Assembly: GCF_010686765.1 (NCBI RefSeq)
Contig: NZ_JAAGWF010000009.1
Coordinates: 248,001-312,000, forward strand
Direction of reading: 5' to 3'
Length of the DNA: 64,000 nt
From: Geodermatophilus sabuli
GTDB taxonomy: Bacteria; Actinomycetota; Actinomycetes; Mycobacteriales; Geodermatophilaceae
Shown here: one piece after another, positions 1 through 64,000 of the stretch
Layout of the letters: each line of letters starts with the position of its first letter
Numbering within the stretch: position 1 is the first letter of the stretch
Position numbers and translations under genes: made by a program
The notes under the pieces: model-generated
Told to the model about the DNA's origin: nothing
The model's database searches: none
Seen by the model: the letters and a program-made list of their open reading frames with translations, nothing else

Positions 1-2368
1 AGACCACCTGGTCGGGCATCTCGGAGACCTGGACCGGGAGGCTGATCTCCCCCATGACGCCGCAGACGGTCACCCGCTCGCCGTCGGAGACCCCCAGCCG
101 CCGTGCGGTGTCCTTGCCGATGCGGGCGACCGGCGGCCGGGCGGTGCCGGCCAGCTCGGGCTCGTCCCGCTGCAGCGTGCCGACGTCGAGCAGCTGCCGC
201 CAGGAGGCCAGCACGGCCTCGTCGTCGGCCAGCTCCGGGTCGGCCGGCGGTGCGACGTCGAGCCCGGTGACCCGCGGCCGGACCGCGACGGCGCCGAGGG
301 CGGCCAGCTCGGCCCGGGCCACCTCGGGAGCCGGCAGCCGCAGGTCGACGTCGAGCTCGTCGGCGATGCCCTGCAGCACGCGGCCGTCGGGCAGCAGTCC
401 GGTGCCGTGCAGGGTCGCGTCGAAGGGCCGCAGCCGGCCCTCCCAGTCCAGGTAGCCGCCGGCCTTCTCGGGAGCCGCGGCGACCGGCAGGACGACGTCG
501 GCGTGCTCGGTGACCGCGCTCGGGAACAGCTCGAGGCTGACCACGAACCCGGCCGCGGCCAGCGCCGCCCGGGCCAGGCGCGGGTCGGGCAGGTCGGCGG
601 GGTCCACGCCGCCGACGAGCAGCCCGCCCAGCCGGCCGTCGCGGACCGCGGTCAGGATCCCGGACGTGTCCCGGCCGGGGGCCTCCGGCAGGTCGGCGAT
701 CCCCCAGGCCGCGGCCACCTGCGCGCGGGCACCGGCGTCGGACACCGACCGGCCGCCGGGCAGCAGGGTCGGCAGCGCGCCGGCCTCCACCGCGCCCCGC
801 TCCCCGGCCCGGCGCGGCACCCACGCCACCCGGACGCCGGTGGCGCGGGCGAGGGCGGCCAGCGCGGAGAACGCCCCCGGCACCTCGGCCAGCCGCTCAC
901 CGGCCAGGACGACGGCGCCGGGCTGCCGGAGCGCCTCGACCGCCGGACCGCCCCACGTGCCCTCGGTCAGGGCGCGCAGCGACCGCGCCTCGGTGCCCGG
1001 GAGCGTGCTGAGCACGGTGGCCGAGAGCTTCTCGGCGGCGCGGGTGACGAACGGCGCGAGGTCGAAGACAGGCAGCCCGCGGGTGCGCACGGCACGGCGC
1101 AGCCGGAGGAAGACGATCGGCGACTCCTCCTCGGGCTCGAAGCCGGCCAGCAGTACGGCCGGCGCCGCGGCGATGTCGTCGTAGGTGACCGCGCCGTTGA
1201 ACGGCCCCGTGCCGGCCACGTGCGCGGCGAGGAAGGCCAGTTCCTCGGCCGAGTGCGCGCGGGCGCGGGCGTCGACGTCGTTGGTGCCCAGCGCCACGCG
1301 GGCGAACTTGGCGTAGGCGTAGGCGTCCTCGACGGTCAGCCGGCCGCCGGGCAGGACGCCGACCCCGCCGGCCGCACGCGCGGCACGCAGTCCCGCGGCC
1401 GCCGCCTCGAAGGCCTCGGGCCAGGAGGCCGGCTGCAGCTCGCCGTCCCGCCGGACCAGCGGGGTGGTCAGCCGGTCGTTGGCGGTGGCGTAACGGAACG
1501 CCCACCGCCCCTTGTCGCAGTTCCACTCCTCGTTGACCTCGGGGTCCTCCCCCGCCAGCCGGCGCAGCACCTTGCCCCGGCGGTAGTCGGTGCGCTGGGC
1601 GCAGCCGGACGCGCAGTGCTCGCAGACGCTGGGCTCGCTGCGCAGGTCGAACGGGCGGGAACGGAACCGGTACTGCGCGCTGGTGAGCGCGCCGACCGGG
1701 CAGATCTGGGTGGTGTTGCCGGAGAAGTAGGACTCGAACGGCTCGTCCTCGTAGACGGCGACCTGCTCCAGGGCGCCGCGCTCGAACAGCTCGATGAAGG
1801 GGTCACCGGCGACCTGCTGGGAGAAGCGGGTGCACCGGGCGCAGAGCACGCAGCGCTCGCGGTCGAGCAGGACCTCGCTGCTGATCGGCAGCGGCTTGGG
1901 ATAGGTCCGCTTGACGTCGACGAACCGGCTCTCGGTGCGGCCGTTGCTCATCGCCTGGTTCTGCAGCGGGCACTCGCCGCCCTTGTCGCAGACCGGGCAG
2001 TCCAGCGGGTGGTTGATCAGCAGCAGCTCCATCGTGCCCTGCTGTGCCTTGTCCGCCACCGGGCTGGTGAGCTGGGTCTTCACCACCATCCCGTCGGTGA
2101 CCGGCATCGTGCAGGAGGCCACCGGCTTGCGCTGGCCCTCCACCTCGACCAGGCACTGCCGGCAGGCGCCGATCGGCTCCAGCAGCGGGTGGTCGCAGAA
2201 CCGCGGGATCTGCACGCCGATCTGCTCGGCGGCCCGGATGATCAGCGTCCCCTTCGGCACGGCGACGTCGAAGCCGTCGATGGTGCAGCGGACGGCGTCC
2301 GGCGGCGTGTGCGGACCGGGCGCGCCCGGCGGGACCGCAGGCGCCGGACCAGGGTTGACGAGGGTCAC
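1..2368 (-). CDS. nuoG: NADH-quinone oxidoreductase subunit G (C-terminus outside window)
   Basis: Largest subunit of the NADH-dehydrogenase module of complex I; it passes electrons from NuoF/NuoE through Fe-S clusters. The frame starts at a GTG preceded by GAGGAGG and about 790 codons are visible before the window edge. Visible parts in order are a plant-type 2Fe-2S ferredoxin domain ([12 protein letters not shown]), the His/Cys and 4Fe-4S region ([24 protein letters not shown]), a CEHCASGC cluster site as in bacterial NuoG, and then a molybdopterin-oxidoreductase-like domain. Last visible gene of the nuoA-G run; nuoH onward should lie to the left. No stop codon is seen, so the 3' end is open. 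Confidence 0.96.
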
Positions 2369-2445
2369 TGGTCCTCCTCGCTGGCGCTCGTCGTCCCGGT
2401 GCCCCGGGGTGCTGGTTGCTGGCAGGCCCTCGCGAGCTCGGTCAT
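2365..2445 (-). CDS. Bridging mini-ORF between nuoF and nuoG (26 codons)
   Basis: A 26-residue frame (begins [10 protein letters not shown], ends SASEEDQ) fills the spacer exactly. Its ATG overlaps the nuoF stop as ATGA and its TGA overlaps the nuoG start as GTGA, and it carries the GAGGAGG Shine-Dalgarno of nuoG. The peptide has no recognisable domain. The DNA contains the GAGCTCGCGAG core seen in dispersed repeats of this window. It may be a relay ORF keeping ribosomes coupled across the gap rather than a functional peptide. Coding status is inferred from geometry only. Confidence 0.35.
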
Positions 2446-3770
2446 GAGGCCACCTTCACGGGCTCGATGCGGAGGGAGCGGCCCAGCCGGGCCTGCTCCT
2501 CCGGGGGCAGCAGGGCGACGTAGTCGTCCTTGAAGTACTTCAGCGAGCTGGTGATGCAGCTGGTGGCGCCGTCGCCGAGCGCGCAGAAGGAGCGGCCCAG
2601 GATGTTGTCGCAGGTGTCGACGAGGACGTCGAGGTCCTGTGCCGTGCCCCGGCCGTGCGCGATCCGCTCCAGGATCTGCACGAGCCAGTAGGTGCCCTCG
2701 CGGCACGGGGTGCACTTGCCGCAGCTCTCGTGCGCGTAGAACTCGGTGAACCGGAGGGTCGCCTCGACGATCGAGTCGGTCTCGTCGAACACCATCAGCG
2801 CGGTGGTGCCGAGCATCGAGCCGGCCGCGGCGACCGAGTCGAAGTCCAGCGGGACGTCGAGGTGCTCCGGCGTGAAGTACGGGGTCGAGGAACCGCCGGG
2901 CGTCCAGAACTTGAGCTGGTGCCCGGGGCGGACGCCGCCGGCCATCGCCAGCAGCTCCCGCATCGTCGTCCCCATGGGGGCCTCGTACTGCCCCGGCCGG
3001 ACGACCCGGCCCGACAGCGAGTAGATCTTCGGCCCGGGCGACTTCTCCGGGCCGAACTCCTTGAACCAGTCGGCGCCGCCGCGGACGACGAACGGCACGC
3101 TGGCCAGCGTCTCGACGTTGTTGATGACCGTCGGCGCCCCGTACAGGCCGGCCACCGCGGGGAACGGCGGCTTGAGCCGGGGCTGCCCGCGGTAGCCCTC
3201 GAGGGAGTCCAGCAGCGCCGTCTCCTCACCGCAGATGTAGGCGCCCGCGCCGGCGTGCACGACGAGTTCCAGGTCGTAGCCCGAGCCCAGGACGTCCCTG
3301 CCGAGGTAGCCGGCGGCGTAGGCCTCCTCGACGGCGGACATCAGTCGCCGGTGGGCGTGCACCGCCTCGCCGCGCACGTAGATGACGGCGAAGGAGGACC
3401 GGATCGCGTAGGCCGAGATGATCACGCCCTCGACCAGCGAGTGCGGGTCGGCCATCATCAGCGGCAGGTCCTTGCAGGTGCCCGGTTCGCCCTCGTCGGC
3501 GTTGACCACCAGGTACTTGGGCATCGCGGCCGGTCCGGTGGGCGTCTCCCCCGGCTTGGGCTGCGGGATGAAGCTCCACTTCATGCCGGTCGGGAAGCCG
3601 GCGCCGCCGCGGCCGCGCAGACCGGAGTCCTTGACCAGCCCGACCAGCTCGTCCGGGGTCATCGACAGCGCCGTGCGCAGCGCCGAGTAGCCCTCGAGCC
3701 GCTCGTAGGTCGCCAGCCGCCAGGACCGGTCGGCGCCCCAGCGGGTGGTGAGCACGGGTGTGAGGGGCAT
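2442..3770 (-). CDS. nuoF: NADH-quinone oxidoreductase subunit F
   Basis: 442-residue NADH- and FMN-binding subunit of complex I, the entry point for electrons. The N-terminal half carries the nucleotide-binding glycine-rich segments ([16 protein letters not shown], then a [15 protein letters not shown] segment). The C-terminal part has the 4Fe-4S N3 motif [12 protein letters not shown]. Full family length. ATG start at 3770, 3 bp after the nuoE stop, so expression is probably coupled to nuoE. Ends just before the mini-ORF that leads into nuoG. Confidence 0.98.
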
Positions 3771-3773
3771 GGC

Positions 3774-4780
3774 TCAGGCCTTTCCGGGGCCCTGGCCGGA
3801 CGTACCCGGCTCGGACCCCGCGGGGGTGTCGGTGCCTGCACGGCCGTCGGGCAGCCGCCGGCCGGCGGGTTCGGGGGCGTCGGGGTGCGAGCCCGCGGCG
3901 CCGGCCTCCTCGGCAGGGGTGTCGGCCGCGGCGACCCGCGCGTCGGCCGCCTCCTGTCCGGGCGTCTGGCCGGTGCGCCCGGACGGTGCGACGGTGTCCC
4001 GTGGTTCCTGGGCGTCGCGGGCCGGGGTCCCCGGGGTGGGCATGGGTGGCGCCGCCTCGCCCCGTTCCTCGGCCAGGCGCAGGCCCGCCAGGGTCGGCCC
4101 GAGGGAGCTGGGCGCGTCGATGGCGGCGGCCATGTCGTAGGGGTCCTCGTACTGGGAGAAACCGGCCAGCTGCCGCGAGACGCCGCGGAAGTCGGTGAGC
4201 GGCGCGCCGCGGGTGGGCGACGGCTTGTCGCCCCGCCGCAGGGCGGCCACCAGCTCGCGGGCGCTGGCGACGTCCTGCTGGTCGTAGAACTCGTAGTCCA
4301 CGGTGACCACGGGGGCGTAGTCGCAGGCGGCCAGACACTCGGCGTGCTCGAGGGTGATCGAGCCGTCGGCCGCGGTCTCGTCGTGGTGGACGCCGAGGTC
4401 GGCGGAGAGCGCGTCCATGATCCGCTGGCCGCCGAGCACGCTGCAGAGGGTGTTGGTGCACACGCTGACCAGGTGCCGGCCGGTGGGACGGCGCTTGTAC
4501 ATCGTGTAGAAGGTCGCGACCGCGCCGACCTCGGCCTTGGTGAGGCCCAGCTCCTCGGCGCACAGCGCGACGCCCTCGGGCGAGACGTACCCCTGGTAGC
4601 TCTGCACCAGGTGCAGCATCGGCAGCAGCGCCGAGCGCGGCTGCGGATAGCGGGCGATGATCTCCCGCGCCTCGAGCCGGGCCTGGTCGGGAAGCGGTGG
4701 CAGGTCGACCGGCGCCGGCTGCACCGGACTGGAGTCCAGTCCGGTGACCGCCGTCCCCTCCGCCGAGCCGGGCAGTGCGC

Positions 4781-4784
<4 letters not shown>
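3774..4784 (-). CDS. nuoE: NADH-quinone oxidoreductase subunit E, with long C-terminal tail
   Basis: Thioredoxin-like 2Fe-2S subunit of the complex I NADH module. The ATG at 4784 overlaps the nuoD stop as ATGA. Residues about 40-230 form the NuoE domain with the cluster ligands CTNTLC and, further on, [10 protein letters not shown]. At 336 residues it is well above the usual 160-250: the last roughly 100 residues are a low-complexity Ala/Pro/Gly/Asp/Thr tail with no fold I recognise. The tail is in frame, with no sign of a frameshift, and ends 3 bp before nuoF. Confidence 0.96.
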
Positions 4785-6099
<1,315 letters not shown>

Positions 6100-6103
<4 letters not shown>

Positions 6104-6186
6104 TGTGCGCTCCGTTCGACTCCGGACTCGTTCCGCTCCTCGGTCGCCGGCGCTCCCTGCGATGCTCGCTCGCCCGTCGTCTTCAT
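6100..6186 (-). CDS. Bridging mini-ORF between nuoC and nuoD (28 codons)
   Basis: A 28-residue frame (begins [10 protein letters not shown], contains [13 protein letters not shown]) spans the spacer exactly: its ATG overlaps the nuoC stop as ATGA and its TGA overlaps the nuoD GTG. The DNA segment GGAGCGGAACGAG near 6123-6135 (minus strand) also occurs in the resB-ccdA spacer, so the spacer looks like an inserted short repeat. The peptide has no known domain. It probably acts, if at all, by keeping translation coupled. Confidence 0.35.
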
Positions 6187-6932
6187 CGGTAGGACCTCCG
6201 GGTGTCCGGCGGCGGGATGGTCGCGTCGTGGTACTCGACGGGCACGCCGCCGAGCGGGTAGTCCTTGCGCTGCGGGTGGCCGTCCCAGTCGTCGGGCATG
6301 AGGATCCGGGTGAGCGCCGGGTGGCCGTCGAAGACGATGCCGAACATGTCCCAGGTCTCGCGCTCCTGCCAGTCCGCCGTCGGGTAGATCCCGGTGACCG
6401 ACGGGACGTGCGGGTCCTCCGCGGTCACGGCCACCTCGAGCCGGATCCGGCGGCGGTAGGTCATCGACGTCAGGTGGAGGACGACGTGGAAGCGCGGTCG
6501 GCCCGCGTCGGCCGCGGGGCCGCCGCTGTCGAGGTAGTCGACCCCGGAGACGCTGCTGCACAGCTCGAAGCGCAGCGCCTCGTCGTCCCGCAGGGCCTGG
6601 ACGAGGGTGAGCAGGTGCTCCCGGGCGACGAAGTAGGTGATCTCGCCACGGTCGACCAGCACCCGCTGCACGGCGGCGGCGTACGTGGCCGCGCCGACCG
6701 CCTCGATCAGCGCGTCGGTGACCTCGTCGAACCAGCCGCCGTAGGGCCGCTCGGTGGAGTGCAGCGCGACCGCACCACCCGGCTCGACGCGCACCAGTCC
6801 GCCGAAGCCGGAGGTGTCCCCGCTGCCCGAGACGCCGAACGAGCCCTTGCGGAAGCCCCCACCGGATGCGGTGCTCGCCGCGTAGCCGGCCTCCTCGCGG
6901 CCCGGGACGACCTCGCCGCCGTCGTTGCTCAT
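6183..6932 (-). CDS. nuoC: NADH-quinone oxidoreductase subunit C
   Basis: 249-residue 30-kDa-type subunit of the peripheral arm. The ATG at 6932 overlaps the nuoB stop as ATGA. The first 60 or so residues are a Gly/Ser-rich extension; the NuoC domain follows, ending in the family signature with [39 protein letters not shown]. This diagnostic segment makes the call secure. Confidence 0.97.
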
Positions 6933-7597
6933 CGCCGTTCCTCCGGGAGGAGGACGGCGTTGCCGCCCCGCTGCTCGATCGCGAACTGGCCGGTGCGGCG
7001 GTCGGCGGCGGCCCGCTCGTAGGCCTGCCGTGCGGCCTTGTCCACCCGCACGGTCGAGGGCATCTCCACGTGCAGGTCCGGCGCCGTCCCGGCGGCGCGG
7101 GCCTCCGCCAGCTGCTTGGCCCGCTTCGGCCCGAGCGGCTCGTTCATGATCTTGTGGTGCAGCTTGAGGATCGCGTCGGTGAGCATCTCCGGCCGCGGCG
7201 GGCAGCCCGGCAGGTACATGTCCACCGGGACGATGTGGTCGACGCCCTGCACGATCGCGTAGTTGTTGAACATCCCGCCGGAGCTGGCGCACACGCCCAT
7301 CGCCAGCACCCAGCGCGGCTCGGGCATCTGGTCGTAGATCTGCCGGAGGACCGGGGCCATCTTCTGGCTCACCCGCCCGGCGACGATCATCAGGTCCGCC
7401 TGCCGCGGGGAGGCCCGGAAGACCTCCATGCCGAAGCGGGCCAGGTCGTAGCGGCCGGCACCGGTGGCCATCATCTCGATCGCGCAGCAGGCCAGGCCGA
7501 AGGTGGCCGGCCAGAGGGAGGACTTGCGGGTCCAGTTGACCAGCTTCTCCACCGTCGTCAGCAGGACGCCGTTCGGCAGCTTCTCCTCGAGTCCCAT
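6929..7597 (-). CDS. nuoB: NADH-quinone oxidoreductase subunit B
   Basis: 222-residue subunit carrying the terminal 4Fe-4S cluster N2 that reduces menaquinone. The tandem-cysteine ligand motif [13 protein letters not shown] is at about residue 35-47, [19 protein letters not shown] follows, and the last ligand is in the PGCPPRPE motif. ATG start at 7597; only 14 bp separate it from nuoA. A C-terminal extension of about 40 residues follows the conserved domain, as in other actinobacterial NuoB. Confidence 0.98.
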
Positions 7598-7611
7598 CAG
7601 GCAGCCCCTCG

Positions 7612-7974
7612 TCAGTCCCAGTCGAGCCCGCCGCGACGCCAGACGTAGGCGTACGCGATGAAGACGGTGCCGATGAACACGACCATCTCGACGAGCCCGA
7701 ACAGGCCCAGCGCGTCGTTGGCCACGGCCCACGGATAGAGGAAGACGATCTCGATGTCGAAGACGATGAACAACATCGCGACCAGGTAGTACTTGACCGG
7801 GAAGCGGCCACCGGTCAGCGGCTGGTCGACCGGCTCGATGCCGCACTCGTAGGCGGCCAGCTTGGCCCGGTTGTAGCGGCGCGGCCCGACGAACGGCGCG
7901 ACCGTGACCGAGAACAGCGCGAACGCCGCGGCCAGCGCGAAGAGCCCCACGATCGGGACGTAGGTCGAGAGCAT
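7612..7974 (-). CDS. nuoA: NADH-quinone oxidoreductase subunit A
   Basis: 120-residue membrane subunit with three hydrophobic helices and the family loop [15 protein letters not shown] followed by [29 protein letters not shown] at 7974 with AGGGTG upstream. First nuo gene of the operon, preceded by the menJ-like gene and a 98-bp leader containing a perfect palindrome (8025-8041). The upstream frame is open into nuoA without a stop, but the family N-terminus begins at this ATG. Confidence 0.97.
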
Positions 7975-8024
7975 CAGCGGCACCCTACGGTGGCGGAGAT
8001 CACGGACAGGGCAGGGGACGACGA

Positions 8025-8041
8025 TCGACACAGCGTGTCGA
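8025..8041. promoter_or_regulatory. Perfect 17-bp palindrome in menJ-nuoA spacer
   Basis: TCGACAC-AGC-GTGTCGA: 7-bp arms around a 3-bp centre, 51 bp before nuoA. It is too short to be a convincing terminator and has no T tract. It could be an operator or an mRNA processing hairpin that uncouples nuo from the upstream gene. No regulator can be assigned. Confidence 0.4.
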
Positions 8042-8072
8042 CATGGCGTCGGAGCGGAAGGACTCGCACGGC

Positions 8073-9332
8073 TCAGACCGCCGGGACCAGTCGGGTGAGG
8101 ACGGCGACGGCGCGGTCGAAACGGTCGCCGTCCCGACCGTCGGAGAGGTTGCCCATCAGCCGCAGCGCGGCCGCCACCATCGCCGGCCGCTTGAGCCCGT
8201 GCGCCGTCGCGAAGCGGACGAGGTCCGGCCGGTCGAGGAGGGCGAGGAACGCGGTGCCGAGCCGGTGGTGGCGGCCGTAGGCCTCGCGCAGCCGGGCGGG
8301 GTAGCGGCGCAACGCCGCCTCCCCGGACGGGCCCTCGGGCCGGGCCAGCGCGTCGGTCGCGGCCTCGGCGGCCATCGCACCGGTCTCCAGGGCGTAGCTG
8401 ATGCCCTCGCCGTTGAACGGGTTCACGGTGCCGGCGGCGTCGCCGGCCAGGAGCAGCCCGCGGGTGTAGGCGGGCTGCCGGTGCAGCGCCATGGGCAGCC
8501 CGGCGCCGCGCAGCGGGCTGACCGCGTGCTCCTCGCCCAGCTGCCACTCCGGAGGGAGGGTGGCCAGCCAGTCGCGCAGCACCGCGCGGGGCTCGGCGCC
8601 CGTGCCGCGCCGGGTGTCCAGCAGGCCGAACCCGACGTTGCTGGTGCCGTTCCCCATGCCGAAGGCCCAGCCGTAGCCGGGCATCGAGTCCTCGCTCGGG
8701 CCGGCGGGCGACAGGTCGAAGGAGATGTCGAGGAGGTCGTCGTCGGCCCGCGGGCTGGCCACGTAGCGGCGGACGGCGACACCGAGCGGCCGGTCCTCCC
8801 GGCGGACGAGCCCGAGCGCCTTGCCCAGCCGCCCGGACAGGCCCTCGGCCGAGACGACCAGCCGGGCTCGCCAGGTGACCGGCTCCCGCTCGGGGCCCGC
8901 GGCGGCGTGCACGCCGGCGACGCGGCCGGCCTCGTCGAGGAGCGGCTCGGTCACCGTGACGTCCTCGACCACGCGGGCACCGGCCGCCGCCGCGTGCGCG
9001 GCCAGCTGGGCGTCGAGGTCGCGCCGGTTGCGCACCAGGCTGTACGACGGCCAGGAGGCCAGCCGGGGCCAGTCCACCTCCACCACCTGGCCGCCGCCGG
9101 TGACCCGCAGCCCCCGGTGCCGGACCCAGCCGACCGTGTCGACGCCCATGTCGGCGAGCGCCTTCACCCCGCGCGGGGTCAGCCCGTCCCCGCAGACCTT
9201 GTCCCGGGGGAACCGGGCCTTCTCGAGGACGACGACGTCGAGGCCGGCGCGAGCTAGGTGCCAGGCGGCCGACGAGCCCGCCGGGCCGGCACCGACGACG
9301 AGGACGTCGGCCTGCCGGTCGCCCTCGGTCAC
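8073..9332 (-). CDS. Geranylgeranyl reductase family FAD protein (MenJ-like menaquinone reductase)
   Basis: 419-residue flavoprotein. The N-terminal Rossmann motif VVGAGPAGSSAAW is followed by EKARFPRDKVCGDGLTPRGV, the signature of geranylgeranyl/digeranylgeranyl reductases; a second FAD motif, GLLLAGDAAGTVNPFNGEGI, lies near residue 300. In mycobacteria the homologue MenJ saturates one isoprene unit of menaquinone and sits near menG. Its position between menG and nuo supports a role on the quinone tail, which is inference. GTG start at 9332 with GGGGAGGG upstream. It heads the nuo transcript and has a perfect Rex operator 34 bp upstream. Confidence 0.9.
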   Translation of the reverse strand: MTEGDRQADVLVVGAGPAGSSAAWHLARAGLDVVVLEKARFPRDKVCGDGLTPRGVKALADMGVDTVGWVRHRGLRVTGGGQVVEVDWPRLASWPSYSLVRNRRDLDAQLAAHAAAAGARVVEDVTVTEPLLDEAGRVAGVHAAAGPEREPVTWRARLVVSAEGLSGRLGKALGLVRREDRPLGVAVRRYVASPRADDDLLDISFDLSPAGPSEDSMPGYGWAFGMGNGTSNVGFGLLDTRRGTGAEPRAVLRDWLATLPPEWQLGEEHAVSPLRGAGLPMALHRQPAYTRGLLLAGDAAGTVNPFNGEGISYALETGAMAAEAATDALARPEGPSGEAALRRYPARLREAYGRHHRLGTAFLALLDRPDLVRFATAHGLKRPAMVAAALRLMGNLSDGRDGDRFDRAVAVLTRLVPAV

Positions 9333-9365
9333 GGCGACGCCCCCTCCCCGGAGTTCCCCACTCGC

Positions 9366-9383
9366 TTGTGAATTGCTTCACAA
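9366..9383. promoter_or_regulatory. Rex operator (ROP), perfect inverted repeat
   Basis: TTGTGAATTGCTTCACAA: 7-bp perfect arms TTGTGAA/TTCACAA with a 4-bp centre, matching the actinobacterial Rex consensus. It lies 34 bp upstream of the menJ-like gene that heads the nuo operon. A minus-strand box TAGAGT lies just upstream (complement of 9399-9404), so the operator would cover the transcription start. A related site overlaps the rex promoter (31512-31529), with the same 18-bp spacing and the same flanking C and AGTCG. Confidence 0.9.
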
Positions 9384-9466
9384 AGTCGGTCGGTCCCTAC
9401 TCTAGGCCGGGATGTGAGCCTGGTGACAAGTGGCCACCGGAGACCGCACGTCACGGTTCCGGAAGA

Positions 9467-9526
9467 GACCCGTCCTCCTCACCGCTCGCATGCTCGCGGC
9501 GAGCCTCGCTGGACGGGCCGCCCCGG
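9467..9526. repeat. Dispersed palindromic repeat, copy C (likely menG terminator)
   Basis: Abuts the menG stop. CCCGTCC (9469-9475) pairs with GGACGGG (9511-9517) around an inner CTCGC/GCGAG stem. It is about 80 percent identical by eye to the segment at 49493-49555 beyond regX3, and it shares the core CACCGCTCGC with the copies at 15514 and 39106. It probably works as a transcription terminator for menG. Confidence 0.6.
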
Positions 9527-10252
9527 TCAGACGGTGGGCTTGCGGCCGCGGTGCAGGGCGACGATGCCGCCGGTCAGGTCGCGCCAGCCGACGTCGGCCC
9601 AGCCGGCCGCCTGCAGCCGCGCGGCCATCGCCGGCTGGTCGGGCCAGGCCCGGATGGACTCGGCGAGGTACACGTAGGCGTCGGGGTTGCTGCTCACCGC
9701 GCGGGCGATCCGCGGCAGCGCCCGCATCAGGTACTCCGTGTAGACGGTGCGGAACGGCGCCCAGGTCGGGCTCGAGAACTCGCAGACCACCAGCGTGCCG
9801 CCCGGCCGGGTGACCCGCGAGAACTCCCGCAGGGCGGCGTCGGGGTCGGCGACGTTGCGCAGCCCGAAGGAGATGACGACGGCGTCCACGCTCGCGTCGG
9901 CCAGCGGCAGTGCCATGGCGTCGCCGGCCACCTTGGGCACCGGCCGCGCCGCCCCCGCGCGGAGCATGCCCTGCGAGAAGTCGCAGGCGATCGCCCGCAC
10001 GCCGTCGCCGGCCAGCTCGACGGTGGAGACCGCCGTCCCGGCGGCGACGTCCAGCACGGTCTGCCCCGGCCGGGCAGCCAGCGCCTCGCGCGTGGCCCGG
10101 CGCCAGGAGGCGTCCAGGCCCGCGGAGAGCACGGTGTTGGTGAGGTCGTAGCGGCGGGCGACGCGGTCGAACATGGCCGCGACCTCGGCCGGCTGCTTGT
10201 CCAGGCCCGCCCGCACCCCGGCGGTGTGTGCGCTCTCTCGCCGGTCTCCCAC
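9527..10252 (-). CDS. menG: Demethylmenaquinone methyltransferase
   Basis: 241-residue class I SAM methyltransferase of the UbiE/MenG family; it performs the last step of menaquinone synthesis, C-methylation of demethylmenaquinone. Visible: [20 protein letters not shown], the SAM motif [31 protein letters not shown], and the C-terminal [13 protein letters not shown]. The GTG start is chosen from family alignment and from a TAGCGT box 7 nt upstream, which implies a leaderless mRNA. Divergent from menF across only 35 bp. Confidence 0.95.
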
Positions 10253-10287
10253 GGCGCCGACGCTACCGGCCTGCCTACCCTGGGTCC
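10253..10287. promoter_or_regulatory. Back-to-back leaderless promoters of menG and menF
   Basis: The whole divergent spacer is 35 bp. On the plus strand TACCCT (10276-10281) precedes the menF GTG by 6 nt. On the minus strand TAGCGT (complement of 10260-10265) precedes the menG GTG by 7 nt. Both look like -10 boxes placing transcription at the start codon. Upstream promoter contacts of each gene must fall within the other gene or its -10 box, so the two transcripts are likely to compete or to be co-regulated. Confidence 0.6.
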
Positions 10288-11562
10288 GTGACCGCGGCCG
10301 CCGTGACCTCGCCCGGGGCCCGCACGCGCGCCGTCACCACCACCGTCCTGGACGGCGTCCCGGCGCTGCTGGACCTGCTCCCCGCGGCCGGCGCGCTCTC
10401 CTGGGTCCGCCGCGGCGAGGGGCTGGTCGGCTGGGGCGAGGCGGCCAGGCTGGAGGTGTCCGGCCCGCGGGCGCTGGCCGAGGCGGCGGCCTGGTGGGCC
10501 GACCACAGCGCCGGCCTCGACGTCGACGACACCCTGGACGTGCCCGGCTCCGGGCCGGTGCTGTTCGCCAGCATCGCCTTCGACCCCGCCGCGGGGACGT
10601 CGGTGTTCGTCGTCCCCGAGGTGGTCGTCGGACGGCGGGACGGTGTGGCGTGGGTGACCACCACCGGCGGCGCGGACCCCGCCGACGTGCTCGCCGCCTC
10701 CCCCGCCCTCGTGCCGGCCCCGCTCGGGCGGCTGCGGTACGCCGACGGCGCGCTGGACCCGGCGTCCTGGTGCGCGACGGTCGACGCGGCGGTGCAGCGG
10801 ATCACGGCCGGCGACCTCGCCAAGGTGGTCCTGGCCCGCGACCTCCTGGTGACCGCGGACGCCCCCCTGGACCCGCGGGACCTGCTCGGCCGCCTGGCCG
10901 CCCGGTTCCCCGGCTGCTGGACCTTCGCCGTCGACGGGCTGCTCGGCGCGACGCCGGAACTGTTGCTGCGGCGGACCGGCCGCGAGCTCTCCTCCCGGGT
11001 GCTGGCCGGGACGGCGCCGCGCGGTGCGGGCGCGGAGGACGACCGCCTGGCCGCCGCCCTGCTCGGGTCGGCCAAGGACCGCGCCGAGCACGCGCTCGCC
11101 GTCGACTCGCTGGTCGCCGCGCTCGAGCCCTACTGCACCACCCTCACCGCGCCCGCGGAACCCGAGCTGCTGACGCTGGCCAACGTGCGGCACCTGGCCA
11201 GCGACGTCACCGGCGTCCAGCGCGGGACGGGAGCCCGCGGCCGGGCCGGGCTGCTCGAGCTGGTCGGCGCCGTGCACCCGACCGCCGCGGTGTGCGGCAC
11301 CCCCACCGACGCCGCCGCGGCCCTCATCGGCGAGCTCGAGGGCATGGACCGCGGCCGCTACGCCGGACCCGTCGGCTGGCTCGACGCCCGGGGCGACGGC
11401 GAGTTCGGCCTGGCACTGCGCTGCGCCCAGCTCAGCGACGACGACCCGGCCACCGCCCGGCTGTTCGCCGGCTGCGGGATCGTCGCCGGGTCGGAGCCGG
11501 CCGCGGAGCTGGCCGAGACCCAGGCGAAGTTCGCCGCCTTCCAGGCCGCGCTGGAGGGCTGA
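10288..11562 (+). CDS. menF: Isochorismate synthase
   Basis: 424-residue chorismate-binding enzyme converting chorismate to isochorismate, the first committed step of menaquinone synthesis. The C-terminal domain shows the family signature: [65 protein letters not shown], and [24 protein letters not shown] longer in-frame start exists at 10228, but the GTG at 10288, 6 nt after TACCCT, fits the leaderless pattern and avoids overlapping menG. Salicylate synthases are related, but the men context supports MenF. Confidence 0.93.
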
Positions 11563-11591
11563 GCGCCGGGTCCCGGTGACACAGTGCCGGG

Positions 11592-12481
11592 GTGAGTGAC
11601 CTCCCCGACCGGCCGCGCGTCATCCGTGGCGACCGCTCGCTGCCGCCCGGCTATCGGCATCCGCACGCCTCCGAGGAGGCCCGGGCGATCGCCGAGCGCG
11701 GGACGGTGCTGCGCGCCCAGGTCGGGTCCGGCGTCCACGGGACGGCGGTGGCCGGGCAGGACGACCGTGACGAGATGGGCCTGTGCCTGGAGCCACCGGA
11801 GTTCGTCACCGGCCTGGCGCGGGTGCCCGCGGGGGTCGGCGCGACCACCACCGTGCGGTTCGAGCAGTACCACCGGCACACCGCGTGGGACCGGCCCGGA
11901 GGCCTCGCCAGCCGCTCGGGGGCAGGCGACCTCGACGTCGTCGTCTACTCGGCCCGCAAGTGGGCCCGGCTGGCCCTGGCCGGCAACCCGACGGTCCTGC
12001 TGCTGCTGTTCGTGCCCGACGACGAGGTCCAGCACCGCGACGAGGCCGGCGTCGAGCTGACCGCGAACGGCACCGGTTCGTCTCCCGGCTGGCCGCCGAC
12101 CGGTTCCTCGGTTACCTGCGCACCCAGAGGGCGGCGATGACCGGGGAGGCCGGGGCGCGGACCAACCGCCCGGAGCTGGTCGCCGCGCACGGCCACGACG
12201 TCAAGTACGCGATGCACGCGCTCCGGCTGGGCGTGCAGGGCGTCGAGCTGCTCACCACCGGCCGGATCACCCTGCCGGTGCCCGAGCCGGACCGCACCCG
12301 GCTGCGCGCGGTGCGCCGCGGCGACGTCCCGCTGGCCGAGGTGCTGGCCGAGGTCACCGCCGTCGAGCGGCGGCTGGCGGACCTCCGGGAGAGCGCTGCG
12401 GTCCCGCCGGAGCCCGACCGCGGCTGGGTCGACGGCTGGCTGCACCGTTCCCACGAGGCGTACTGGGCGTCGCTGGCCTGA
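11592..12481 (+). pseudogene. Predicted nucleotidyltransferase (COG3541/YcgL type), frameshifted
   Basis: The first part (GTG 11592 to about 12068) encodes a DNA-polymerase-beta-like nucleotidyltransferase start with VGSGVHGTAVAGQDDRDEMG, and the rest of the domain (HRFVSRLAADRFLGYLRTQ, then HGHDVKYAMHALRLGVQG) continues in another frame from 12071 to the stop at 12481. One base is missing near GCGAACGGCACC (12063-12074). Both halves are otherwise intact and match one family of about 295 residues. This is either a real recent disruption or a base-call error in a G/C run. The family is implicated in RNA repair in some phages and bacteria. Confidence 0.75.
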
Positions 12482-12482
12482 G

Positions 12483-12845
12483 TCAGTCGCCGGTACGGGC
12501 GGCCAGCAGCGTGACGACGCGGACGACGAGGTCCAGCGGCAGGGGATCGCGGTGCCGGAGGTGCATGGCGTCCTTGGCGCCGCGGTAGGGGGCCACGGCC
12601 TGCGCCAGCTCGGGGTCGTCCACCTGCTGCGGCAGCGGGTACAGCGCGATGTGCTTCGTCCAGGCCGCGACGTGCACCAGCGACCGGCCGTCGAGGGTGA
12701 ACGTCGGCATCGCGTAGCGGATCGTCTCGCCCACGCCGGGCACCGCCTCGGCGATGGCCGCCCTGAGGGCCTGCATGCGCTCCCGCACCCGCTCGTCGGG
12801 GAGGGCGGCGACGTACTCGTCCACGGTGCTCGGCTCGGCTGCCAT
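12483..12845 (-). CDS. DUF1801 domain protein (YdhG-like)
   Basis: 120-residue small globular protein. MPTFTLDGRSLVHVAAWTKHIALYPLPQ and the N-terminal TVDEYVAALPDERVRERMQALRAA are typical of the DUF1801/YdhG family, whose members resemble a frataxin-like or iron-binding fold of unclear role. Its ATG shares one base with the menD stop (TGATG), so it is the last gene of the menC-menD transcript. No direct role in menaquinone synthesis can be read from it. Confidence 0.8.
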   Translation of the reverse strand: MAAEPSTVDEYVAALPDERVRERMQALRAAIAEAVPGVGETIRYAMPTFTLDGRSLVHVAAWTKHIALYPLPQQVDDPELAQAVAPYRGAKDAMHLRHRDPLPLDLVVRVVTLLAARTGD

Positions 12846-14551
12846 CACGGGCTCTCCAGGGCGTCGGAGGCGGCGGTCCGGAGCGCGATGGCGAGCTCCG
12901 CCTCGGCCCGCTGGTCGGTGCGCACGACGAGCACCTGGGGGCCCCCGGCCGCGACCGCCGCCGCGAGGTCGGCCGGGGACGCCACGTCGGTGGCCCGCCA
13001 GCCGAGCGCGTCGGCCACCGCGACCAGGTCGCGCCCGTGGGGGGTGCCGAACACCCGGCGGTAGCCCGCCTCGAACCGCGGCTGGCCCGGCTCCAGCTGG
13101 GCGAAGATGCCGCCGCCGTCGTTGTCGGGGACCACCACGGTGAGGTCCGGCAACTGCTCGCCCTCCCCGCCGAGCAGGCCCTGCAGGTCGTGCAGGAACG
13201 TCAGGTCGCCCATCAGCGCCACCGCCGGGCCACCGCCGGCGCGCTGGTGCACCAGCGCCGCCCCGATCGCGGTCGAGATCGTGCCGTCGATGCCCGCGAC
13301 GCCGCGATTGGCCAGCACGGTGAGCCCGGCGCGGGGCACGGCCAGCCGGTCGACGTCGCGGACCGGCGTCGACGAGCCCAGCACCAGCAGCGCGCCGTCG
13401 GGCAGGCCGGCGACCAGGTCGCGGGCCAGGCGGGCGGCGGTCAGCACCGGTCCGGCGTCCAGCAGGCCGTCCACCGCGCGACCCACCCGGTCGGCCGCCG
13501 CCCGCCAGGCGGGCAGCCACTCCCGGTCGACCGCCCCGGGCTCGCCGGCGGGGAGTCCCCGGGTGAGGGCGGAGGTCGACCGGCCGGCGTCCGGCCACCG
13601 CGGCGACACCGCCGCGGTGACCACCTCGACGGCCGGGTCGGCGAGCAGCGCCCCGACCGGCCGGGAGAGGGTGGGGCGCCCGACGACGACGACCCGGTCG
13701 GGTCGGTGGGCGGCCAGCCAGTCCCGCGCGCCCAGCAGCAGGGCACCGCCGCGGACGGCGCCGGAGGGCCAGGCACCGCTGCTGGGCTCGGCGACCACCG
13801 GCCAGCCGTACGCCTCGGCCAGCTCCCCCGCCGCCGCGCCCTGGCCGGCCGGCGCGTCGCCCAGCACGACGAGCGTGCGCGGCCGATGCGGCAGCCAGGT
13901 GGGTGCGGGCTCGACCGGCGAGGAGGCCGCGGTCCACGGCGCACCGCCGGGTCGGCCGGCCCACGGCTCGGGGAGCGCGGCCGGCGCCGCGTCGTCGGGC
14001 AGCAGCGGCTCGCGGACGGGCAGGTTGAGGTGCACGGGCCCGGGGTCGCCGGACAGCGCACCGCGGGCGACGACCAGCGCCTTGGCCACCAGCGAGCGCC
14101 AGTACCTGTTCTGCGCGGCCTCGCGACCGGCCTCGGGCACGCCGACGTCGACGGCCGCCCGGACCGCGGCGCCGTAGAGGCCGGGCTGCACGATCGTCTG
14201 GTTGGCGCCGGTGTCCCGGAGCTCCGGCGGGCGGTCGGCGGTCAGCGCGAGCAGCGGCACGCCGGCCGCGTCGGCCTCGAGGACGGCGGCGTGCAGGTGC
14301 GCGGTCGCCGTGCCGGAGGTGGTGAGCACCGGCACCGGCCGGCCCGACGCCTTGGCCAGGCCGAGCGCGAGGAAGGACGCCGTCCGCTCGTCGATCCGCA
14401 CGTGCAGGGTCAGCCGGCCGGCCCGCTCGGCCTCGAACAGCGCCAGCGCGACCGGCGCCGACCGCGACCCGGGGGCGAGCACCGCGTCGGTGACGCCGCC
14501 GCGGACCAGTTCGTCCACCAGCACGCGGGCGAACGCCGTGGACGGGTTCAC
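12845..14551 (-). CDS. menD: SEPHCHC synthase MenD
   Basis: 568-residue ThDP enzyme joining isochorismate and 2-oxoglutarate to SEPHCHC. N-terminal motifs VLAPGSRSAPVALAL, IDERTASFLALGLAKASG and TADRPPELRDTGANQTI are diagnostic. The C-terminal ThDP half includes NRGVAGIDGTISTAIGAA and ALMGDLTFLHDLQGL with DNDGGGIF. The GTG start overlaps the menC stop as GTGA, so translation is coupled. Full family length. Confidence 0.97.
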   Translation of the reverse strand: MNPSTAFARVLVDELVRGGVTDAVLAPGSRSAPVALALFEAERAGRLTLHVRIDERTASFLALGLAKASGRPVPVLTTSGTATAHLHAAVLEADAAGVPLLALTADRPPELRDTGANQTIVQPGLYGAAVRAAVDVGVPEAGREAAQNRYWRSLVAKALVVARGALSGDPGPVHLNLPVREPLLPDDAAPAALPEPWAGRPGGAPWTAASSPVEPAPTWLPHRPRTLVVLGDAPAGQGAAAGELAEAYGWPVVAEPSSGAWPSGAVRGGALLLGARDWLAAHRPDRVVVVGRPTLSRPVGALLADPAVEVVTAAVSPRWPDAGRSTSALTRGLPAGEPGAVDREWLPAWRAAADRVGRAVDGLLDAGPVLTAARLARDLVAGLPDGALLVLGSSTPVRDVDRLAVPRAGLTVLANRGVAGIDGTISTAIGAALVHQRAGGGPAVALMGDLTFLHDLQGLLGGEGEQLPDLTVVVPDNDGGGIFAQLEPGQPRFEAGYRRVFGTPHGRDLVAVADALGWRATDVASPADLAAAVAAGGPQVLVVRTDQRAEAELAIALRTAASDALESP

Positions 14552-15495
14552 CCGCGCACCGCCGTCACCCGGGCCCGCCAGCGCACCTCGACGTCGGACG
14601 GGGCGGCGAGGTCGGCCAGCCGGTCGGGCTCGACGGCCCGCACCGGCAGCGCGCCGTCCACCGGGAGCAGCGGCTCACTCGTGACGTCCCCGGTGAACAG
14701 GGCGACGGTGGCCAGCCCGCAGGCGAACGGCAGCTCCGGCAGCGCCGCGGCCAGCGCCACCCCGGCGGCGATGCCGACCGACGACTCCAGCGCGGAGGAG
14801 ACGACGCAGGGCAGGCCGTGCGCCTCGGCCACCCGCAGCGCCGCGCGCACCCCGCCGAGGGGCTGCACCTTGAGGACGACGACGTCCCCGGCCTCGCGCA
14901 GGTCCACCCGCAGGGGGTCTTCCGAGCGGCGCACTCCCTCGTCGACGGCGACCGGGACGTCGATCCGCCGGCGCAGCGCGGCGAGCTCGTCGAGGGTGGC
15001 GCAGGGCTGCTCGACGTACTCCAGCCCCACCCGGCCCAGCTCGCGGATGCGGCCGACGGCGGTGTCGACGTCCCAGGCGGCGTTGGCGTCCACCCGGATC
15101 GCACCGGAGGGCCCGAGCGCGTCCCGCACGGCCTCGACCCGGGCGAGGTCGTCGGCACGGGACTGCCCCGGCTCGGCGACCTTCACCTTCGCGGTGCGGC
15201 AACCGGAGGCGGTGACGATCGCGTGCGCCCGGTCCGCGTCGACGGCGGGCACGGTCACGTTGACCGGCACCGTCCGCCGCACCGGCGTCGGCCACCCCTC
15301 GCAGGCGGCCTCGACCGCCGCGGCCCACCAGCGCCGGCTCTCCGCGACGTCGTAGTCCCAGAAGGGCGAGAACTCGCCCCAGCCGGCCGGCCCGCGCACC
15401 AGGACGCCGTCGCGGACGTCGAGGCCGCGGAAGCGGGTGCGCAGCGGGACCGACCAGACCTGCGGCTGGAGCTGCTCCCCGGCCGCGGCGATCAC
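14548..15495 (-). CDS. menC: o-succinylbenzoate synthase
   Basis: 315-residue enolase-superfamily dehydratase converting SHCHC to o-succinylbenzoate. The catalytic lysine motif TAKVKVA, metal ligands in RVDANAAWD, VEQPC and VAVDEGVRR, and the distal VVLKVQPLGG lysine are all visible in order. GTG start at 15495 with TAGGCT 6 nt upstream, indicating a leaderless mRNA. Divergent from menE; followed by menD and the DUF1801 gene. Confidence 0.95.
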   Translation of the reverse strand: MIAAAGEQLQPQVWSVPLRTRFRGLDVRDGVLVRGPAGWGEFSPFWDYDVAESRRWWAAAVEAACEGWPTPVRRTVPVNVTVPAVDADRAHAIVTASGCRTAKVKVAEPGQSRADDLARVEAVRDALGPSGAIRVDANAAWDVDTAVGRIRELGRVGLEYVEQPCATLDELAALRRRIDVPVAVDEGVRRSEDPLRVDLREAGDVVVLKVQPLGGVRAALRVAEAHGLPCVVSSALESSVGIAAGVALAAALPELPFACGLATVALFTGDVTSEPLLPVDGALPVRAVEPDRLADLAAPSDVEVRWRARVTAVRG

Positions 15496-15584
15496 AGGGC
15501 CAGCCTAGGAGAAGGACCCGCTGCCCCCACCGCTCGCGAGCTCGCGGCGGGTCCCGGCAGAGGGCCGCAGTAGCCTGGACACTC
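15496..15584. promoter_or_regulatory. Divergent menC/menE promoter region containing repeat copy A
   Basis: The minus strand has TAGGCT 6 nt before the menC GTG (complement of 15502-15507). The plus strand has TAGCCT (15571-15576) 8 nt before the menE GTG. Between them, 15514-15555 is a palindromic repeat copy with core CTCGCGAGCTCGCG and outer GGACCCG/CGGGTCC arms, nearly identical to the segment at 39106-39149. Placing a repeat between two promoters may separate them or add a binding site. Confidence 0.6.
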
Positions 15585-16718
15585 GTGGCCCGGCACCTGA
15601 CCCTCGTGCGCGCGCCGCAGGACCCGCTCGACCTGCTGCCCGCCGTGCACGCCGCCCTCGACGGGCGGGCGCCGCTCGCGGTGCTCCCCGCCGGGCCGCC
15701 GGCCGCGGAGGCCGCCGCCCGCGCGGTGCTGCGCCCCGAGCAGCCACTGGAGGACGGCGCCGACCTCGTCGTGGTCACCTCGGGCTCGACCGGGAGCGGC
15801 CGCGGCGTGCTGCTGCCGGCCGGCGCGCTGCGTGCCTCGGGCGAGGCGACCCTCGCCCGCCTCGGCGGCCCGGGGTCCTGGCTCCTGACGCTGCCGGTGT
15901 CGGCGGTCGCCGGGCTGCAGGTGCTGTGCCGGTCGCTGCTCGCCGGGACGGCGCCCACCGTGCTCGCGCGGGGCGAGCCGCTGGCCGGTGCCCTGGCCCG
16001 GATGCCGGGCGGCCGCCGGTACACCGCGCTGGTGCCGACCCAGCTGCGCCGCTTCCTCGACGCCGAGCCCACTGCCCTGCGGGCGTTCGACGGGGTGCTG
16101 GTCGGCGGCGCGGCCACCGATCCCGCGCTGCTCGCGCGGGCCCGGGCGGCCGGGGTCGCCGTGGTGACCACCTACGGGATGACCGAGACCGCGGGGGGCT
16201 GCGTCTACGACGGGGAGCCCCTGGACGGCGTCCGGGTGCGCACCGGCGGCGGCGGGATCGAGCTGGCCGGCCCGGTGCTGGCCCTGGGCTACCGCCTGGA
16301 CCCGGACGGGACCGCGACGGCGTTCGAGGGCGGCTGGTTCCGCACCCGGGACGCCGGCACCCTCGACCCTGCCGGCCGGCTCACCGTGCACGGCCGGCTG
16401 GACGACGTCGTGGTCACCGGTGGGGTGAACGTCGCCCCGCAGGCCGTGGAGGGGGCGCTGCGCGAGCACCCGGACGTCGCCGACGCGGTGGTCTTCGGCC
16501 GCCCCGACGACGAGTGGGGCCAGCGGGTGGTGGCCGCGATCGTGCCGGCGTCCGGCGCCGACCCGGACCTGGCGGTGCTGCGCCCGTGGGTCGCCGAGCG
16601 CCTCGGCGCGCCGGCGGCGCCGCGGGAGCTGCACCGCATCCCCGCCGTCCCGACCCTGCACACCGGCAAGCCCGACCGTCGCCGCGTCTCGGCGGCACTG
16701 TCCCAGGAGGCGCACTGA
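15585..16718 (+). CDS. menE: o-succinylbenzoate--CoA ligase
   Basis: 377-residue acyl-adenylate-forming enzyme activating o-succinylbenzoate. The AMP-binding motif VVVTSGSTGSGRGVLLPAGAL, TTYGMTETAGGCVYDG, and the adenylation core FRTRDAGTLDPAGRLTVHGRLDD are visible, with a C-terminal lysine in HTGKPDRRRV. It is shorter than general acyl-CoA ligases (about 500), as usual for actinobacterial MenE. GTG start 8 nt after a TAGCCT box. menA follows after 2 bp. Confidence 0.94.
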   Translation: MARHLTLVRAPQDPLDLLPAVHAALDGRAPLAVLPAGPPAAEAAARAVLRPEQPLEDGADLVVVTSGSTGSGRGVLLPAGALRASGEATLARLGGPGSWLLTLPVSAVAGLQVLCRSLLAGTAPTVLARGEPLAGALARMPGGRRYTALVPTQLRRFLDAEPTALRAFDGVLVGGAATDPALLARARAAGVAVVTTYGMTETAGGCVYDGEPLDGVRVRTGGGGIELAGPVLALGYRLDPDGTATAFEGGWFRTRDAGTLDPAGRLTVHGRLDDVVVTGGVNVAPQAVEGALREHPDVADAVVFGRPDDEWGQRVVAAIVPASGADPDLAVLRPWVAERLGAPAAPRELHRIPAVPTLHTGKPDRRRVSAALSQEAH

Positions 16719-16720
16719 CC

Positions 16721-17593
16721 GTGGCCACCCCCGCCCAGTGGCTGGCCGGCGCCCGCCCCCGCACGCTGCCGGCGGCGCTGGCCCCGGTGCTCGTCGGCAC
16801 CGGGGCGGCCGCGGCGCTCGGCGGCTTCCGGCTGGTCCCGGCGCTGCTGGCGCTGGTCGTCGCCCTCGCCCTGCAGGTGGCGGTCAACTACGCCAACGAC
16901 CACTCCGACGGCAAGCGCGGGACCGACGCCGACCGGGTGGGGCCGATGCGGCTGGTCGGCTCGGGCGCCGCGACCGCGCGGCAGGTGCTGGTCGCGGCGC
17001 TGCTGGCCTTCGGTGTCGCCGCGCTGGCCGGGCTGGTCCTGGCGGCGATGTCGAGCTGGTGGCTGGTGGCGGTGGGCGCGGCCTGCATCGCGGCCGCGTG
17101 GACCTACACCGGTGGCCCCCTCCCCTACGGCTACCGGGCGCTGGGCGAGGTCTTCGTCTTCGTCTTCTTCGGCCTGGTCGCCGTCGTCGGGACGACGTTC
17201 GTGCAGACCGGCTCGGTCGACGGGCTCGCGGTGGCCGCTGCGGTGCCGATCGGGCTGCTGATCGTGGCGATCCTGGTGGTCAACAACCTGCGCGACATCG
17301 CGGGCGACGCCACCGCCGGCAAGCGCACGCTGGCGGTCCTGATGGGCGAGCGCGGCACCCGGGTGACCTTCGCGGCGCTGGTCGTCGTGGCGTTCGCCGC
17401 GGTGGTCGCCATCGGGGTGGTCCGGCCGGAGGTGCTGCTCGGCCTGGTCGCCGTCCCGCTGGCGGTGCCGCCGGTGCGCACCGTGCTCTCCGGTGGGCGC
17501 GGCCCGGCGCTGATCGGCGCGCTGCAGGGCACCGGGCTGCTCACCCTCGCCGCCGGCGTCCTGCTCGGGATCGGCCTCGCCCTCAGCGGCTGA
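16721..17593 (+). CDS. menA: 1,4-dihydroxy-2-naphthoate polyprenyltransferase
   Basis: 290-residue UbiA-superfamily membrane prenyltransferase attaching the isoprenoid tail. About eight or nine hydrophobic helices. The first prenyl-diphosphate/Mg motif is VNYANDHSDGKRGTDADR and the second is NNLRDIAGDATAGKRTLAV. GTG start with AGGAGG 10 nt upstream inside the menE end. The longer frame to the left belongs to another reading frame of menE. Ends before a strong hairpin terminator. Confidence 0.95.
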   Translation: MATPAQWLAGARPRTLPAALAPVLVGTGAAAALGGFRLVPALLALVVALALQVAVNYANDHSDGKRGTDADRVGPMRLVGSGAATARQVLVAALLAFGVAALAGLVLAAMSSWWLVAVGAACIAAAWTYTGGPLPYGYRALGEVFVFVFFGLVAVVGTTFVQTGSVDGLAVAAAVPIGLLIVAILVVNNLRDIAGDATAGKRTLAVLMGERGTRVTFAALVVVAFAAVVAIGVVRPEVLLGLVAVPLAVPPVRTVLSGGRGPALIGALQGTGLLTLAAGVLLGIGLALSG

Positions 17594-17607
17594 CGGCGCG
17601 GCCCATT

Positions 17608-17655
17608 GCGCCCAGAACCACCTCATCGCGGACCCGGTGGGGTGGTTCTCGGCGC
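17608..17655. terminator. Bidirectional hairpin terminator between menA and DUF4229 gene
   Basis: Arms 17608-17622 and 17641-17655 pair over 14 of 15 positions (GCGCC and AGAACCACC against GGTGGTTCT and GGCGC, one C/C mismatch) with an 18-nt loop. It lies between two convergent genes. There is no T tract, as is normal in such GC-rich genomes. Confidence 0.75.
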
Positions 17656-17664
17656 GATCGGCCG

Positions 17665-17979
17665 TCAGGTGTCGTCGCCGGTGAGCCGGGCGTCGAGGTC
17701 CTGCTTGGCGTGCTTGCGCGCGATGCTCCGCGCGGCGAGGCCCTCGGTCAGCCGCTCCCGCGAGGGACGCAGCAGCAGGTAGGACACCGGCATCGACAGC
17801 AGCAACCCGAACAGCAGGCCCGGGAAGCCCTCGAGCCCGAGCCACCACAGCAGCAGCACCAGGGCGGCGGCGATGGCGATCCGGCCGACGGTGTAGACGA
17901 CCAGCCAGGGCGCGATCTTCGGTGGGGCCGCGGGACCCCCTGTCGGCGCGCCCGGCACCGTCGGTTCAGCCTCGGCCAT
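17665..17979 (-). CDS. DUF4229 membrane protein
   Basis: 104-residue protein with two hydrophobic helices (about residues 24-47 and 51-69: VVYTVGRIAIAAALVLLLWW, then a PGLLFGLLLSMPVSYLLL segment) and a basic, charged C-terminus. This matches the DUF4229 family, commonly found near men and ccs genes in actinobacteria; no function is known. The ATG start at 17979 lies inside the end of the upstream Lrp gene (14-bp overlap), so it is probably co-transcribed with lrp. Confidence 0.8.
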   Translation of the reverse strand: MAEAEPTVPGAPTGGPAAPPKIAPWLVVYTVGRIAIAAALVLLLWWLGLEGFPGLLFGLLLSMPVSYLLLRPSRERLTEGLAARSIARKHAKQDLDARLTGDDT

Positions 17980-18409
17980 GGCGGCCCTCCCACTTGGTCG
18001 ACAGGACGACGGTCGTCCGGGTGCGTGCCACGCCCCTGATCCGGTTCAACGTGCTGATGGCCGCCTCCAGTGCCGGGATGTCGGTCACGCGCACCTTGAG
18101 CACGTAGCCCTCGCTGCCGGCCACCCGCCAGCAGTCCTCGACCTCCGGCATGGCAGCCAGCGCCTGCTCGAGGCCGGTGTCGTCCACCGCGTCGCTCTCG
18201 ATGACGCTGATCAGCGCCGTGACGTCCAGACCGACCGACGGCGGGTCGATGACCGCCCGGTAACCGGTGATGACACCGGCGGCCTCGAGCTTGCCGACCC
18301 GCTCGTGGACCGCGGGCGAGGAGAGTCCCACCTGGCGGGCGAGCTCGGCGTAGCTGGCCCGGCCGTTGGCGCGCAGCAGGTCGATCAGCTGCCGGTCGAC
18401 GGCGTCGAT
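17966..18409 (-). CDS. Lrp/AsnC family regulator with apparent ATC start codon
   Basis: 147-residue feast/famine regulator. N-terminal HTH (DRQLIDLLRANGRASYAELARQVGLSSPAVHERVGKLEAAG, residues 5-45) is joined to an AsnC ligand domain (VGLDVTALISV onward, with the GSEGYVLKV segment). The coding frame has no ATG, GTG or TTG near the family N-terminus: upstream codons read back into non-coding sequence. The only well-placed initiator is ATC (18409-18407), 6 nt after GGGAGGAG, giving Ile-Asp-Ala-Val-Asp. ATC is a very weak start codon, so poor, possibly autoregulated, translation is likely. Divergent from a small membrane protein gene. Confidence 0.85.
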   Translation of the reverse strand: MDAVDRQLIDLLRANGRASYAELARQVGLSSPAVHERVGKLEAAGVITGYRAVIDPPSVGLDVTALISVIESDAVDDTGLEQALAAMPEVEDCWRVAGSEGYVLKVRVTDIPALEAAISTLNRIRGVARTRTTVVLSTKWEGRHGRG

Positions 18410-18510
18410 GGCGCTCTCCTCCCGCTGTCGCGTGCACTGCCGCGGTCGAGTATCGCTGCGGACGTACTGTGGGGTGCACGCGGGCTCGAACGAGCAGGGG
18501 GTGGACCGCC

Positions 18511-18729
18511 ATGGCGTTCCTGGTGGTGTTGGTGGTGGCGATCGCGGTGGTCGTCCTGGTGATGCGTGCGGCCTCGGCCGCGGGCGGCCCGGGAGGTGCG
18601 GCCCGCACCCCGAGGCGGCCGCGTCCCCGGCCGCAGCGCCCGGTCCGCCCGATGGCACCGGACGACGACCCCGAGTTCCTGCGCGAGCTCGAGCGCCGCG
18701 CCAAGCGCGACGACGGCTCGCCGGCGTAG
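18511..18729 (+). CDS. Small single-pass membrane protein
   Basis: 72 residues: an N-terminal transmembrane helix (MAFLVVLVVAIAVVVLVMRA), a Pro/Arg-rich linker, and an acidic-basic tail ending DDDPEFLRELERRAKRDDG. I do not recognise a named family, but such proteins are frequent in actinobacteria. The start is the ATG directly before the helix; a longer GTG/ATG frame upstream would put charged residues before it. A TACTGT box lies about 45 bp upstream. It is divergent from lrp and ends at a shared hairpin. Confidence 0.7.
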   Translation: MAFLVVLVVAIAVVVLVMRAASAAGGPGGAARTPRRPRPRPQRPVRPMAPDDDPEFLRELERRAKRDDGSPA

Positions 18730-18743
18730 CGCAGCTCCTCCCC

Positions 18744-18770
18744 GGAGGGCGACCCTGGAGGGGGCCCTCC
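18744..18770. terminator. Convergent hairpin terminator
   Basis: GGAGGGC (18744-18750) pairs with GCCCTCC (18764-18770) over a 13-nt loop, between the small membrane protein gene (plus) and the 18772-19074 gene (minus). Its position supports both flanking genes being real. Confidence 0.55.
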
Positions 18771-18771
18771 T

Positions 18772-19074
18772 TCAGGCGGCGCGGAAGAAGCGCCGCCACC
18801 CCCGCCGCGGCTGCGGTGCGGGCTCCCCGTGGTCCGCGCCGTCCAGCGCGCCGCGCTCGCCCGGATCGGGCATCCCCCCGGGCCAGCCCACGCGCTCACC
18901 GGTGCGGACCGGGCCCGGCCAGCCCAGGCCGCTCTCGCTCCCGTCGGCCCGCAGCTGCCCGTGCCGACCCGGCGACGTGTCCAGGGACCGCCGCGCCAGC
19001 GCCTCGGCGACCACCGGGTGCACCTCGGCGCCGTCGAGGGCCGAGTGCCTACCCACGGCGGGATCCCCGCACAT
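18772..19074 (-). CDS. Hypothetical protein, 100 residues
   Basis: No family recognised. The protein has a patterned middle (VVAEALARRSLDTSPGRHGQ, then GWPGPVRTGERVGWPGG) and a basic aromatic end RRGWRRFFRAA. Frame choice rests on the convergent terminator beyond its stop and on the absence of a competing gene. The start could instead be the GTG about 9 codons downstream (VGRHSALDG). A 19-bp palindrome (19072-19090) covers the proposed ATG. Confidence 0.45.
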   Translation of the reverse strand: MCGDPAVGRHSALDGAEVHPVVAEALARRSLDTSPGRHGQLRADGSESGLGWPGPVRTGERVGWPGGMPDPGERGALDGADHGEPAPQPRRGWRRFFRAA

Positions 19075-19090
19075 GCGTCATGGACGCATG
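19072..19090. promoter_or_regulatory. Perfect palindrome CATGCGTC-ATG-GACGCATG
   Basis: 8-bp perfect arms around a 3-bp centre, overlapping the proposed start of the 18772-19074 gene and lying about 95 bp beyond the ccsB stop. The symmetrical, high-information shape fits an operator for a dimeric regulator. It could also be a weak terminator for the heme/ccs operon. Confidence 0.4.
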
Positions 19091-19184
19091 GAAACACGGG
19101 CCTGCGGGACCCGTCACCATCCTGCGCCCCCGGCGGGGGGAGATGTCACCCGGTGTGGCGAGAGGTTCCCGTGCGACGGATGGG

Positions 19185-20117
19185 TCAGCTGACCCCGGCG
19201 TAGCTGTGCAGTCCGGTCGACACCATGTTGACGAAGAGCAGGTTGAAGATCATCACGGCGAGGCCCACGACGTTCACCCAGGCCGCGGGCCGCCCCCGCC
19301 ACCCGGCCGTCGTCCGGGCGTGCAGGTAGCCCGCGTAGACCACCCACGCGATGAAGGCCCACGTCTCCTTGGGGTCCCAGCCCCAGAAGCGGCCCCAGGC
19401 GCTCTCCGCCCAGATCGCCCCGGCGATCACCGCGAAGGTCCAGATCGGGAAACCGAAGACGGCGGTGCGGTGGGCGACCCGGTCCAGCGTCACCGCGCCG
19501 GGCAGCCGGGCGAGCACCGGGGACGCGTCCCCGCCGCGGGCGTCGACACGCAGCCGGACGAGGTACAGCACGCTCGCGATGCCGCTGACGAAGAAGACGC
19601 CGAAGCCGAGGATCGCGCTGCTGACGTGCACGGCCAGCCAGCTCGACCGGAGCGCGGCGACCAGCGGGCCGGCCTCGGCGTAGAGGAACAGCCCGATGGC
19701 GACGAGGGAGAGCACGACCGGCGCCAGCACGAACGCGCCCATGTCCCGCACCGGCGGCATGCGCACGGAGAGCACCACGAACGAGACGACCCCGACGAGG
19801 ACGACCGCCGTGGCGAACTCGTACATGTTGCCCCACGGCAGCCGGTCGGCCGCCATCCCGCGGGTGACCAGCACGCCGGTGTGCACCACTGCACCGAGGG
19901 CGGTGAGGGCGACACCGACCTGACCCCAGCGGGAGCTGCGGTCAGCCGCGGGGACCGGATCGGCGACACCGGGAGCCCCGGCGCCCACGAGCTGCTGCGC
20001 CGGACGGCGCCCGAAGGCCAGCTGCGCGCAGAACGCGACGACGGCCACCGAGTAGAGCGCGACGGAGATCGAGAAGAGCGTGTCGGACAGGTCGGCCAGC
20101 GACTGGTCAACGGTCAC
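19185..20117 (-). CDS. ccsB: Cytochrome c biogenesis protein CcsB (CcsA/ResC type)
   Basis: 310-residue polytopic membrane protein of the system II heme ligation complex, partner of ResB. The heme-handling tryptophan-rich motif WGRFWGWDPKETWAFIAW lies near residue 240, flanked by conserved histidines (ALGAVVHTGVL; WLAVHVSSAILGFG; GLHSYAG). The GTG start overlaps the resB end by 11 bp. Last gene of the long rex-hem-ccs operon. Confidence 0.95.
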   Translation of the reverse strand: MTVDQSLADLSDTLFSISVALYSVAVVAFCAQLAFGRRPAQQLVGAGAPGVADPVPAADRSSRWGQVGVALTALGAVVHTGVLVTRGMAADRLPWGNMYEFATAVVLVGVVSFVVLSVRMPPVRDMGAFVLAPVVLSLVAIGLFLYAEAGPLVAALRSSWLAVHVSSAILGFGVFFVSGIASVLYLVRLRVDARGGDASPVLARLPGAVTLDRVAHRTAVFGFPIWTFAVIAGAIWAESAWGRFWGWDPKETWAFIAWVVYAGYLHARTTAGWRGRPAAWVNVVGLAVMIFNLLFVNMVSTGLHSYAGVS

Positions 20118-21756
20118 TCGGGAGGGCCTCCGGTTCCGGTGCGGCCCCGCCGGACGGCGGAGCGGGTGGTGCGGGGGCGCGGTCGGCCAGCGCCGTCCGC
20201 AGCCGGTCGGTCAGCTCGGCGAACCGGGTGGCGCTCTCGCCGCCGCCCCGGGTCAGCGAGCCGACGGTGAGCACGGTACCGCCGCCGTCGGGGGCGGGTT
20301 CGGCGCGGGCGAAGACCCGCTGCCGGCGCAGCAGCAGCAGGGCGAGCAGGCCGAGCAGCAGGCTGATGGCCGCGCCGAGCACCCACAGCTGGCCCGGGTC
20401 GTGGGAGAACTGCAGGGCGGCGAACTGCCGGTAGCCGTCGAACGTGATCGCCGTGCCGTCGGGGAGTTCCAGCGTCTCCCCGACCGACAGGTTGGCCCGG
20501 CCGACCTCGGTCAGCCGGCCGCGCTCGATCTGGTCGGCGTCCAGCGAGTACACCGACTGCGGCAGGCCCGAGTCCAGCCCGAGGTAGCCCTGGTAGGCCA
20601 GGATCGCCACCTGCGGGGCCAGCGGCCGCGGGTCGATCGAGGTGAGGATGCCGCCCTGCAGCACGCCGGTGGGCGCGAAGAAGCCCTCGATGGCCAGCTG
20701 GTCGTCGGTGCCGGCGCCGAGGTCGGGCAGCTTGAGGGCGCCCTCGCTGGCCATCGTCGCCTGGTCGGCGGGCAGGAAGGGCGCGGAGACGTCGGTGAAC
20801 GCCGTCCCGTCGGGGAGCGTGATGCTGAACCGGGGGCTGTAGCCGTGGCCGGTCACGTAGACCCGGTCGCCGTCGACGCGCAGGGGGTCGTTGACGCCGA
20901 TCGTCGTGGGCCGGCCCTCCTCCCCGGGAGCGCCGTAGGAGATGTCGGCGGTGAAGGAGGCCGCGGTGAGGTCCTCCTCGTACTCGGCGCGGAAGTCCTC
21001 GAGGTCGACGCACAGCGGGGTCAGGTCGCCGCCCTCGACCAGCGGACCGGCCGAGTAGGTGTCGTACTGCTGGAACGAGTTGCAGAAGCCCTGTTCCTCG
21101 GTGACCAGGATGCTGCCCTCGTAGCCCCACAGCTTGCCGCCGGCCAGGCCGAGCAGGAGGGCCACCAGCGAGAGGTGGAAGAGCAGGTTGCCGGTCTCCT
21201 TCCACGCGCCCTTCTCCGCAGAGAGCTCGGGACCGGCGTCCCCGGAGCGGCGGACGACGCGGAAGCGGGCCACCCGGAGCTCCTCCTCGACCACGTCGAG
21301 GGCGGCCGCCTCCGCGAGCGGGGTGGGCAGCGCGGCGGAGTCGGGCAGTCGCAGCAGCCGGCGCGGGGCCGGGGGCGGCGCGGCCGTCAGCGCGCGTGCG
21401 TGTTCGACCGCCCGGGGCACGACGCAGCCGATGAGGGAGACGAACAGCAGCAGGTAGACCGCGGCGAACCACGGGGAGCTGAAGACGTCGAACAGGTAGA
21501 GCCGGTCCAGCAGCGGTGCCAGCGTCGGGTGGTCGGCGAAGTACTGCGAGACGTTGTTCTGGGACAGCGCCCGCTGCGGCAGCAGCGACCCGGGGATCGC
21601 CGCCAGCGCGAGGAGGAACAGCAGGATGATCGCCGTGCGCATGGCGGTCAGCCGGCGCCACCAGCGCAGCCACAGCCCCAGCGCACGGTGGCCGGCGGAG
21701 GGCCGGGCCGGCGGCTGCGGCGCGGCGGCCGGCCGCGGCGGGGCGACCGTGCTCAC
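20107..21756 (-). CDS. resB: Cytochrome c biogenesis protein ResB (Ccs1)
   Basis: 549-residue partner of CcsB in system II cytochrome c assembly. Three N-terminal helices (AIILLFLLALAAIPGSLLP; FAAVYLLLFVSLIGCVVP; NLLFHLSLVALLLGLAGG), a large extracytoplasmic domain, and a last helix near residue 460 (WVLGAAISLLLGLLALLLL). GTG start at 21756, preceded by GGAG, overlapping the stop of a 29-codon mini-ORF. Confidence 0.94.
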   Translation of the reverse strand: MSTVAPPRPAAAPQPPARPSAGHRALGLWLRWWRRLTAMRTAIILLFLLALAAIPGSLLPQRALSQNNVSQYFADHPTLAPLLDRLYLFDVFSSPWFAAVYLLLFVSLIGCVVPRAVEHARALTAAPPPAPRRLLRLPDSAALPTPLAEAAALDVVEEELRVARFRVVRRSGDAGPELSAEKGAWKETGNLLFHLSLVALLLGLAGGKLWGYEGSILVTEEQGFCNSFQQYDTYSAGPLVEGGDLTPLCVDLEDFRAEYEEDLTAASFTADISYGAPGEEGRPTTIGVNDPLRVDGDRVYVTGHGYSPRFSITLPDGTAFTDVSAPFLPADQATMASEGALKLPDLGAGTDDQLAIEGFFAPTGVLQGGILTSIDPRPLAPQVAILAYQGYLGLDSGLPQSVYSLDADQIERGRLTEVGRANLSVGETLELPDGTAITFDGYRQFAALQFSHDPGQLWVLGAAISLLLGLLALLLLRRQRVFARAEPAPDGGGTVLTVGSLTRGGGESATRFAELTDRLRTALADRAPAPPAPPSGGAAPEPEALPSDR

Positions 21757-21842
21757 GGCTGGACTCCGAGCTCGTTCCGCTCCCCGCTCGACGCCGCGGG
21801 TCGCCTCCGCGCTCGCTCCGCTCCTCGCTCGCTGGCGCTCAC
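21753..21842 (-). CDS. Bridging mini-ORF between ccdA and resB (29 codons)
   Basis: Its GTG overlaps the ccdA stop as GTGA and its TGA overlaps the resB GTG as GTGA, so it exactly fills the spacer. The peptide starts VSASERGAER and contains SSGERNELGVQP, resembling the EERNESGV end of the nuoC-nuoD mini-ORF. The underlying DNA is GAGCG-rich repeat sequence. A translation-relay role is inferred; the peptide itself has no domain. Confidence 0.35.
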   Translation of the reverse strand: MSASERGAERARRRPAASSGERNELGVQP

Positions 21843-22660
21843 AGGGCCGACTCCCCGAACCCGGTCGCGGCGAGCCAGGAGCGCAGCCAGCCCATCATCT
21901 CCGTCCACGCGCCGGTCACCAGCAGGACGCCGACGACGACCAGCACCGCCCCGCCGATCCGGGTGACGGTGCGGGCGTGCCGGCGCAGGAGCGAGGTGGC
22001 GCCGAGGGCCCAGCGGGCACCGAGGGCGACGAGGACGAACGGGACGCCGAGGCCGAGGCAGTAGGCGACCCCGAGCACCGCGCCCCGCCCGGCGGTGGCC
22101 TCGACGTAGGCCAGGGAGTTGACCGCGGCCAGCGTCGGGCCCAGGCACGGGGTCCAGCCGAGCCCGAAGACGACGCCGAGCAGGGGTGCCCCGGCCAGCC
22201 CGGTGACCGGCCGGGCCGACAGCCGCGCGGTCCGCTGCAGGACCGGCAGCCAGCCGAGGAAGGCCAGGCCCATGACGATGGTGACGACGCCGAAGACGCG
22301 GGTGAGCACGTCGGCGTGCTGGAGCAGCAGCCGGCCCAGCCCGCCGAAGGCCGCGCCGAAGGCGACGAAGACGACGGTGAAGCCCAGCACGAACAGCAGC
22401 GCGCCGAGCACCATCCGCCCGCGCGGGGACCGCTCGTCCACCGTCGTGCGGACGGCGGCGGGCGCGCCTCCGCCACCCGAGGGGGCAGGAGCCGTCGTCC
22501 GTGCGCCCGTGCCGGCCAGGCCGGTCACGTAGGAGAGGTAGCCCGGCACCAGCGGGAGGACGCACGGGGAGGCGAAGCTGACCAGCCCGACCAGCGCCGC
22601 GACGGCGGCGGCCACGAGCAGCGGGCCGTCGGTGACCAGGCCGCTGAAGGTCTCCCCCAT
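21839..22660 (-). CDS. ccdA: Cytochrome c biogenesis protein CcdA (DsbD membrane domain)
   Basis: 273-residue membrane thiol-disulfide carrier passing reductant to ResA outside the membrane. The first redox cysteine is in VSFASPCVLPLVPGYLSYV and the second in GWTPCLGPTLAAVNS; six or more hydrophobic helices. An internal Ala/Pro/Gly-rich loop follows the first helix pair. ATG start at 22660, 4 bp after the resA stop. Confidence 0.95.
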   Translation of the reverse strand: MGETFSGLVTDGPLLVAAAVAALVGLVSFASPCVLPLVPGYLSYVTGLAGTGARTTAPAPSGGGGAPAAVRTTVDERSPRGRMVLGALLFVLGFTVVFVAFGAAFGGLGRLLLQHADVLTRVFGVVTIVMGLAFLGWLPVLQRTARLSARPVTGLAGAPLLGVVFGLGWTPCLGPTLAAVNSLAYVEATAGRGAVLGVAYCLGLGVPFVLVALGARWALGATSLLRRHARTVTRIGGAVLVVVGVLLVTGAWTEMMGWLRSWLAATGFGESAL

Positions 22661-22664
22661 CTCC

Positions 22665-23240
22665 TCAGCCCTCCTCGGCCAGCAGCATGTCGAGCACCGC
22701 GCGCAGGTCCTCCTGCGCCACCTCGCCGGTGTAGACCGCGGCCACCCGGCCCTGGCGGTCCAGCACGATGGTGGACGGGATCGCGTTGGCCGGGTAGTCC
22801 CGGAACGCCAGGGCCACCTCGCCGCGGGGGTCGTAGAGCGACGGGAACTCGATGCCCTCGCTGGCCACGAAGGCCGTCGCGAACTGCTCGCTGGTCTCCT
22901 TGACGTTCAGGCCGAGGAAGGCGACGCCCCGATCACGGACGTCGGCGTAGACCTCCTGGAACTGCGGCGTCTCCACCCGGCAGGGCGGGCACCACGAGCC
23001 CCAGAAGTTGAGGACGGCGACGTCGCCGTCCAGCTCGGCCGAGGAGAACTCCCCGCCGCCGAGCAGCGTGCCGGAGAACTGCGGCGCGCCGGCCCGCTCG
23101 CCGGGCGGGAGCACCTCACCGGCCGGCGTGCCCGCGACGAAGCGGAACTCGCCGCCGTTGTTGACGTCGACGGCGCTGGTCCCGGTGCTGCAGCCGGCGA
23201 GGACGAGGGCTCCCAGCAGGCCGGTGAGCAGCCTCCTCAT
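22665..23240 (-). CDS. resA: ResA/TlpA-type thioredoxin lipoprotein
   Basis: 191-residue extracytoplasmic thioredoxin that reduces apocytochrome c for heme attachment. Lipobox LLGALVLAGCS places the lipidated Cys at about residue 17. The redox motif is FWGSWCPPCRVETPQF, with the cis-Pro region NAIPSTIVLDRQG. The ATG overlaps the stop of the preceding phosphatase gene as ATGA. Acts with CcdA, ResB and CcsB encoded next to it. Confidence 0.94.
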   Translation of the reverse strand: MRRLLTGLLGALVLAGCSTGTSAVDVNNGGEFRFVAGTPAGEVLPPGERAGAPQFSGTLLGGGEFSSAELDGDVAVLNFWGSWCPPCRVETPQFQEVYADVRDRGVAFLGLNVKETSEQFATAFVASEGIEFPSLYDPRGEVALAFRDYPANAIPSTIVLDRQGRVAAVYTGEVAQEDLRAVLDMLLAEEG

Positions 23241-23872
23241 GCCCCGGGCACCGCGTCGGTCGGCGTCGCGCCGGCCGGTTCGGCGTAGGCGAGCGACACG
23301 AACCGGTCGCCGTCGAAGGTGAGGGAGGTGACGCTGGCCAGGCCGCACTGCCGCCGGCGCGGGTCGTGCACGTAGCGGCGTCCCTCGACGTGCAGGCGGG
23401 TGGTCCAGATCGGCAACTGGTGGCTGACGCAGACCGCGGCGCCACCCCGGGCGGCGTCCCGCGCCGCCTCGACGGCCGCCACCATGCGGGCGGCGATCTC
23501 GACGTAGGGCTCGCCCCACGAGGGCCGGAGCGGGTTGCGGAGCTTCCACCAGTGCCGGGGGGCACGCAGGGTGCCGTCGCCGACGCCGACCCGCAGGCCC
23601 TCGAAGGCGTTGGCCGCCTCGATCAGCCGGTCGTCGACGTGCGTCTCCAGGCCCAGGGTCTCGGCGATCGGCGCCGCGGTCTGCCGGGCCCGCTCCAGGG
23701 GGCTGGACACCAGGTGGGTGATGCCCCTGCCCGCCATCCACTCGGCGGCCGCCCGCGCCATGGCCTCGCCGGTCTCCGACAGCCGGTACCCGGGCAGCCG
23801 TCCGTAGAGGATCTTGTCCGGGTTGTGCACCTCGCCGTGGCGCAGCAGGTGGACGACGGTGCGCTCGGCCAT
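23237..23872 (-). CDS. Histidine phosphatase family protein
   Basis: 211-residue phosphoglycerate-mutase-fold enzyme with the catalytic LLRHGEVHNP, the second arginine in SSPLERARQTA, and the distal histidine in AVCVSHQLPIW. The gene is conserved between hemL and resA in actinobacteria (mycobacterial Rv0525 position), suggesting a role tied to heme or cytochrome assembly, but the substrate is unknown. The ATG shares its A with the hemL stop (TGATG). Confidence 0.9.
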   Translation of the reverse strand: MAERTVVHLLRHGEVHNPDKILYGRLPGYRLSETGEAMARAAAEWMAGRGITHLVSSPLERARQTAAPIAETLGLETHVDDRLIEAANAFEGLRVGVGDGTLRAPRHWWKLRNPLRPSWGEPYVEIAARMVAAVEAARDAARGGAAVCVSHQLPIWTTRLHVEGRRYVHDPRRRQCGLASVTSLTFDGDRFVSLAYAEPAGATPTDAVPGA

Positions 23873-25245
23873 CAGGTGCTCACCTCGGCCGGGTCCTCCG
23901 CGGCCGGGGCGGTCGCCGGGTCGGCCGCGGCGGCCGCGCGGGCGGCCGCGGGCAGCGCGTCGAGGACCCGGGAGACCGCCTCCTCGTCGAGGGCGGCGCT
24001 GACGAACCAGGCCTCGAACGCCGACGGCGGCAGGTAGACCCCGCGGGCGAGCATCGCGTGGAAGAAGGCCGTGTACCGGGCGGCGTCCTGGGAGCGGGCG
24101 TCGTCGTAGTCCCGCACCCGGCGGTCGTCGGGCACGAAGAAGATCGAGAACATCGAGCCGGCCTGCTGCACCCGGTGCGGCACACCCGCGGCGAACAGTG
24201 CGGCGCTGGCCGCCCCGCGCAGGGTGGCCGCGACCTCGTCGCACCGCGCGTAGACGTCGTCGGTGCAGTGCCGGAGCGTGGTGAGACCCGCCGCGACGGC
24301 GACCGGGTTACCCGACAGCGTGCCGGCCTGGTAGACCGGGCCGGCCGGGGCGAGGTGGTCCATGAGGTCCGCGCGGCCACCGAACGCCGCCGCGGGCATC
24401 CCACCGCCCATGACCTTGCCGAAGGTGAACAGGTCGGCGTCCACCGGGTCCAGGCCGTACCAGCCGGAGCGCGAGACGCGGAAGCCCGTCATCACCTCGT
24501 CCATGACCAGCAGCGCGCCGTGCTCGGCGGTGACCCGCCGCAGCGCCTGGTTGAACCCGTCCAGCGGCGGGACGACGCCCATGTTGCCCACCGCGGCCTC
24601 GGTGATGACGGCGGCGATCTGGCTGCCCCGCTCGGCGAAGACCGCCTCGAGCGCCGCGACGTCGTTGTAGGGCAGGACGACGGTGTCGGCGGCCGCGCCG
24701 GTGGTGACGCCGGGGGTGTCCGGCAGGCCGAGGGTGGCGACGCCGGAGCCGGCCGAGGCGAGGAGGGAGTCCACGTGGCCGTGGTAGCAGCCGGCGAACT
24801 TCACCAGCAGCGGGCGGCCGGTGACGCCGCGGGCCAGCCGGACCGCCGACAGCACCGCCTCGGTGCCGGAGTTGACCAGCCGCACCCGCTGCACCGGGGG
24901 CATGCGGGCGATGATCTCCTCGGCCAGCTCCAGCTCCCCCTCGGTGGGCGCGCCGAAGGTCAGCCCGCGGCGGGCGGCGGCGGTGACCGCCTCGACGACG
25001 GCGGGGTGCGCGTGACCCAGGATCAGCGGCCCCCAGGACGCGACCAGGTCCACGTAGCGGCGTCCGTCCGCGTCGGTGAGCCAGGCGCCCTGTCCCGAGA
25101 CCATGAACCGCGGGGTGCCGCCGACGGCGCGGAAGGCGCGCACGGGGCTGTTCACGCCACCGGGGGTGACCCGTTGCCCGCGGGCGTACAGGTCGGCCGA
25201 CGCGGGGGCCTCGTAGGGATACGGCGTGCTGTCCAGCGAGGTCAC
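23872..25245 (-). CDS. hemL: Glutamate-1-semialdehyde 2,1-aminomutase
   Basis: 457-residue PLP enzyme making 5-aminolevulinate from glutamate-1-semialdehyde, the step after Hem[19 protein letters not shown] is the family N-terminal motif; the PLP lysine is in [33 protein letters not shown] and YHGHVDSLL are also typical. GTG start at 25245 overlaps the upstream stop as GTGA. An Ala/Pro-rich C-terminal tail of about 25 residues is added. Confidence 0.97.
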
Positions 25246-25745
25246 GAGCCCAGTGTCCCCTTCGTCCGTGGAGCGCCGTCCGGGGTGTCCGGGGCGGCGG
25301 CGAGCAGTGCGGCGGCCAGCGCGGCCGGGTCTCGGGTGGGCGCCAGCACGGTCCGGCCGTCGGCCAGCCGCAGCGGCAGGCCGGCCCGGCCGCGCGGCAC
25401 CGACCAGCCGCCGCCCAGCACCGGGGCCCCGGCGTCCACCCCCGCCGTCCCCTCGCCGACGGCGCGCAGGTGGGCGGTGTCGACGTCGGCCAGCAGCACC
25501 CGCTCCCGCCCGACGGCCAGGGCCGGGTCGGCGCCCTCGCGGTCGACGCGGACGGTCCAGGCCCGGCGCGCCGAGAGCACGCCGCCGGCCGCCACGCCGA
25601 GGACGGCGACCGCCACCAGCGCCCAGACCGGTGCCGGGAGGTCCGGCCCGGGCAGCAGCGCGGCGAGCACGACGACCAGCCCCAGCGCCCCGGCGACCAG
25701 CCAGAACGGGCGCCAGGAGCCCCCCGGCTCGACGTAGGGGCCCAC
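25242..25745 (-). CDS. Membrane protein, DUF3093-like
   Basis: 167 residues with two hydrophobic helices ([39 protein letters not shown]) and a C-terminal soluble domain ending [20 protein letters not shown], resembling the DUF3093 pattern. The family call is tentative. The GTG start lies 2 bp after the hemB stop and its stop overlaps hemL, so it is locked into the heme operon. Function unknown. Confidence 0.7.
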
Positions 25746-25747
25746 GG

Positions 25748-26731
25748 TCAGGAGCGGGAGACCAGGCGCGCCGCCTCGACCGCCCAGTAGGTGAGGACCG
25801 TTCCGGCACCCGCCCGGCGGATCGCCGTGAGCGTCTCGAGGATGGCCCGCTCGCGATCGACCCAGCCGTTGGCGGCGGCCGCCTCGACCATCGCGTACTC
25901 GCCGCTGACCTGGTAGGCGCTGACCGGGACGTCGACGGCGTCGGCGACCCGGGCGACGATGTCCAGGTAGGGCAGCGCGGGCTTGACCATGACCGCGTCG
26001 GCGCCCTCGGCCAGGTCCTGCGCCACCTCGCGCAGCGCCTCGTCGGCGTTCGGCGGGTCCATCTGGTAGGTCGAGCGGTCGCCGAACTGCGGCGCCCCCT
26101 CGGCGGCCTCCCGGAACGGGCCGTAGAACCCCGAGGCGTACTTCGCGGCGTAGGCGAGGATCGGCACCTCGGTGTACGCGGCGGCGTCCAGGCCGGCACG
26201 GATGGCGGCGACCTGCCCGTCCATCATCCCGCTGGGCGCCACCAGGTGCGCCCCGGCCTGGGCCTGGGCGACGGCCACCGCGGCGTAGCGGTCCAGCGTG
26301 GGGTCGTTGTCGACCACGCCGGCCGGCGTGACGACCCCGCAGTGGCCGTGGTCGGTGTACTCGCACAGGCACAGGTCGGCCAGGAGGACCAGCTCGTCGC
26401 CGAGGTCGGCACGCAGCTGCTGCAACGCGACGTTGACGATGCCGTCGGCGGCGTCGGCCTGGGACCCGACCGGGTCCTTGTCCGCGGGGATGCCGAAGAG
26501 CATCAGCCCGGAGATGCCGGCCTCGGCCGCCTCGTGCGCGGCCTTCCGCAGCGAGTCCAGCGTGTGCTGGACGACGCCGGGCATGGAGTTGATCGGCACC
26601 GGCTCGGCGATGTCCTGCTTGACGAAGACCGGCAGCACGAGGTCGGCGGGGGCCAGCCGGGTCTGCGCGGTCATCCGCCGCAGCGCGGGCGTCGACCGCA
26701 GCCGCCGACCGCGCGCGAACCCGGCAGTCAC
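25748..26731 (-). CDS. hemB: Porphobilinogen synthase (delta-aminolevulinate dehydratase)
   Basis: 327-residue enzyme condensing two aminolevulinates. The metal-site cysteines are in [18 protein letters not shown], indicating a zinc-dependent form. [19 protein letters not shown] contains the first Schiff-base lysine and [19 protein letters not shown] the catalytic one. The GTG start overlaps the hemD stop as GTGA. Full family length. Confidence 0.97.
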
Positions 26732-28275
26732 TTCGTGTCCCCGTCCTCCGCCTTGAGCGACTCGGCGTAGTCGGCGAGGGCGTCGACCAGCGGCCCGACG
26801 GCGGCGGTCTCCGGCTGCACGTCGACCCGCAGGCCGAACTCCGTGGCGCTCTCGGCGGTGGCCGGGCCGATGACCGCGACGACCGTCTTCGCGTGCGGCT
26901 TGCCGGCGATGCCGACCAGGTTGCGCACGGTGCTCGACGACGTGAAGCAGACGGCGTCGAAGCCGCCGCCCTTGATCGCCTCGCGGACCGCGGCAGCCGG
27001 CGGGGCGGCCCGGACGGTCCGGTAGGCGGTGACGTCGTCGATCTCCCAGCCGCGCTCCTTGAGGCCGGCCGCCAGCGTCTCGGTGGCGATGTCGGCACGG
27101 GGCAGCAGCACCCGGTCGATCGGGTCGAACACGTCGTCGTAGGGCGGGAAGTCGGCCAGCAGGCCCTGGCTGGACTGCTCACCCGAGGGCACCAGCTCCG
27201 GCTGGATCCCGAACGCGCGCACCGCGTCGGCGGTCTGCTCGCCGACGCAGGCCACCTTCACGCCGGCGAAGGCGCGGGCGTCCAGGCCGAGCTCGGTGAA
27301 CTTCTCCCGCACGGCCTTGACCGCGTTCACCGAGGTGAACACGATCCAGCCGTAGCGGCCGGTGACCAGGCCCTTGACGGCGCGGTCCATCTGCGCCGGG
27401 CTGCGCGGGGGCTCGACCGCGATCGTCGGCACCTCGACCGGCACGGCGCCGTACGCGCGCAGCCGGTCGCTCATCTCGCCGGCCTGGTCCTTGGTGCGCG
27501 GCACCAGGACCCGCCAGCCGAACAGCGGCCGGCTCTCCCACCAGGAGAGCTTGGCCCGCTTGTCGACCGCCGTGCCCACGGTCGCCACGACGCGGCCGGT
27601 GACGGCGTCGAGCCCGGCGGTCTTCTCCGCGACGGCGGCCAGCTTCGCGGTGACGCTCTTCTGACCGGTGCCCGAGCCGCTGGTGGTGACCACGATCGGG
27701 GTGGACCCGGAGAGGCCGCCCTCGACCAGCCGCGCGGCGGCGTCGGGGAGGTCCTCGGCGTTGCCCTGCAGCACCAGCGGCGCGCCCAGGCCGGTCGCCG
27801 CCGCGGCCAGTGCGGCCAGGTCGGCCTCACCGCCGCGCAGGTCGGCCGACAGCGACGTGCCGCCCAGCGCGACCCCGGCGAAGGCCGGCACCGCCGTGGA
27901 CGGCGCGACACCGGGGACCACGTCGAAGCCGACCGAGGTCCGGCCGACGGCGAGCACCTCCTTGACCACGCCGTCGGAGGTGAACGGGTCACCGGCGACC
28001 AGCCGGACGACGGTGGCGCCACCCTTGGCCGCGGCGACGGCGGCCTTGGCGATCTCGGCCGGCTCGCCGGTGGCGGGCGTCAGCTCCAGGTCCGGCCGGT
28101 CGGCGCGGACGGCGTCGGCGAGCGCCGGCGGCACGTCCGGGTCGACGAGGACGACCTCGGCCCCGGCGAGCGCTGCCGTCGCGCGGGCGGTCAGCATCCC
28201 GGGGTCGCCCGGGCCGGCGCCGACGAAGACGACCTTGCCGGCCGACCCGCCGTTCTGCTTGCGGAAGCGCGTCAT
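26728..28275 (-). CDS. hemD: Fused uroporphyrinogen-III C-methyltransferase / uroporphyrinogen-III synthase
   Basis: 515 residues. Residues 14-250 form a tetrapyrrole methylase (SUMT/CobA-like) domain with VGAGPGDPGMLTARA and VVRLVAGDPFTSDG; residues about 265-510 form HemD, which closes the tetrapyrrole ring (YGWIVFTSVNAVKAVREKF; DAVCFTSSSTVRNLVG). The fusion is common in actinobacteria. ATG at 28275 with AGGAAGAGGAG upstream. The methylase domain would divert the product toward siroheme or cobalamin precursors if active. Confidence 0.95.
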   Translation of the reverse strand: MTRFRKQNGGSAGKVVFVGAGPGDPGMLTARATAALAGAEVVLVDPDVPPALADAVRADRPDLELTPATGEPAEIAKAAVAAAKGGATVVRLVAGDPFTSDGVVKEVLAVGRTSVGFDVVPGVAPSTAVPAFAGVALGGTSLSADLRGGEADLAALAAAATGLGAPLVLQGNAEDLPDAAARLVEGGLSGSTPIVVTTSGSGTGQKSVTAKLAAVAEKTAGLDAVTGRVVATVGTAVDKRAKLSWWESRPLFGWRVLVPRTKDQAGEMSDRLRAYGAVPVEVPTIAVEPPRSPAQMDRAVKGLVTGRYGWIVFTSVNAVKAVREKFTELGLDARAFAGVKVACVGEQTADAVRAFGIQPELVPSGEQSSQGLLADFPPYDDVFDPIDRVLLPRADIATETLAAGLKERGWEIDDVTAYRTVRAAPPAAAVREAIKGGGFDAVCFTSSSTVRNLVGIAGKPHAKTVVAVIGPATAESATEFGLRVDVQPETAAVGPLVDALADYAESLKAEDGDTK

Positions 28276-28364
28276 CGCGTGCTCCTCTTCCTGGCCCCGG
28301 AGGGCCTGTGTGCGGGGGTTCGGGAGGCCGGGGACTGCTGCCCGGCCCGGGGGGAGGAGCTCAT
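28272..28364 (-). CDS. Bridging mini-ORF between hemC and hemD (30 codons)
   Basis: Its ATG overlaps the hemC stop as ATGA and its TGA overlaps the hemD start as ATGA, filling the spacer exactly. It encodes a Ser/Arg/Pro-rich peptide starting [10 protein letters not shown] and embeds the hemD Shine-Dalgarno. No domain. Same geometry as the mini-ORFs at 2365, 6100, 21753 and 34361. Confidence 0.35.
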
Positions 28365-29299
28365 CTGCGGGCGACCGCCATGAGGTCGGCGGCGCCGCGG
28401 TCGAGCAGGTCGGCGGCGAGCTCACGGCCCAGCCGCAGCGCGTCGGCCGGCGGCCCGGTCAGCGACCCGCGGACGCCGTCGCTGCCGTCGAGCGCGGTGA
28501 CCGAGCCGCGGAGGAACAGCTCGGGGCCCTCCTCGCCCTCGGCCAGCTCGGCGTAGGCGGCGACCGGCGCACTGCAGCCGGCCTCGAGGGTGGCCAGCGT
28601 GGTCCGCTCGGCCAGCACGCACGCCCGGGTGGCGGCGTCGTCGAGCTCCCCCAGGAGCGCCAGGGTGCCGGCGTCGTCGGCCCGGCACTCCACGGCCAGG
28701 GCGCCCTGCGCCGGCGCGGGCAGCACCTGCAGCGGGTCGAGGGTCTCGGTGACGGCGTCCAGCCGGCCCAGCCGGGCCAGCCCGGCGCGGGCGAGCACGA
28801 CGGCGTCCAGGTCACCCGGCACGACCCTGGCCATGCGCGTGTCGACGTTGCCCCGGATGGGCACGACCTCCAGGCCGAGCCCCAGGGCGCGCAGCTGGGC
28901 GACCCGGCGCGGCGCACCGGTGCCGACGGTGGCCCCGGCCGGCAGCTCGCCGAGCGTCAGCCCGTCGCGGGCGACGAGCGCGTCCCGCGGGTCCTCCCGG
29001 GGTGGGACGGCCGCGATCGTCAGGCCCGGCTCGGGCAGCGTGGGCAGGTCCTTGTAGCTGTGCACGGCGACGTCGACGACGCCGTCGAGGAGGGCGCGGC
29101 GGATGGCCGCGACGAAGACGCCGGTGCCGCCGAGCTGGGCGATGGCCGCGGACGACCGGTCCCCCTCGGTGCTGATGTGCACCAGCTCGACCGGCACCCC
29201 GCTGGCCGCGGTGATCGCGTCGGCGACCGACTGCGACTGGGTGTGCGCCAGCCGGCTGGCCCGGGTGCCCAGCCGCAGCGTCGAGGTCGTGGTCGTCAC
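28361..29299 (-). CDS. hemC: Hydroxymethylbilane synthase (porphobilinogen deaminase)
   Basis: 312-residue enzyme polymerising four porphobilinogens. Motifs [40 protein letters not shown] and [11 protein letters not shown] are diagnostic. The dipyrromethane cofactor cysteine is Cys242 in [13 protein letters not shown]. The GTG start overlaps the hemA stop as GTGA. Confidence 0.97.
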
Positions 29300-30738
29300 G
29301 CGCCACCACCGGCGCCCAGGTCGTCGGGGTCGACGGCGACCGCCTCGGCGAGGTTCGACCGGTCCGGGGCCACCTCGGCGTCGATGCCGAGGCCGAACAG
29401 CGCACGCAGGGCGTCCGCGTAGTCCACCCCGCCCGGGGCGCTGGCCAGCTCCTTCACCCGCACCGTCGGCTCGTGCAGCAGCTTGTCCACGACCCGGCGC
29501 ACCGTGCGGGCGACCTCGTCCCGGGCCCGGGTGTCGAGGTCGGGCAGCCGGGCGGACAGCCGCAGCAGCTCGGCGTCGACGACGTCGGCGGCCTGGCTGC
29601 GCAGCGCGGAGACCGTCGGCGCCACGGCGGCCGCCTGCCGCTCCGCGCGCAGGAGGGCGGTCTCTGCCTCGATCAGGGCGTGCGCGGCGGCGACGTCGTC
29701 GGCGGCCACCGGGCTGGCCGAGGGGTGCCCGCCGAGGCTCCGCTCCGGCGACAAGAGGGCGTCCGCCGGGTCGCCGTGCAGCAGGGCCCCGGCGCCGCCG
29801 CCCTGCGCGAGGGCGCCGACCCGTTCGCCCTGCAGGAGGGCGAGGTCGACCACGTGCACGCCGGGCAGCCCGGCGACGCCCGGGTCGACGTCCCGGGGCA
29901 GGGCGAGGTCGATGACCACCAGCGGGCGGTGTGCCCGGTCGGCCATGGCGTGGGCGACCACCTCGGTGCCCACGACGAGGCCGCGGGCCCCGGTGCAGGT
30001 CACCAGCACGTCGGCGGCGGCGAGCTCCGCGGGCAGGTCGGCCAGCTCGGCGGCGCGGCCCTCGACGGACGTGGCCACGCGCTGCGCGTGCGCGGGGGTG
30101 CGGCTGATGACGGTGACCGCGGCGCCGCGCCGGGCCAGGGTCGTGGCGGCCAGCGCGCCCATGGAGCCGGCACCGACGACCAGCACCGGGCGTCCGTCGA
30201 GGGAGCCGATGCGGTCCTCGGCGCGCTCCAGCGACACCGACACCAGCGAGGCGCCGGCCCGGTCGATGCCGGTCTCCGAGTGCACCCGCTTGCCGACCCG
30301 CAGCGCCCGCTGGGCGACCGGGTGCAGGGCGCGGCCGACGGCGCCCTCCTCCCGGGCCAGGGCGTAGGCGGCGCGCAGCTGGCCGAGCACCTGGGTCTCG
30401 CCGACGACCATGGAGTCCAGCCCGGCGGCCACGGTGAACAGGTGGGTGACCGCCTGGTCCTCGTAGTGCACGGTCACGTACGGGGAGAGCTCCTCCACCG
30501 TGGCGCCCGCCTGCCGGGCGAGCACCCGGCTCACCTCGGTGACGCCGCCGTGGAAGCGGTCGACCTCGGCGAAGACCTCGACCCGGTTGCAGGTGGCCAG
30601 CACGATGGCCTCGCTGACGTGCTCGGTGCCGACGAGCTCGTGCAGCGCCTTGACGGTCTCGTCGGCACCCATCGCGAACTGCTCGAGCAGCGCGACCGGC
30701 GCGGTCTGGTGGCTGACACCCACGGCCAGGAGGCTCAC
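29296..30738 (-). CDS. hemA: Glutamyl-tRNA reductase
   Basis: 480-residue enzyme making glutamate-1-semialdehyde from Glu-tRNA, the entry to C5-pathway heme synthesis. N-terminal [15 protein letters not shown]; nucleophile Cys50 in [33 protein letters not shown]-binding [14 protein letters not shown]. The GTG start overlaps the rex stop as GTGA, so translation is coupled to the redox repressor. Full length, with an Ala/Gly-rich insertion near residue 320. Confidence 0.97.
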
Positions 30739-31400
30739 GCGAGCACCTCCAGGGACCCGGCCGCGTCGGAACGCTGCTGACCGAGGAAGGCGAGCACCTG
30801 CAGCTCGACGGAGAGGTCGACCTGGCGGACGTCGACCTCGGGGGGTGCGGCGAGTGCCACCGGCGCGAAGTTCAAGATGCTCCTCACCCCGGCCGTGGTG
30901 AGCCGGTCGCAGACCGGCTGCGCCACCTCGGCCGGTGTCGCGATGACCCCGATCGTGGCTGCCGTCGCGGCGACCACCTCGTCCAGCTCCGCCATGGGAC
31001 GGACCGGCTGGCCGCCGATCCGCTGGCCCACGCGGGCGGGCGCGGCGTCGAACAGCCCGACGAAGCGGAACCCGCGGCTGCCGAAGCCCGCGTAGTCGGC
31101 CAGGGCCGTGCCCAGGTTGCCGATCCCCACCAGGACACAGGCGCGGGACTGCTCGACGCCGAGCACGCGGGCGATGCGGTCGCGCAGGGTGGCCACGTCG
31201 TAGCCGACGCCCCGCACGCCGCACGGGCCCAGGTGCGAGAGGTCCTTGCGCAGGCCGGCCGGGTTGACGCCGGCCGCGGAGGCCAGCTCACCGGAGGACA
31301 CGGTGCTGCGACCACCCCCGGCGAGGCCGGTGAGCACCCGCAGGTACACGGCCAGGCGGGCGACGGTGGCCTCGGGGATCCGGGGCCGGGACTGCGTCAC
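30735..31400 (-). CDS. rex: Redox-sensing transcriptional repressor Rex
   Basis: 221-residue NADH/NAD+ sensor. The N-terminal winged helix ([17 protein letters not shown], then [23 protein letters not shown]) precedes a Rossmann domain ([19 protein letters not shown]) and the distal [18 protein letters not shown]. The GTG at 31400 is used because the frame upstream encodes no Rex sequence. Heads the rex-hemA-hemC-hemD operon, as in Streptomyces. A Rex-type operator overlaps its promoter, so it is probably autoregulated. Confidence 0.96.
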
Positions 31401-31500
31401 GGGGGCAACTCCACAGCGGCCGCAGCCGCTCGTCCGGCGGGTGCCGGATGCGGGCCTACGACATCGGGGACGCCGGGCGGGACACCGTCCGGCGTGCGCC

Positions 31501-31529
31501 ACGGTAACCGCTTGTGAACGCAGGAACAA
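31501..31529 (-). promoter_or_regulatory. rex-hem operon promoter with overlapping Rex operator
   Basis: On the minus strand, -35 TTGTTC (complement of 31524-31529), a 17-bp spacer, and -10 TACCGT (complement of 31501-31506). The Rex-type site TTGTGAACGCAGGAACAA (31512-31529) covers the -35 box and most of the spacer. Its outer TTGTGAA and ACAA match the perfect site at 9366; the inner right arm is degenerate. Binding here would block RNA polymerase. Confidence 0.7.
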
Positions 31530-31597
31530 AGTCGCGGAGGACCGGATCGGCCTCAGTCCGGGACATACGGCACCGACTGTGGTGGAGACCATAGCAA

Positions 31598-31653
31598 GGC
31601 CCCTCCCGCCCCCCGCGACTCGGCTGCCCCCCGGCGGGCCACCGCGAGGGGCC
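31598..31653. terminator. Hairpin terminator after glutaredoxin gene
   Basis: GGCCCCTC (31598-31605) pairs with GAGGGGCC (31646-31653), with GC-rich inner pairing possible. It lies directly beyond the stop of the minus-strand glutaredoxin gene and before the rex promoter, separating the two transcripts. Confidence 0.5.
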
Positions 31654-31655
31654 GA

Positions 31656-31907
31656 TCAGGCCAGGCCGAGGTCCCGGCGCAGCCGCGGCACGTCCACCGT
31701 GAAGTAGGAGTGCTCGGTCCCGTCGAGGAGCACGACCGGCACCCGGTCGCCGTACTCGGCCTGCAGCGCCGGATCGGCGTCGACGTCGACCGCGCTGACG
31801 CCGACCCGCGCCTCGGCGGCGATCTGCTCCAGCGTGGTGGCCGCCGTCGCGCAGAGATGGCAGCCGGCGCGGGTCATCAGCTGCAGCCGGACCGCGGGCT
31901 CAGTCAT
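31656..31907 (-). CDS. Glutaredoxin-like thiol protein
   Basis: 83-residue glutaredoxin-fold protein with the redox motif TRAGCHLCATAATTL near the N-terminus, the cis-Pro segment YGDRVPVVLLDG and an SYFTVDVPRLRRDL end. Matches the small glutaredoxin conserved upstream of hemA in actinobacteria (Rv0508 position). ATG start at 31907, overlapping the acyl-CoA ligase end by 8 bp. Redox partner unknown. Confidence 0.88.
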   Translation of the reverse strand: MTEPAVRLQLMTRAGCHLCATAATTLEQIAAEARVGVSAVDVDADPALQAEYGDRVPVVLLDGTEHSYFTVDVPRLRRDLGLA

Positions 31908-33459
31908 CGCCGCCACCTCCCGCTGCCGGCTCGGTGCCGCCGTCCTCCTCCGACCGGGTGAGCCCCAGCTCACGCAGCCGCGCCCGGCTGACCTTGCCGG
32001 TGAGCGAGTGCGGCAGCGCGCTCATCACCTGCACCGACGTGGGCACCTTGTACCGCGCCAGGGCTCTGGCCGCGTGCTCCCGCAGCTGCTCGAAGGTCAG
32101 TTCCGCGCCCGGTCGCAGCGCGACCACCGCCCGGACCGCGGCGCCGGTGCGCGCGTCGGGCACCCCGATGACGGCGCTCTCGGCGACGGCGGGGTGCGCG
32201 TCGAGCACCCGCTCGACCTCGGCCGGGTACACGTTGAAGCCGCTGACCAGGATGAGGTCGCTGCGCCGGTCGACCAGGTGCAGGTCGCCGTCCTCGTCGG
32301 CGTACGCGAGGTCGCCGGTCGCCAGCCAGCCCCCGGCGTCAGGGCCGTCGGTGCCGTCGGGCCAGTAGCCGGCGAACAGGTTGGCGCCGCGCACCCAGAT
32401 CTCACCGGGACCGTCCTCGGCCAGCCGACCGGAGGAGTCGCCGTCGGCCGGCTCGTGCAGGGCGGTGTCGCGCAGCTCGACCTCCACCCCGGGGAGCGGT
32501 CCACCGATGCAGGCGGGTTTGGCCCGGCCCGTCGCCAGCGTGCTGGCGACCACCGGGCAGGCCTCGGTGAGCCCGTAGCCCTCCCAGACGGTGACCGCCG
32601 CGCGGTCCCGCATGGCGGTCCACACCGCCGCGGGCAGCGGCGCGGCGCCGGAGGAGGCCATCCGGACGGCGGCGAACGCGCGACGCAGGTCGGCGTCGGA
32701 GCCCGCGGCGTCGGCGGCGGCCAGCCAGGCCTGGTACATCGGCGGTGCCCCCGGGACGGCGGTCACCTGCTCGCGCGCCATGAGCGCCAGTGACTCAGCC
32801 GGGTCGAAGGTCTCCAGCAGCACGGCGCAGGCGCCGGTGGCCGCGACCAGCCCGAAGCCGGCGTTGAGCCCGTAGACGTGGAACAGCGGCAGCACCAGCA
32901 GCACCCGGTCGTCGGACCGCACCGGCGGCGGCTCCAGCGCCAGGCACTGCTCCTGGTTGGCACGCAGGGCCGCCGCCGGGAGCATCGCTCCCCGCGGCCG
33001 GCCGGTCGTGCCGCTGGTGTACGCGAGGAAGGCCAGCGCGCCGGGCGTCTCGCCGAGGTCGGGGGCCGCCCGGTCGCCGGACGGCGGGCCGGCCGTCACC
33101 GGGACCCCGGCCACCTCCGGCCGCGCGCCGGCGGCGACGAGCAGCGCCGCGCCGGAGTCCGCCAGCACGAACTCCAGCTCCGGGTCGGTGTAGGCGGTGT
33201 TCACCGGCACCACCACCAGCCCCGCGCGCAGCGCGCCGAGCGTGGCCCGGAGCCAGTCGACCCCGTTGGGCAGCTGCACGGCCACCCGCTCCCCCGGCGT
33301 CAGGCCCCGTGCGGCGTAGCCCGCGGCCGCCCGGTCCACCTCGGCGTCGAGCTGGGCCCAGCTCAGCCGCTGGTCCCCGGCCACCACGGCCGGTGCGTCG
33401 GGGCGGTCACGTGCCGCCGCGCGGACGAGCGTGGACAGCGACGAGCCGGCCTCTGACAC
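31900..33459 (-). CDS. Acyl-CoA ligase (AMP-forming)
   Basis: 519-residue ANL-superfamily enzyme. P-loop-like AMP motif LAFLAYTSGTTGRPRGAML, then WEGYGLTEACPVVAST, GWLATGDLAYADEDGDLHLVDRRSD and DLILVSGFNVYPAEVERVL, and the C-terminal lysine in HSLTGKVSRARL. Substrate probably a fatty or aryl acid; it cannot be specified. The GTG at 33459 is preceded by GGAGGAGAGG; an in-frame extension to 33777 lacks family sequence. Divergent from the sigma factor gene. Confidence 0.9.
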   Translation of the reverse strand: MSEAGSSLSTLVRAAARDRPDAPAVVAGDQRLSWAQLDAEVDRAAAGYAARGLTPGERVAVQLPNGVDWLRATLGALRAGLVVVPVNTAYTDPELEFVLADSGAALLVAAGARPEVAGVPVTAGPPSGDRAAPDLGETPGALAFLAYTSGTTGRPRGAMLPAAALRANQEQCLALEPPPVRSDDRVLLVLPLFHVYGLNAGFGLVAATGACAVLLETFDPAESLALMAREQVTAVPGAPPMYQAWLAAADAAGSDADLRRAFAAVRMASSGAAPLPAAVWTAMRDRAAVTVWEGYGLTEACPVVASTLATGRAKPACIGGPLPGVEVELRDTALHEPADGDSSGRLAEDGPGEIWVRGANLFAGYWPDGTDGPDAGGWLATGDLAYADEDGDLHLVDRRSDLILVSGFNVYPAEVERVLDAHPAVAESAVIGVPDARTGAAVRAVVALRPGAELTFEQLREHAARALARYKVPTSVQVMSALPHSLTGKVSRARLRELGLTRSEEDGGTEPAAGGGGDD

Positions 33460-33662
33460 GGACCTCTCCTCCGGTGGCGCGCTCCGACCGCCGCCCGGGA
33501 CGGGCCTCCACACGCCGAGGACGCGGGTGGCGTGGACGGGCTGCAGCGATGTTGTCACCATGGGCGCAGCCCCGCAGCACCGCGCGCCGCGCCCGACCCG
33601 GGCCGGCGCGCCCGGACCGGCCGGACGCGGCCAGCGGGCCCACGAGGAGGTCGGACGCCCGC

Positions 33663-34364
33663 ATGCCGCAGTCGCGCCCGGTGGACGAGCGCCTGCCCGG
33701 CGCCCTCCCGGCGGGATCCCCCGAGCGCTCGCGTCCGGAGCCCCGGCCGCGACCGCAACCCTCCCGCCGCGCCACACCCCCGGAGGCCGCTGCCCCGCCG
33801 GAGGACGCCGTCCCGCCGGCCCCGGACGTGTGGGAGCTGGTCCGCCGGGCGCAGGAGGGGGACGCCGAGGCGTTCGGCCGGATCTACGACCACTACGTGA
33901 CGATGGTCCACCGCTACGCCCGCCACCGGGTCGGCGACCGGGCCCTGGCGGAGGACGTCACCAGCGAGACCTTCGTGCGGGCGCTGCGGCGGATCGACTC
34001 GCTGTCGTTCCAGGGCCGCGACGTCGGCGCCTGGCTGGTCACCATCGCCCGGAACATCATCATCGACCAGGGCAAGAGCAGCCGGTACCGGTTGGAGGTC
34101 AGCACGGCCGACATGCGCGACGCCGACCAGGCCACCGAGGGCCCGGAGGACGCCGTCGTCACCCGGCTGGCCAACGAGGAGCTGCTCTCCTGCATCCGGC
34201 AGCTCGGCGGTGAGCAGCAGGAGTGCGTGTCCCTCCGCTTCCTGCAGGATCTGTCGGTCGCCGAGACCGCCGAGGTCATGGGCAAGACGGAGGGAGCGGT
34301 GAAGGCACTGCAGCACCGCGCCGTCCGCCGGCTGGCCGACCTGCTGCCGGAGGGGCTGCGGTGA
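33663..34364 (+). CDS. bldN: ECF sigma factor, BldN type
   Basis: 233 residues. A Pro/Arg-rich N-terminal extension of about 55 residues precedes sigma region 2 (VWELVRRAQEGDAEAFGRIYDHY; LAEDVTSETFVRALRRI; QGRDVGAWLVTIARNIIIDQ) and region 4 (QQECVSLRFLQDLSVAETAEVMGKTEGAVKALQHRAVRRLADLLP). These match Streptomyces BldN, a developmental sigma factor made with a cleavable N-terminal pro-sequence. An in-frame ATG at 33549 would lengthen the extension to about 93 residues, close to the Streptomyces form; GAGGAGG 12 nt before 33663 favours the shorter form only weakly. The anti-sigma gene follows. Confidence 0.88.
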   Translation: MPQSRPVDERLPGALPAGSPERSRPEPRPRPQPSRRATPPEAAAPPEDAVPPAPDVWELVRRAQEGDAEAFGRIYDHYVTMVHRYARHRVGDRALAEDVTSETFVRALRRIDSLSFQGRDVGAWLVTIARNIIIDQGKSSRYRLEVSTADMRDADQATEGPEDAVVTRLANEELLSCIRQLGGEQQECVSLRFLQDLSVAETAEVMGKTEGAVKALQHRAVRRLADLLPEGLR

Positions 34365-34465
34365 CCGCCGACCGGCCCGCCGTATCGGATGCCCCCGCCG
34401 GCTCGTTGCCCCGGCGAGAACACCGCCCCCACGACCACGCCCGACACCTCGGAGGCACCCGGTGA
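34361..34465 (+). CDS. Bridging mini-ORF between bldN and anti-sigma gene (34 codons)
   Basis: Its GTG overlaps the bldN stop as GTGA and its TGA overlaps the anti-sigma start as GTGA. The peptide begins VTADRPAVSD and ends HARHLGGTR; no domain. The downstream GGAGG lies inside its last codons. Same design as four minus-strand mini-ORFs in this window, but with no repeat sequence, suggesting the geometry rather than one DNA element is selected. Confidence 0.35.
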   Translation: MTADRPAVSDAPAGSLPRREHRPHDHARHLGGTR

Positions 34466-35649
34466 GCACGGACGACGGCACGGCGCCCCCGCGCGCCGCC
34501 CGCGCCGTGCGCGGTCGGGAGGACGTGGTCCTCGCCCGCCTGCAGACGCTGGCCACCGCTCTGGACGACGAGCCGGACCCGGCGTTCCGCACCGCCACGC
34601 GGGAGCGGCTGGTGGCCATGGCTGCGGTGCGCACCCCGGAACCGGCGGCCCGGCGGGGTGCGTGGCGGCGGCTGTCCCTGCTCCGGCACGAGGTCCGGAC
34701 GGCGGCCTGGCGGACCCGGCTCACCGCCGGCCTGACCGGGGCGGCCCTGACCGTGACGGCGCTCGGCACGCTCGTGGCCCTCGCCACCGATGCCCGGCCG
34801 GGCGACGTCCTCTACGGCCTCAAGCGCGGGACCGAGCAGACCCAGCTCGCCCTGGCCGGTGACGACCGCGGGGCCACGCTGCTGGAGTTCGCGGGCACCC
34901 GGCTCGACGAGCTGGCCGCGCTGACCGACCGCAGTCCGGCCGTCGTCGTCGACGTCCTGGACACCATGGACGCCCAGACCGTCGAGGGCGCGTCGCTGCT
35001 CGCCACCCGGGCGGTGTCCGCCGCCGACGCCGCGCCCGCCGACCAGCTGGCCGACTGGGCGGCCCGGCAGGACGCGGAGCTCGCCGCCCTGCGGCCGGCC
35101 GTCCCCGGCGGCGCCGCCGCTGCCACCGGGAACTCGCTCGAGCTGCTCGCCGAGGTGACCCGGCGCGCGGCCGACCTGCGGACCGCAGTCGCCTGCCCGG
35201 GGGGACCGGCCACCCGGGGCAGCGACGAGCTGGGCCCCGTGCCCGTCGCCTGCCCGGAGGCGGCGCCGCCGTCCGGCGTCGACGAGGACGGCACCGGCGC
35301 ACCGGGCAGCCCGGCCCCGGAGAGCGCGGCGGTCCCCGGGACCGCGCCGTCCTCCCCGACGGCCCCGGCTCCGGCTCCGCCCGCGCAGGGAGCGCCGCCG
35401 GCGACCGGTTCGCCGACGTCCCCAGCCCCCGGATCGGCTCCCGGCACCGGGACCGCGCCGGCACCTGACCGGGGCGGGGCGACGCCGTCCACACCGCCGG
35501 GGCCACCGGCCTCGACGCCCGCGCCGCTGCCGCTCCCCCTGCCCCTCCCGCCGCGCGGCGGCCCGCCGGGCAGCTCGTCCCCGCCCGCACCGGTTCCGCC
35601 GCTGATCGACACGCCGCTCCCGGTCTGCATCCCCCTGCTGGTGTGCTGA
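34462..35649 (+). CDS. Putative membrane anti-sigma factor (RsbN-like, DUF5667)
   Basis: 395 residues. A cytoplasmic N-terminus of about 90 residues (VVLARLQTLATALDDEPDPAFR) is followed by one transmembrane helix (LTAGLTGAALTVTALGTLVAL), a DUF5667 domain (ARPGDVLYGLKRGTEQTQLAL), and a long Pro/Ala/Ser/Thr stalk ending in hydrophobic PLIDTPLPVCIPLLVC with two cysteines. Position right after bldN and topology match RsbN, the anti-sigma partner of BldN in Streptomyces. GTG start with GGAGG upstream. The Cys-containing tail is unusual. Confidence 0.8.
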   Translation: MSTDDGTAPPRAARAVRGREDVVLARLQTLATALDDEPDPAFRTATRERLVAMAAVRTPEPAARRGAWRRLSLLRHEVRTAAWRTRLTAGLTGAALTVTALGTLVALATDARPGDVLYGLKRGTEQTQLALAGDDRGATLLEFAGTRLDELAALTDRSPAVVVDVLDTMDAQTVEGASLLATRAVSAADAAPADQLADWAARQDAELAALRPAVPGGAAAATGNSLELLAEVTRRAADLRTAVACPGGPATRGSDELGPVPVACPEAAPPSGVDEDGTGAPGSPAPESAAVPGTAPSSPTAPAPAPPAQGAPPATGSPTSPAPGSAPGTGTAPAPDRGGATPSTPPGPPASTPAPLPLPLPLPPRGGPPGSSSPPAPVPPLIDTPLPVCIPLLVC

Positions 35650-35760
35650 GCCCGCGTCCCGGCGGCACCGCGGGCTGCCACTAGGGTCACAGACCAGTCA
35701 CGAACCGCCGTCGTCCCGCCGCGGGCCGCGCGGCGGCGCAGGGTCGACAGGGAGGTCGTC

Positions 35761-36669
35761 GTGCCGGGACTGCCGTTCCGCGGGCGCCGCGGACGCCGCT
35801 CCGCGGACCTGCCCGACGAGGGGACGCGCGCCTCCGTCGCCGGTGCCGCCTCCGCCGCAGCGGCCGAGGTCGAGCCCGCGCCCGCCGTCGTCCCCGACCT
35901 CGCCGCGGCCGCCTTCTTCGACGTGGACAACACGATGATGATGGGCGCGTCGCTGTTCTGGTTCGCCCGCGGACTGGCTGCCCGCAAGTACTTCCGCGCC
36001 CGCGACCTCGCGCTGTTCGTCTGGCAGCAGGCCAAGTTCCGGGTGGCCGGCAACGAGAGCGCCGACGACATGCTCACCATCCGGGAGAACGCGCTGGCGT
36101 TCGTCGCCGGCCGGCCGGTGGCCGAGATCGTCGAGGTGAGCGAGGAGATCTACGACGAGCTGATGGCCGAGCGCATCTGGGCGGGCACCCGGGTGCTCGC
36201 CCAGCGCCACCTCGACGCCGGGCAGCGGGTGTGGCTGGTCACCGCGACCCCCGTCGAGCTGGCCCGCATCATCGCCCACCGGCTCGGGCTGACCGGGGCC
36301 CTGGGCACCGTCGCGGAGGTGGTCGACGGGCACTACACCGGGCGGCTGGTCGGCGAGATGATGCACGGGGAGGCGAAGGCCGAGGCGGTGCGCGCCCTGG
36401 CCGAGCGGGAGGGGCTGGACCTCTCCCGGTGCACCGCCTACAGCGACAGCTCGAACGACCTGCCGATGCTGACCCTCACCGGCACCGCGGTGGCGGTGAA
36501 CCCGGACACCGAGCTGCGCGCCGTCGCGCGGTCCCGCGGCTGGGAGGTCAAGGACTTCCGCACCGGCCGCAAGGCGGCCAAGATCGGCGTGCCCACGGTG
36601 GCTGCCGCCGCGGTCTCCGGTGGCGTCGTCGGCGGGGCGCTGGCCCTCCGCCGCCGCCGGCTCGAGTGA
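35761..36669 (+). CDS. HAD-IB family phosphatase (SerB1-like)
   Basis: 302-residue haloacid-dehalogenase phosphatase. The nucleophile motif is [15 protein letters not shown], motif [16 protein letters not shown], and motif [18 protein letters not shown] with [16 protein letters not shown] 50-residue low-complexity N-terminus and a C-terminal hydrophobic Gly/Ala stretch followed by RRRR suggest a membrane contact. Matches the HAD gene at the Rv0505c position. Substrate unknown; related proteins have been called phosphoserine phosphatases. GTG start after GGAGG. Confidence 0.9.
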
Positions 36670-36731
36670 CGTCCTCGCCCGGCCTCGTCAGGGGCGCGCC
36701 GAGCGAGGCGTGGGGGGACGAGGGTCTTCTC

Positions 36732-37640
36732 TCAGCCCCAGACGGACGAGCGCTTGAGCAGCAGCTGGTAGAGCGACTGCTGGATCGTCTCGCGGACCTG
36801 GTCGGTCAGGTTGAACACCAGCATCGGGTCCTCGGCCGCGGCCGGGCCGTAGGACGCCGTCTCGATCGGCTCCCCGAACGCGATCAGCCACTTCGACGGC
36901 AGCGGCACCAGTCCCAGCGGCCCGAGCGCGGGGAACGTCGGCGTCACGGGGAAGTAGGGCAGGCCGAGCAACCGGGCCAGGGTCTTGGCGTTGTGCAGCA
37001 GGGGATAGATCTCCTCGGCGCCCACGATCGCGCAGGGCACGATCGGCACACCGGTCCGCAGAGCCGCTGTGACGAAACCTCCCCGGCCGAACCGCTGCAG
37101 GGTGTACCGCTCGCGGAACGGCTTGCCGACGCCCTTGAACCCCTCGGGGAAGACGCCGACCAGCTCACCGTCGGTCAGGAGCCGCTCGGCGTCCTCGTTG
37201 CACGCGAGGGTCGACCCGAGCTTGCGGGACAGCGACCCGACCACGGGCAGGTCGAACACGAGGTCGGCACCGAGCAGCCGCAGCCGCCGCCGGGCCGGGT
37301 GGTCGTCGTGCAGCGCCACGGTCGCCATGAGCGCGTCGACCGGCACCGTGCCCGAGTGGTTGGCCACGACCAGCGCGCCGCCGACGTCGGGCACGTTCTC
37401 GGCGCCGTGCGTCTCCACCCGGAACCACCGGTTGAACAGCGGCCGCAGCAGGGGCAGCAGCACGTGGTCGGTGAGGTCGGGGTCGAAGCCGAACTCGTCC
37501 GTCTCGTAGTCACCGGTCAGCCGGCGGCGGAGGAACTCCAGGCCACCGGTGAGCTGGTCCTCCCAGGAGGGGGACGACGGCGGCGGCGGGTGCTGCTCGT
37601 CGTCGTCGGGCCGCAGCGGGATCACGCGGGCCTCAGGCAT
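36732..37640 (-). CDS. Lysophospholipid acyltransferase (PlsC family)
   Basis: 302-residue membrane-associated acyltransferase. Motif I is VVANHSGTVPVDALM (NHxxxxD form), and motif III is VGVFPEGFKGVGKPF. The rest (RFGRGGFVTAALRTGVPIVPCAIVGAEE) is typical of actinobacterial phospholipid acyltransferases. The ATG at 37640 overlaps the epimerase gene end by 8 bp. Homologue of the mycobacterial gene at the Rv0502 position. Likely acts in phosphatidic acid or glycolipid synthesis. Confidence 0.9.
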   Translation of the reverse strand: MPEARVIPLRPDDDEQHPPPPSSPSWEDQLTGGLEFLRRRLTGDYETDEFGFDPDLTDHVLLPLLRPLFNRWFRVETHGAENVPDVGGALVVANHSGTVPVDALMATVALHDDHPARRRLRLLGADLVFDLPVVGSLSRKLGSTLACNEDAERLLTDGELVGVFPEGFKGVGKPFRERYTLQRFGRGGFVTAALRTGVPIVPCAIVGAEEIYPLLHNAKTLARLLGLPYFPVTPTFPALGPLGLVPLPSKWLIAFGEPIETASYGPAAAEDPMLVFNLTDQVRETIQQSLYQLLLKRSSVWG

Positions 37641-38739
37641 CCCGCACCGCCCGCAGACCCGGGGGCGCCGGGGCCGGTCGGAGCCGCTGTCCCACCGAGC
37701 CGGCCGCCGATCCCAGCCCCTGCACGAGGTGCGAGGCGCGCGACGTGGCGCGCCGGACCAGGTCGGGGGAGATCACCGGGGGCACCGTACGCGCGTAGTC
37801 AGCCAGCGCCTGCGCGGTGGTGTGGCGCGGGGTGTAGCCGAACTCCTCACGCAGGACGGTCGTGTCCACGACCCGGCCGAAGTTGAGGAAGCGCATCTGC
37901 TCCGGGGAGTAGTCGACGAAGCCCAGGCGGCGGGTCAGCCGGCTCACCGAGCCCAGCGCCGGGCTGGGCAGCGGCACCTGCAACCGCCCCAGCCGGCGGA
38001 GGACCTGCGACAGCAGCAGCGTGCCCTCGCCGCCGACGTTCACCGTGCCGTTGCAGTCCCCTGTGGTCGCCCGGGTCAGCACGGCCAGGGCGTCGTCCTC
38101 GTGCAGCAACTGCACCCGCGCGTCGTACCCCAGCGCCGTGGGCACCACCGGCATGCGCAGGAAGTGCGTCAGCAGCGAGTCGATGCGCGGGCCGATGAAG
38201 TTGGTGAACCGCAGGGCCGCGACCCCGACGTCGGGCCGGCGGCGGGCGAAGGACCGGACGTAGCCCTCGATGTCCACGCTGTCCTTGGCGAACCCGCCGG
38301 ACGGGACCCGCCGGGCCTGCATCGCCTCGGTGAAGACGGCGGGATCGCGCGAGGAGGCGCCGTAGACGGCGCTGGTCGACTTCAGCACGAACCGGCGGAC
38401 CGCGGGCGCGCGCTGACAGGCGGCGAGGAGCTGCATCGTCCCGATGACGTTGAGCTCCTTCATCGGCCCCCGGCCACCGGAGCCGGCGGGCGTGGAGCTG
38501 ATGTTCATGTGGACGACGGTGTCGACCGAGGCCGTGGTGATGACCTTGCCGATCAGCGGGTTGCGGATGTCGGCCCGGACGAACTCGGTGCGGCCGAGCC
38601 GGCGCAGCATCTCCGGCGACGGGGGGACGGTGTCCACCCCGATGACCCGCTCGATCGAGCGGTCCTGAGCGAGCTCGGCCGCCAGCGCACCGCCGAGCCA
38701 CCGGCTCACGCCGGTGACCAGCACGACCGCAGGCGGCAC
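37633..38739 (-). CDS. NAD-dependent epimerase/dehydratase family protein
   Basis: 368-residue extended short-chain dehydrogenase. N-terminal nucleotide-binding VVLVTGVSRWLGGALAAEL; VHMNISSTP; the catalytic region has SAVYGASS, and the family YxxxK position reads GYVRSFARRR, so catalytic status is uncertain. Occupies the galE2 (Rv0501) position. GTG start at 38739. Co-transcribed with the acyltransferase, suggesting envelope lipid or glycan metabolism (inference). Confidence 0.88.
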   Translation of the reverse strand: MPPAVVLVTGVSRWLGGALAAELAQDRSIERVIGVDTVPPSPEMLRRLGRTEFVRADIRNPLIGKVITTASVDTVVHMNISSTPAGSGGRGPMKELNVIGTMQLLAACQRAPAVRRFVLKSTSAVYGASSRDPAVFTEAMQARRVPSGGFAKDSVDIEGYVRSFARRRPDVGVAALRFTNFIGPRIDSLLTHFLRMPVVPTALGYDARVQLLHEDDALAVLTRATTGDCNGTVNVGGEGTLLLSQVLRRLGRLQVPLPSPALGSVSRLTRRLGFVDYSPEQMRFLNFGRVVDTTVLREEFGYTPRHTTAQALADYARTVPPVISPDLVRRATSRASHLVQGLGSAAGSVGQRLRPAPAPPGLRAVRDA

Positions 38740-38749
38740 GAGCGTCAGC

Positions 38750-38848
38750 TCACTTCTTGTTGCGTCGCTGGACGCGGGTCTTCTTGAGCAGCTTGCGGTG
38801 CTTCTTCTTCGCCATCCGCTTGCGGCGCTTCTTGATGACCGAACCCAT
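38750..38848 (-). CDS. Small ribosomal subunit protein bS22 (AURKAIP1/COX24 domain)
   Basis: 32-residue, extremely basic protein, with [20 protein letters not shown] at its N-terminus and [12 protein letters not shown] at its end. This nearly matches mycobacterial bS22 (Rv0500B), a component of the 30S subunit. ATG at 38848 with GGGAG upstream. It lies between the HTH gene and the epimerase, as in mycobacteria. Confidence 0.96.
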
Positions 38849-39152
38849 GTCCCAGTGCTCCCGACGTCGTCGCTGCGCGGCGTCCACCGGTGACCGGGAG
38901 GTCATGCCGGACGCCACGCGAGGTGATCAGCTCGTGTGCGACGGCCCGGACCGCAGGGTCCCGGCGTCGCTCGGCGTCCGAGCGTACCCGGCGCCCCCGC
39001 GGCGACGCTGCCACGGGAAGGCGACCGGCTGGTGCAGCTCCCCGCACGGGGTGGTCCCCCTGCCGCGCCGCACGAGAGGTGACGAGGACGGGCGACCGTC
39101 GTGCAGGGACCCGCCGCGAGCTCGCGAGCGGTGGGGGTAGCGAGGTCCTCGT
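38849..39152. other. Intergenic region upstream of bS22 with repeat copy B
   Basis: 304 bp without a convincing gene. It should hold the bS22 promoter. The right end (39106-39149) is a palindromic repeat copy in the orientation opposite to 15514-15555, with core CTCGCGAGC and GGGACCCG outer arm, next to the stop of the HTH gene, where it may terminate that transcript. Nothing else stands out. Confidence 0.6.
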
Positions 39153-39500
39153 TCAGGCGATGTCGGTGTAGGCGTCGCGCAGGTAGTCCTGGACGGCGCG
39201 CTCGGGGACCCGGAAGGACCGGCCGACGCGGACGGCGGAGAGGTCGCCGGCGTGCACGAGGCGGTACACGGTCATCTTCGAGACGCGCATCATGCTGGCG
39301 ACCTCGGCGACCGTCAGGAAGGTGACGGCGGCGCGGGGCTGGGGCACGGGCGGGCGACCCACCGGCATGGCGGCCGGATGGGCCGGGCCGATCGGGCGGG
39401 CCATGCTGGCGGCCGAGATCGGGCGGGGCATCTGACGCGGGCCGGGGACGCCCGGGCGGGCGTAGGCGGCGGCGGTGGCGGTGCGCTGGGGCATGGTCAT
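39153..39500 (-). CDS. Excisionase-family HTH DNA-binding protein (BdtA/Rv0500A type)
   Basis: 115 residues. A Pro/Ala/Arg-rich N-terminus is followed by the winged-helix core FLTVAEVASMMRVSKMTVYR, LVHAGDLSAVRVGRSFRVPE and RAVQDYLRDAY. This matches the conserved actinobacterial HTH protein found beside bS22 and proC (Rv0500A, Streptomyces BdtA). Start ATG at 39500 after GGAG; a longer frame to 39560 exists but lacks family sequence. A TACTCT box lies upstream on the minus strand. Targets unknown. Confidence 0.88.
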   Translation of the reverse strand: MTMPQRTATAAAYARPGVPGPRQMPRPISAASMARPIGPAHPAAMPVGRPPVPQPRAAVTFLTVAEVASMMRVSKMTVYRLVHAGDLSAVRVGRSFRVPERAVQDYLRDAYTDIA

Positions 39501-39665
39501 GTCTTCATCTCCGGACCTAGCACGCGTCGGGCGCCGGCTTCCCCACCGACTACGGGACACGCACGTGCTGATACAGAGAGTAGGGGGAAGGGTGTGACAG
39601 AAGCGATGGAAGAAACGAACATGCGGACCGGTCCGTCCTGGGCAGAACTACACCTATGTGGCTCT

Positions 39666-39730
39666 GTCGACATGTGCCCTGGCGCGTCCTCGACGACACG
39701 TCCTCGTCCAATCACGCAGCGTCGACATGT
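39666..39730. repeat. Direct repeat GTCGACATGT x2 in HTH/proC intergenic region
   Basis: GTCGACATGT at 39666-39675 and 39721-39730, starts 55 bp apart (about five helical turns), each containing GTCGAC and followed within 2-4 nt by a GCCC. The 39501-39751 spacer is AT-richer than its surroundings and otherwise empty. Spacing on one DNA face suggests a regulator-binding pair, perhaps for the adjacent HTH protein; this is inference. Confidence 0.4.
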
Positions 39731-39751
39731 CGGCCCGCTCCCGCGGTAGGT

Positions 39752-40582
39752 TCAGCGGTCCCCTGAGCCCCGGCCCAGCTCCACCGAGCGGGCGTGCGCG
39801 GCCTCGATGGCGGCGATCAGTGCCGCGCGGACGCCGTGCCGCTCGAGTTCCCGGATCGCGGCGATCGTCGTCCCGCCGGGGCTGGTGACGGCCTCGCGCA
39901 ACTGGACCGGGTGCTCTCCCGAGTCGCGGAGCATCACCGCGGACCCCAGGGCGGTCTGCACGATCAGGTCCGCGGCCAGCGCGCGCGGCAGCCCGAGCAG
40001 GATGCCGGCGTCGATCATCGCCTCGACCAGGAAGAAGAAGTACGCCGGGCCGCTGCCCGACAGCGCGGTCACGGCGTCCTGCTGGCCCTCCGGCACCCGG
40101 CGCACCCGGCCCACCGCGGCCAGCAGCGCCTCGGCCTCGTCCAGGTGGGACTCGTCGGCGTGCGCCCCGGCCGAGAGCACGCTCATGCCCTCGTCCACCA
40201 GCGCCGGGGTGTTGGGCATGACCCGCACGACCGGCACGCCCGCGGGCAGCGCCGCCTCGAGGGTGGACGTCGGGACGCCGGCGGCCACCGACACCACCAG
40301 GTGCCCGGCGTCGACCGTGTCCGCCAGCAGCCCGAGCAGGGTGCCGATGTCCTGGGGCTTGACCGCGAGCAGGAGCACGCGGGCGCGCGCGGCCGCCTCG
40401 GCCAGCCCGAGCACCGGCACGCCGTACCGGGCGGTCAGTTCCGCCCCCCGCTCCGGGCTCCGCTCGCAGACGACGATCCCGTCGGGCCCCCCGCGCCGCA
40501 CCAGCCCGGAGAGCAGGGCCTCCCCGATCTTGCCGCCGCCGATGATCGCCAGCCCTCGGCGCCCTTCCCCCGCGGCGGTCAC
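39752..40582 (-). CDS. proC: Pyrroline-5-carboxylate reductase
   Basis: 276-residue NAD(P)H enzyme for the last step of proline synthesis. N-terminal LAIIGGGKIGEALLSGL; VLLLAVKPQDI; VRVMPNTPALVDEGMS; and the C-terminal signature VTALSGSGPAYFFFLVEAM with VTSPGGTTIAAI. GTG at 40582 overlaps the upstream stop as GTGA, coupling it to a degenerate proline-dehydrogenase-like protein. Confidence 0.97.
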   Translation of the reverse strand: MTAAGEGRRGLAIIGGGKIGEALLSGLVRRGGPDGIVVCERSPERGAELTARYGVPVLGLAEAAARARVLLLAVKPQDIGTLLGLLADTVDAGHLVVSVAAGVPTSTLEAALPAGVPVVRVMPNTPALVDEGMSVLSAGAHADESHLDEAEALLAAVGRVRRVPEGQQDAVTALSGSGPAYFFFLVEAMIDAGILLGLPRALAADLIVQTALGSAVMLRDSGEHPVQLREAVTSPGGTTIAAIRELERHGVRAALIAAIEAAHARSVELGRGSGDR

Positions 40583-41313
40583 GACCGGCCCGCGAGCCGG
40601 CGCAGCACGGCGGCCGGGGCGCCCTCCCCGGACGGCACGGCCACACGCACCCCGTGCCCGCCGGCGACCAGCCGGCGCTGCTGCTCGGTGCTGACTCTCC
40701 ACGGCATGACGTACTCCCAGCTCTCGGGTGCTCGCTCGTTCCAGGCGGCGCGCTCGCCGGCGATGGCGACCAGCCGCGGGTCGGTGGTGCCGATCGCGGG
40801 CTGGCCGGCCCCGGCCATCAGCACGTCCAGGCAGCGCACGAAGGCGAGGTCGGCCGCCGCTCCGCGCCCGCCGGTCAGCCGGACCCGCCCCCCGGCCAGC
40901 GCACGACAGCGGTCCTCCGCATCGGGCCGGTGCGCCGGCATGACCACGGTGGCCGAGGGCAGCCGCTCCGCCAGCGCACGGACGGCGGCGGACTGCCCGG
41001 CCAGGGCGACACGCAGCCCGGCCTCGGCCGCGGCGCGCGCGACCGGGGCCGCTGCGGCGCCCAGCCGGTCCACCGGCACCGTCAGCTCGCACCGCGCGGC
41101 GAGCCCGGCGCCGGCCACCCGGCCGGCCAGCTCGACCAGCTCCGCGGCGGGGTCGGAGGCGCCGGGCACGTGCTCCAGCGCGACGGTGAGGCCGGTGGCG
41201 GTCAGCTCGCCGGCCACCCGGACGGCGTCGTCGACCCGCGGTCCGGCCCCGGCGAGGACGCCGGCCGGCCGGCCGAGCAGGCGGCGCAGCGGGGTGGGGT
41301 TCAGCGCGCGCAC
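40579..41313 (-). CDS. Proline dehydrogenase-like protein, degenerate active site
   Basis: 244 residues in a TIM-barrel pattern. The C-terminal half aligns by eye with proline dehydrogenase: FVRCLDVLMAGAGQPAIGTTDPRLV, ESWEYVMPWRVSTEQQRRLV and GHGVRVAVPSGEGAPAAVLRRLA. The usual catalytic lysine segment (LVKGAY-E) reads RVRLTGGRGAA, and the N-terminal half is shortened from about 300. It may be an inactive or altered flavoprotein regulating ProC. GTG at 41313, 7 nt after TACGGT (leaderless). Mycobacteria have a sugar-isomerase-like TIM barrel at this position (Rv0498). Confidence 0.75.
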   Translation of the reverse strand: MRALNPTPLRRLLGRPAGVLAGAGPRVDDAVRVAGELTATGLTVALEHVPGASDPAAELVELAGRVAGAGLAARCELTVPVDRLGAAAAPVARAAAEAGLRVALAGQSAAVRALAERLPSATVVMPAHRPDAEDRCRALAGGRVRLTGGRGAAADLAFVRCLDVLMAGAGQPAIGTTDPRLVAIAGERAAWNERAPESWEYVMPWRVSTEQQRRLVAGGHGVRVAVPSGEGAPAAVLRRLAGRS

Positions 41314-41372
41314 GCTGCGAACCGTAGTGCCGCCGGGTGTGCCGCTCGCGGGGCCGGGGTAGCCGCCGCCGC

Positions 41373-41936
41373 ATGGCCGACGAGCTGAACGGGATGAAGG
41401 TGGCGGTCCTCGCGACCGACGGTGTCGAGCAGGTCGAGCTGGACCGGCCCTGGCAGGCCCTGGAGGAGGCCGGCGCCGAGCCCGAGCTGGTGTCCCTGGA
41501 GGCGGGGGAGATCACCGCGTACGACCACATCGACAAGGCCGACACCAAGAAGGTGGACGCCGTCGTCAGTTCCGCCGACCCCGACCGCTACGCCGCGCTC
41601 CTCCTCCCGGGTGGCGTCATCAACGGCGACTTCATCCGCGCCGACGCCGACGCGGTGGCCTTCGTGACGGCGTTCTTCGAGGCCGGCAAGCCGGTGGCCG
41701 CGATCTGCCACGCGCCGTGGGTGCTGGTCGAGGCCGACGTCGTCCGCGGCCGGCGGATGACCTCCTGGCCCTCGCTGCAGACCGACCTGCGCAACGCCGG
41801 GGCGACGTGGGTGGACGAGGAGGTCGTCGTCGACGGCACCCTGGTGACCAGCCGTCAGCCCGACGACCTCGACGCGTTCTCCGCCGCCATGGTCGAGCAG
41901 TTCGCCGCCGGCCCCGCGGAGGAGGACGACGAGTAG
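41373..41936 (+). CDS. DJ-1/PfpI family protein
   Basis: 187-residue type 1 glutamine-amidotransferase-like protein. The nucleophile cysteine is in VAAICHAPWVLVEADVVRGR, the acidic partner in EKP-type position near the N-terminus, and the end WPSLQTDLRNAGATWVDEEVVVDG is typical of PfpI/YhbO deglycase-chaperones. ATG at 41373 follows TAGCCG by 7 nt. Divergent from the proline-dehydrogenase-like gene. Probably stress related. Confidence 0.9.
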   Translation: MADELNGMKVAVLATDGVEQVELDRPWQALEEAGAEPELVSLEAGEITAYDHIDKADTKKVDAVVSSADPDRYAALLLPGGVINGDFIRADADAVAFVTAFFEAGKPVAAICHAPWVLVEADVVRGRRMTSWPSLQTDLRNAGATWVDEEVVVDGTLVTSRQPDDLDAFSAAMVEQFAAGPAEEDDE

Positions 41937-41938
41937 GA

Positions 41939-41981
41939 GGACCCCGTCCTCCCCGCCCTCCGCACGCGCGGGGCGGGACCC
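41939..41981. repeat. Dispersed palindromic repeat, copy I
   Basis: GGACCCCGTCCTCCCCGCCC through GGGGCGGGACCC, beginning 3 bp beyond the PfpI stop and running into a separate terminator hairpin. It resembles copies C and D (GACCCGTCCTCCTCACC). Part of the intergenic repeat family. Confidence 0.45.
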
Positions 41982-41982
41982 G

Positions 41983-42013
41983 GGACACGGCCCCTCTGCG
42001 GGGGGCCGTGTCC
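41983..42013. terminator. Perfect 12-bp hairpin terminator
   Basis: GGACACGGCCCC (41983-41994) pairs perfectly with GGGGCCGTGTCC (42002-42013) over a 7-nt loop, between the convergent PfpI gene and the Rv0497-like gene. Confidence 0.8.
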
Positions 42014-42017
42014 TCTC

Positions 42018-42851
42018 TCAGCCGCCGGCGAGCAGGCCCGCGGCCGGGGCGATGGTGAGCAGCGTGCCGGCGAAGACGAGGACGGCGGTCAGCCGGGCGC
42101 CGATGTGCTCCTTGTCCTGCCGCTGCCGCCAGGCCCCGACCCCGGCCACCAGCGCGGCGACCGCCACGGGGGCCAGCAGGACGGCGAGGTAGGGCAGCAG
42201 CTCCCAGAGCACGGTGAACAGGAAGTAGATGCCGACGCCCGCGGCCAGGGCGACGACGAGTTCGCCGGCGAAGCGGAGCCAGGCGAGCGCCCCCTCCTGG
42301 GCGCCGAGCGCCTCGTCCTCGAGGAGGGGTGTGTCGGCGTCGGCCCGGACGACCGGGATCGGGCCGGTCGAGGGGCCCGCGTCCGACGTCCTCGCGCGGC
42401 CGGTGCCGGCCCGGACGGCGCCGGTGTCGGCGGCACCGGCGAGCACGCCCGTGGTCGACGTCGCGCCCGGGACGCCGGGCTTCCGGGAGGGCCGCAGCCC
42501 CGGGATGGCCGCGGTCGAGGGCTCGGGCCGGCCGCGCCGACGGTCGGGGGACGGCGCGGGAGGGGCGAGGTCCCCGGTCCGGTCGGCCGCCCGCCGGCCC
42601 GAGGGGAGCCCGGCCCGGCCGGTGTCGGACATCCGCCCGCCGTCCGCGCCGCGACGCCGGATGCCGGTGTCGCCGGTCTCCCCGACGTCACCCCGCTGGC
42701 GGATGGGGGCGTCACCCGTCTCGCCCGGGCGGCGGCGGCGCCCGCGCGCCGGCGACTCGACCCCGGCCTCGCGCAGGATGTCGGCCAGCGGACGGCCCCC
42801 GGTGTCCGGGTCCCGCCGGACGCTGTCGCGGTCCCTCGCGGAGCTGGTCAT
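42018..42851 (-). CDS. Rv0497-like conserved membrane protein
   Basis: 277 residues. The N-terminus LADILREAGVESPARGRRRR resembles mycobacterial Rv0497; a long disordered Gly/Arg/Pro region follows; two or three helices lie near residues 205-270 (ELVVALAAGVGIYFLFTVLW; AVLLAPVAVAALVAGVGAW; AVLVFAGTLLTIAPAAGLLAGG). It overlaps ppx as ATGA, the same gene order as in mycobacteria. Function unknown; pairing with Ppx suggests a regulatory or polyphosphate link. Confidence 0.82.
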   Translation of the reverse strand: MTSSARDRDSVRRDPDTGGRPLADILREAGVESPARGRRRRPGETGDAPIRQRGDVGETGDTGIRRRGADGGRMSDTGRAGLPSGRRAADRTGDLAPPAPSPDRRRGRPEPSTAAIPGLRPSRKPGVPGATSTTGVLAGAADTGAVRAGTGRARTSDAGPSTGPIPVVRADADTPLLEDEALGAQEGALAWLRFAGELVVALAAGVGIYFLFTVLWELLPYLAVLLAPVAVAALVAGVGAWRQRQDKEHIGARLTAVLVFAGTLLTIAPAAGLLAGG

Positions 42852-43795
42852 CCCTGTCCTCCCAGCCAGTCCAGTCGGCGCAGGATGACGCCCTCCCTCA
42901 GTGCCCACGGGCAGATCCGGACGGACGGTACGTCGAGGGCCCGCATCGCGGCCTGCGCCACGACGGCACCGGCGGGCACCTGGTGGGCGCGGTCGGGCGA
43001 CACGCCGCGCAGCTCGGCCAGCGCCGAGGACTCGATGCGTGACACGAACCCGATCAGCTGGCCGAGGCCGTCGAGGGTGAGGTGCCGCGGCACCTGCAGC
43101 CCGGCGGAGTACGGGGCGGCACCGGTCAGCCGGGCCAGGGTGCGGAAGGTCTTGCTCGTGGCTGCGACGAGGTCCGGCGGACCGTCGGCGAGCAGCTTCT
43201 TCGCCGCCGGCCGCAGCAGGTCCGTGGCGTACGCGTCGAGTTCGTGGAGGGCGGCGAGGTCCGGCCGACCGCCCGAGTGCGCCTCCGGCAGGAAGCGGCG
43301 GGTCATCCGCCCGGCCCCCAGCGGCAGCGACAGCGCGACGTCGGGGTCCTCGTCGTACCCGCTGGCCAGTTCCAGCGAGCCGCCGCCGATGTCGAGGACC
43401 AGCAGCCGCCCGGCGCTCCAGCCGTACCACCGGCGGACGGCCAGGAAGGTCAGCCGGGCCTCGTCCTCGCCGGTGGTCACCTGGAGCTCGACGCCGGTCT
43501 GCTCGGCGACCCGTGCCAGCACGTCGAGGCCGTTGTCCGCGTCGCGGATGGCCGAGGTGACCAGCGCCAACACCTCGTCGCACTTCTGCCGCTCGGCCTG
43601 CTCGCACGCCTTGCGGACGGCCTTGACCAGCGCCTTCTCGCCCTCCTTGGACAGCACGTTGTCCGCCCCGACGTGCTCGGCCAGGCGCAGCACCGAGCGG
43701 TCGTCGTGCATCGGGGTGGGGTGCGCACCGGTGTGGGCGTCGACCACGAGGAGGTGCACGGTGTTCGATCCGACGTCCAGAACCCCGAGCCGCAT
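42848..43795 (-). CDS. ppx: Exopolyphosphatase / guanosine pentaphosphatase family
   Basis: 315-residue ASKHA-fold phosphatase. The first phosphate loop is [19 protein letters not shown], the second [36 protein letters not shown] is typical. The short single-domain form matches mycobacterial Ppx1 (Rv0496). ATG at 43795; a longer upstream frame lacks family sequence. Releases phosphate from polyphosphate and fits with the PHO-type regulation nearby. Confidence 0.93.
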
Positions 43796-43920
43796 GGGTC
43801 CAGTCTGCCGGTCCGGCTCGGGGCGGGCTGATCCGGCCGGTGGCCGAGCCCGGCGAGACGGTCGCGGTGGCGGCCACCGGGCCCCGGGGCCCGCGCCGGG
43901 CGGCCACCTACGCTCGGCCG

Positions 43921-44775
43921 GTGCCCGACGCCCCACCTCCCGAGGTGCAGCCGGACTTCGCCCGCGAGTGGGTGGAGTTCCCCGACCCCGCTGATCCGGC
44001 GCACGTGGTCCGCGCCGACCTGACCTGGCTGGCGTCGGCCTGGACCTGCGTGTTCGGGCGGGGCTGCGCCGGGGTGGTCGAGGGTCGACCCGACGACGGC
44101 TGCTGCAGCCACGGCGCCTTCTTCACCGACGCCGACGACCTGGCGCGGGTCACCGCGGCGGTGGCCGACCTGGACGACGAGGACTGGCAGCTGGCCGCGG
44201 TCGGCCGGCGGAGCTGGACCGAGGAGGACCTGGCGGACGAGGAGGGATCCTCCGACGGCGCGGACCCGGTGCGCTCGCTGCGCACGCGGCTGGTCGACGG
44301 CGCATGCGTGTTCCTCAACCGGCCCGGGTTCCCCGGCGGCGCCGGCTGCGCGCTGCACCGCATGGCCGTGCGCGAGCAGCTGCACCCGCTGCTCACCAAG
44401 CCCGACGTGTGCTGGCAGCTGCCGGTGCGCCGTGAGCAGGAGCGCGTCGAGCGACCCGACGGCAGCACGGTGCTGGTCTCCACGATCGGCGAGTTCGACC
44501 GGCGCGCCTGGGGCCCCGGCGGTGCCGACCTGCACTGGTGGTGCACCGGCTCCCCCGCGGCACACGTGGCCGTCGAGCCGCTGGTCTCGACCTACGCCGC
44601 GGAGCTGACGGCCCTCCTCGGCGTCCCGGCGTACACCGAACTGCGTCGCCTGACCGAGGCCCGGCTGGACCTCGGCCTGGTCGCCCCGCACCCCGCGAGC
44701 CCGGCCCCGCAGCCCCTCGTCCTGCACCGCCGACGGCCCGGGCCGACTCCCCCGACAGGGGTGCAGTCGCACTGA
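43921..44775 (+). CDS. Cys/His-rich conserved hypothetical protein
   Basis: 284 residues, no firm family. Cysteine clusters lie at about residues 40-62 ([13 protein letters not shown], then [11 protein letters not shown]) and 125-165 ([22 protein letters not shown], then [13 protein letters not shown]), reminiscent of UPF0153/YkgJ-type zinc or iron-chelating proteins. A His/Trp motif LHWWCTGSP follows. The GTG at 43921 lies exactly 6 nt after TACGCT (leaderless), so I reject the longer frame from 43840. Metal binding is inferred. Confidence 0.75.
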
Positions 44776-44835
44776 CCCGGGGCCGCCCGCCACTACCCTT
44801 CCCAGGACGGGGCGGACGAGCGGACGGCGAGGACT

Positions 44836-47037
44836 GTGACCGAGGACCACGCGGCGGCGGGCCCACCCCGGACCGGGGAGCGGTCGGGCGCTGACGCGCG
44901 TCCCGACAACGCCTTCCTCGCCCTCGTGCGCATCCCCGTCTTCCGCCGGCTGTGGGCAGCGATCACCGTCTCGAGCCTCGGTGACTGGCTCGGCCTGCTG
45001 GCCACCACCGCGATGGCCCAGCAGCTGACCCGCGACGAGTCGCTCGCGGTCCAGGGAGCGGCGATCTCCGGGGTCATCCTCACCCGGCTGCTGCCCGACC
45101 TGGTGCTGGGCCCGCTGGCCGGGGCGCTCGCCGACCGGCTGGACCGGCGCACCACCGTGATCATCGGCGAGCTGCTGGCCTTCTCCCTGTACCTGTCGAT
45201 CGCGGTCAGCTACGAGCTGACCTGGCTCTACGTCGCCCAGTTCCTCGTCGAGGCGGTCGGGCTGTTCACCAACCCGGCCAAGCAGGCGATGTGGGTGGCG
45301 ATCGTGCCCCGCGAGCGGCTGGCAGTGGCCAACCAGGTGTCCCTGTTCTCGGTCTACGGCGCGGTCCCGATCGCCGCCCTGCTGTTCGCGCTGCTGTCGA
45401 CGGTGAGCCGGGTGTTCCCCGGCTCCGAGGGCAGCGAGGCGCAGGCGGCGATCGTCGTCGCGCTGGTGTTCAACGCCTGCACCTTCCTGGTCAGCTCGGC
45501 CACCGTGCTGCTGTCCCGCTCCCTCATCCCCGGCACACCGGCCGACCGGGACGGCGCCCAGCGCAACGTCTTCTCCCTCGTCGTCGAGGGCGTGGCGTTC
45601 CTGCGGGGACAGCCGCTGATGCGGGCGCTCTACGTCGGCGTCATCGGTGCCTTCGGTGCCGGGGGCCTCACCATCGGCGTCGCCCAGCTCTACGTCGCCA
45701 CCCTGCAGGCGGGCACCGCCGGCTACGGCGTGGTCTTCGGCGTCGTGTTCACCGGCCTGGCGATCGGCATGCTGGTCGGGCCCCGCATCCTCCCCACGGT
45801 GCCCCGGCGCAGCGTCTTCTCGCACGCGATCGGACTGGCCGGACTGGCGCTGCTGGCCATGTCGGTGCTGCGGGACTTCGTGCTGGCCACCGGCGCCGCC
45901 TTCCTCGTCGGCCTGTTCGCCGGGGTCAGCTGGATCATCGGCTACACGCTGATCGGCTTCGAGGTCGAGGACCGGCTGCGTGGCCGGGTGTTCGCGTTCG
46001 TCATCTCCTCGGTGCGCATCGTGCTGCTGCTCGCCGTGGCGGTCGGTCCGGGCCTGGCCGGCCTGCTGGGCACCCACGACCTCCGCCTGGGCAACCTGGT
46101 GCTGACCCTCACGGGGCCGGGGCTGACCCTGCTGATCGGTGGGCTGCTCGCGCTGGTGGTGAGCGCCTACGCCACCCGCCAGGTCGCTCCCGGCCGGTCC
46201 CGGACCCGGTTCCGGGACATGCTGCGACTGCTGTGGGGCAGCTCGGACATCCTGTCGGCGTCGGCCAGCGGCGTGGGGCTGTTCATCGTCGTGGAGGGTG
46301 CCGACCGCGACCTCACCCGCCGGTACACCGCCGACCTCGCCCAGGTGCTGCGCGAGTGCGGCTGCCCGGTGGAGGTGACCTCCGAGCCGAGCGACACCCA
46401 CCTGGGCCGGCAGGTCCGCAGCGTGCTGTTCCCGCCGTCGCCCGGCACGGGCACCGGCTACCCCGCCCCGGAGGAGCTCGCGCTCGACGACGACGGGCGT
46501 CCGGTGGGCGCGTACACCGCCGCGCTGCTGGCCGCGGCCGACCGCGCCCAGCACGTGGCGACGGTGATCCGCCCGGCGCTGGAGCGCAACCAGGTGGTCC
46601 TCAACACCCACTACGTGGACACGTCGATCGCCTTCCACGGCGCCGGCCAGGGGCTCGACGCCGACCGCATCTTCCGGACGTCGCTGTGGGCGACCCGCGG
46701 GCTGCTCCCCGACCTCACCGTCGTCGTGGACTCGCCGGTCACCGCCGCACCCGCCGGCGCGGACGGCTCGGCGGTGCGCCGCGCGTTCCTGGCCCAGGCC
46801 GAGGCCGCGCCCGACCGCTACGTCGTCGTCCCGGGAGAGCTGTTGGAGGCGGGCGCGGTCGAGGGTGGCACCGGGCTGGTCTCCCCCGCCGTCCGCCGGC
46901 GGGTGACCACCCTGCTCGCCCTCCGCTACCCGGCCGCCGCCGAGGGCGCGGTGCACCCGTCGAGCCCGCCGGCCGACCCGCCGGTGGCCGCCACCTCGGC
47001 CGGTCCGACGGGTCGGGGCGACCGCTCCGTAGGCTGA
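44836..47037 (+). CDS. MFS transporter fused to a thymidylate kinase-like domain lacking the P-loop
   Basis: 733 residues. Residues about 25-455 form a 12-helix MFS transporter (AALADRLDRR motif A-like segment at GALADRLDRRTTVIIG). From about 480 a dTMP-kinase fold begins, GLFIVVEGADRDLTRRYTAD, where active enzymes have EGxDGxGKST: the Walker A glycines and lysine are lost. Later motifs (TSEPSDTHLGRQVRS; VLNTHYVDTSIAFHGAG; LLPDLTVVVDSP) remain. Such fusions are known in actinobacteria with an intact loop. Here the domain may sense nucleotides or act structurally. GTG start; TACCCT about 35 bp upstream. Confidence 0.9.
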   Translation: MTEDHAAAGPPRTGERSGADARPDNAFLALVRIPVFRRLWAAITVSSLGDWLGLLATTAMAQQLTRDESLAVQGAAISGVILTRLLPDLVLGPLAGALADRLDRRTTVIIGELLAFSLYLSIAVSYELTWLYVAQFLVEAVGLFTNPAKQAMWVAIVPRERLAVANQVSLFSVYGAVPIAALLFALLSTVSRVFPGSEGSEAQAAIVVALVFNACTFLVSSATVLLSRSLIPGTPADRDGAQRNVFSLVVEGVAFLRGQPLMRALYVGVIGAFGAGGLTIGVAQLYVATLQAGTAGYGVVFGVVFTGLAIGMLVGPRILPTVPRRSVFSHAIGLAGLALLAMSVLRDFVLATGAAFLVGLFAGVSWIIGYTLIGFEVEDRLRGRVFAFVISSVRIVLLLAVAVGPGLAGLLGTHDLRLGNLVLTLTGPGLTLLIGGLLALVVSAYATRQVAPGRSRTRFRDMLRLLWGSSDILSASASGVGLFIVVEGADRDLTRRYTADLAQVLRECGCPVEVTSEPSDTHLGRQVRSVLFPPSPGTGTGYPAPEELALDDDGRPVGAYTAALLAAADRAQHVATVIRPALERNQVVLNTHYVDTSIAFHGAGQGLDADRIFRTSLWATRGLLPDLTVVVDSPVTAAPAGADGSAVRRAFLAQAEAAPDRYVVVPGELLEAGAVEGGTGLVSPAVRRRVTTLLALRYPAAAEGAVHPSSPPADPPVAATSAGPTGRGDRSVG

Positions 47038-47041
47038 CCGG

Positions 47042-47902
47042 GTGAGCGCTCCCGCGGTGTGGACCGCCGAGGACACCGAGGACGTGCGCTGCTGCCTGTG
47101 CGGCATCCCCGGCACGCTCGTGCACGACGTCTCCCCGTTCGGCGTGGTGCGCTGTCCGCGGTGCGACCTCGTCTTCATCAGTCCCCGGCTGCGGCCCGAG
47201 GCCCTTCAGCGGCTCTACGACGACGCCGGCTACTTCGAGGGCGGGGTCTACGGCAGCGCGGTGTCCTCCGCCGACGAGGGCGGCACGGCGTCGGCCGCCG
47301 GTGGGCGGTTCTCCCCGGCGATGGTGCTGCAGAAGACCTGGACCGCCGGCCGGTTGCGGCTGATCGAGCAGACCCTGGGCGGCGCGCCCACGGGCGGGCG
47401 GCTGCTGGAGGTCGGCTCCGGATACGGCCTCTTCCTCGCCGCGGCCCGGGACGCGGGCTGGACGACGTCGGGCGTGGAGCTCTCCCGCACCGGCGCGGGG
47501 CACGCCCAGGGAACGCTCGGGCTCGACGTCTTCTGCGGCCAGCTAGAGGACGCCCCTCTGCGCCCGGGCTTCGACGTGGTGGTGGCCTGGGACACCGTCG
47601 AGCACGTGCCCGACCCCCTGGCGTTCTGGCGGACGGTGCGGTCGCTGGTGGCCGACGACGGCGTCGTGCTGTTCTCGACGCCCTACGTCTCGTCGCTGCC
47701 GGCTCGACTGCTGGGCACCCGCTGGTGGACGCTCAAGCCGACCGAGCACATCTGGCACTTCACCCCGCGCACCCACGCGCTGGTGGCGGCCCGCGCCGGT
47801 CTGGCGCTGACCCGGGTCATCCGCAGCCCCCTGGCACCGGCCAACGCCGGCCGGCTGGACTCCCTGGTCGGCATCGCCCGGCCCATCCCCCAGTCCTCCT
47901 GA
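47042..47902 (+). CDS. Zinc-ribbon class I SAM-dependent methyltransferase
   Basis: 286 residues. The N-terminal four-cysteine zinc ribbon is VRCCLCGIPGT and VVRCPRCDLVFISPRL; residues about 115-230 form a methyltransferase with the SAM motif LLEVGSGYGLFLAAARDAG and DVVVAWDTVEHVPDP. This architecture is common in cell-surface glycan or polyketide modification; the substrate is unknown. GTG at 47042, 6 nt after TAGGCT (leaderless despite being only 5 bp past the MFS gene). Confidence 0.9.
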   Translation: MSAPAVWTAEDTEDVRCCLCGIPGTLVHDVSPFGVVRCPRCDLVFISPRLRPEALQRLYDDAGYFEGGVYGSAVSSADEGGTASAAGGRFSPAMVLQKTWTAGRLRLIEQTLGGAPTGGRLLEVGSGYGLFLAAARDAGWTTSGVELSRTGAGHAQGTLGLDVFCGQLEDAPLRPGFDVVVAWDTVEHVPDPLAFWRTVRSLVADDGVVLFSTPYVSSLPARLLGTRWWTLKPTEHIWHFTPRTHALVAARAGLALTRVIRSPLAPANAGRLDSLVGIARPIPQSS

Positions 47903-47966
47903 CAGCGGACCGGCTGCCCCCACCACCCGCGGCTCGAGGCCGGACGCCGCGGGAGTCGCGCAGGCG

Positions 47967-48965
47967 CTACGCGGCCTGGTCGTCGTCCCCCTCGCTCGCG
48001 GCGGCCCGGAACGTCTGCCGGTAGGCGCGGGGGGAGACACCGCGCCGGCGGGCGAACTGCTCCCGCAAGCCCGCGGCGGTGCCGAAGCCGACCAGCCGGG
48101 CGATCTCCTCGACCGGCGCATCGCTGTTCTCCAGCAGCGCCTCAGCGGCCGACAACCGCTGGCCGAGCAGCCAGGCGTGCGGCGTCGTCCCGGTGGTCGC
48201 CTTGAACCGGCGGGCGAAGCTGCGCGGGCTCATCAGCGCCCGCCGCGCGAGCGCGTCGACGCTGATGTCCTCGGCCAGGTGCGCCGAGGCCCACTCCAGC
48301 ACGGCGCCGAGCAGGTCGTCCTCGCACGCGGGCACCGGCGCGTCGATGAACTGGGCCTGGCCGCCGTCCCGGTGCGGCGGGACGACCATCTCCCGGGCCA
48401 GCGCGTTCGCCGCCGCGGCGCCCCACTCGCGGCGCACCACGTGCAGCAGCGTGTCCACGCCCGCGGCGGTGCCGGCCCCGGTGATGATCTGGCCGTTGTC
48501 GACGTAGAGCACCATCGGGTCGACGTGCACCGCGGGGTAGCGCGCGGCCAGCTCACCGGCGTACTTCCAGTGCGTGGTGGCGCGCTGGCCGTCGAGCAGC
48601 CCGGCGGCGGCCAGCACGAAGGCACCGGTGCACTGGCTGACGATCAGCGCACCGTTCGCGTGCGCGGCGCGGAAGGCGTCGAGCAGCTGCGGCGTGGGCA
48701 CGCGGCTGAACAGCTCCCACGCGGTGATCGCGACGATGTCGGAGGTGGCCAGCCGCTCGAGGCCGTGCTCGACGGTGATCGAGATCCCGGTGTCGGTGCG
48801 GACGACGCCCGGCTGCTCGGTGACCAGCCCGAAGTCGAACGCCGGCAGGCCCATGTCACGGCGGTCGTAGCCGAAGACCTCGGCCGCCACCCCCAGCCCG
48901 AAACTGCCCACCAGCCCGTCGGCCACCACGGTGCTGACGACGAGAGGACGCCCGATCGCGGTCAT
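47967..48965 (-). CDS. GlxA-type transcriptional regulator (DJ-1 + AraC HTH)
   Basis: 332 residues: an N-terminal DJ-1/PfpI-like ligand domain (LIVSQCTGAFVLAAAGLLDG with the elbow cysteine; TTHWKYAGELAARYP) and a C-terminal AraC double HTH (ISVDALARRALMSPRSFARRFKATTGTTP; IARLVGFGTAAGLREQFARR). ATG at 48965. An inverted repeat TGCCA-N6-TGGCA (48965-48980) overlaps the start region and could be an autoregulatory site. Ligand unknown. Confidence 0.93.
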   Translation of the reverse strand: MTAIGRPLVVSTVVADGLVGSFGLGVAAEVFGYDRRDMGLPAFDFGLVTEQPGVVRTDTGISITVEHGLERLATSDIVAITAWELFSRVPTPQLLDAFRAAHANGALIVSQCTGAFVLAAAGLLDGQRATTHWKYAGELAARYPAVHVDPMVLYVDNGQIITGAGTAAGVDTLLHVVRREWGAAAANALAREMVVPPHRDGGQAQFIDAPVPACEDDLLGAVLEWASAHLAEDISVDALARRALMSPRSFARRFKATTGTTPHAWLLGQRLSAAEALLENSDAPVEEIARLVGFGTAAGLREQFARRRGVSPRAYRQTFRAAASEGDDDQAA

Positions 48966-48980
48966 GCCACCATCATGGCA
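48965..48980. promoter_or_regulatory. Inverted repeat TGCCA-N6-TGGCA at glxA-type start
   Basis: TGCCACCATCATGGCA spans the translation start of the minus-strand regulator gene. On the minus strand CATGAT lies 6 nt before the ATG, so the repeat would overlap a leaderless promoter. Candidate operator for the regulator itself. Confidence 0.35.
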
Positions 48981-49046
48981 GGAAATCGGCGATCTGGGTC
49001 ACATCTGCCACTCGTCCGGCGGCCGGGCCGCGAGCACGCTCCTCCC

Positions 49047-49271
49047 ATGCTGCTCATCACCTGCCCCGTCACCCGGTCCGACGAGCTGGTCGCCGACCGG
49101 CGCATCCGCTCCGTGGTGAACCACCCGACGCACATCGCCCTGCACGTGGAGTGCCCGTGCGGCGCCGTGCACGTCTACCGCACCGGTCGCCGGTGGGACG
49201 CCGTCCGCGGGCAGCGGGCCGCGAGCGCGGCCGCGCCGGCTCGCGCTGCGCGGGAGCTCGCACCCGCCTAG
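49047..49271 (+). CDS. Small hypothetical protein, 74 residues
   Basis: Begins MLLITCPVTRSDELVADRRI and contains a hydrophobic-His segment HPTHIALHVECPCGAVHVYR with a CPCG motif, then a basic Ala/Arg tail. It resembles the short half zinc-ribbon proteins common in actinobacteria. ATG start chosen because the frame farther upstream belongs to the antisense of the regulator. 10 bp before the DUF3072 gene. Confidence 0.6.
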   Translation: MLLITCPVTRSDELVADRRIRSVVNHPTHIALHVECPCGAVHVYRTGRRWDAVRGQRAASAAAPARAARELAPA

Positions 49272-49281
49272 CATCGAACAC

Positions 49282-49488
49282 ATGAGCGAATCGAACAGCA
49301 CCGACCGCAGCGCCGAGAAGGACCCGTCGGACTGGGTCACCGGCGACGAGCCCGCCACCGGGGCCCAGAAGAGCTACCTGAGCACCCTCGCCCGCGAGGC
49401 CGGCGAAGAGGTCCCCGAGGACATCAGCAAGGCCGATGCCTCGATCAAGATCGACGAGCTCCAGGAAGAGACCGGCCGGGGCGCCTGA
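49282..49488 (+). CDS. DUF3072 domain protein
   Basis: 68 residues. EKDPSDWVTGDEPATGAQKSYLSTLAREAGEEVP followed by ISKADASIKIDELQEETG is the DUF3072 signature. Acidic, soluble, unknown function; the core resembles a SAP-like helix pair seen in actinobacteria. ATG at 49282, 7 nt after TAGCAT, suggesting a leaderless mRNA even though an upstream gene is close. Confidence 0.88.
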   Translation: MSESNSTDRSAEKDPSDWVTGDEPATGAQKSYLSTLAREAGEEVPEDISKADASIKIDELQEETGRGA

Positions 49489-49492
49489 CGAA

Positions 49493-49555
49493 GGGACCCG
49501 TCCTCCTCACCACTCGCGTGCTGGCGGCGAGCCCCTGGACGGGGGCCGCCCCGGC
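49493..49555. repeat. Dispersed palindromic repeat, copy D (convergent terminator)
   Basis: GGACCCGTCCTCCTCACC onward, closely matching copy C at 9467. CCCGTCC (49497-49503) pairs with GGACGGG (49537-49543). It lies between the convergent DUF3072 and regX3 stops and probably terminates both. Confidence 0.6.
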
Positions 49556-49560
49556 GGCGG

Positions 49561-50244
49561 CTACACCTCGAACTTGTAGCCGAGCCCGCGCACCGTCACC
49601 AGGTACTTCGGGTTGGCCGGGTCGGGCTCGAGCTTGGCCCGGAGCCGCTTCACGTGGACGTCGAGGGTCTTGGTGTCGCCGACGTAGTCCGAGCCCCACA
49701 CCCGGTCGATGAGCTGCACCCGGGTGAGCACGCGCCCGGCGTTGCGCAGCAGCAGCTCGAGCAGGTCGAACTCCTTGAGCGGCAGCGCCACCGGCTCCCC
49801 GTCGACCGCGACGACGTGCCGCTCGACGTCCATCCGGACCGGCCCCGCCTCCAGGGTCGCCTCGGCGGCCGGCTCCCCCGCGTCCCCGCGGCGGCGCAGC
49901 ACGGCCCGGATCCGGGCGACCAGCTCGCGGGCGGAGTAGGGCTTGGTGACGTAGTCGTCGGCACCGAGCTCCAGCCCGACCACCTTGTCGACCTCGGCGT
50001 CCTTGGCGGTCAGCATGATGATCGGCACGCTGCTGCGGGCCCGGAGCGAGCGGCAGACCTCGGTCCCGGGCAGTCCCGGCAGCATCAGGTCGAGCAGCAC
50101 GATGTCGGCACCGCCCCGGTCGAACTCGGCCAGCGCGTCCGGGCCCGAGGCCGCGACGACGGCGTCGTAGCCCTCCCTGCGCAGCATGTACGACAGCGCG
50201 TCGGAGAAGGACTCCTCGTCCTCCACCACCAGCACTCGGGTCAT
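49561..50244 (-). CDS. regX3: Phosphate-responsive response regulator RegX3
   Basis: 227-residue OmpR/PhoB-type regulator. Receiver: VLVVEDEESFSDALSYML, phosphoacceptor Asp in IVLLDLMLPGLPG, and the conserved lysine in DDYVTKPYSARELVAR. C-terminal winged helix: LPLKEFDLLELLLRNAGRVLTR, TKTLDVHVKRLRAKLE, VTVRGLGYKFEV. ATG overlaps the senX3 stop as ATGA. Gene order with phoU and gpmA matches mycobacterial senX3-regX3. Confidence 0.95.
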   Translation of the reverse strand: MTRVLVVEDEESFSDALSYMLRREGYDAVVAASGPDALAEFDRGGADIVLLDLMLPGLPGTEVCRSLRARSSVPIIMLTAKDAEVDKVVGLELGADDYVTKPYSARELVARIRAVLRRRGDAGEPAAEATLEAGPVRMDVERHVVAVDGEPVALPLKEFDLLELLLRNAGRVLTRVQLIDRVWGSDYVGDTKTLDVHVKRLRAKLEPDPANPKYLVTVRGLGYKFEV

Positions 50245-51512
50245 GACCGTCCCTTCGGGGCGTCGGGGGTGGTGACGGCGTCACCGCTCCGGGTGGCGTC
50301 GCCGGCGACGGCGTCACCGGTCGGCGCGGCGGAGACGCCGTCACCGGCGTCGTCGGGTGTGGGGTCCGCCGCGGCACGGGCGGCCAGCGGGATCCGCAGG
50401 GTGAACGTGGAGCCGAGGCCCTCCTCGCTCCACACGGTGACCGATCCGCCGTGGTTGCTGGCCACGTGCTTGACGATCGCCAGCCCCAGGCCGGTGCCGC
50501 CGGTGCTGCTGGCCCGTGACTGGTCCACCCGGTAGAAGCGTTCGAAGACCCGTCCGCGGTCCTGTCGGGGGATGCCGATCCCGCTGTCGGTGACGGCGAT
50601 CTCGGCGAAGCCGGACCGGGCCCGCGCGCCGACGGCGATCCGGGTGCCCTCCGGGCTGTACGCGACGGCGTTGGCGAGCAGGTTGGTCACCGCGGTCGCC
50701 AGCTGCGACTCCACGCCCCGGACCACCAGGCCGTGCTGCCCGCCGGAGGCGATCGAGATGCCCTTGGCGTGCGCCGCCAGCCCGGTGCGGTCGACCGCCT
50801 CGGCGATGACCCGGTCCACCCCGAGGGGCACCAGGTCGGGCAGTGGCTCGCCACCCTGCAGGCGGGACAGGTCGATGAGCTCGCGGACCAGCCGGGCCAG
50901 GCGGTCGGCCTCGTGCGACATCCGGTTCGCGAAGCGCCGGACGGTCTCGGGGTCGTCCGCGGCGTCCTCGACGGCCTCGGCGAGCAGGGCCAGGGCCCCG
51001 ACGGGGGTCTTGAGCTCGTGTCCGACGTTGGCCACGAAGTCGCGACGGACCGCCTCGACGCGGCGGGCCTCGGTGACGTCCTGCAGCACCAGCGCCACCG
51101 GTCCGGGACCCGACGTCGGGCCGCTCTGCAGCGCGATCCCGTGCACGCCGACCTGCCGCGGTCCGGCGCCGACGAGAGAGCCGGGCAGGGCGACGTCCGC
51201 GCGCCGCCGTCCGCCGCCGCGGACCGCCCGGGCGACGTCGAGCAGCTCGGGGACCAGCAGCCGGGTGTCGCGGACGATGCCGAGGGCCCGCGCGGGCGGG
51301 TTGGCGATCAGGACGACGTCGTCGCTGTCGAGCAGCACCACGGCCGGGTCCATGAGGTCGAGCAGGCGCCGCGCGAGGTGCGCCTCGGGCTGGACCGGTC
51401 CCGGCGGCGGGGGCGCGCCGTCCGGGTGCGCGCGGTGGTAGCGCAGCAGGACGGTGGCGACCAGGACGCCACCGACGACCAGGCCCACCACGAGGGCGAC
51501 CGTGGGGCTCAC
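50241..51512 (-). CDS. senX3: Sensor histidine kinase SenX3
   Basis: 423 residues. One N-terminal transmembrane helix (VALVVGLVVGGVLVATVLL), a PAS-like domain (PAVVLLDSDDVVLIANPPAR), the phosphoacceptor His in DFVANVGHELKTPVGALAL, and an ATPase domain (NLLANAVAYSPEG; TDSGIGIPRQDR; FYRVDQSRASSTGGTGLGLAI). The 60-residue C-terminus is an Asp/Ala/Gly/Thr-rich tail. GTG at 51512, 7 nt after TAGCAT (leaderless). Divergent from phoU across a PHO box. Confidence 0.95.
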   Translation of the reverse strand: MSPTVALVVGLVVGGVLVATVLLRYHRAHPDGAPPPPGPVQPEAHLARRLLDLMDPAVVLLDSDDVVLIANPPARALGIVRDTRLLVPELLDVARAVRGGGRRRADVALPGSLVGAGPRQVGVHGIALQSGPTSGPGPVALVLQDVTEARRVEAVRRDFVANVGHELKTPVGALALLAEAVEDAADDPETVRRFANRMSHEADRLARLVRELIDLSRLQGGEPLPDLVPLGVDRVIAEAVDRTGLAAHAKGISIASGGQHGLVVRGVESQLATAVTNLLANAVAYSPEGTRIAVGARARSGFAEIAVTDSGIGIPRQDRGRVFERFYRVDQSRASSTGGTGLGLAIVKHVASNHGGSVTVWSEEGLGSTFTLRIPLAARAAADPTPDDAGDGVSAAPTGDAVAGDATRSGDAVTTPDAPKGRS

Positions 51513-51585
51513 ACTGCCGATGCTAGGCCGGGCCCGGCGGCGGTCATCCCCCCTTCGGGTGGCGGGCGCGGCTCGTACCAGGACT

Positions 51586-51618
51586 GTTCACGTTCCCGTG
51601 CCCCGTCGTTCACCCATC
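51586..51618. promoter_or_regulatory. PHO box (three 11-bp units) between senX3 and phoU
   Basis: GTTCACGTTCC, CGTGCCCCGTC and GTTCACCCATC lie head to tail in exact 11-bp register; the outer units match the actinobacterial PhoP/RegX3 direct-repeat consensus (GTTCACC-like). It is 121 bp before phoU and 74 bp before senX3, so RegX3 may control both directions. Confidence 0.75.
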
Positions 51619-51739
51619 ACGCAGGAGGCCGCCGCACGGCGGACCTACCCTGAGGACAGGACAGCACCGGGGGCCGAGGAGACAGGCGTCCCGGTCGCGG
51701 CTGCCACGGTCGGACCGGCCGGTGACGAGGAGGACGACG

Positions 51740-52399
51740 GTGCGTCAGCACTACCACGAGGAACTCGACGACATCAACAACTGCCTGGTCGAGATGGCCA
51801 ACTCGGTGGGCTCCGCGATGAGCAAGGCGACGACCGCGCTGCTCGACGCCGACATCTCCCTCGCCGACCTGGTCATCGCGGGTGACGAGCGCATCGACGC
51901 CACGCGGGAGAGCATCGAGCAGCGCTGCTTCACCCTGCTGGCCCGCCAGGCACCGGTGGCCACCGACCTGCGCACCATCACCGCGGCCATGCGCATCATC
52001 AGCGACCTCGAGCGCATGGGCGACCTCGCCGTGCACGTGGCCAAGCTGGCGCGGATGCGGTTCCCGGAGCACGCCGTCCCGCAGGAGCTCCGGCCGATCT
52101 TCCTCGAGGCCGGGCACGTGGCGGAGAGCCTGGTCAGCCAGACCGCGACGGTGATCGCGAAGCTCGACGTGGACGCGGCCGTCGCCCTGGAGGCCGACGA
52201 CGACCTCATGGACCAGCTGCACCGCCAGCTGTTCAGCGAGCTGCTGTCCAAGGAGTGGCCGCACGGCATGGAGGCGGCGATCGACATCACCCTGCTCGGG
52301 CGGTACTACGAGCGCTTCGCCGACCACGCGGTCAGCGTCGCGCGGCGGGTGGTCTTCCTCGTCACCGGCGAGCGGGAGATGCACGCCAGCGTCGGCTGA
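51740..52399 (+). CDS. phoU: Phosphate signalling protein PhoU
   Basis: 219-residue all-helical protein made of two PhoU repeats (EMANSVGSAMSKATTALLDADISLADLVIAGDERID; then ETATVIAKLDVDAA region and LLGRYYERFADHAVSVARRVVF). It restrains phosphate signalling through the kinase. I use the GTG at 51740 (VRQHYHEELDDIN), which matches the family N-terminus and has GAGGAGGA upstream; the GTG at 51722 falls at the ribosome-binding site. Confidence 0.94.
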   Translation: MRQHYHEELDDINNCLVEMANSVGSAMSKATTALLDADISLADLVIAGDERIDATRESIEQRCFTLLARQAPVATDLRTITAAMRIISDLERMGDLAVHVAKLARMRFPEHAVPQELRPIFLEAGHVAESLVSQTATVIAKLDVDAAVALEADDDLMDQLHRQLFSELLSKEWPHGMEAAIDITLLGRYYERFADHAVSVARRVVFLVTGEREMHASVG

Positions 52400-52411
52400 C
52401 CCGGCGGACGG

Positions 52412-52465
52412 CCCCTCTGCAGGGTCCCGCCCCGAGCTGGCGAGGGGTGGGACCCTGCAGAGGGG
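52412..52465. terminator. Perfect 17-bp hairpin terminator with repeat core in the loop
   Basis: CCCCTCTGCAGGGTCCC (52412-52428) pairs perfectly with GGGACCCTGCAGAGGGG (52449-52465). The 20-nt loop, read on the minus strand, ACCCCTCGCCAGCTCGGGGC, matches the core of the dispersed repeat (ACCGCTCGCGAGCTCGCGGC). It separates convergent phoU and gpmA. Confidence 0.85.
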
Positions 52466-52469
52466 TCCT

Positions 52470-53240
52470 TCAGTTCTTGCCCTGGTTCCTGACCGCCTCG
52501 ATCGCCGCGGCGGCGGCCTCGGGGTCGAGGTACTCACCGCCCGCCTTGAGCGGCCGCAGGTCGTCGTCGAGGTCGTAGCGCAGGGGCACGCCGGTCGGGA
52601 TGTTCAGGCCGACGACCTCCTCGTCCCCCATGCCGTCGAGGTGCTTCACCAGCGCGCGCAGGCTGTTGCCGTGCGCCGCGACCAGGACCGTCTGCCCGCT
52701 GCGGAGGTCCGGCACGATCGCGTCGTACCAGTAGGGCAGCATCCGGACGACGACGTCCGCGAGGCACTCGGTCGCCGGGCGCGCCTCGGGCGGCAGGAAC
52801 GAGTAGCGCGCGTCGCCGTCCTGGGAGTACTCGCTGCCGGGCTCCATCGGCGGCGGCGGGGTGTCGTAGGACCGGCGCCAGGTCATGAACTGCTCCTCGC
52901 CGTACTCGGCGAGGGTGGCGGCCTTGTCCTTGCCCTGGAGCGCGCCGTAGTGCCGCTCGTTGAGCCGCCAGGAGCGCCGCACCGGGATCCACTGCCGGTC
53001 GGCCTCGGCCAGGGCCAACTCGGCCGTGCCGATCGCCCGCTTGAGCAGCGAGGTGTGCAGGACGTCGGGCAGCAGTTCCTGCTCGGCCAGCAGCTGCCCG
53101 CCGCGGGCGGCCTCGGCGCGGCCCTTCTCGGACAGCGGCACGTCCACCCATCCGGTGAACAGGTTGGCCTTGTTCCACTCGCTCTCGCCGTGGCGGAGCA
53201 GCACCAGCGTTCCGGTGGGGGTCCTCGTCACCCGGCTCAT
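52470..53240 (-). CDS. gpmA: 2,3-bisphosphoglycerate-dependent phosphoglycerate mutase
   Basis: 256-residue glycolytic mutase. The catalytic histidine is in [20 protein letters not shown], then [18 protein letters not shown] and the second histidine in [22 protein letters not shown] start. Position beside senX3-regX3 matches mycobacterial gpm1. Confidence 0.97.
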
Positions 53241-53265
53241 CCTGCCCGACGGGCCGGCGCCGGGC

Positions 53266-53565
53266 TCATCCGGTGAGCACCGGCCAGAACAGCCACAGCT
53301 CGAAGGCCGCCGGTGGCGCCAGGCCGGCGAACAGCCACGGGCTGCGCACCGGCCGGGCCACGCCCCACCGCAGGGCGGCGACGAGGGCGACGCTGCACGT
53401 GACGGCGACGAGCAGCCAGACCACGACCGCGGCCACGTCGACGACGACGAGCTGGGCGAACAACAGCTGGACGGCGCACAGCAGCAGCGGGTACACCAGC
53501 GCCGAGGCCACCACCACGCCGACGAGCACCCGGACGAAGCGCTGCTGCGCGGGACCGTCCTGCAT
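53266..53565 (-). CDS. Small membrane protein, 99 residues
   Basis: Three hydrophobic helices ([60 protein letters not shown]). No named family, though gpm-linked small membrane proteins are common in actinobacteria. The start is decided by a TAGCGT box (complement of 53573-53578) 7 nt before the ATG at 53565; the GTG at 53574 overlaps that box and is rejected. Confidence 0.7.
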
Positions 53566-53663
53566 CGGCGTCACGCTAATCGTCGTGGGCAGCCGATCGC
53601 CGGGCCCGCCGCCTCAACGCGGCCGCCAGCACACCGGTGGTGTGGTGGGCCGACACCCGCGGC

Positions 53664-55808
53664 TCACGGTGCAGCCGCCTCGATGGCCGCGACGACGGCC
53701 TCCGGGGTGAGCGGCAGATCACGGACCCGGACACCCACCGCGGCGGCCACCGCATTAGCGAGGGCGGCGGCAGTGGGTCCCTGGGCGGCCTCGCCGGCCC
53801 CGACGGACGGTCGATCGGGACGGTCGATGACGTGCACCGAGACCGGCGGGACCTCGCTGAACCGCAGGATCGGGTAGCTCTCCCAGTCGTCGCTGGTCAC
53901 CCTGCTGCGGTCGAACCGCACCCGTTCCTTGAGCGTCCAGCTGGTGGCCTGGACCGCGCCGCCCTCGATCTGCATGCGCACGCCGTCGGGGTTGACCACC
54001 CGACCGACGTCGACGGCGAGCGTGAGGCGTCGCACCCGGATGTCGGTGCGGGCCTCGACCTCGGCGACCACCGCGCAGTACGCCCCGCGGTCCTTGTACC
54101 GGGCCAGGCCGATTCCGCGGGCCACCCCGTCAGGGCTGGGATCCCCCCAGTCGGCGGCCTCCGCCGCGGTGGTGAGCACCGCCCGGGCACGCTCGTCGGG
54201 GAGGTGCCGGAGGCGGTGCTCCAGCGGATCCGCGCCGACGGCCGCCGCGAGCTCGTCCATGAACGACTCGATGGCGAAGACGTTGTGATGGGCGCCCAGT
54301 GCCCTCAGTGCCGATGACCGGATGGGCGAGTCCAGCAGCCGGTGACCGGTGATCCGGCGTCCGGGGAGGTCGTAGACCGGGACGGCGTTGCGCACCGTCC
54401 CCCCGCCCGTGCGGGTCGGGGGGTCCGCCGCCGCGGGCAGGGGCGGCGCGCCGGCGAGGTGGGCTCCCGCGAGCAACCCCGGCACGCCCGCGTAGCCGGG
54501 CCGGGAGTTGTGGCCCTGACTCCAGACGTCGAAGGACCAGGAGACGACGGAACCCGACGCACCCAGGCCCGCCTCGACGTCGACCACCATCGCCGGACCG
54601 AACGGCGCCCAAGCGAGCTCGTCGCGTCGGCTCCACTGCACCTGCACCGGCCGGCCCGGCGTGCCCCTGGCCAGCAGGACCGCGTCGAAGGCAGCGTCGT
54701 CCGCCGCGTTGTGCCCGTAGCACCCGGCGTTCTCGACGTGCTGCACGGTCACCGTGGTCGACGGCAGGTCCAGCGCCCGGGCCACCGCGTCGCGCAAGCG
54801 GTGGACCCCCTGGGTGTGGCTCCAGATCGACACCGAGCCGTCGGGCTCCCACCGCGCTACCCCGCAGCTCGGTGCGATGGAGGCGTGCGCCAGGAAGGGG
54901 CGGGTGTAGCGCGCCCGGAGCGTGCGGACGGCCGGCATCCGGGGTCCCTCGTCCGCGACCACGGGGATCGCCTCGTGCGGTCCCCCGGTCAGGAAGGTCG
55001 CGAGGTCGTCCTCGTCCGGCAGCCGGTCGTGCTCGGCCCAGGTGGCAGCGCGCCGGAGCCGCTCCGCGGCCGACACGACGACGGCCTCGTCGGCACCGAC
55101 GACGCCGAGGAACGAGCCGTCCCGGACCACGTCGACGGCGACGCTGCCGACGACCTCGGCGTCCACCGTGATCAGCCGGGCCCCCGGGGACGGCGGGCGG
55201 ACGACCCGGCCGAACAACTGTCCCGGGAGACGCAGGTCGGCGATGTAGCGAGCGGCTCCGCTGACCTTGTCCGGCAGATCCAGGCGGGCGGCACTGCTGC
55301 CCACCAGCCGGTAGGTGCGCGGGTCCTTGGGCGTCACGTCGGCTCGGGCCGGGGTCCGCAGGTCGACGGCGGCGGCCAGAGCCCCGAAGGTGGTGCACCG
55401 GTCGCCGGCAACGGTGCAGAGGTGGCCGTCGACGACCGTCACCTCCTCCGGGAGGACGAGCCAGCGACGGGCTGCGGCTGCGACGAACAGCGCCCGGACG
55501 TTCGCACACACGACCCGGAGCGCCGAGCCAGCATCGGCCACGGACGTGCTGCCGGCCGTCAGTCCCTCGTCCGGCCCGGTGCCGGTGTTCGCCGGCAGCA
55601 TGCGCAGCTGCGACACCGGGACGTCGAGCTCCTCGGCCGCCACCTGGGCGAGCGCCGTCACGATGCCCTGGCCCAGCTCCACCTTGCCCACGCGGATCTC
55701 GATCGCCCCGTCGTCGCCCACCCCCACCCACGTCGCGAGCGAGGGGTTCACGACGACGTCCCGCGGGAGTGCGGCACCGGCGACCACCGGACCGCCGTGG
55801 ACGCTCAC
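53664..55808 (-). CDS. Molybdenum hydroxylase large subunit (xanthine dehydrogenase / isoquinoline oxidoreductase family)
   Basis: 714-residue molybdopterin subunit. The N-terminal part (RVGKVELGQGIVTALAQVAAEELD; NTGTGPDEGLTAGSTSVADAG) and mid part (HVENAGCYGHNAADDAAFDAVLLAR) match the two-subunit, cytochrome- or quinone-linked group, with the active-site Glu in SVGAGEAAQGPTAAALANAV. It should hydroxylate a carbon next to a ring nitrogen or an aldehyde, with water as oxygen source. No FAD subunit gene is adjacent. The GTG overlaps the 2Fe-2S subunit stop as GTGA. Substrate unknown. Confidence 0.9.
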   Translation of the reverse strand: MSVHGGPVVAGAALPRDVVVNPSLATWVGVGDDGAIEIRVGKVELGQGIVTALAQVAAEELDVPVSQLRMLPANTGTGPDEGLTAGSTSVADAGSALRVVCANVRALFVAAAARRWLVLPEEVTVVDGHLCTVAGDRCTTFGALAAAVDLRTPARADVTPKDPRTYRLVGSSAARLDLPDKVSGAARYIADLRLPGQLFGRVVRPPSPGARLITVDAEVVGSVAVDVVRDGSFLGVVGADEAVVVSAAERLRRAATWAEHDRLPDEDDLATFLTGGPHEAIPVVADEGPRMPAVRTLRARYTRPFLAHASIAPSCGVARWEPDGSVSIWSHTQGVHRLRDAVARALDLPSTTVTVQHVENAGCYGHNAADDAAFDAVLLARGTPGRPVQVQWSRRDELAWAPFGPAMVVDVEAGLGASGSVVSWSFDVWSQGHNSRPGYAGVPGLLAGAHLAGAPPLPAAADPPTRTGGGTVRNAVPVYDLPGRRITGHRLLDSPIRSSALRALGAHHNVFAIESFMDELAAAVGADPLEHRLRHLPDERARAVLTTAAEAADWGDPSPDGVARGIGLARYKDRGAYCAVVAEVEARTDIRVRRLTLAVDVGRVVNPDGVRMQIEGGAVQATSWTLKERVRFDRSRVTSDDWESYPILRFSEVPPVSVHVIDRPDRPSVGAGEAAQGPTAAALANAVAAAVGVRVRDLPLTPEAVVAAIEAAAP

Positions 55809-56278
55809 GGTTCGCGGCGTGCGGCCGCCACGACGGCCGCGACGATCCGGCGCTGCGCCCCGCATCGGCACAGGTTGCGGTCGAGCGCCGCGGCCACGGT
55901 GGCGGCGTCCGGAGACGGCTGCTCGTCCAGGAGGGCCGCGGCGCGGACGACGATCCCGGAGATGCAGAAGCCGCACTGCGCCGCCTGGCCGTCCAGGATG
56001 GCCTGCTGCACGCGGTGCAGCGCACCGTCCGCGGACAGGCCCTCCACGGTGCGCACCGTGCGACCCTGCGCGGCCCGGAGAGGGGTGTCGCAGGACGGCA
56101 CGACTGCGCCGTCCAACTGCACGAAGCAGGCACCGCACAGGCCCATCCCGCACCCGAACCGACTGCCCATCAGGCCGAGCTGGTTGCGCAGGACCGACAG
56201 CAGCGGGGTGGCCGGGTCCGCGGTCACCTCGACGACCCCACCGTTCACCGTGAGCCTGACCCGCTCGGTCACCGGCAC
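55805..56278 (-). CDS. (2Fe-2S)-binding subunit of molybdenum hydroxylase
   Basis: 157 residues. The N-terminal plant-type ferredoxin cluster uses Cys43, Cys48, Cys51 and Cys63 (FGCGMGLCGACFV; PSCDTP); the C-terminal four-helix cluster uses Cys102, Cys105, Cys137 and Cys139 (QCGFCISGIV; NLCRCGAQRRI). Transfers electrons out of the molybdenum centre. GTG start with GAGAG upstream; immediately followed by the large subunit, so the pair forms one enzyme. Confidence 0.95.
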   Translation of the reverse strand: MPVTERVRLTVNGGVVEVTADPATPLLSVLRNQLGLMGSRFGCGMGLCGACFVQLDGAVVPSCDTPLRAAQGRTVRTVEGLSADGALHRVQQAILDGQAAQCGFCISGIVVRAAALLDEQPSPDAATVAAALDRNLCRCGAQRRIVAAVVAAARREP

Positions 56279-56306
56279 CTCTCGCCTCGCCCGCTCTGCA
56301 CCACGG

Positions 56307-58046
56307 TCAGCGGTAACCGGTGTAGGGACCGCCTCCGGAGATGTAGGTCCCGAGGAGGTTCCCGGACGTCACCGGGACGAGCAGTTCCGAGGGGTGCTCC
56401 TCGTTGTGGAACACCGTCACCCGCGACGGCAGGCGGCGCCGGATGTGGCCGGCCGCGATGGCCTCCAGCGAGTTGGCGCTCGCGTCGTCCGCCCCGGCGA
56501 TCTTGATCTTCAGCCGCGAGCCCGGGCGGAAGAGATTGGCCGTCGGCACGATCGGGATGTCGTAGCGCTCCACCGCCCCGGGGGTGATGGGCAGCCGCTC
56601 GGTGTGCGGGTGGTGGGGCAGCCATGGTGTCCCCGCCGACGGGTCGACGGCGCGGTGGGTCCCGCGCAGCCAGCCGCGGGTCAGGACCCGCTCCTCCCCG
56701 TCGGGGTCGACCTCACGGACGCTGACGAACCAGAACACCTCCTCGTCGGTGGTGGACGCGTGCAGCCGGAGCACCATCGGGCCGATGACCTCGGTCTCCT
56801 CGACGAGCGGGGACGTCGAGAACTCGAGGAACTCCCGTCCCCACGGCGAGTCGCTGTAGGACGAAGACCCCTCGTTGGGGAAGTGCTCGCGCTCCCAGAG
56901 CCGGCCCTTCTCGTGCAGGTAGAACGACGTCCACCTGGTCTCGGGCAGCGGCCATTCGGTCGACTGCTTCCACCGGCCCGTGCCCATCACGAAGACGTTG
57001 ACCGGCGGCTCCTCGTCGAGCCCGACGTCCATGCCCTTGAGCCAGGTGTCGTACCAGCGCAGCGACTCGTACTGCAGCTGGGACAGCGGTCGGTCGAGGT
57101 ACGGCGTGGGCCCGACGATCATCCGCCGCGGCACGTGGGACAGCGCCGCCCAGGTCCGGAAGGTCCCCGGCAGGTGCAGGCCGTAGTTCGCCCAGTCGGC
57201 GCCCAGGTACACCGGGACCTGGATCTTCTCGTAGTCGAACGAGCGCCGCCGCCAGAAGTCGGTGTCCCGGTCGTTGAGCATGACGTCGAGGACGAACCGG
57301 TGCGTGGGTCGGTGCGGGTCGGCCAGCACCGCCGCGAGCTCGGGGTCCTGGGCGATGTCGGGATCGGCCCGCAGCCGGTCCAGCCGCTCCTCGAGCTCCT
57401 CCTCCGACAGGCCGCTGACCACCTCGCTCTCGTACCGGGTGTTCCGCAGCGAGGACCGGCCCCAGTACAGCGGCCAGTCCTTGCTGAAGATGCCCCCCTG
57501 GTAGAAGACGTCGCGGTACTGGTCGGAACTGGCCCACGGGGCGAACAGGCACTTCAGGTGCGGCGGCTGGGTGGCGGCGACGAAGTACTGGATCCGCGCG
57601 AAGTAGGAGACGCCGAACATCCCCACCCCGCCGTCGCACCAGTCCTGCTCGGCGATCCACTCGATGACGTCGTGACCGTCCCTGGCCTCCTGCTCGGAGA
57701 GGTACTGGTAGACGCCCTCGGACTCGCCGGTCCCCCGGATGTTGACGAGGACGTAGGCGTACCCCCGGCGGGCGTAGAAGTTCGGGTCGCCGGCCTCGAT
57801 CCAGCCGTTGCCGCTCTCCTGTCCCGGACCGAAGTGACCCACCGCCGAGATGGCCGACGGGGTGATGGGGGCGGTCTGGGCGGCCGAGGCGTAGGGGTGG
57901 TACCCCAGGACGGCCGGGAAGGCACCCGGCGCGGACGGCCGCCAGACCTGCGCGGCGAGCCGCACGCCGTCCGGCATGGCGATCTGGATCCGCTCGTAGG
58001 TCACGTCGTGCTGGCGGGGCGAGGTCTGCCATCTGGTGCTGAACAT
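56307..58046 (-). CDS. CocE/NonD family hydrolase
   Basis: 579-residue alpha/beta hydrolase related to X-Pro dipeptidyl-peptidases and cocaine esterase. N-terminal catalytic domain with GYHPYASAAQ and NIRGTGESEGVYQ; nucleophile Ser in GGVGMFGVSYFARIQYF, where the last elbow glycine is Phe, seen in the GVSYxA subgroup. The C-terminal jelly-roll domain begins near residue 380 (RWTSFYLHEKGRLW; PMVLRLHASTTDEEVFWFV). Likely an acylase or esterase in the catabolic cluster; no signal peptide, so cytoplasmic. Confidence 0.9.
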   Translation of the reverse strand: MFSTRWQTSPRQHDVTYERIQIAMPDGVRLAAQVWRPSAPGAFPAVLGYHPYASAAQTAPITPSAISAVGHFGPGQESGNGWIEAGDPNFYARRGYAYVLVNIRGTGESEGVYQYLSEQEARDGHDVIEWIAEQDWCDGGVGMFGVSYFARIQYFVAATQPPHLKCLFAPWASSDQYRDVFYQGGIFSKDWPLYWGRSSLRNTRYESEVVSGLSEEELEERLDRLRADPDIAQDPELAAVLADPHRPTHRFVLDVMLNDRDTDFWRRRSFDYEKIQVPVYLGADWANYGLHLPGTFRTWAALSHVPRRMIVGPTPYLDRPLSQLQYESLRWYDTWLKGMDVGLDEEPPVNVFVMGTGRWKQSTEWPLPETRWTSFYLHEKGRLWEREHFPNEGSSSYSDSPWGREFLEFSTSPLVEETEVIGPMVLRLHASTTDEEVFWFVSVREVDPDGEERVLTRGWLRGTHRAVDPSAGTPWLPHHPHTERLPITPGAVERYDIPIVPTANLFRPGSRLKIKIAGADDASANSLEAIAAGHIRRRLPSRVTVFHNEEHPSELLVPVTSGNLLGTYISGGGPYTGYR

Positions 58047-58142
58047 GGGGGCACTCCCGGATGTGCTCGGTGGTCGTACGGCGATCAGCGGCGTCGGGCC
58101 CCGCGCCGCAGCAGCAGCTGCCCGGCGGCCGCGGGCCGGCGG

Positions 58143-58808
58143 TCAGCTGTCGAGGGGCTGCCAGACGAAGCGCGTGTGCCCCGCGTCCCCGCCGGGGAAG
58201 GCGGTCAGCACCGGGAAGGCGTAGAAGCGGCCGCGCTGACCGCCCACCTCGCCGAGGTTGGTGAGGTTCTCGGTGATCAGCACGTCGTTGCCCAGCAGCG
58301 TGCGGTGGACGGGGTACTGGAAGTTCGCGTTGTCCTCGCGCCGGTCGATGGGCTGGTCGGGGCTGAACATGTCGACGCCGACCATCGTCAGACGACGCTC
58401 GACCGCCCAGTCGGCGACGTCCTGGTGCAACCACGGGTGGTCCTCGTACGCCTCCGCGTCGGCGAAGTGCTCGTCCCACCCGGTGTGCAGCAGCAGTGCC
58501 TCGCCCGGTTCCGCGGCGGGCCCCCCGTCGAGCACGTCCTGCAGCGTGATGACCTCCCCCGGTCCGCGCGACACCGAGGAGACGACGGCGGTGCCCCAGA
58601 AGCGCTCGAGGGGCAGGTCGGCCATGCGCCGGCCGCCGTCGATCGCGTGGACCGGGGCGTCGATGTGGGTCCCGACGTGCGAACCGACGTGCAGCACGTG
58701 GGCGCGCAGCCTGGACCCGAGGACCTCGATCTCCACGTCGGGCTGCAGCGGATACCGCGTCATGCCCGCGCTGATCGCGTGCGAGAGATCGATCAACTTG
58801 CCGTCCAA
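58143..58808 (-). CDS. Cyclase/kynurenine-formamidase family hydrolase
   Basis: 221 residues. The metal-binding motif HVLHVGSHVGTHIDAPVHA (HxGTHxDxPxH) is the signature of this family of manganese/zinc amide and lactone hydrolases; DLSHAISAGMTRYPLQP opens the fold. I start at the TTG at 58808 because GGAGG lies 7 nt upstream and the sequence begins right at the family N-terminus; an ATG at 58886 gives a 26-residue low-complexity extension with a poor ribosome site. It could open a cyclic amide or imide formed by the hydroxylase. Confidence 0.85.
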   Translation of the reverse strand: MDGKLIDLSHAISAGMTRYPLQPDVEIEVLGSRLRAHVLHVGSHVGTHIDAPVHAIDGGRRMADLPLERFWGTAVVSSVSRGPGEVITLQDVLDGGPAAEPGEALLLHTGWDEHFADAEAYEDHPWLHQDVADWAVERRLTMVGVDMFSPDQPIDRREDNANFQYPVHRTLLGNDVLITENLTNLGEVGGQRGRFYAFPVLTAFPGGDAGHTRFVWQPLDS

Positions 58809-58958
58809 GCCAGCACCTCCGACCCAGCGGGGCCCGTTCGCGGCCCCCTCGGACGGAGACTCGCGCGCCGCCCGGCCGGAGGACATCCGCGCGTCTCACT
58901 TCCCGGGACGCTGTTGCACCGAGCAACCGGAGACGGCCGGTCAGCGGCGGGGGGTCCG

Positions 58959-59831
58959 TCAGGCGGCGCCGACCACGGGCGCGAAGTACCCGGAGAGCGG
59001 GACACGCCCCCCACCCATCCGCTCCCGGAGCTCCGCGACGAGCTCCAGGCCGGTGCGGACGTCCTCGGCGGAGGGGCGCGGCGTCGAGCGCAGGGAGCGT
59101 TCCGACTCGTAGAGCGCCCGTGCCTCCTCCGCGCCGCAGGCCCGTGCCTCCATGAGCAGCTCGGTGGCCCGGTCCGCGTGCGCCGGGTCGTGCGCCCAGG
59201 CGACCGCGCGGTCGACCGCCCGGCAGTAGGCGGCCAGCTCGGCGCGACGGTCCACCGCGGCCGCCGCGGACGTCGCCACGACCAGGTTGGGGTAGCCCGG
59301 GAACGAGTCGGCCGCCCGGGCGATGACCGACAGGCCCTCCGCCAGCGCGCGAGAGGCCAGGTGTGGGTTGAGCAGTCCCACGTCGGCGGTTCCGCTGCAC
59401 AGCTGCTGGAACCGTGGGGCGGGTCCCCCGACGGGCAGCAGCTGGTACTCGGCACGGGAGATCCCCTGGTCCTCGAGCAGGCTGTAGAGGACGTAGGCGT
59501 AGCCGGAGTCGGCGGCGTCCACGGCCACGCGACCCCCGCGGACGTCGGCCCACGACCCCAGTCCCGCCCGGGCGACGACCATCTGGTCGATCCCCAGGTC
59601 GGCCACGTGGACGATCCGAGCTCCTCCCCGCCCCGCAGCAGCGAGGCCGATGACGTTGTCCGCAGCGGTCTGGGCCACGTCGACGTCCCCGCTGGTCAGC
59701 TGCTGCATCTGCGCCCGGGAGCTCGTGGTGCTCTCGAAGGACACCTCCAGTCCCTCGTCCGCGAAGAACCCCTCGGCCGCGGCGGCCACCAACGGCGTCT
59801 GCAGGGCGAACACGCTCGTCCGGAGGTGCAC
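58959..59831 (-). CDS. NMT1/THI5-like substrate-binding protein lacking a signal peptide
   Basis: 290 residues with the SsuA/ThiY binding fold: ALQTPLVAAAAEGFFADEGLEVSF, QLTSGDVDVAQTAADNVIGLAAAG, GGRVAVDAADSGYAYVLY and a C-terminal VVGAA. The N-terminus MHLRTSVFALQ starts directly in the fold; no Sec, Tat or lipobox is visible, and no permease or ATPase gene is next to it. It may be a cytoplasmic ligand sensor or enzyme-like protein rather than a transporter component. The GTG start is 17 bp from the iclR stop. Confidence 0.85.
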   Translation of the reverse strand: MHLRTSVFALQTPLVAAAAEGFFADEGLEVSFESTTSSRAQMQQLTSGDVDVAQTAADNVIGLAAAGRGGARIVHVADLGIDQMVVARAGLGSWADVRGGRVAVDAADSGYAYVLYSLLEDQGISRAEYQLLPVGGPAPRFQQLCSGTADVGLLNPHLASRALAEGLSVIARAADSFPGYPNLVVATSAAAAVDRRAELAAYCRAVDRAVAWAHDPAHADRATELLMEARACGAEEARALYESERSLRSTPRPSAEDVRTGLELVAELRERMGGGRVPLSGYFAPVVGAA

Positions 59832-59847
59832 GGTCGGCTACCGCCCC

Positions 59848-60651
59848 TCAGAGCGAGACGACGAGCGCGTTGCGCTCGGTCGACCGGCGCCGGAAGGTCG
59901 CGACCATGCCGGACTCGATGCGGGCGGCCGTCTGCCGGGCCGCCTCGGTGATGCGAGCCCGGTCGCGGTGCATCGACCGGCTGTCGCCGACGATCGAGAT
60001 GGCCGCGTGCACGTCACCGTCCGGGTCCTGCAGGGGCACGGCCAGCGCCGTGACGCCCGGCACGTACTGACCGACCAGGAAGGCGGCCGCCTCGCGGCGG
60101 ACGACGTCGAGCTCGGCGCGGAGGCGGGCCTCCGTGGTGAGCGTGCGCTCGGTGTAGGTCTGCAGGCCCTCGGCCAGCACCTCGGCGAGGAGCGTGTCGG
60201 CCCCGTAGGCCAGGAAGACCAGGCCGATGGCGGTGGCGTGCAGGGGCCCGCGGTGTCCCACGCGGGTCCGGATGCCCTGGGCCTGGGCGTGGGCGCCGTG
60301 CGCGGCCTCGAGGTAGAGCACCTGGTGGTCCCGGAGGACGGCGAGGTGGGCGCGGTAACCGGTGCGGTCGGCGAGGGCCTCGACCTCGCTCCCGCAGCGG
60401 TCCCCCAGCCTGCGTCGCTCGGGAGCGAGGACGCCCAGCTCGAACAGGGAGACGCTGAGCGTGTAGTGCCCGTTCGGGACCTGCTCCAGCGCCCCGGCAT
60501 CGCGCAGGCTGAGCAGGAGCCGGTGTGCGGTGGCGCGCGGGATCCCGAGGCTGGACTCGCACAGCGAGGCGGTGAGGACGGTGTGTTCCCTGAACAGCTG
60601 GAGGATGCGGAACGCCTTCGCGATCGTGCTCGAGGACGCTGTCGCCATCAT
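59848..60651 (-). CDS. IclR family transcriptional regulator
   Basis: 267 residues. N-terminal winged helix: IAKAFRILQLFREHTVLTAS, ESSLGIPRATAHRLLLSLRDAG; C-terminal effector domain: YRAHLAVLRDHQVLYLEAA, GHRGPLHATAIGLVFLAYG, VPGVTALAVPLQDPDGDVHAAISIVG. Two adjacent ATG codons (60651 and 60648) follow GGGAG; the second has better spacing. Central in the catabolic cluster and a likely regulator of it. Ligand probably the substrate or an intermediate. Confidence 0.93.
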   Translation of the reverse strand: MMATASSSTIAKAFRILQLFREHTVLTASLCESSLGIPRATAHRLLLSLRDAGALEQVPNGHYTLSVSLFELGVLAPERRRLGDRCGSEVEALADRTGYRAHLAVLRDHQVLYLEAAHGAHAQAQGIRTRVGHRGPLHATAIGLVFLAYGADTLLAEVLAEGLQTYTERTLTTEARLRAELDVVRREAAAFLVGQYVPGVTALAVPLQDPDGDVHAAISIVGDSRSMHRDRARITEAARQTAARIESGMVATFRRRSTERNALVVSL

Positions 60652-60700
60652 GCTCCCGGGGTCCTGGCCCGGAGTCGTCCTCCAGGGCACCGGCGGCATG

Positions 60701-61984
60701 TTACGCACGCCACAGTGGCTGGGACGTGCGTTCGGCCACGTGGTGGTCCTTGAGGATGAACAACCCGTGGTTCTTGTCGCTGATGTAGACGTAACCGCGG
60801 GCGTCGACCAGCACGTCCTCGGTCTGCGTGGCCAGCTGTCGCGGGAGCAGCCCGCGCCGGACCGTGGGTGCCGCCGGGATGAAGTGGTCCCGGACGCGCG
60901 GCAACCGGGGATTGGAGATGTCGAACGTCCACAGTCCGGCGTTCTCGTAGGTGACGTGGACGTGGTCCTCGACCGCGGCCAGCCACGGCAGCCCGTGCGG
61001 CAGGTGGATGTTGTGCGGTCCGAACCGGCCACCGAGCTCGTCGAAGTCCGCGATCCGGAGTTCCGCGGGTGGGACGGGGACCGGGAAGTGCCCCAGGGGC
61101 CGGGGTCGTGTCTCGTCCGACAGGTCCACCGTCACGACCAGGTTCATCGGGTCCTGGCCGCCCTCCATGATGACCTCCGTGCTGACGACGGCCAGACCGC
61201 GCTCCGGGATGGGCAGGACCGAGTGGACGCCGATGATGCTGCCGAAGTCACCGATGTCCAGCCTGCCCACCAGGCGGGGTTCGGACTCGACGGAGAGGTC
61301 CAGGATGACGAAGCCCGCCCGCCCGTAGGGCACGTAGGCACGGTCCCCCAGCACGTACGGCGGGCCGTGCAGGTAGTGCTCGTCGTCCGGGGTCTCACCG
61401 CCGGCGATCCACTGGCCCGGGAAGTGCCACCGCCCCACCTCCCGGGGATCGGCCGGGTCACTGACGTCGAGCGAGACGAAGATGTTGCCCCGGTACCCCG
61501 CCATGTTCGCCGCGAGGTAGGCCCGGTCACCGCCGACGTAGTAGTTGCGGTGGGTGCCCGCGCCACCGGTCCGGAACTGCCCGAGCCGGCGAGGCGCCTC
61601 CGGCTGCGCGAGGTCCCAGAACAGCACCCCCTCGTCGTGCGGCACGCCCCGCTGCCGGCCCCAGAGGGCGACGGCCCGCTCCTCGTCCGGACCCCCGATC
61701 TCCTCCAGGGCGGTCACCAGCAGGCCGTCGGCGACCTGGACCTGGAGGGTCCACGTGTTGGGGGGTCCCTCGACGAAGGCGCGGAACTCCGGTGCCGCGG
61801 GGTCGGTCACGTCCAGCACGCTCCAGCCGTTGTGCCAGATGTGGCCGGTGTACAGCAGCCAGCGGCCGTCGACCGGATGGAGGGCCAGCTTGAACGCCGG
61901 CCGCTCCTCGAGGTCGTGGTACGAGACGAACTCCAGGCCCGGGCTGTTGGTGTAGGCCGGGACGCTCGCCGCCGTCGAGGTCAT
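60701..61984 (-). CDS. LVIVD-repeat beta-propeller protein
   Basis: 427 residues built from repeats such as WSVLDVTDPAAPEFRAFV, IFVSLDVSDPADPREVGRW, FVILDLSVESEPRLVGRL and WTFDISNPRLPRVRDHF, forming a propeller of about seven blades. His-rich spots (GTHRNYYVG; LGGRFGPHNIHLPHG) could bind metal. No signal peptide. Related to selenium-binding/LVIVD proteins of unknown enzyme activity. ATG with AGAGGAG upstream; downstream of the M24 gene. Probably an unrecognised enzyme of the pathway. Confidence 0.85.
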   Translation of the reverse strand: MTSTAASVPAYTNSPGLEFVSYHDLEERPAFKLALHPVDGRWLLYTGHIWHNGWSVLDVTDPAAPEFRAFVEGPPNTWTLQVQVADGLLVTALEEIGGPDEERAVALWGRQRGVPHDEGVLFWDLAQPEAPRRLGQFRTGGAGTHRNYYVGGDRAYLAANMAGYRGNIFVSLDVSDPADPREVGRWHFPGQWIAGGETPDDEHYLHGPPYVLGDRAYVPYGRAGFVILDLSVESEPRLVGRLDIGDFGSIIGVHSVLPIPERGLAVVSTEVIMEGGQDPMNLVVTVDLSDETRPRPLGHFPVPVPPAELRIADFDELGGRFGPHNIHLPHGLPWLAAVEDHVHVTYENAGLWTFDISNPRLPRVRDHFIPAAPTVRRGLLPRQLATQTEDVLVDARGYVYISDKNHGLFILKDHHVAERTSQPLWRA

Positions 61985-62044
61985 CGTCGACTCCTCTGGT
62001 CCGTCCGTGCGAGGAGCGGGGCTCCGCTCCCACCGGGTGTGCAG

Positions 62045-63235
62045 TCAGTCCGCGGCGCAGGTGGGGAAGGCCAGCGGCCAGCCGTGCAGCGGTTCGGCCC
62101 GGTCACGACCGACCCGGACGGCGCACCCTGCCTGCAGCCCCGCGGTCCGGTCCCGGGTGACCGGGTTCGGCTGCACGATCACCACCTGGTTCTCCGCGAA
62201 GGTCCACGGCTCGGGGTGGTGCGGTGTCCGCCGCGTCCCGAGCTCGGGGTTCTTGCCGCCCTCGCCGTGCACGACGCTGTCGAACACGTCGAAGCCGGCC
62301 TCCTCGATGACCGCCGCCGCGTCGAGGACGTCCTCGCTGGTCGCCCCGTCCCGCAACGCCGCGCACACCGAGCCGAACCCCGCGGACGCGGCCGCGAACA
62401 GGTCCCGGTACAGCGGGGTCGGATCGCTGCCGATGGCGAAGGGGCGGTGGATCTGGGCGCCGTAGCCCCACCAGCTGATGGTGATCTCGGTGATGACGAC
62501 GTCCCCGCGTTCGAGCCGGCGGCCGGTCGCGAACTGCCAGGGCGAGATCCGATCCGGGTCGGCCATGGCGGTGCTGGCGATGAAGGCGATCCCGAGGTGA
62601 CCGCCCCGCGGCAGGAACGACGCGTGGAGCAGGGCCTCGACGTCGTGCTCGGTCAGGCCGGGGCGGAGCTCCGCGACCAGGACGTCACACGCCTCGTCGA
62701 GCAGGCGACCGCTGGCGCGGAACCAGTCCAGCTCCTCCTCGCTCCGGATCCAGCGCAGCTGGTCGTACGGACCGGCCAGGTCGGTGAACTCCGCGTCCGG
62801 CAGCGCCGACCGCAGCTGGTCGAACTGGGCCGCCGGGATGGACGTCGACAGGCCCACGACGCCGATCCGTCCTCCGGCGCACCCCCGCTCGCCGAGCAGC
62901 TCGGTGACGGCCCGGGACGCCGACGGCCAGTAGCAGCGCACGTCGGGGACGACGGACAGCCGCTGTGCCGTCGGCACGTGGTTGAGGAAGTGCAGGAGCA
63001 GCACCGGCTCGCCGGGCAGCACGAGCAGCCAGGTGGGCTGCCGCGGCAGGTACCCGCTCAGCCAGTGGACCGGGCCCGGAGCCCCGGAGTGCACGAGCAG
63101 GGCGTCGACCCCGGCGCGCTCCATCAACCCCCGGACGGCGGTCCACCGCCGCGCGTACTCGCCTTCGCTGAACCGGGGGAACTCCCGGCCGACGCCCCCA
63201 CCGGGTCCGGACGCCACGGCCGCGGGCCGGCTCAC
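62045..63235 (-). CDS. M24 (pita-bread) family protein without metal ligands
   Basis: 396 residues: creatinase/prolidase N-domain (residues about 25-160) and M24 fold (165-390). The five usual metal ligands (Asp, Asp, His, Glu, Glu) read Glu250 (VVITEITIS), Gln261 (GYGAQIHRPF), His323 (VVHGEGGKN), Gln355 (VVIVQPNPV) and no acidic residue in the last site. This resembles creatinase, which works without metal. It may cleave a C-N bond in a small amide or urea. The GTG overlaps the next hydrolase stop as GTGA. Confidence 0.85.
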   Translation of the reverse strand: MSRPAAVASGPGGGVGREFPRFSEGEYARRWTAVRGLMERAGVDALLVHSGAPGPVHWLSGYLPRQPTWLLVLPGEPVLLLHFLNHVPTAQRLSVVPDVRCYWPSASRAVTELLGERGCAGGRIGVVGLSTSIPAAQFDQLRSALPDAEFTDLAGPYDQLRWIRSEEELDWFRASGRLLDEACDVLVAELRPGLTEHDVEALLHASFLPRGGHLGIAFIASTAMADPDRISPWQFATGRRLERGDVVITEITISWWGYGAQIHRPFAIGSDPTPLYRDLFAAASAGFGSVCAALRDGATSEDVLDAAAVIEEAGFDVFDSVVHGEGGKNPELGTRRTPHHPEPWTFAENQVVIVQPNPVTRDRTAGLQAGCAVRVGRDRAEPLHGWPLAFPTCAAD

Positions 63236-64000
63236 CGCTCGGACGCCTCGTCGACGAGCTCGGCGCTCCAGGGCCGGGTCTGCACCGTGCCGGCGAGATC
63301 GACGAAGGAGTGCTCGGAGTCCATGGGCACACCGTCCACGCGCGCCCGCAGCCAGTCCGCGACGTAGGTGCCGGCGTGCGGTCCGAGGCTGCTCGAGGTG
63401 CCGGTGTGCAGCCCGTGCGACTCCCCCTCGTAGACCAGCATCTGCTTGGGCGTCTGCATCGCGTCCAGCAGCCGGTAGGTGTGCTCCACCGGGCTCAGCT
63501 CGTCGTCCTCCCCCGCGATGGCCAGGTAGGGCGCGGTGACGCGCTCCGCCAGGGGCAGCACGTCGAGCTTCGCCGCCCACCGGTCGAACTCCTCCTCGTC
63601 GGAGAACCCCGCCATGTACATGAAGCGCACCTTGAACGTGGGGGACGCGGTCTCGAACAGCGTCCGCAACCCGGGTTCGTGGCAGACGAACGCGACGGCA
63701 CACGCCGCCAGGTCGGGGACGGCCGCGGCCACCTGGGTGGCCCAGAAGGAGCCGAAGCTGGCCCCGAAGACGGCGATGCGGTCGCCGTCGACGTCCGGGT
63801 GTCCCCGCAGCCAGGCGACCGCCGCCCGGCCGACGTCGGCGAAGGCGTCCTCCGTGACGCGGATGCCGCGGCGGACCAGCGCGGTGCCCTGCCCCGGCCC
63901 GTCGATGGCCAGCACCGCGAACCCGCGCTGGAGGAGCTTGTCGCCGTAGAGGGCGCAGCGCATCTCCTTGAAGGAGTCCATCCCGCTGATGCCCAGGACG
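63232..64000 (-). CDS. Alpha/beta hydrolase (2,6-dihydropseudooxynicotine hydrolase-like), N-terminus outside window
   Basis: At least 256 C-terminal residues. The window edge reads VLGISGMDSFKEMRCALYGD, typical of the C-C-bond/ester hydrolase group that includes DHPON hydrolase and FrsA. The nucleophile Ser is in VFGASFGSFWATQVAA, the acid in GEDDELSPVEH and the His in GESHGLHTG. It overlaps the M24 gene as GTGA and is probably an early gene of the catabolic operon. Its start lies beyond the right edge. Confidence 0.85.
   Translation of the reverse strand, partial: VLGISGMDSFKEMRCALYGDKLLQRGFAVLAIDGPGQGTALVRRGIRVTEDAFADVGRAAVAWLRGHPDVDGDRIAVFGASFGSFWATQVAAAVPDLAACAVAFVCHEPGLRTLFETASPTFKVRFMYMAGFSDEEEFDRWAAKLDVLPLAERVTAPYLAIAGEDDELSPVEHTYRLLDAMQTPKQMLVYEGESHGLHTGTSSSLGPHAGTYVADWLRARVDGVPMDSEHSFVDLAGTVQTRPWSAELVDEASER

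Follow-up and report, generated by a model that had tools for sequence, protein, structure and literature searches.

The five operon spacers of the window (the whole stretch of 64,000 nucleotides of Geodermatophilus sabuli DNA analysed here) that are each filled by a mini-ORF overlapping both neighbouring genes are probably relay spacers of a MIRU-like type, to judge from their sequence and arrangement. The relay idea, put forward in a first-pass annotation of the window, is well supported by comparison because the spacers change in length among relatives while keeping phase, open frame and both overlaps, and because they interrupt what are -4 overlaps in relatives. Two parts of the original proposal did not hold: the five spacers are not of one kind, and the system already has a name. 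We file them as a MIRU-like variant, which would function like MIRU and whose kinship with MIRU lacks sequence support.

The five bridged spacers of the window

The mini-ORFs, together with one junction used only for comparison, are the following (RTGA, with R for A or G, designates the overlapping stop/start motif).

2365..2445, minus strand: nuoF-nuoG mini-ORF, 26 codons + stop, 81 nt; type-1 77-bp MIRU-like copy at an RTGA stop/start site
6100..6186, minus strand: nuoC-nuoD mini-ORF, 28 codons + stop, 87 nt; type-2 repeat
21753..21842, minus strand: ccdA-resB mini-ORF, 29 codons + stop, 90 nt; type-2-like sequence, weak
28272..28364, minus strand: hemC-hemD mini-ORF, 30 codons + stop, 93 nt; old spacer, phase kept across Geodermatophilaceae
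34361..34465, plus strand: bldN-rsbN mini-ORF, 34 codons + stop, 105 nt; old spacer, also with a promoter-like pair
50241..50244, minus strand: ATGA overlap of a histidine kinase and a RegX3-like regulator; no insert in the window, comparison only

In all five mini-ORFs an ATG or GTG lies on the upstream TGA, the terminal TGA lies on the downstream ATG or GTG, no stop occurs inside, and every length (81, 87, 90, 93 and 105 nt) is divisible by 3. A GGAG or GGAGG ends 4-7 nt before the next start in each spacer. The first-pass annotation had described both the bridging at these positions and a Shine-Dalgarno of the next gene within each spacer. The gene ends at the five spacers were reproduced by a purpose-written gene caller, based on a codon-pair model with starts scored by Shine-Dalgarno and start codon, in which 1- and 4-nt overlaps are unpenalised and bridged spacers get no bonus. 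The names nuoF and nuoC correspond to profile matches above cut-off and those of hemD and BldN to matches below it (197 bits for the BldN family TIGR02952, against a cut-off of 206), while ccdA has weak DsbD-like matches only. No profile match to resB or rsbN was found among the window proteins, and these names are those of the earlier reader; hemC, nuoD, nuoE, nuoG and RegX3 are names that we assume or take from position.

The spacers are of mixed kinds. The view of them as one kind of insert is borne out for nuoF-nuoG, which carries a clear 77-bp repeat (type 1), for nuoC-nuoD, which carries a second repeat (type 2), and weakly for ccdA-resB, which resembles the latter; it fails for hemC-hemD and bldN-rsbN, two old spacers that match neither repeat. 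The window has 22 same-strand spacers of 5-200 nt. Both ends are RTGA in five of these, all of them in phase (gap length 1 mod 3) and open; the chance of five out of five in phase is 0.004, a value that applies to a set chosen by eye. Another 15, whose stop lies in RTGA or CTGA, scatter over the phases as 5/4/6. It had been said that CTGA spacers do not show the pattern; their exclusion follows from the definition of the pattern.

Two dispersed repeats at start codons

The type-1 element was missed by short-word repeat searches and was seen on side-by-side comparison of orthologous spacers. Its consensus is GTGACCGAGCTCGCGAGGTCAC...CACAGCA...CCGACGAGCGCCAGCGAGGAGG...GTGA, and it is also found at unrelated gene junctions. 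The sequence-only model R1, built from 20 rows, matches the nuoF-nuoG spacer with an E value of 8.3e-17, this spacer being itself one row of the model. In its own genome R1 has 27 matches at E<=0.01, including the nuoF-nuoG spacer, and 25 at E<=0.001; the 18 best copies score 54-76 bits. Matches are present in 26/26 genomes of the genus (4-91 each, among the best 150 candidates scored per genome). In the search of named genomes, from which L024 and L028 were left out of 34, all 13 further Geodermatophilaceae have 1 to 42 matches, one of them only at E 1.5e-4, and outside the family 2/19 have weak matches only.

The apparent target of type 1 is the start codon, whether or not a stop overlaps it: of the 27 copies in the own genome, 22 finish on a called RTGA start and 11 have, in addition, an upstream RTGA stop at their beginning, and in 6 cases the gene that follows has its upstream neighbour on the opposite strand. 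The last six indicate that the element is not confined to places where an upstream gene could be coupled. At nuoF-nuoG, the element is present in the window and in 6/20 genus relatives (L107-L110, L117, L118), and in others the stop/start site leads straight into nuoG. The empty site of L111 reads GTGA then nuoG, and the filled site of L109 reads GTGA, 73 nt, GTGA and nuoG; L109 and L111 are near each other in the tree. The insertion site, the empty sites and the dispersal of the repeats are observed, and their way of moving is inferred. Inspection of 37 five-prime and 31 three-prime motif sites, drawn from part of the compared DNA, turned up no larger, autonomous parent element, a point against the proposed account.

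From 122 type-1 matches, one partial and 12 identical sequences were dropped. The resulting set is weighted towards loci retrieved for being top matches. Of its distinct copies flanked by RTGA on both sides, 87/94 keep phase, and 87/87 of these are open; 15 further matches lack an RTGA end. Tandem arrays with 77-bp steps occur in G005, G020, G034 and G036, and form mini-ORF chains of 81+81+81 nt in L309 and of 81+81 nt in L311; the array of L310 did not resolve, and L308 has no called upstream gene. Among copies of other length, just 6 of 13 keep phase, so that the in-phase status of the repeats may largely be a matter of descent. On a reading by descent alone, an in-phase 77-bp master copy would be handed down and RTGA targeted, the open frame being a by-product and coupling not being selected now. 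The likeness of the type-1 copies, the poorly phased length variants and the six copies lacking a same-strand upstream neighbour would fit such an explanation. We nevertheless find it rather unlikely, since the hemC-hemD and bldN-rsbN spacers belong to neither type and yet keep phase through many length changes (see below), nuoC-nuoD spacers of differing content are all in phase, and mycobacterial units of four lengths obey the same rule.

The type-2 repeat is about 80 bp long, approximately GAGCGAGCATCGCAGCGAGCGCCAGCGAGCGAGGAGCGGA, and has 26 matches in the compared DNA, seeds included; besides nuoC-nuoD and, in a weak form, ccdA-resB, these fall at other places. The nuoC-nuoD spacer, itself one of the seven seeds, matches the type-2 model at 9.2e-17 (nhmmer), and the repeat also sits at the nuoC-nuoD junction of L110 (G023). 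This junction is a -4 overlap in 12/20 genus relatives; the spacers found there have different contents, and 8/8 are of phase 1 with RTGA at both ends, the gaps being 10 (four), 25, 55, 79 and 157. The ccdA-resB spacer gives two part matches at E 5e-5 despite being a seed. Type-1 elements occupy the ccdA-resB junction in L026, L036, L039 and L070. Over 41 relatives, the phases 0/1/2 of this junction are 2/9/30, and 20 of the 30 are -4 overlaps; such mixed phases count against the relay reading.

Phase and frame in old spacers and beyond the window

A scan with HemC found the nearest relatives within Geodermatophilaceae. Of the hemC-hemD junctions, 47/47 have RTGA as the upstream stop, and the gap is of phase 1 in 36/47, with lengths including 61, 70, 73, 76, 79, 85, 88, 91, 103, 109, 124, 133 and 148. 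Seven of the 47 rows were left out of the null test (one -4 overlap and six whose called start is not RTGA). The 40 rows that remain all have a gap above 0 before a called RTGA start; they comprise 34 single bridges, 2 two-step chains, 4 in-frame extensions and no broken case: the phase-0 spacers of L028 and L040 are each rescued by a second mini-ORF, and in L026, L031, L032 and L065 the frame from the -4 overlap continues into hemD. A first-order Markov null with random length change gave 30% bridged and 30% in-frame extension. The stops per frame (mini, +1, +2) of the in-phase spacers are 0, 12 and 1. Random hemC-hemD spacers thus bridge or extend in 60% of cases, which counts against the relay reading.

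At bldN-rsbN, 27/29 spacers are of phase 1. Seven of the 29 rows were left out before the null test, and of the spacers bounded by RTGA whose gap is below 250, 22/22 are bridged, against 24% bridged and 23% in-frame extension in the Markov null. When rsbN was placed by homology, 30/35 loci were of phase 1, and the mini-ORF ended in RTGA in 28/35 and did not in 7/35, the seven exceptions counting against the relay reading. RTGA-ended bldN mini-ORFs also occur outside the family, in Spirilliplanes (L077) and Nocardioides (L096), and of nine loci with no detectable rsbN, seven have no RTGA-ended mini-ORF. The stops per frame of the in-phase spacers are 1, 26 and 2.

Could such bridges arise by chance in a genome of 75% GC, which makes stops scarce and RTGA frequent at either end of a spacer? 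Random RTGA-ended spacers are bridged in 24-30% of cases, so single examples mean little. However, 36/40 hemC-hemD spacers (about 30% in random ones) and 22/22 bldN-rsbN spacers (24%) are bridged, rows that share ancestry and are not independent trials, and control spacers of the same loci, mostly CTGA-bordered, scatter over phases 0/1/2, e.g. 12/16/16 and 6/13/7. The first-pass annotation had noted that chance would need the right phase, no stops and both overlaps; we find chance very improbable.

A count in further DNA points in the same direction. In 669,541 bp of the own genome plus 400,000 bp of G009, a single-contig relative, 21 of 34 RTGA-RTGA spacers are in phase (11 expected; binomial p 6e-4) and 20/34 are fully bridged, compared with 89/246 in phase among other TGA-stop spacers (Fisher p 0.004). 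Spacers of this class carrying no repeat motifs are in phase in 13/22 cases (p 0.012). On the other hand, a control class, with a non-RTGA stop context and a start not followed by A, leans to the same phase (71/169, p 0.011), and a further 30 hemC loci, most of them from other families, showed no excess (8/19 RTGA-RTGA spacers in phase); this set of other actinobacteria includes L080 and L087 with Geodermatophilaceae MAG titles. Since the control class leans and other actinobacteria lack the excess, we rate the genome-wide signal as moderate and perhaps limited to the family.

Conserved open frames could also mean that the mini-ORFs code for functional small proteins. This is scarcely credible, since the peptides vary in length and sequence among relatives and the recurrent words of the bldN-rsbN peptides overlie a promoter-like DNA pair. 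This pair, CGTAAC...CGTTG, recurs in the bldN-rsbN spacers of many relatives, the window version being CGTATC...CGTTG, and we take it to be a match to the sigma-BldN consensus. The spacers might then be promoters or RNA elements in which the frame is incidental. Published excerpts lend this some weight: in S. venezuelae a separate BldN-dependent promoter serves rsbN (PMC4255298), and MIRUs are able to drive senX3-independent regX3 expression (PMC4213456). A promoter or hairpin, though, needs neither a length of 1 mod 3 nor a double RTGA, and the bldN-rsbN stops lie almost wholly outside the mini-ORF frame, making this explanation highly unlikely. The chance, functional-peptide and promoter-only readings were set aside on the phase counts, the variable peptides and the frame-specific stops.

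Comparison with MIRU and the proposed relay

The first-pass annotation knew of no named system like this one. The excerpted text of PMC12548453 describes the same arrangement for the MIRU of mycobacteria, a mini-ORF repeat between operon genes, and PMC2734929 places MIRU at 41 locations in M. tuberculosis H37Rv, in the portion available. As characterised in these extracts, MIRUs are short dispersed repeats at operon start codons that can form tandems and whose ORF is linked to the following gene by coupling at -4 nt. Each of these features has a counterpart here: type 1, at 77 bp, falls within the ~50-101 bp of the dispersed MIRU repeats; its position at start codons with a TGA motif at both ends is seen in 22/27 copies and in the empty and filled sites; an internal ORF with 4-nt overlaps to its neighbours is in phase in 87/94 copies; and tandem copies are found in four genomes. 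The senX3-regX3 units of 77 bp and 53 bp (PMC4213456, in part) include the very size of type 1, and the frame rule is common to the mycobacterial units and the Geodermatophilus repeats.

The two systems differ in that types 1 and 2 have no detectable sequence similarity to MIRU, that the host family here is Geodermatophilaceae, and that spacers matching neither repeat also obey the frame rule. MIRU reportedly goes back to Supply in 1997, and its insertion motif is, we assume, the one labelled DTGA. A MIRU profile gave a best E of 2.3 in the compared DNA, mostly Geodermatophilaceae, and no match in the window; the reverse search gave none. In 148 Mycobacterium-group genomes, 66 had an R1 match at E<=0.01, the best reaching just 24.6 bits, compared with 54-76 bits for the 18 best copies of the own genome. 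Sequence kinship of types 1 and 2 with MIRU, sought by profile searches both ways, was thus not found. Among open-licence papers no report of such elements in Geodermatophilaceae was found, and among them the term 'MIRU-like' appeared in one paper, on Trichodesmium. The MIRU arrangement being already known, what is apparently new is a candidate relay design outside mycobacteria, in Geodermatophilaceae, lacking MIRU sequence kinship.

In the proposed relay, type 1 (77 bp) or type 2 (~80 bp) inserts at an RTGA start codon, often one that doubles as the stop of the upstream gene, so that the insert is bounded by RTGA on either side. On finishing the upstream gene, a ribosome would restart at the first RTGA, read the mini-ORF of 26-34 codons and stop at the second RTGA, beside which the Shine-Dalgarno of the insert could permit restart on the downstream gene. 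The open frame would be the kept feature and the peptide is probably irrelevant; selection for such coupling may be the cause of the conserved phase. The hemC-hemD and bldN-rsbN spacers would be old and perhaps worn-down inserts under the same constraint. According to PMC10666635, a spacing of ~20 nt nearly abolished coupling in E. coli and Haloferax reporters, so that a relay would be required to cross 73 nt; -4 overlaps arranged in a chain could re-establish coupling over that distance.

Each step of this relay would be an ordinary ATGA/GTGA overlap, as in termination-reinitiation at -4 overlaps (PMC10666635, PMC6728339, both in part), but here at least two steps would stand in series over ~60-230 nt, a distance that the usual rule counts as uncoupled. 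Many intergenic small ORFs of Enterobacteriaceae likewise begin near an upstream stop or end at a downstream start; the excerpt of PMC11188072 treats them as candidate genes and does not describe a relay via both overlaps. A translation-aborting intergenic small ORF of Salmonella also promotes translation of the next gene, a likeness that rests on its description in the available part of PMC8092293, where mRNA structure is invoked.

Since intergenic distance is the usual test of translational coupling, relay spacers would break that rule. Tentatively, inserts that break -4 overlaps in these actinobacteria might in general persist mainly if they form start/stop chains, whatever their origin, with MIRU, type 1 and type 2 having reached the same grammar independently; we regard this as possible, with some doubt. 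If it were true, many 'uncoupled' spacers of 50-200 nt would in fact be coupled. A repeat that brings its own start, stop and ribosome site would explain spread in the nuo and hem operons without silencing them, and the recurrence of this design in a sequence family with no apparent relation to MIRU points to convergence. The Geodermatophilaceae case makes relay coupling directly testable in harmless bacteria.

Mycobacterium-group junctions were located through the window regulator (49561-50244). Of fifty loci inspected, 3 among the first 30 proved too short; among the remaining 20, the start could be placed in 7. Units drawn from nine loci gave 10 distinct sequences of 50, 53, 77 and 101 bp, for which (length + 4) is divisible by 3 in 10/10. 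An ATGA site is empty in L284 and holds an insert in L303, in different genomes. The histidine kinase/RegX3-like junction, of the type that holds MIRU in mycobacteria, is a plain ATGA overlap in the window.

Variant copies of the element

Several copies depart from the usual arrangement, in which the dispersed 77-bp MIRU-like repeat (type 1) carries RTGA at both ends. In the own-genome locus L182 (C100:254968-255046), the first RTGA of the element is changed, and the upstream open frame apparently continues across the whole element, stopping at the downstream start. Another type-1 copy, found near 7.7-7.9 kb in five loci (L025, L031, L035, L036 and L070), lies upstream of a gene that, judging by position, opens the hem cluster; this copy lacks the final RTGA, ending instead in GTG followed by a base other than A. 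The 5' palindrome of the element is duplicated, 33 bp apart, in L117:4948-5058 and in the hemC-hemD spacer of L038, and these duplications leave the frame intact.

Tandem type-2 repeats and the bldN-rsbN spacer

Repeats of the second type are arranged in tandem in L022:3443-3596 and L012:13189-13352. Their 84-bp period is divisible by 3, unlike the 77 bp of type 1. The mini-ORF bridging bldN and rsbN (window 34361-34465) is also present in Spirilliplanes (L077) and Nocardioides (L096), and a promoter-like CGTAAC...CGTTG is observed inside that of relatives.

MIRU units at senX3-regX3-like junctions

PMC4213456 describes the senX3-regX3 MIRUs as confined to M. leprae and the M. tuberculosis complex. 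Since such units were seen at a senX3-regX3-like junction in Mycobacterium-group genomes of ~3.2 to 6.2 Mb (L261, L273, L274, L283, L288, L293, L294, L302 and L303), their range may be wider than this source indicates. Some of these are 53-bp units in tandem arrays.
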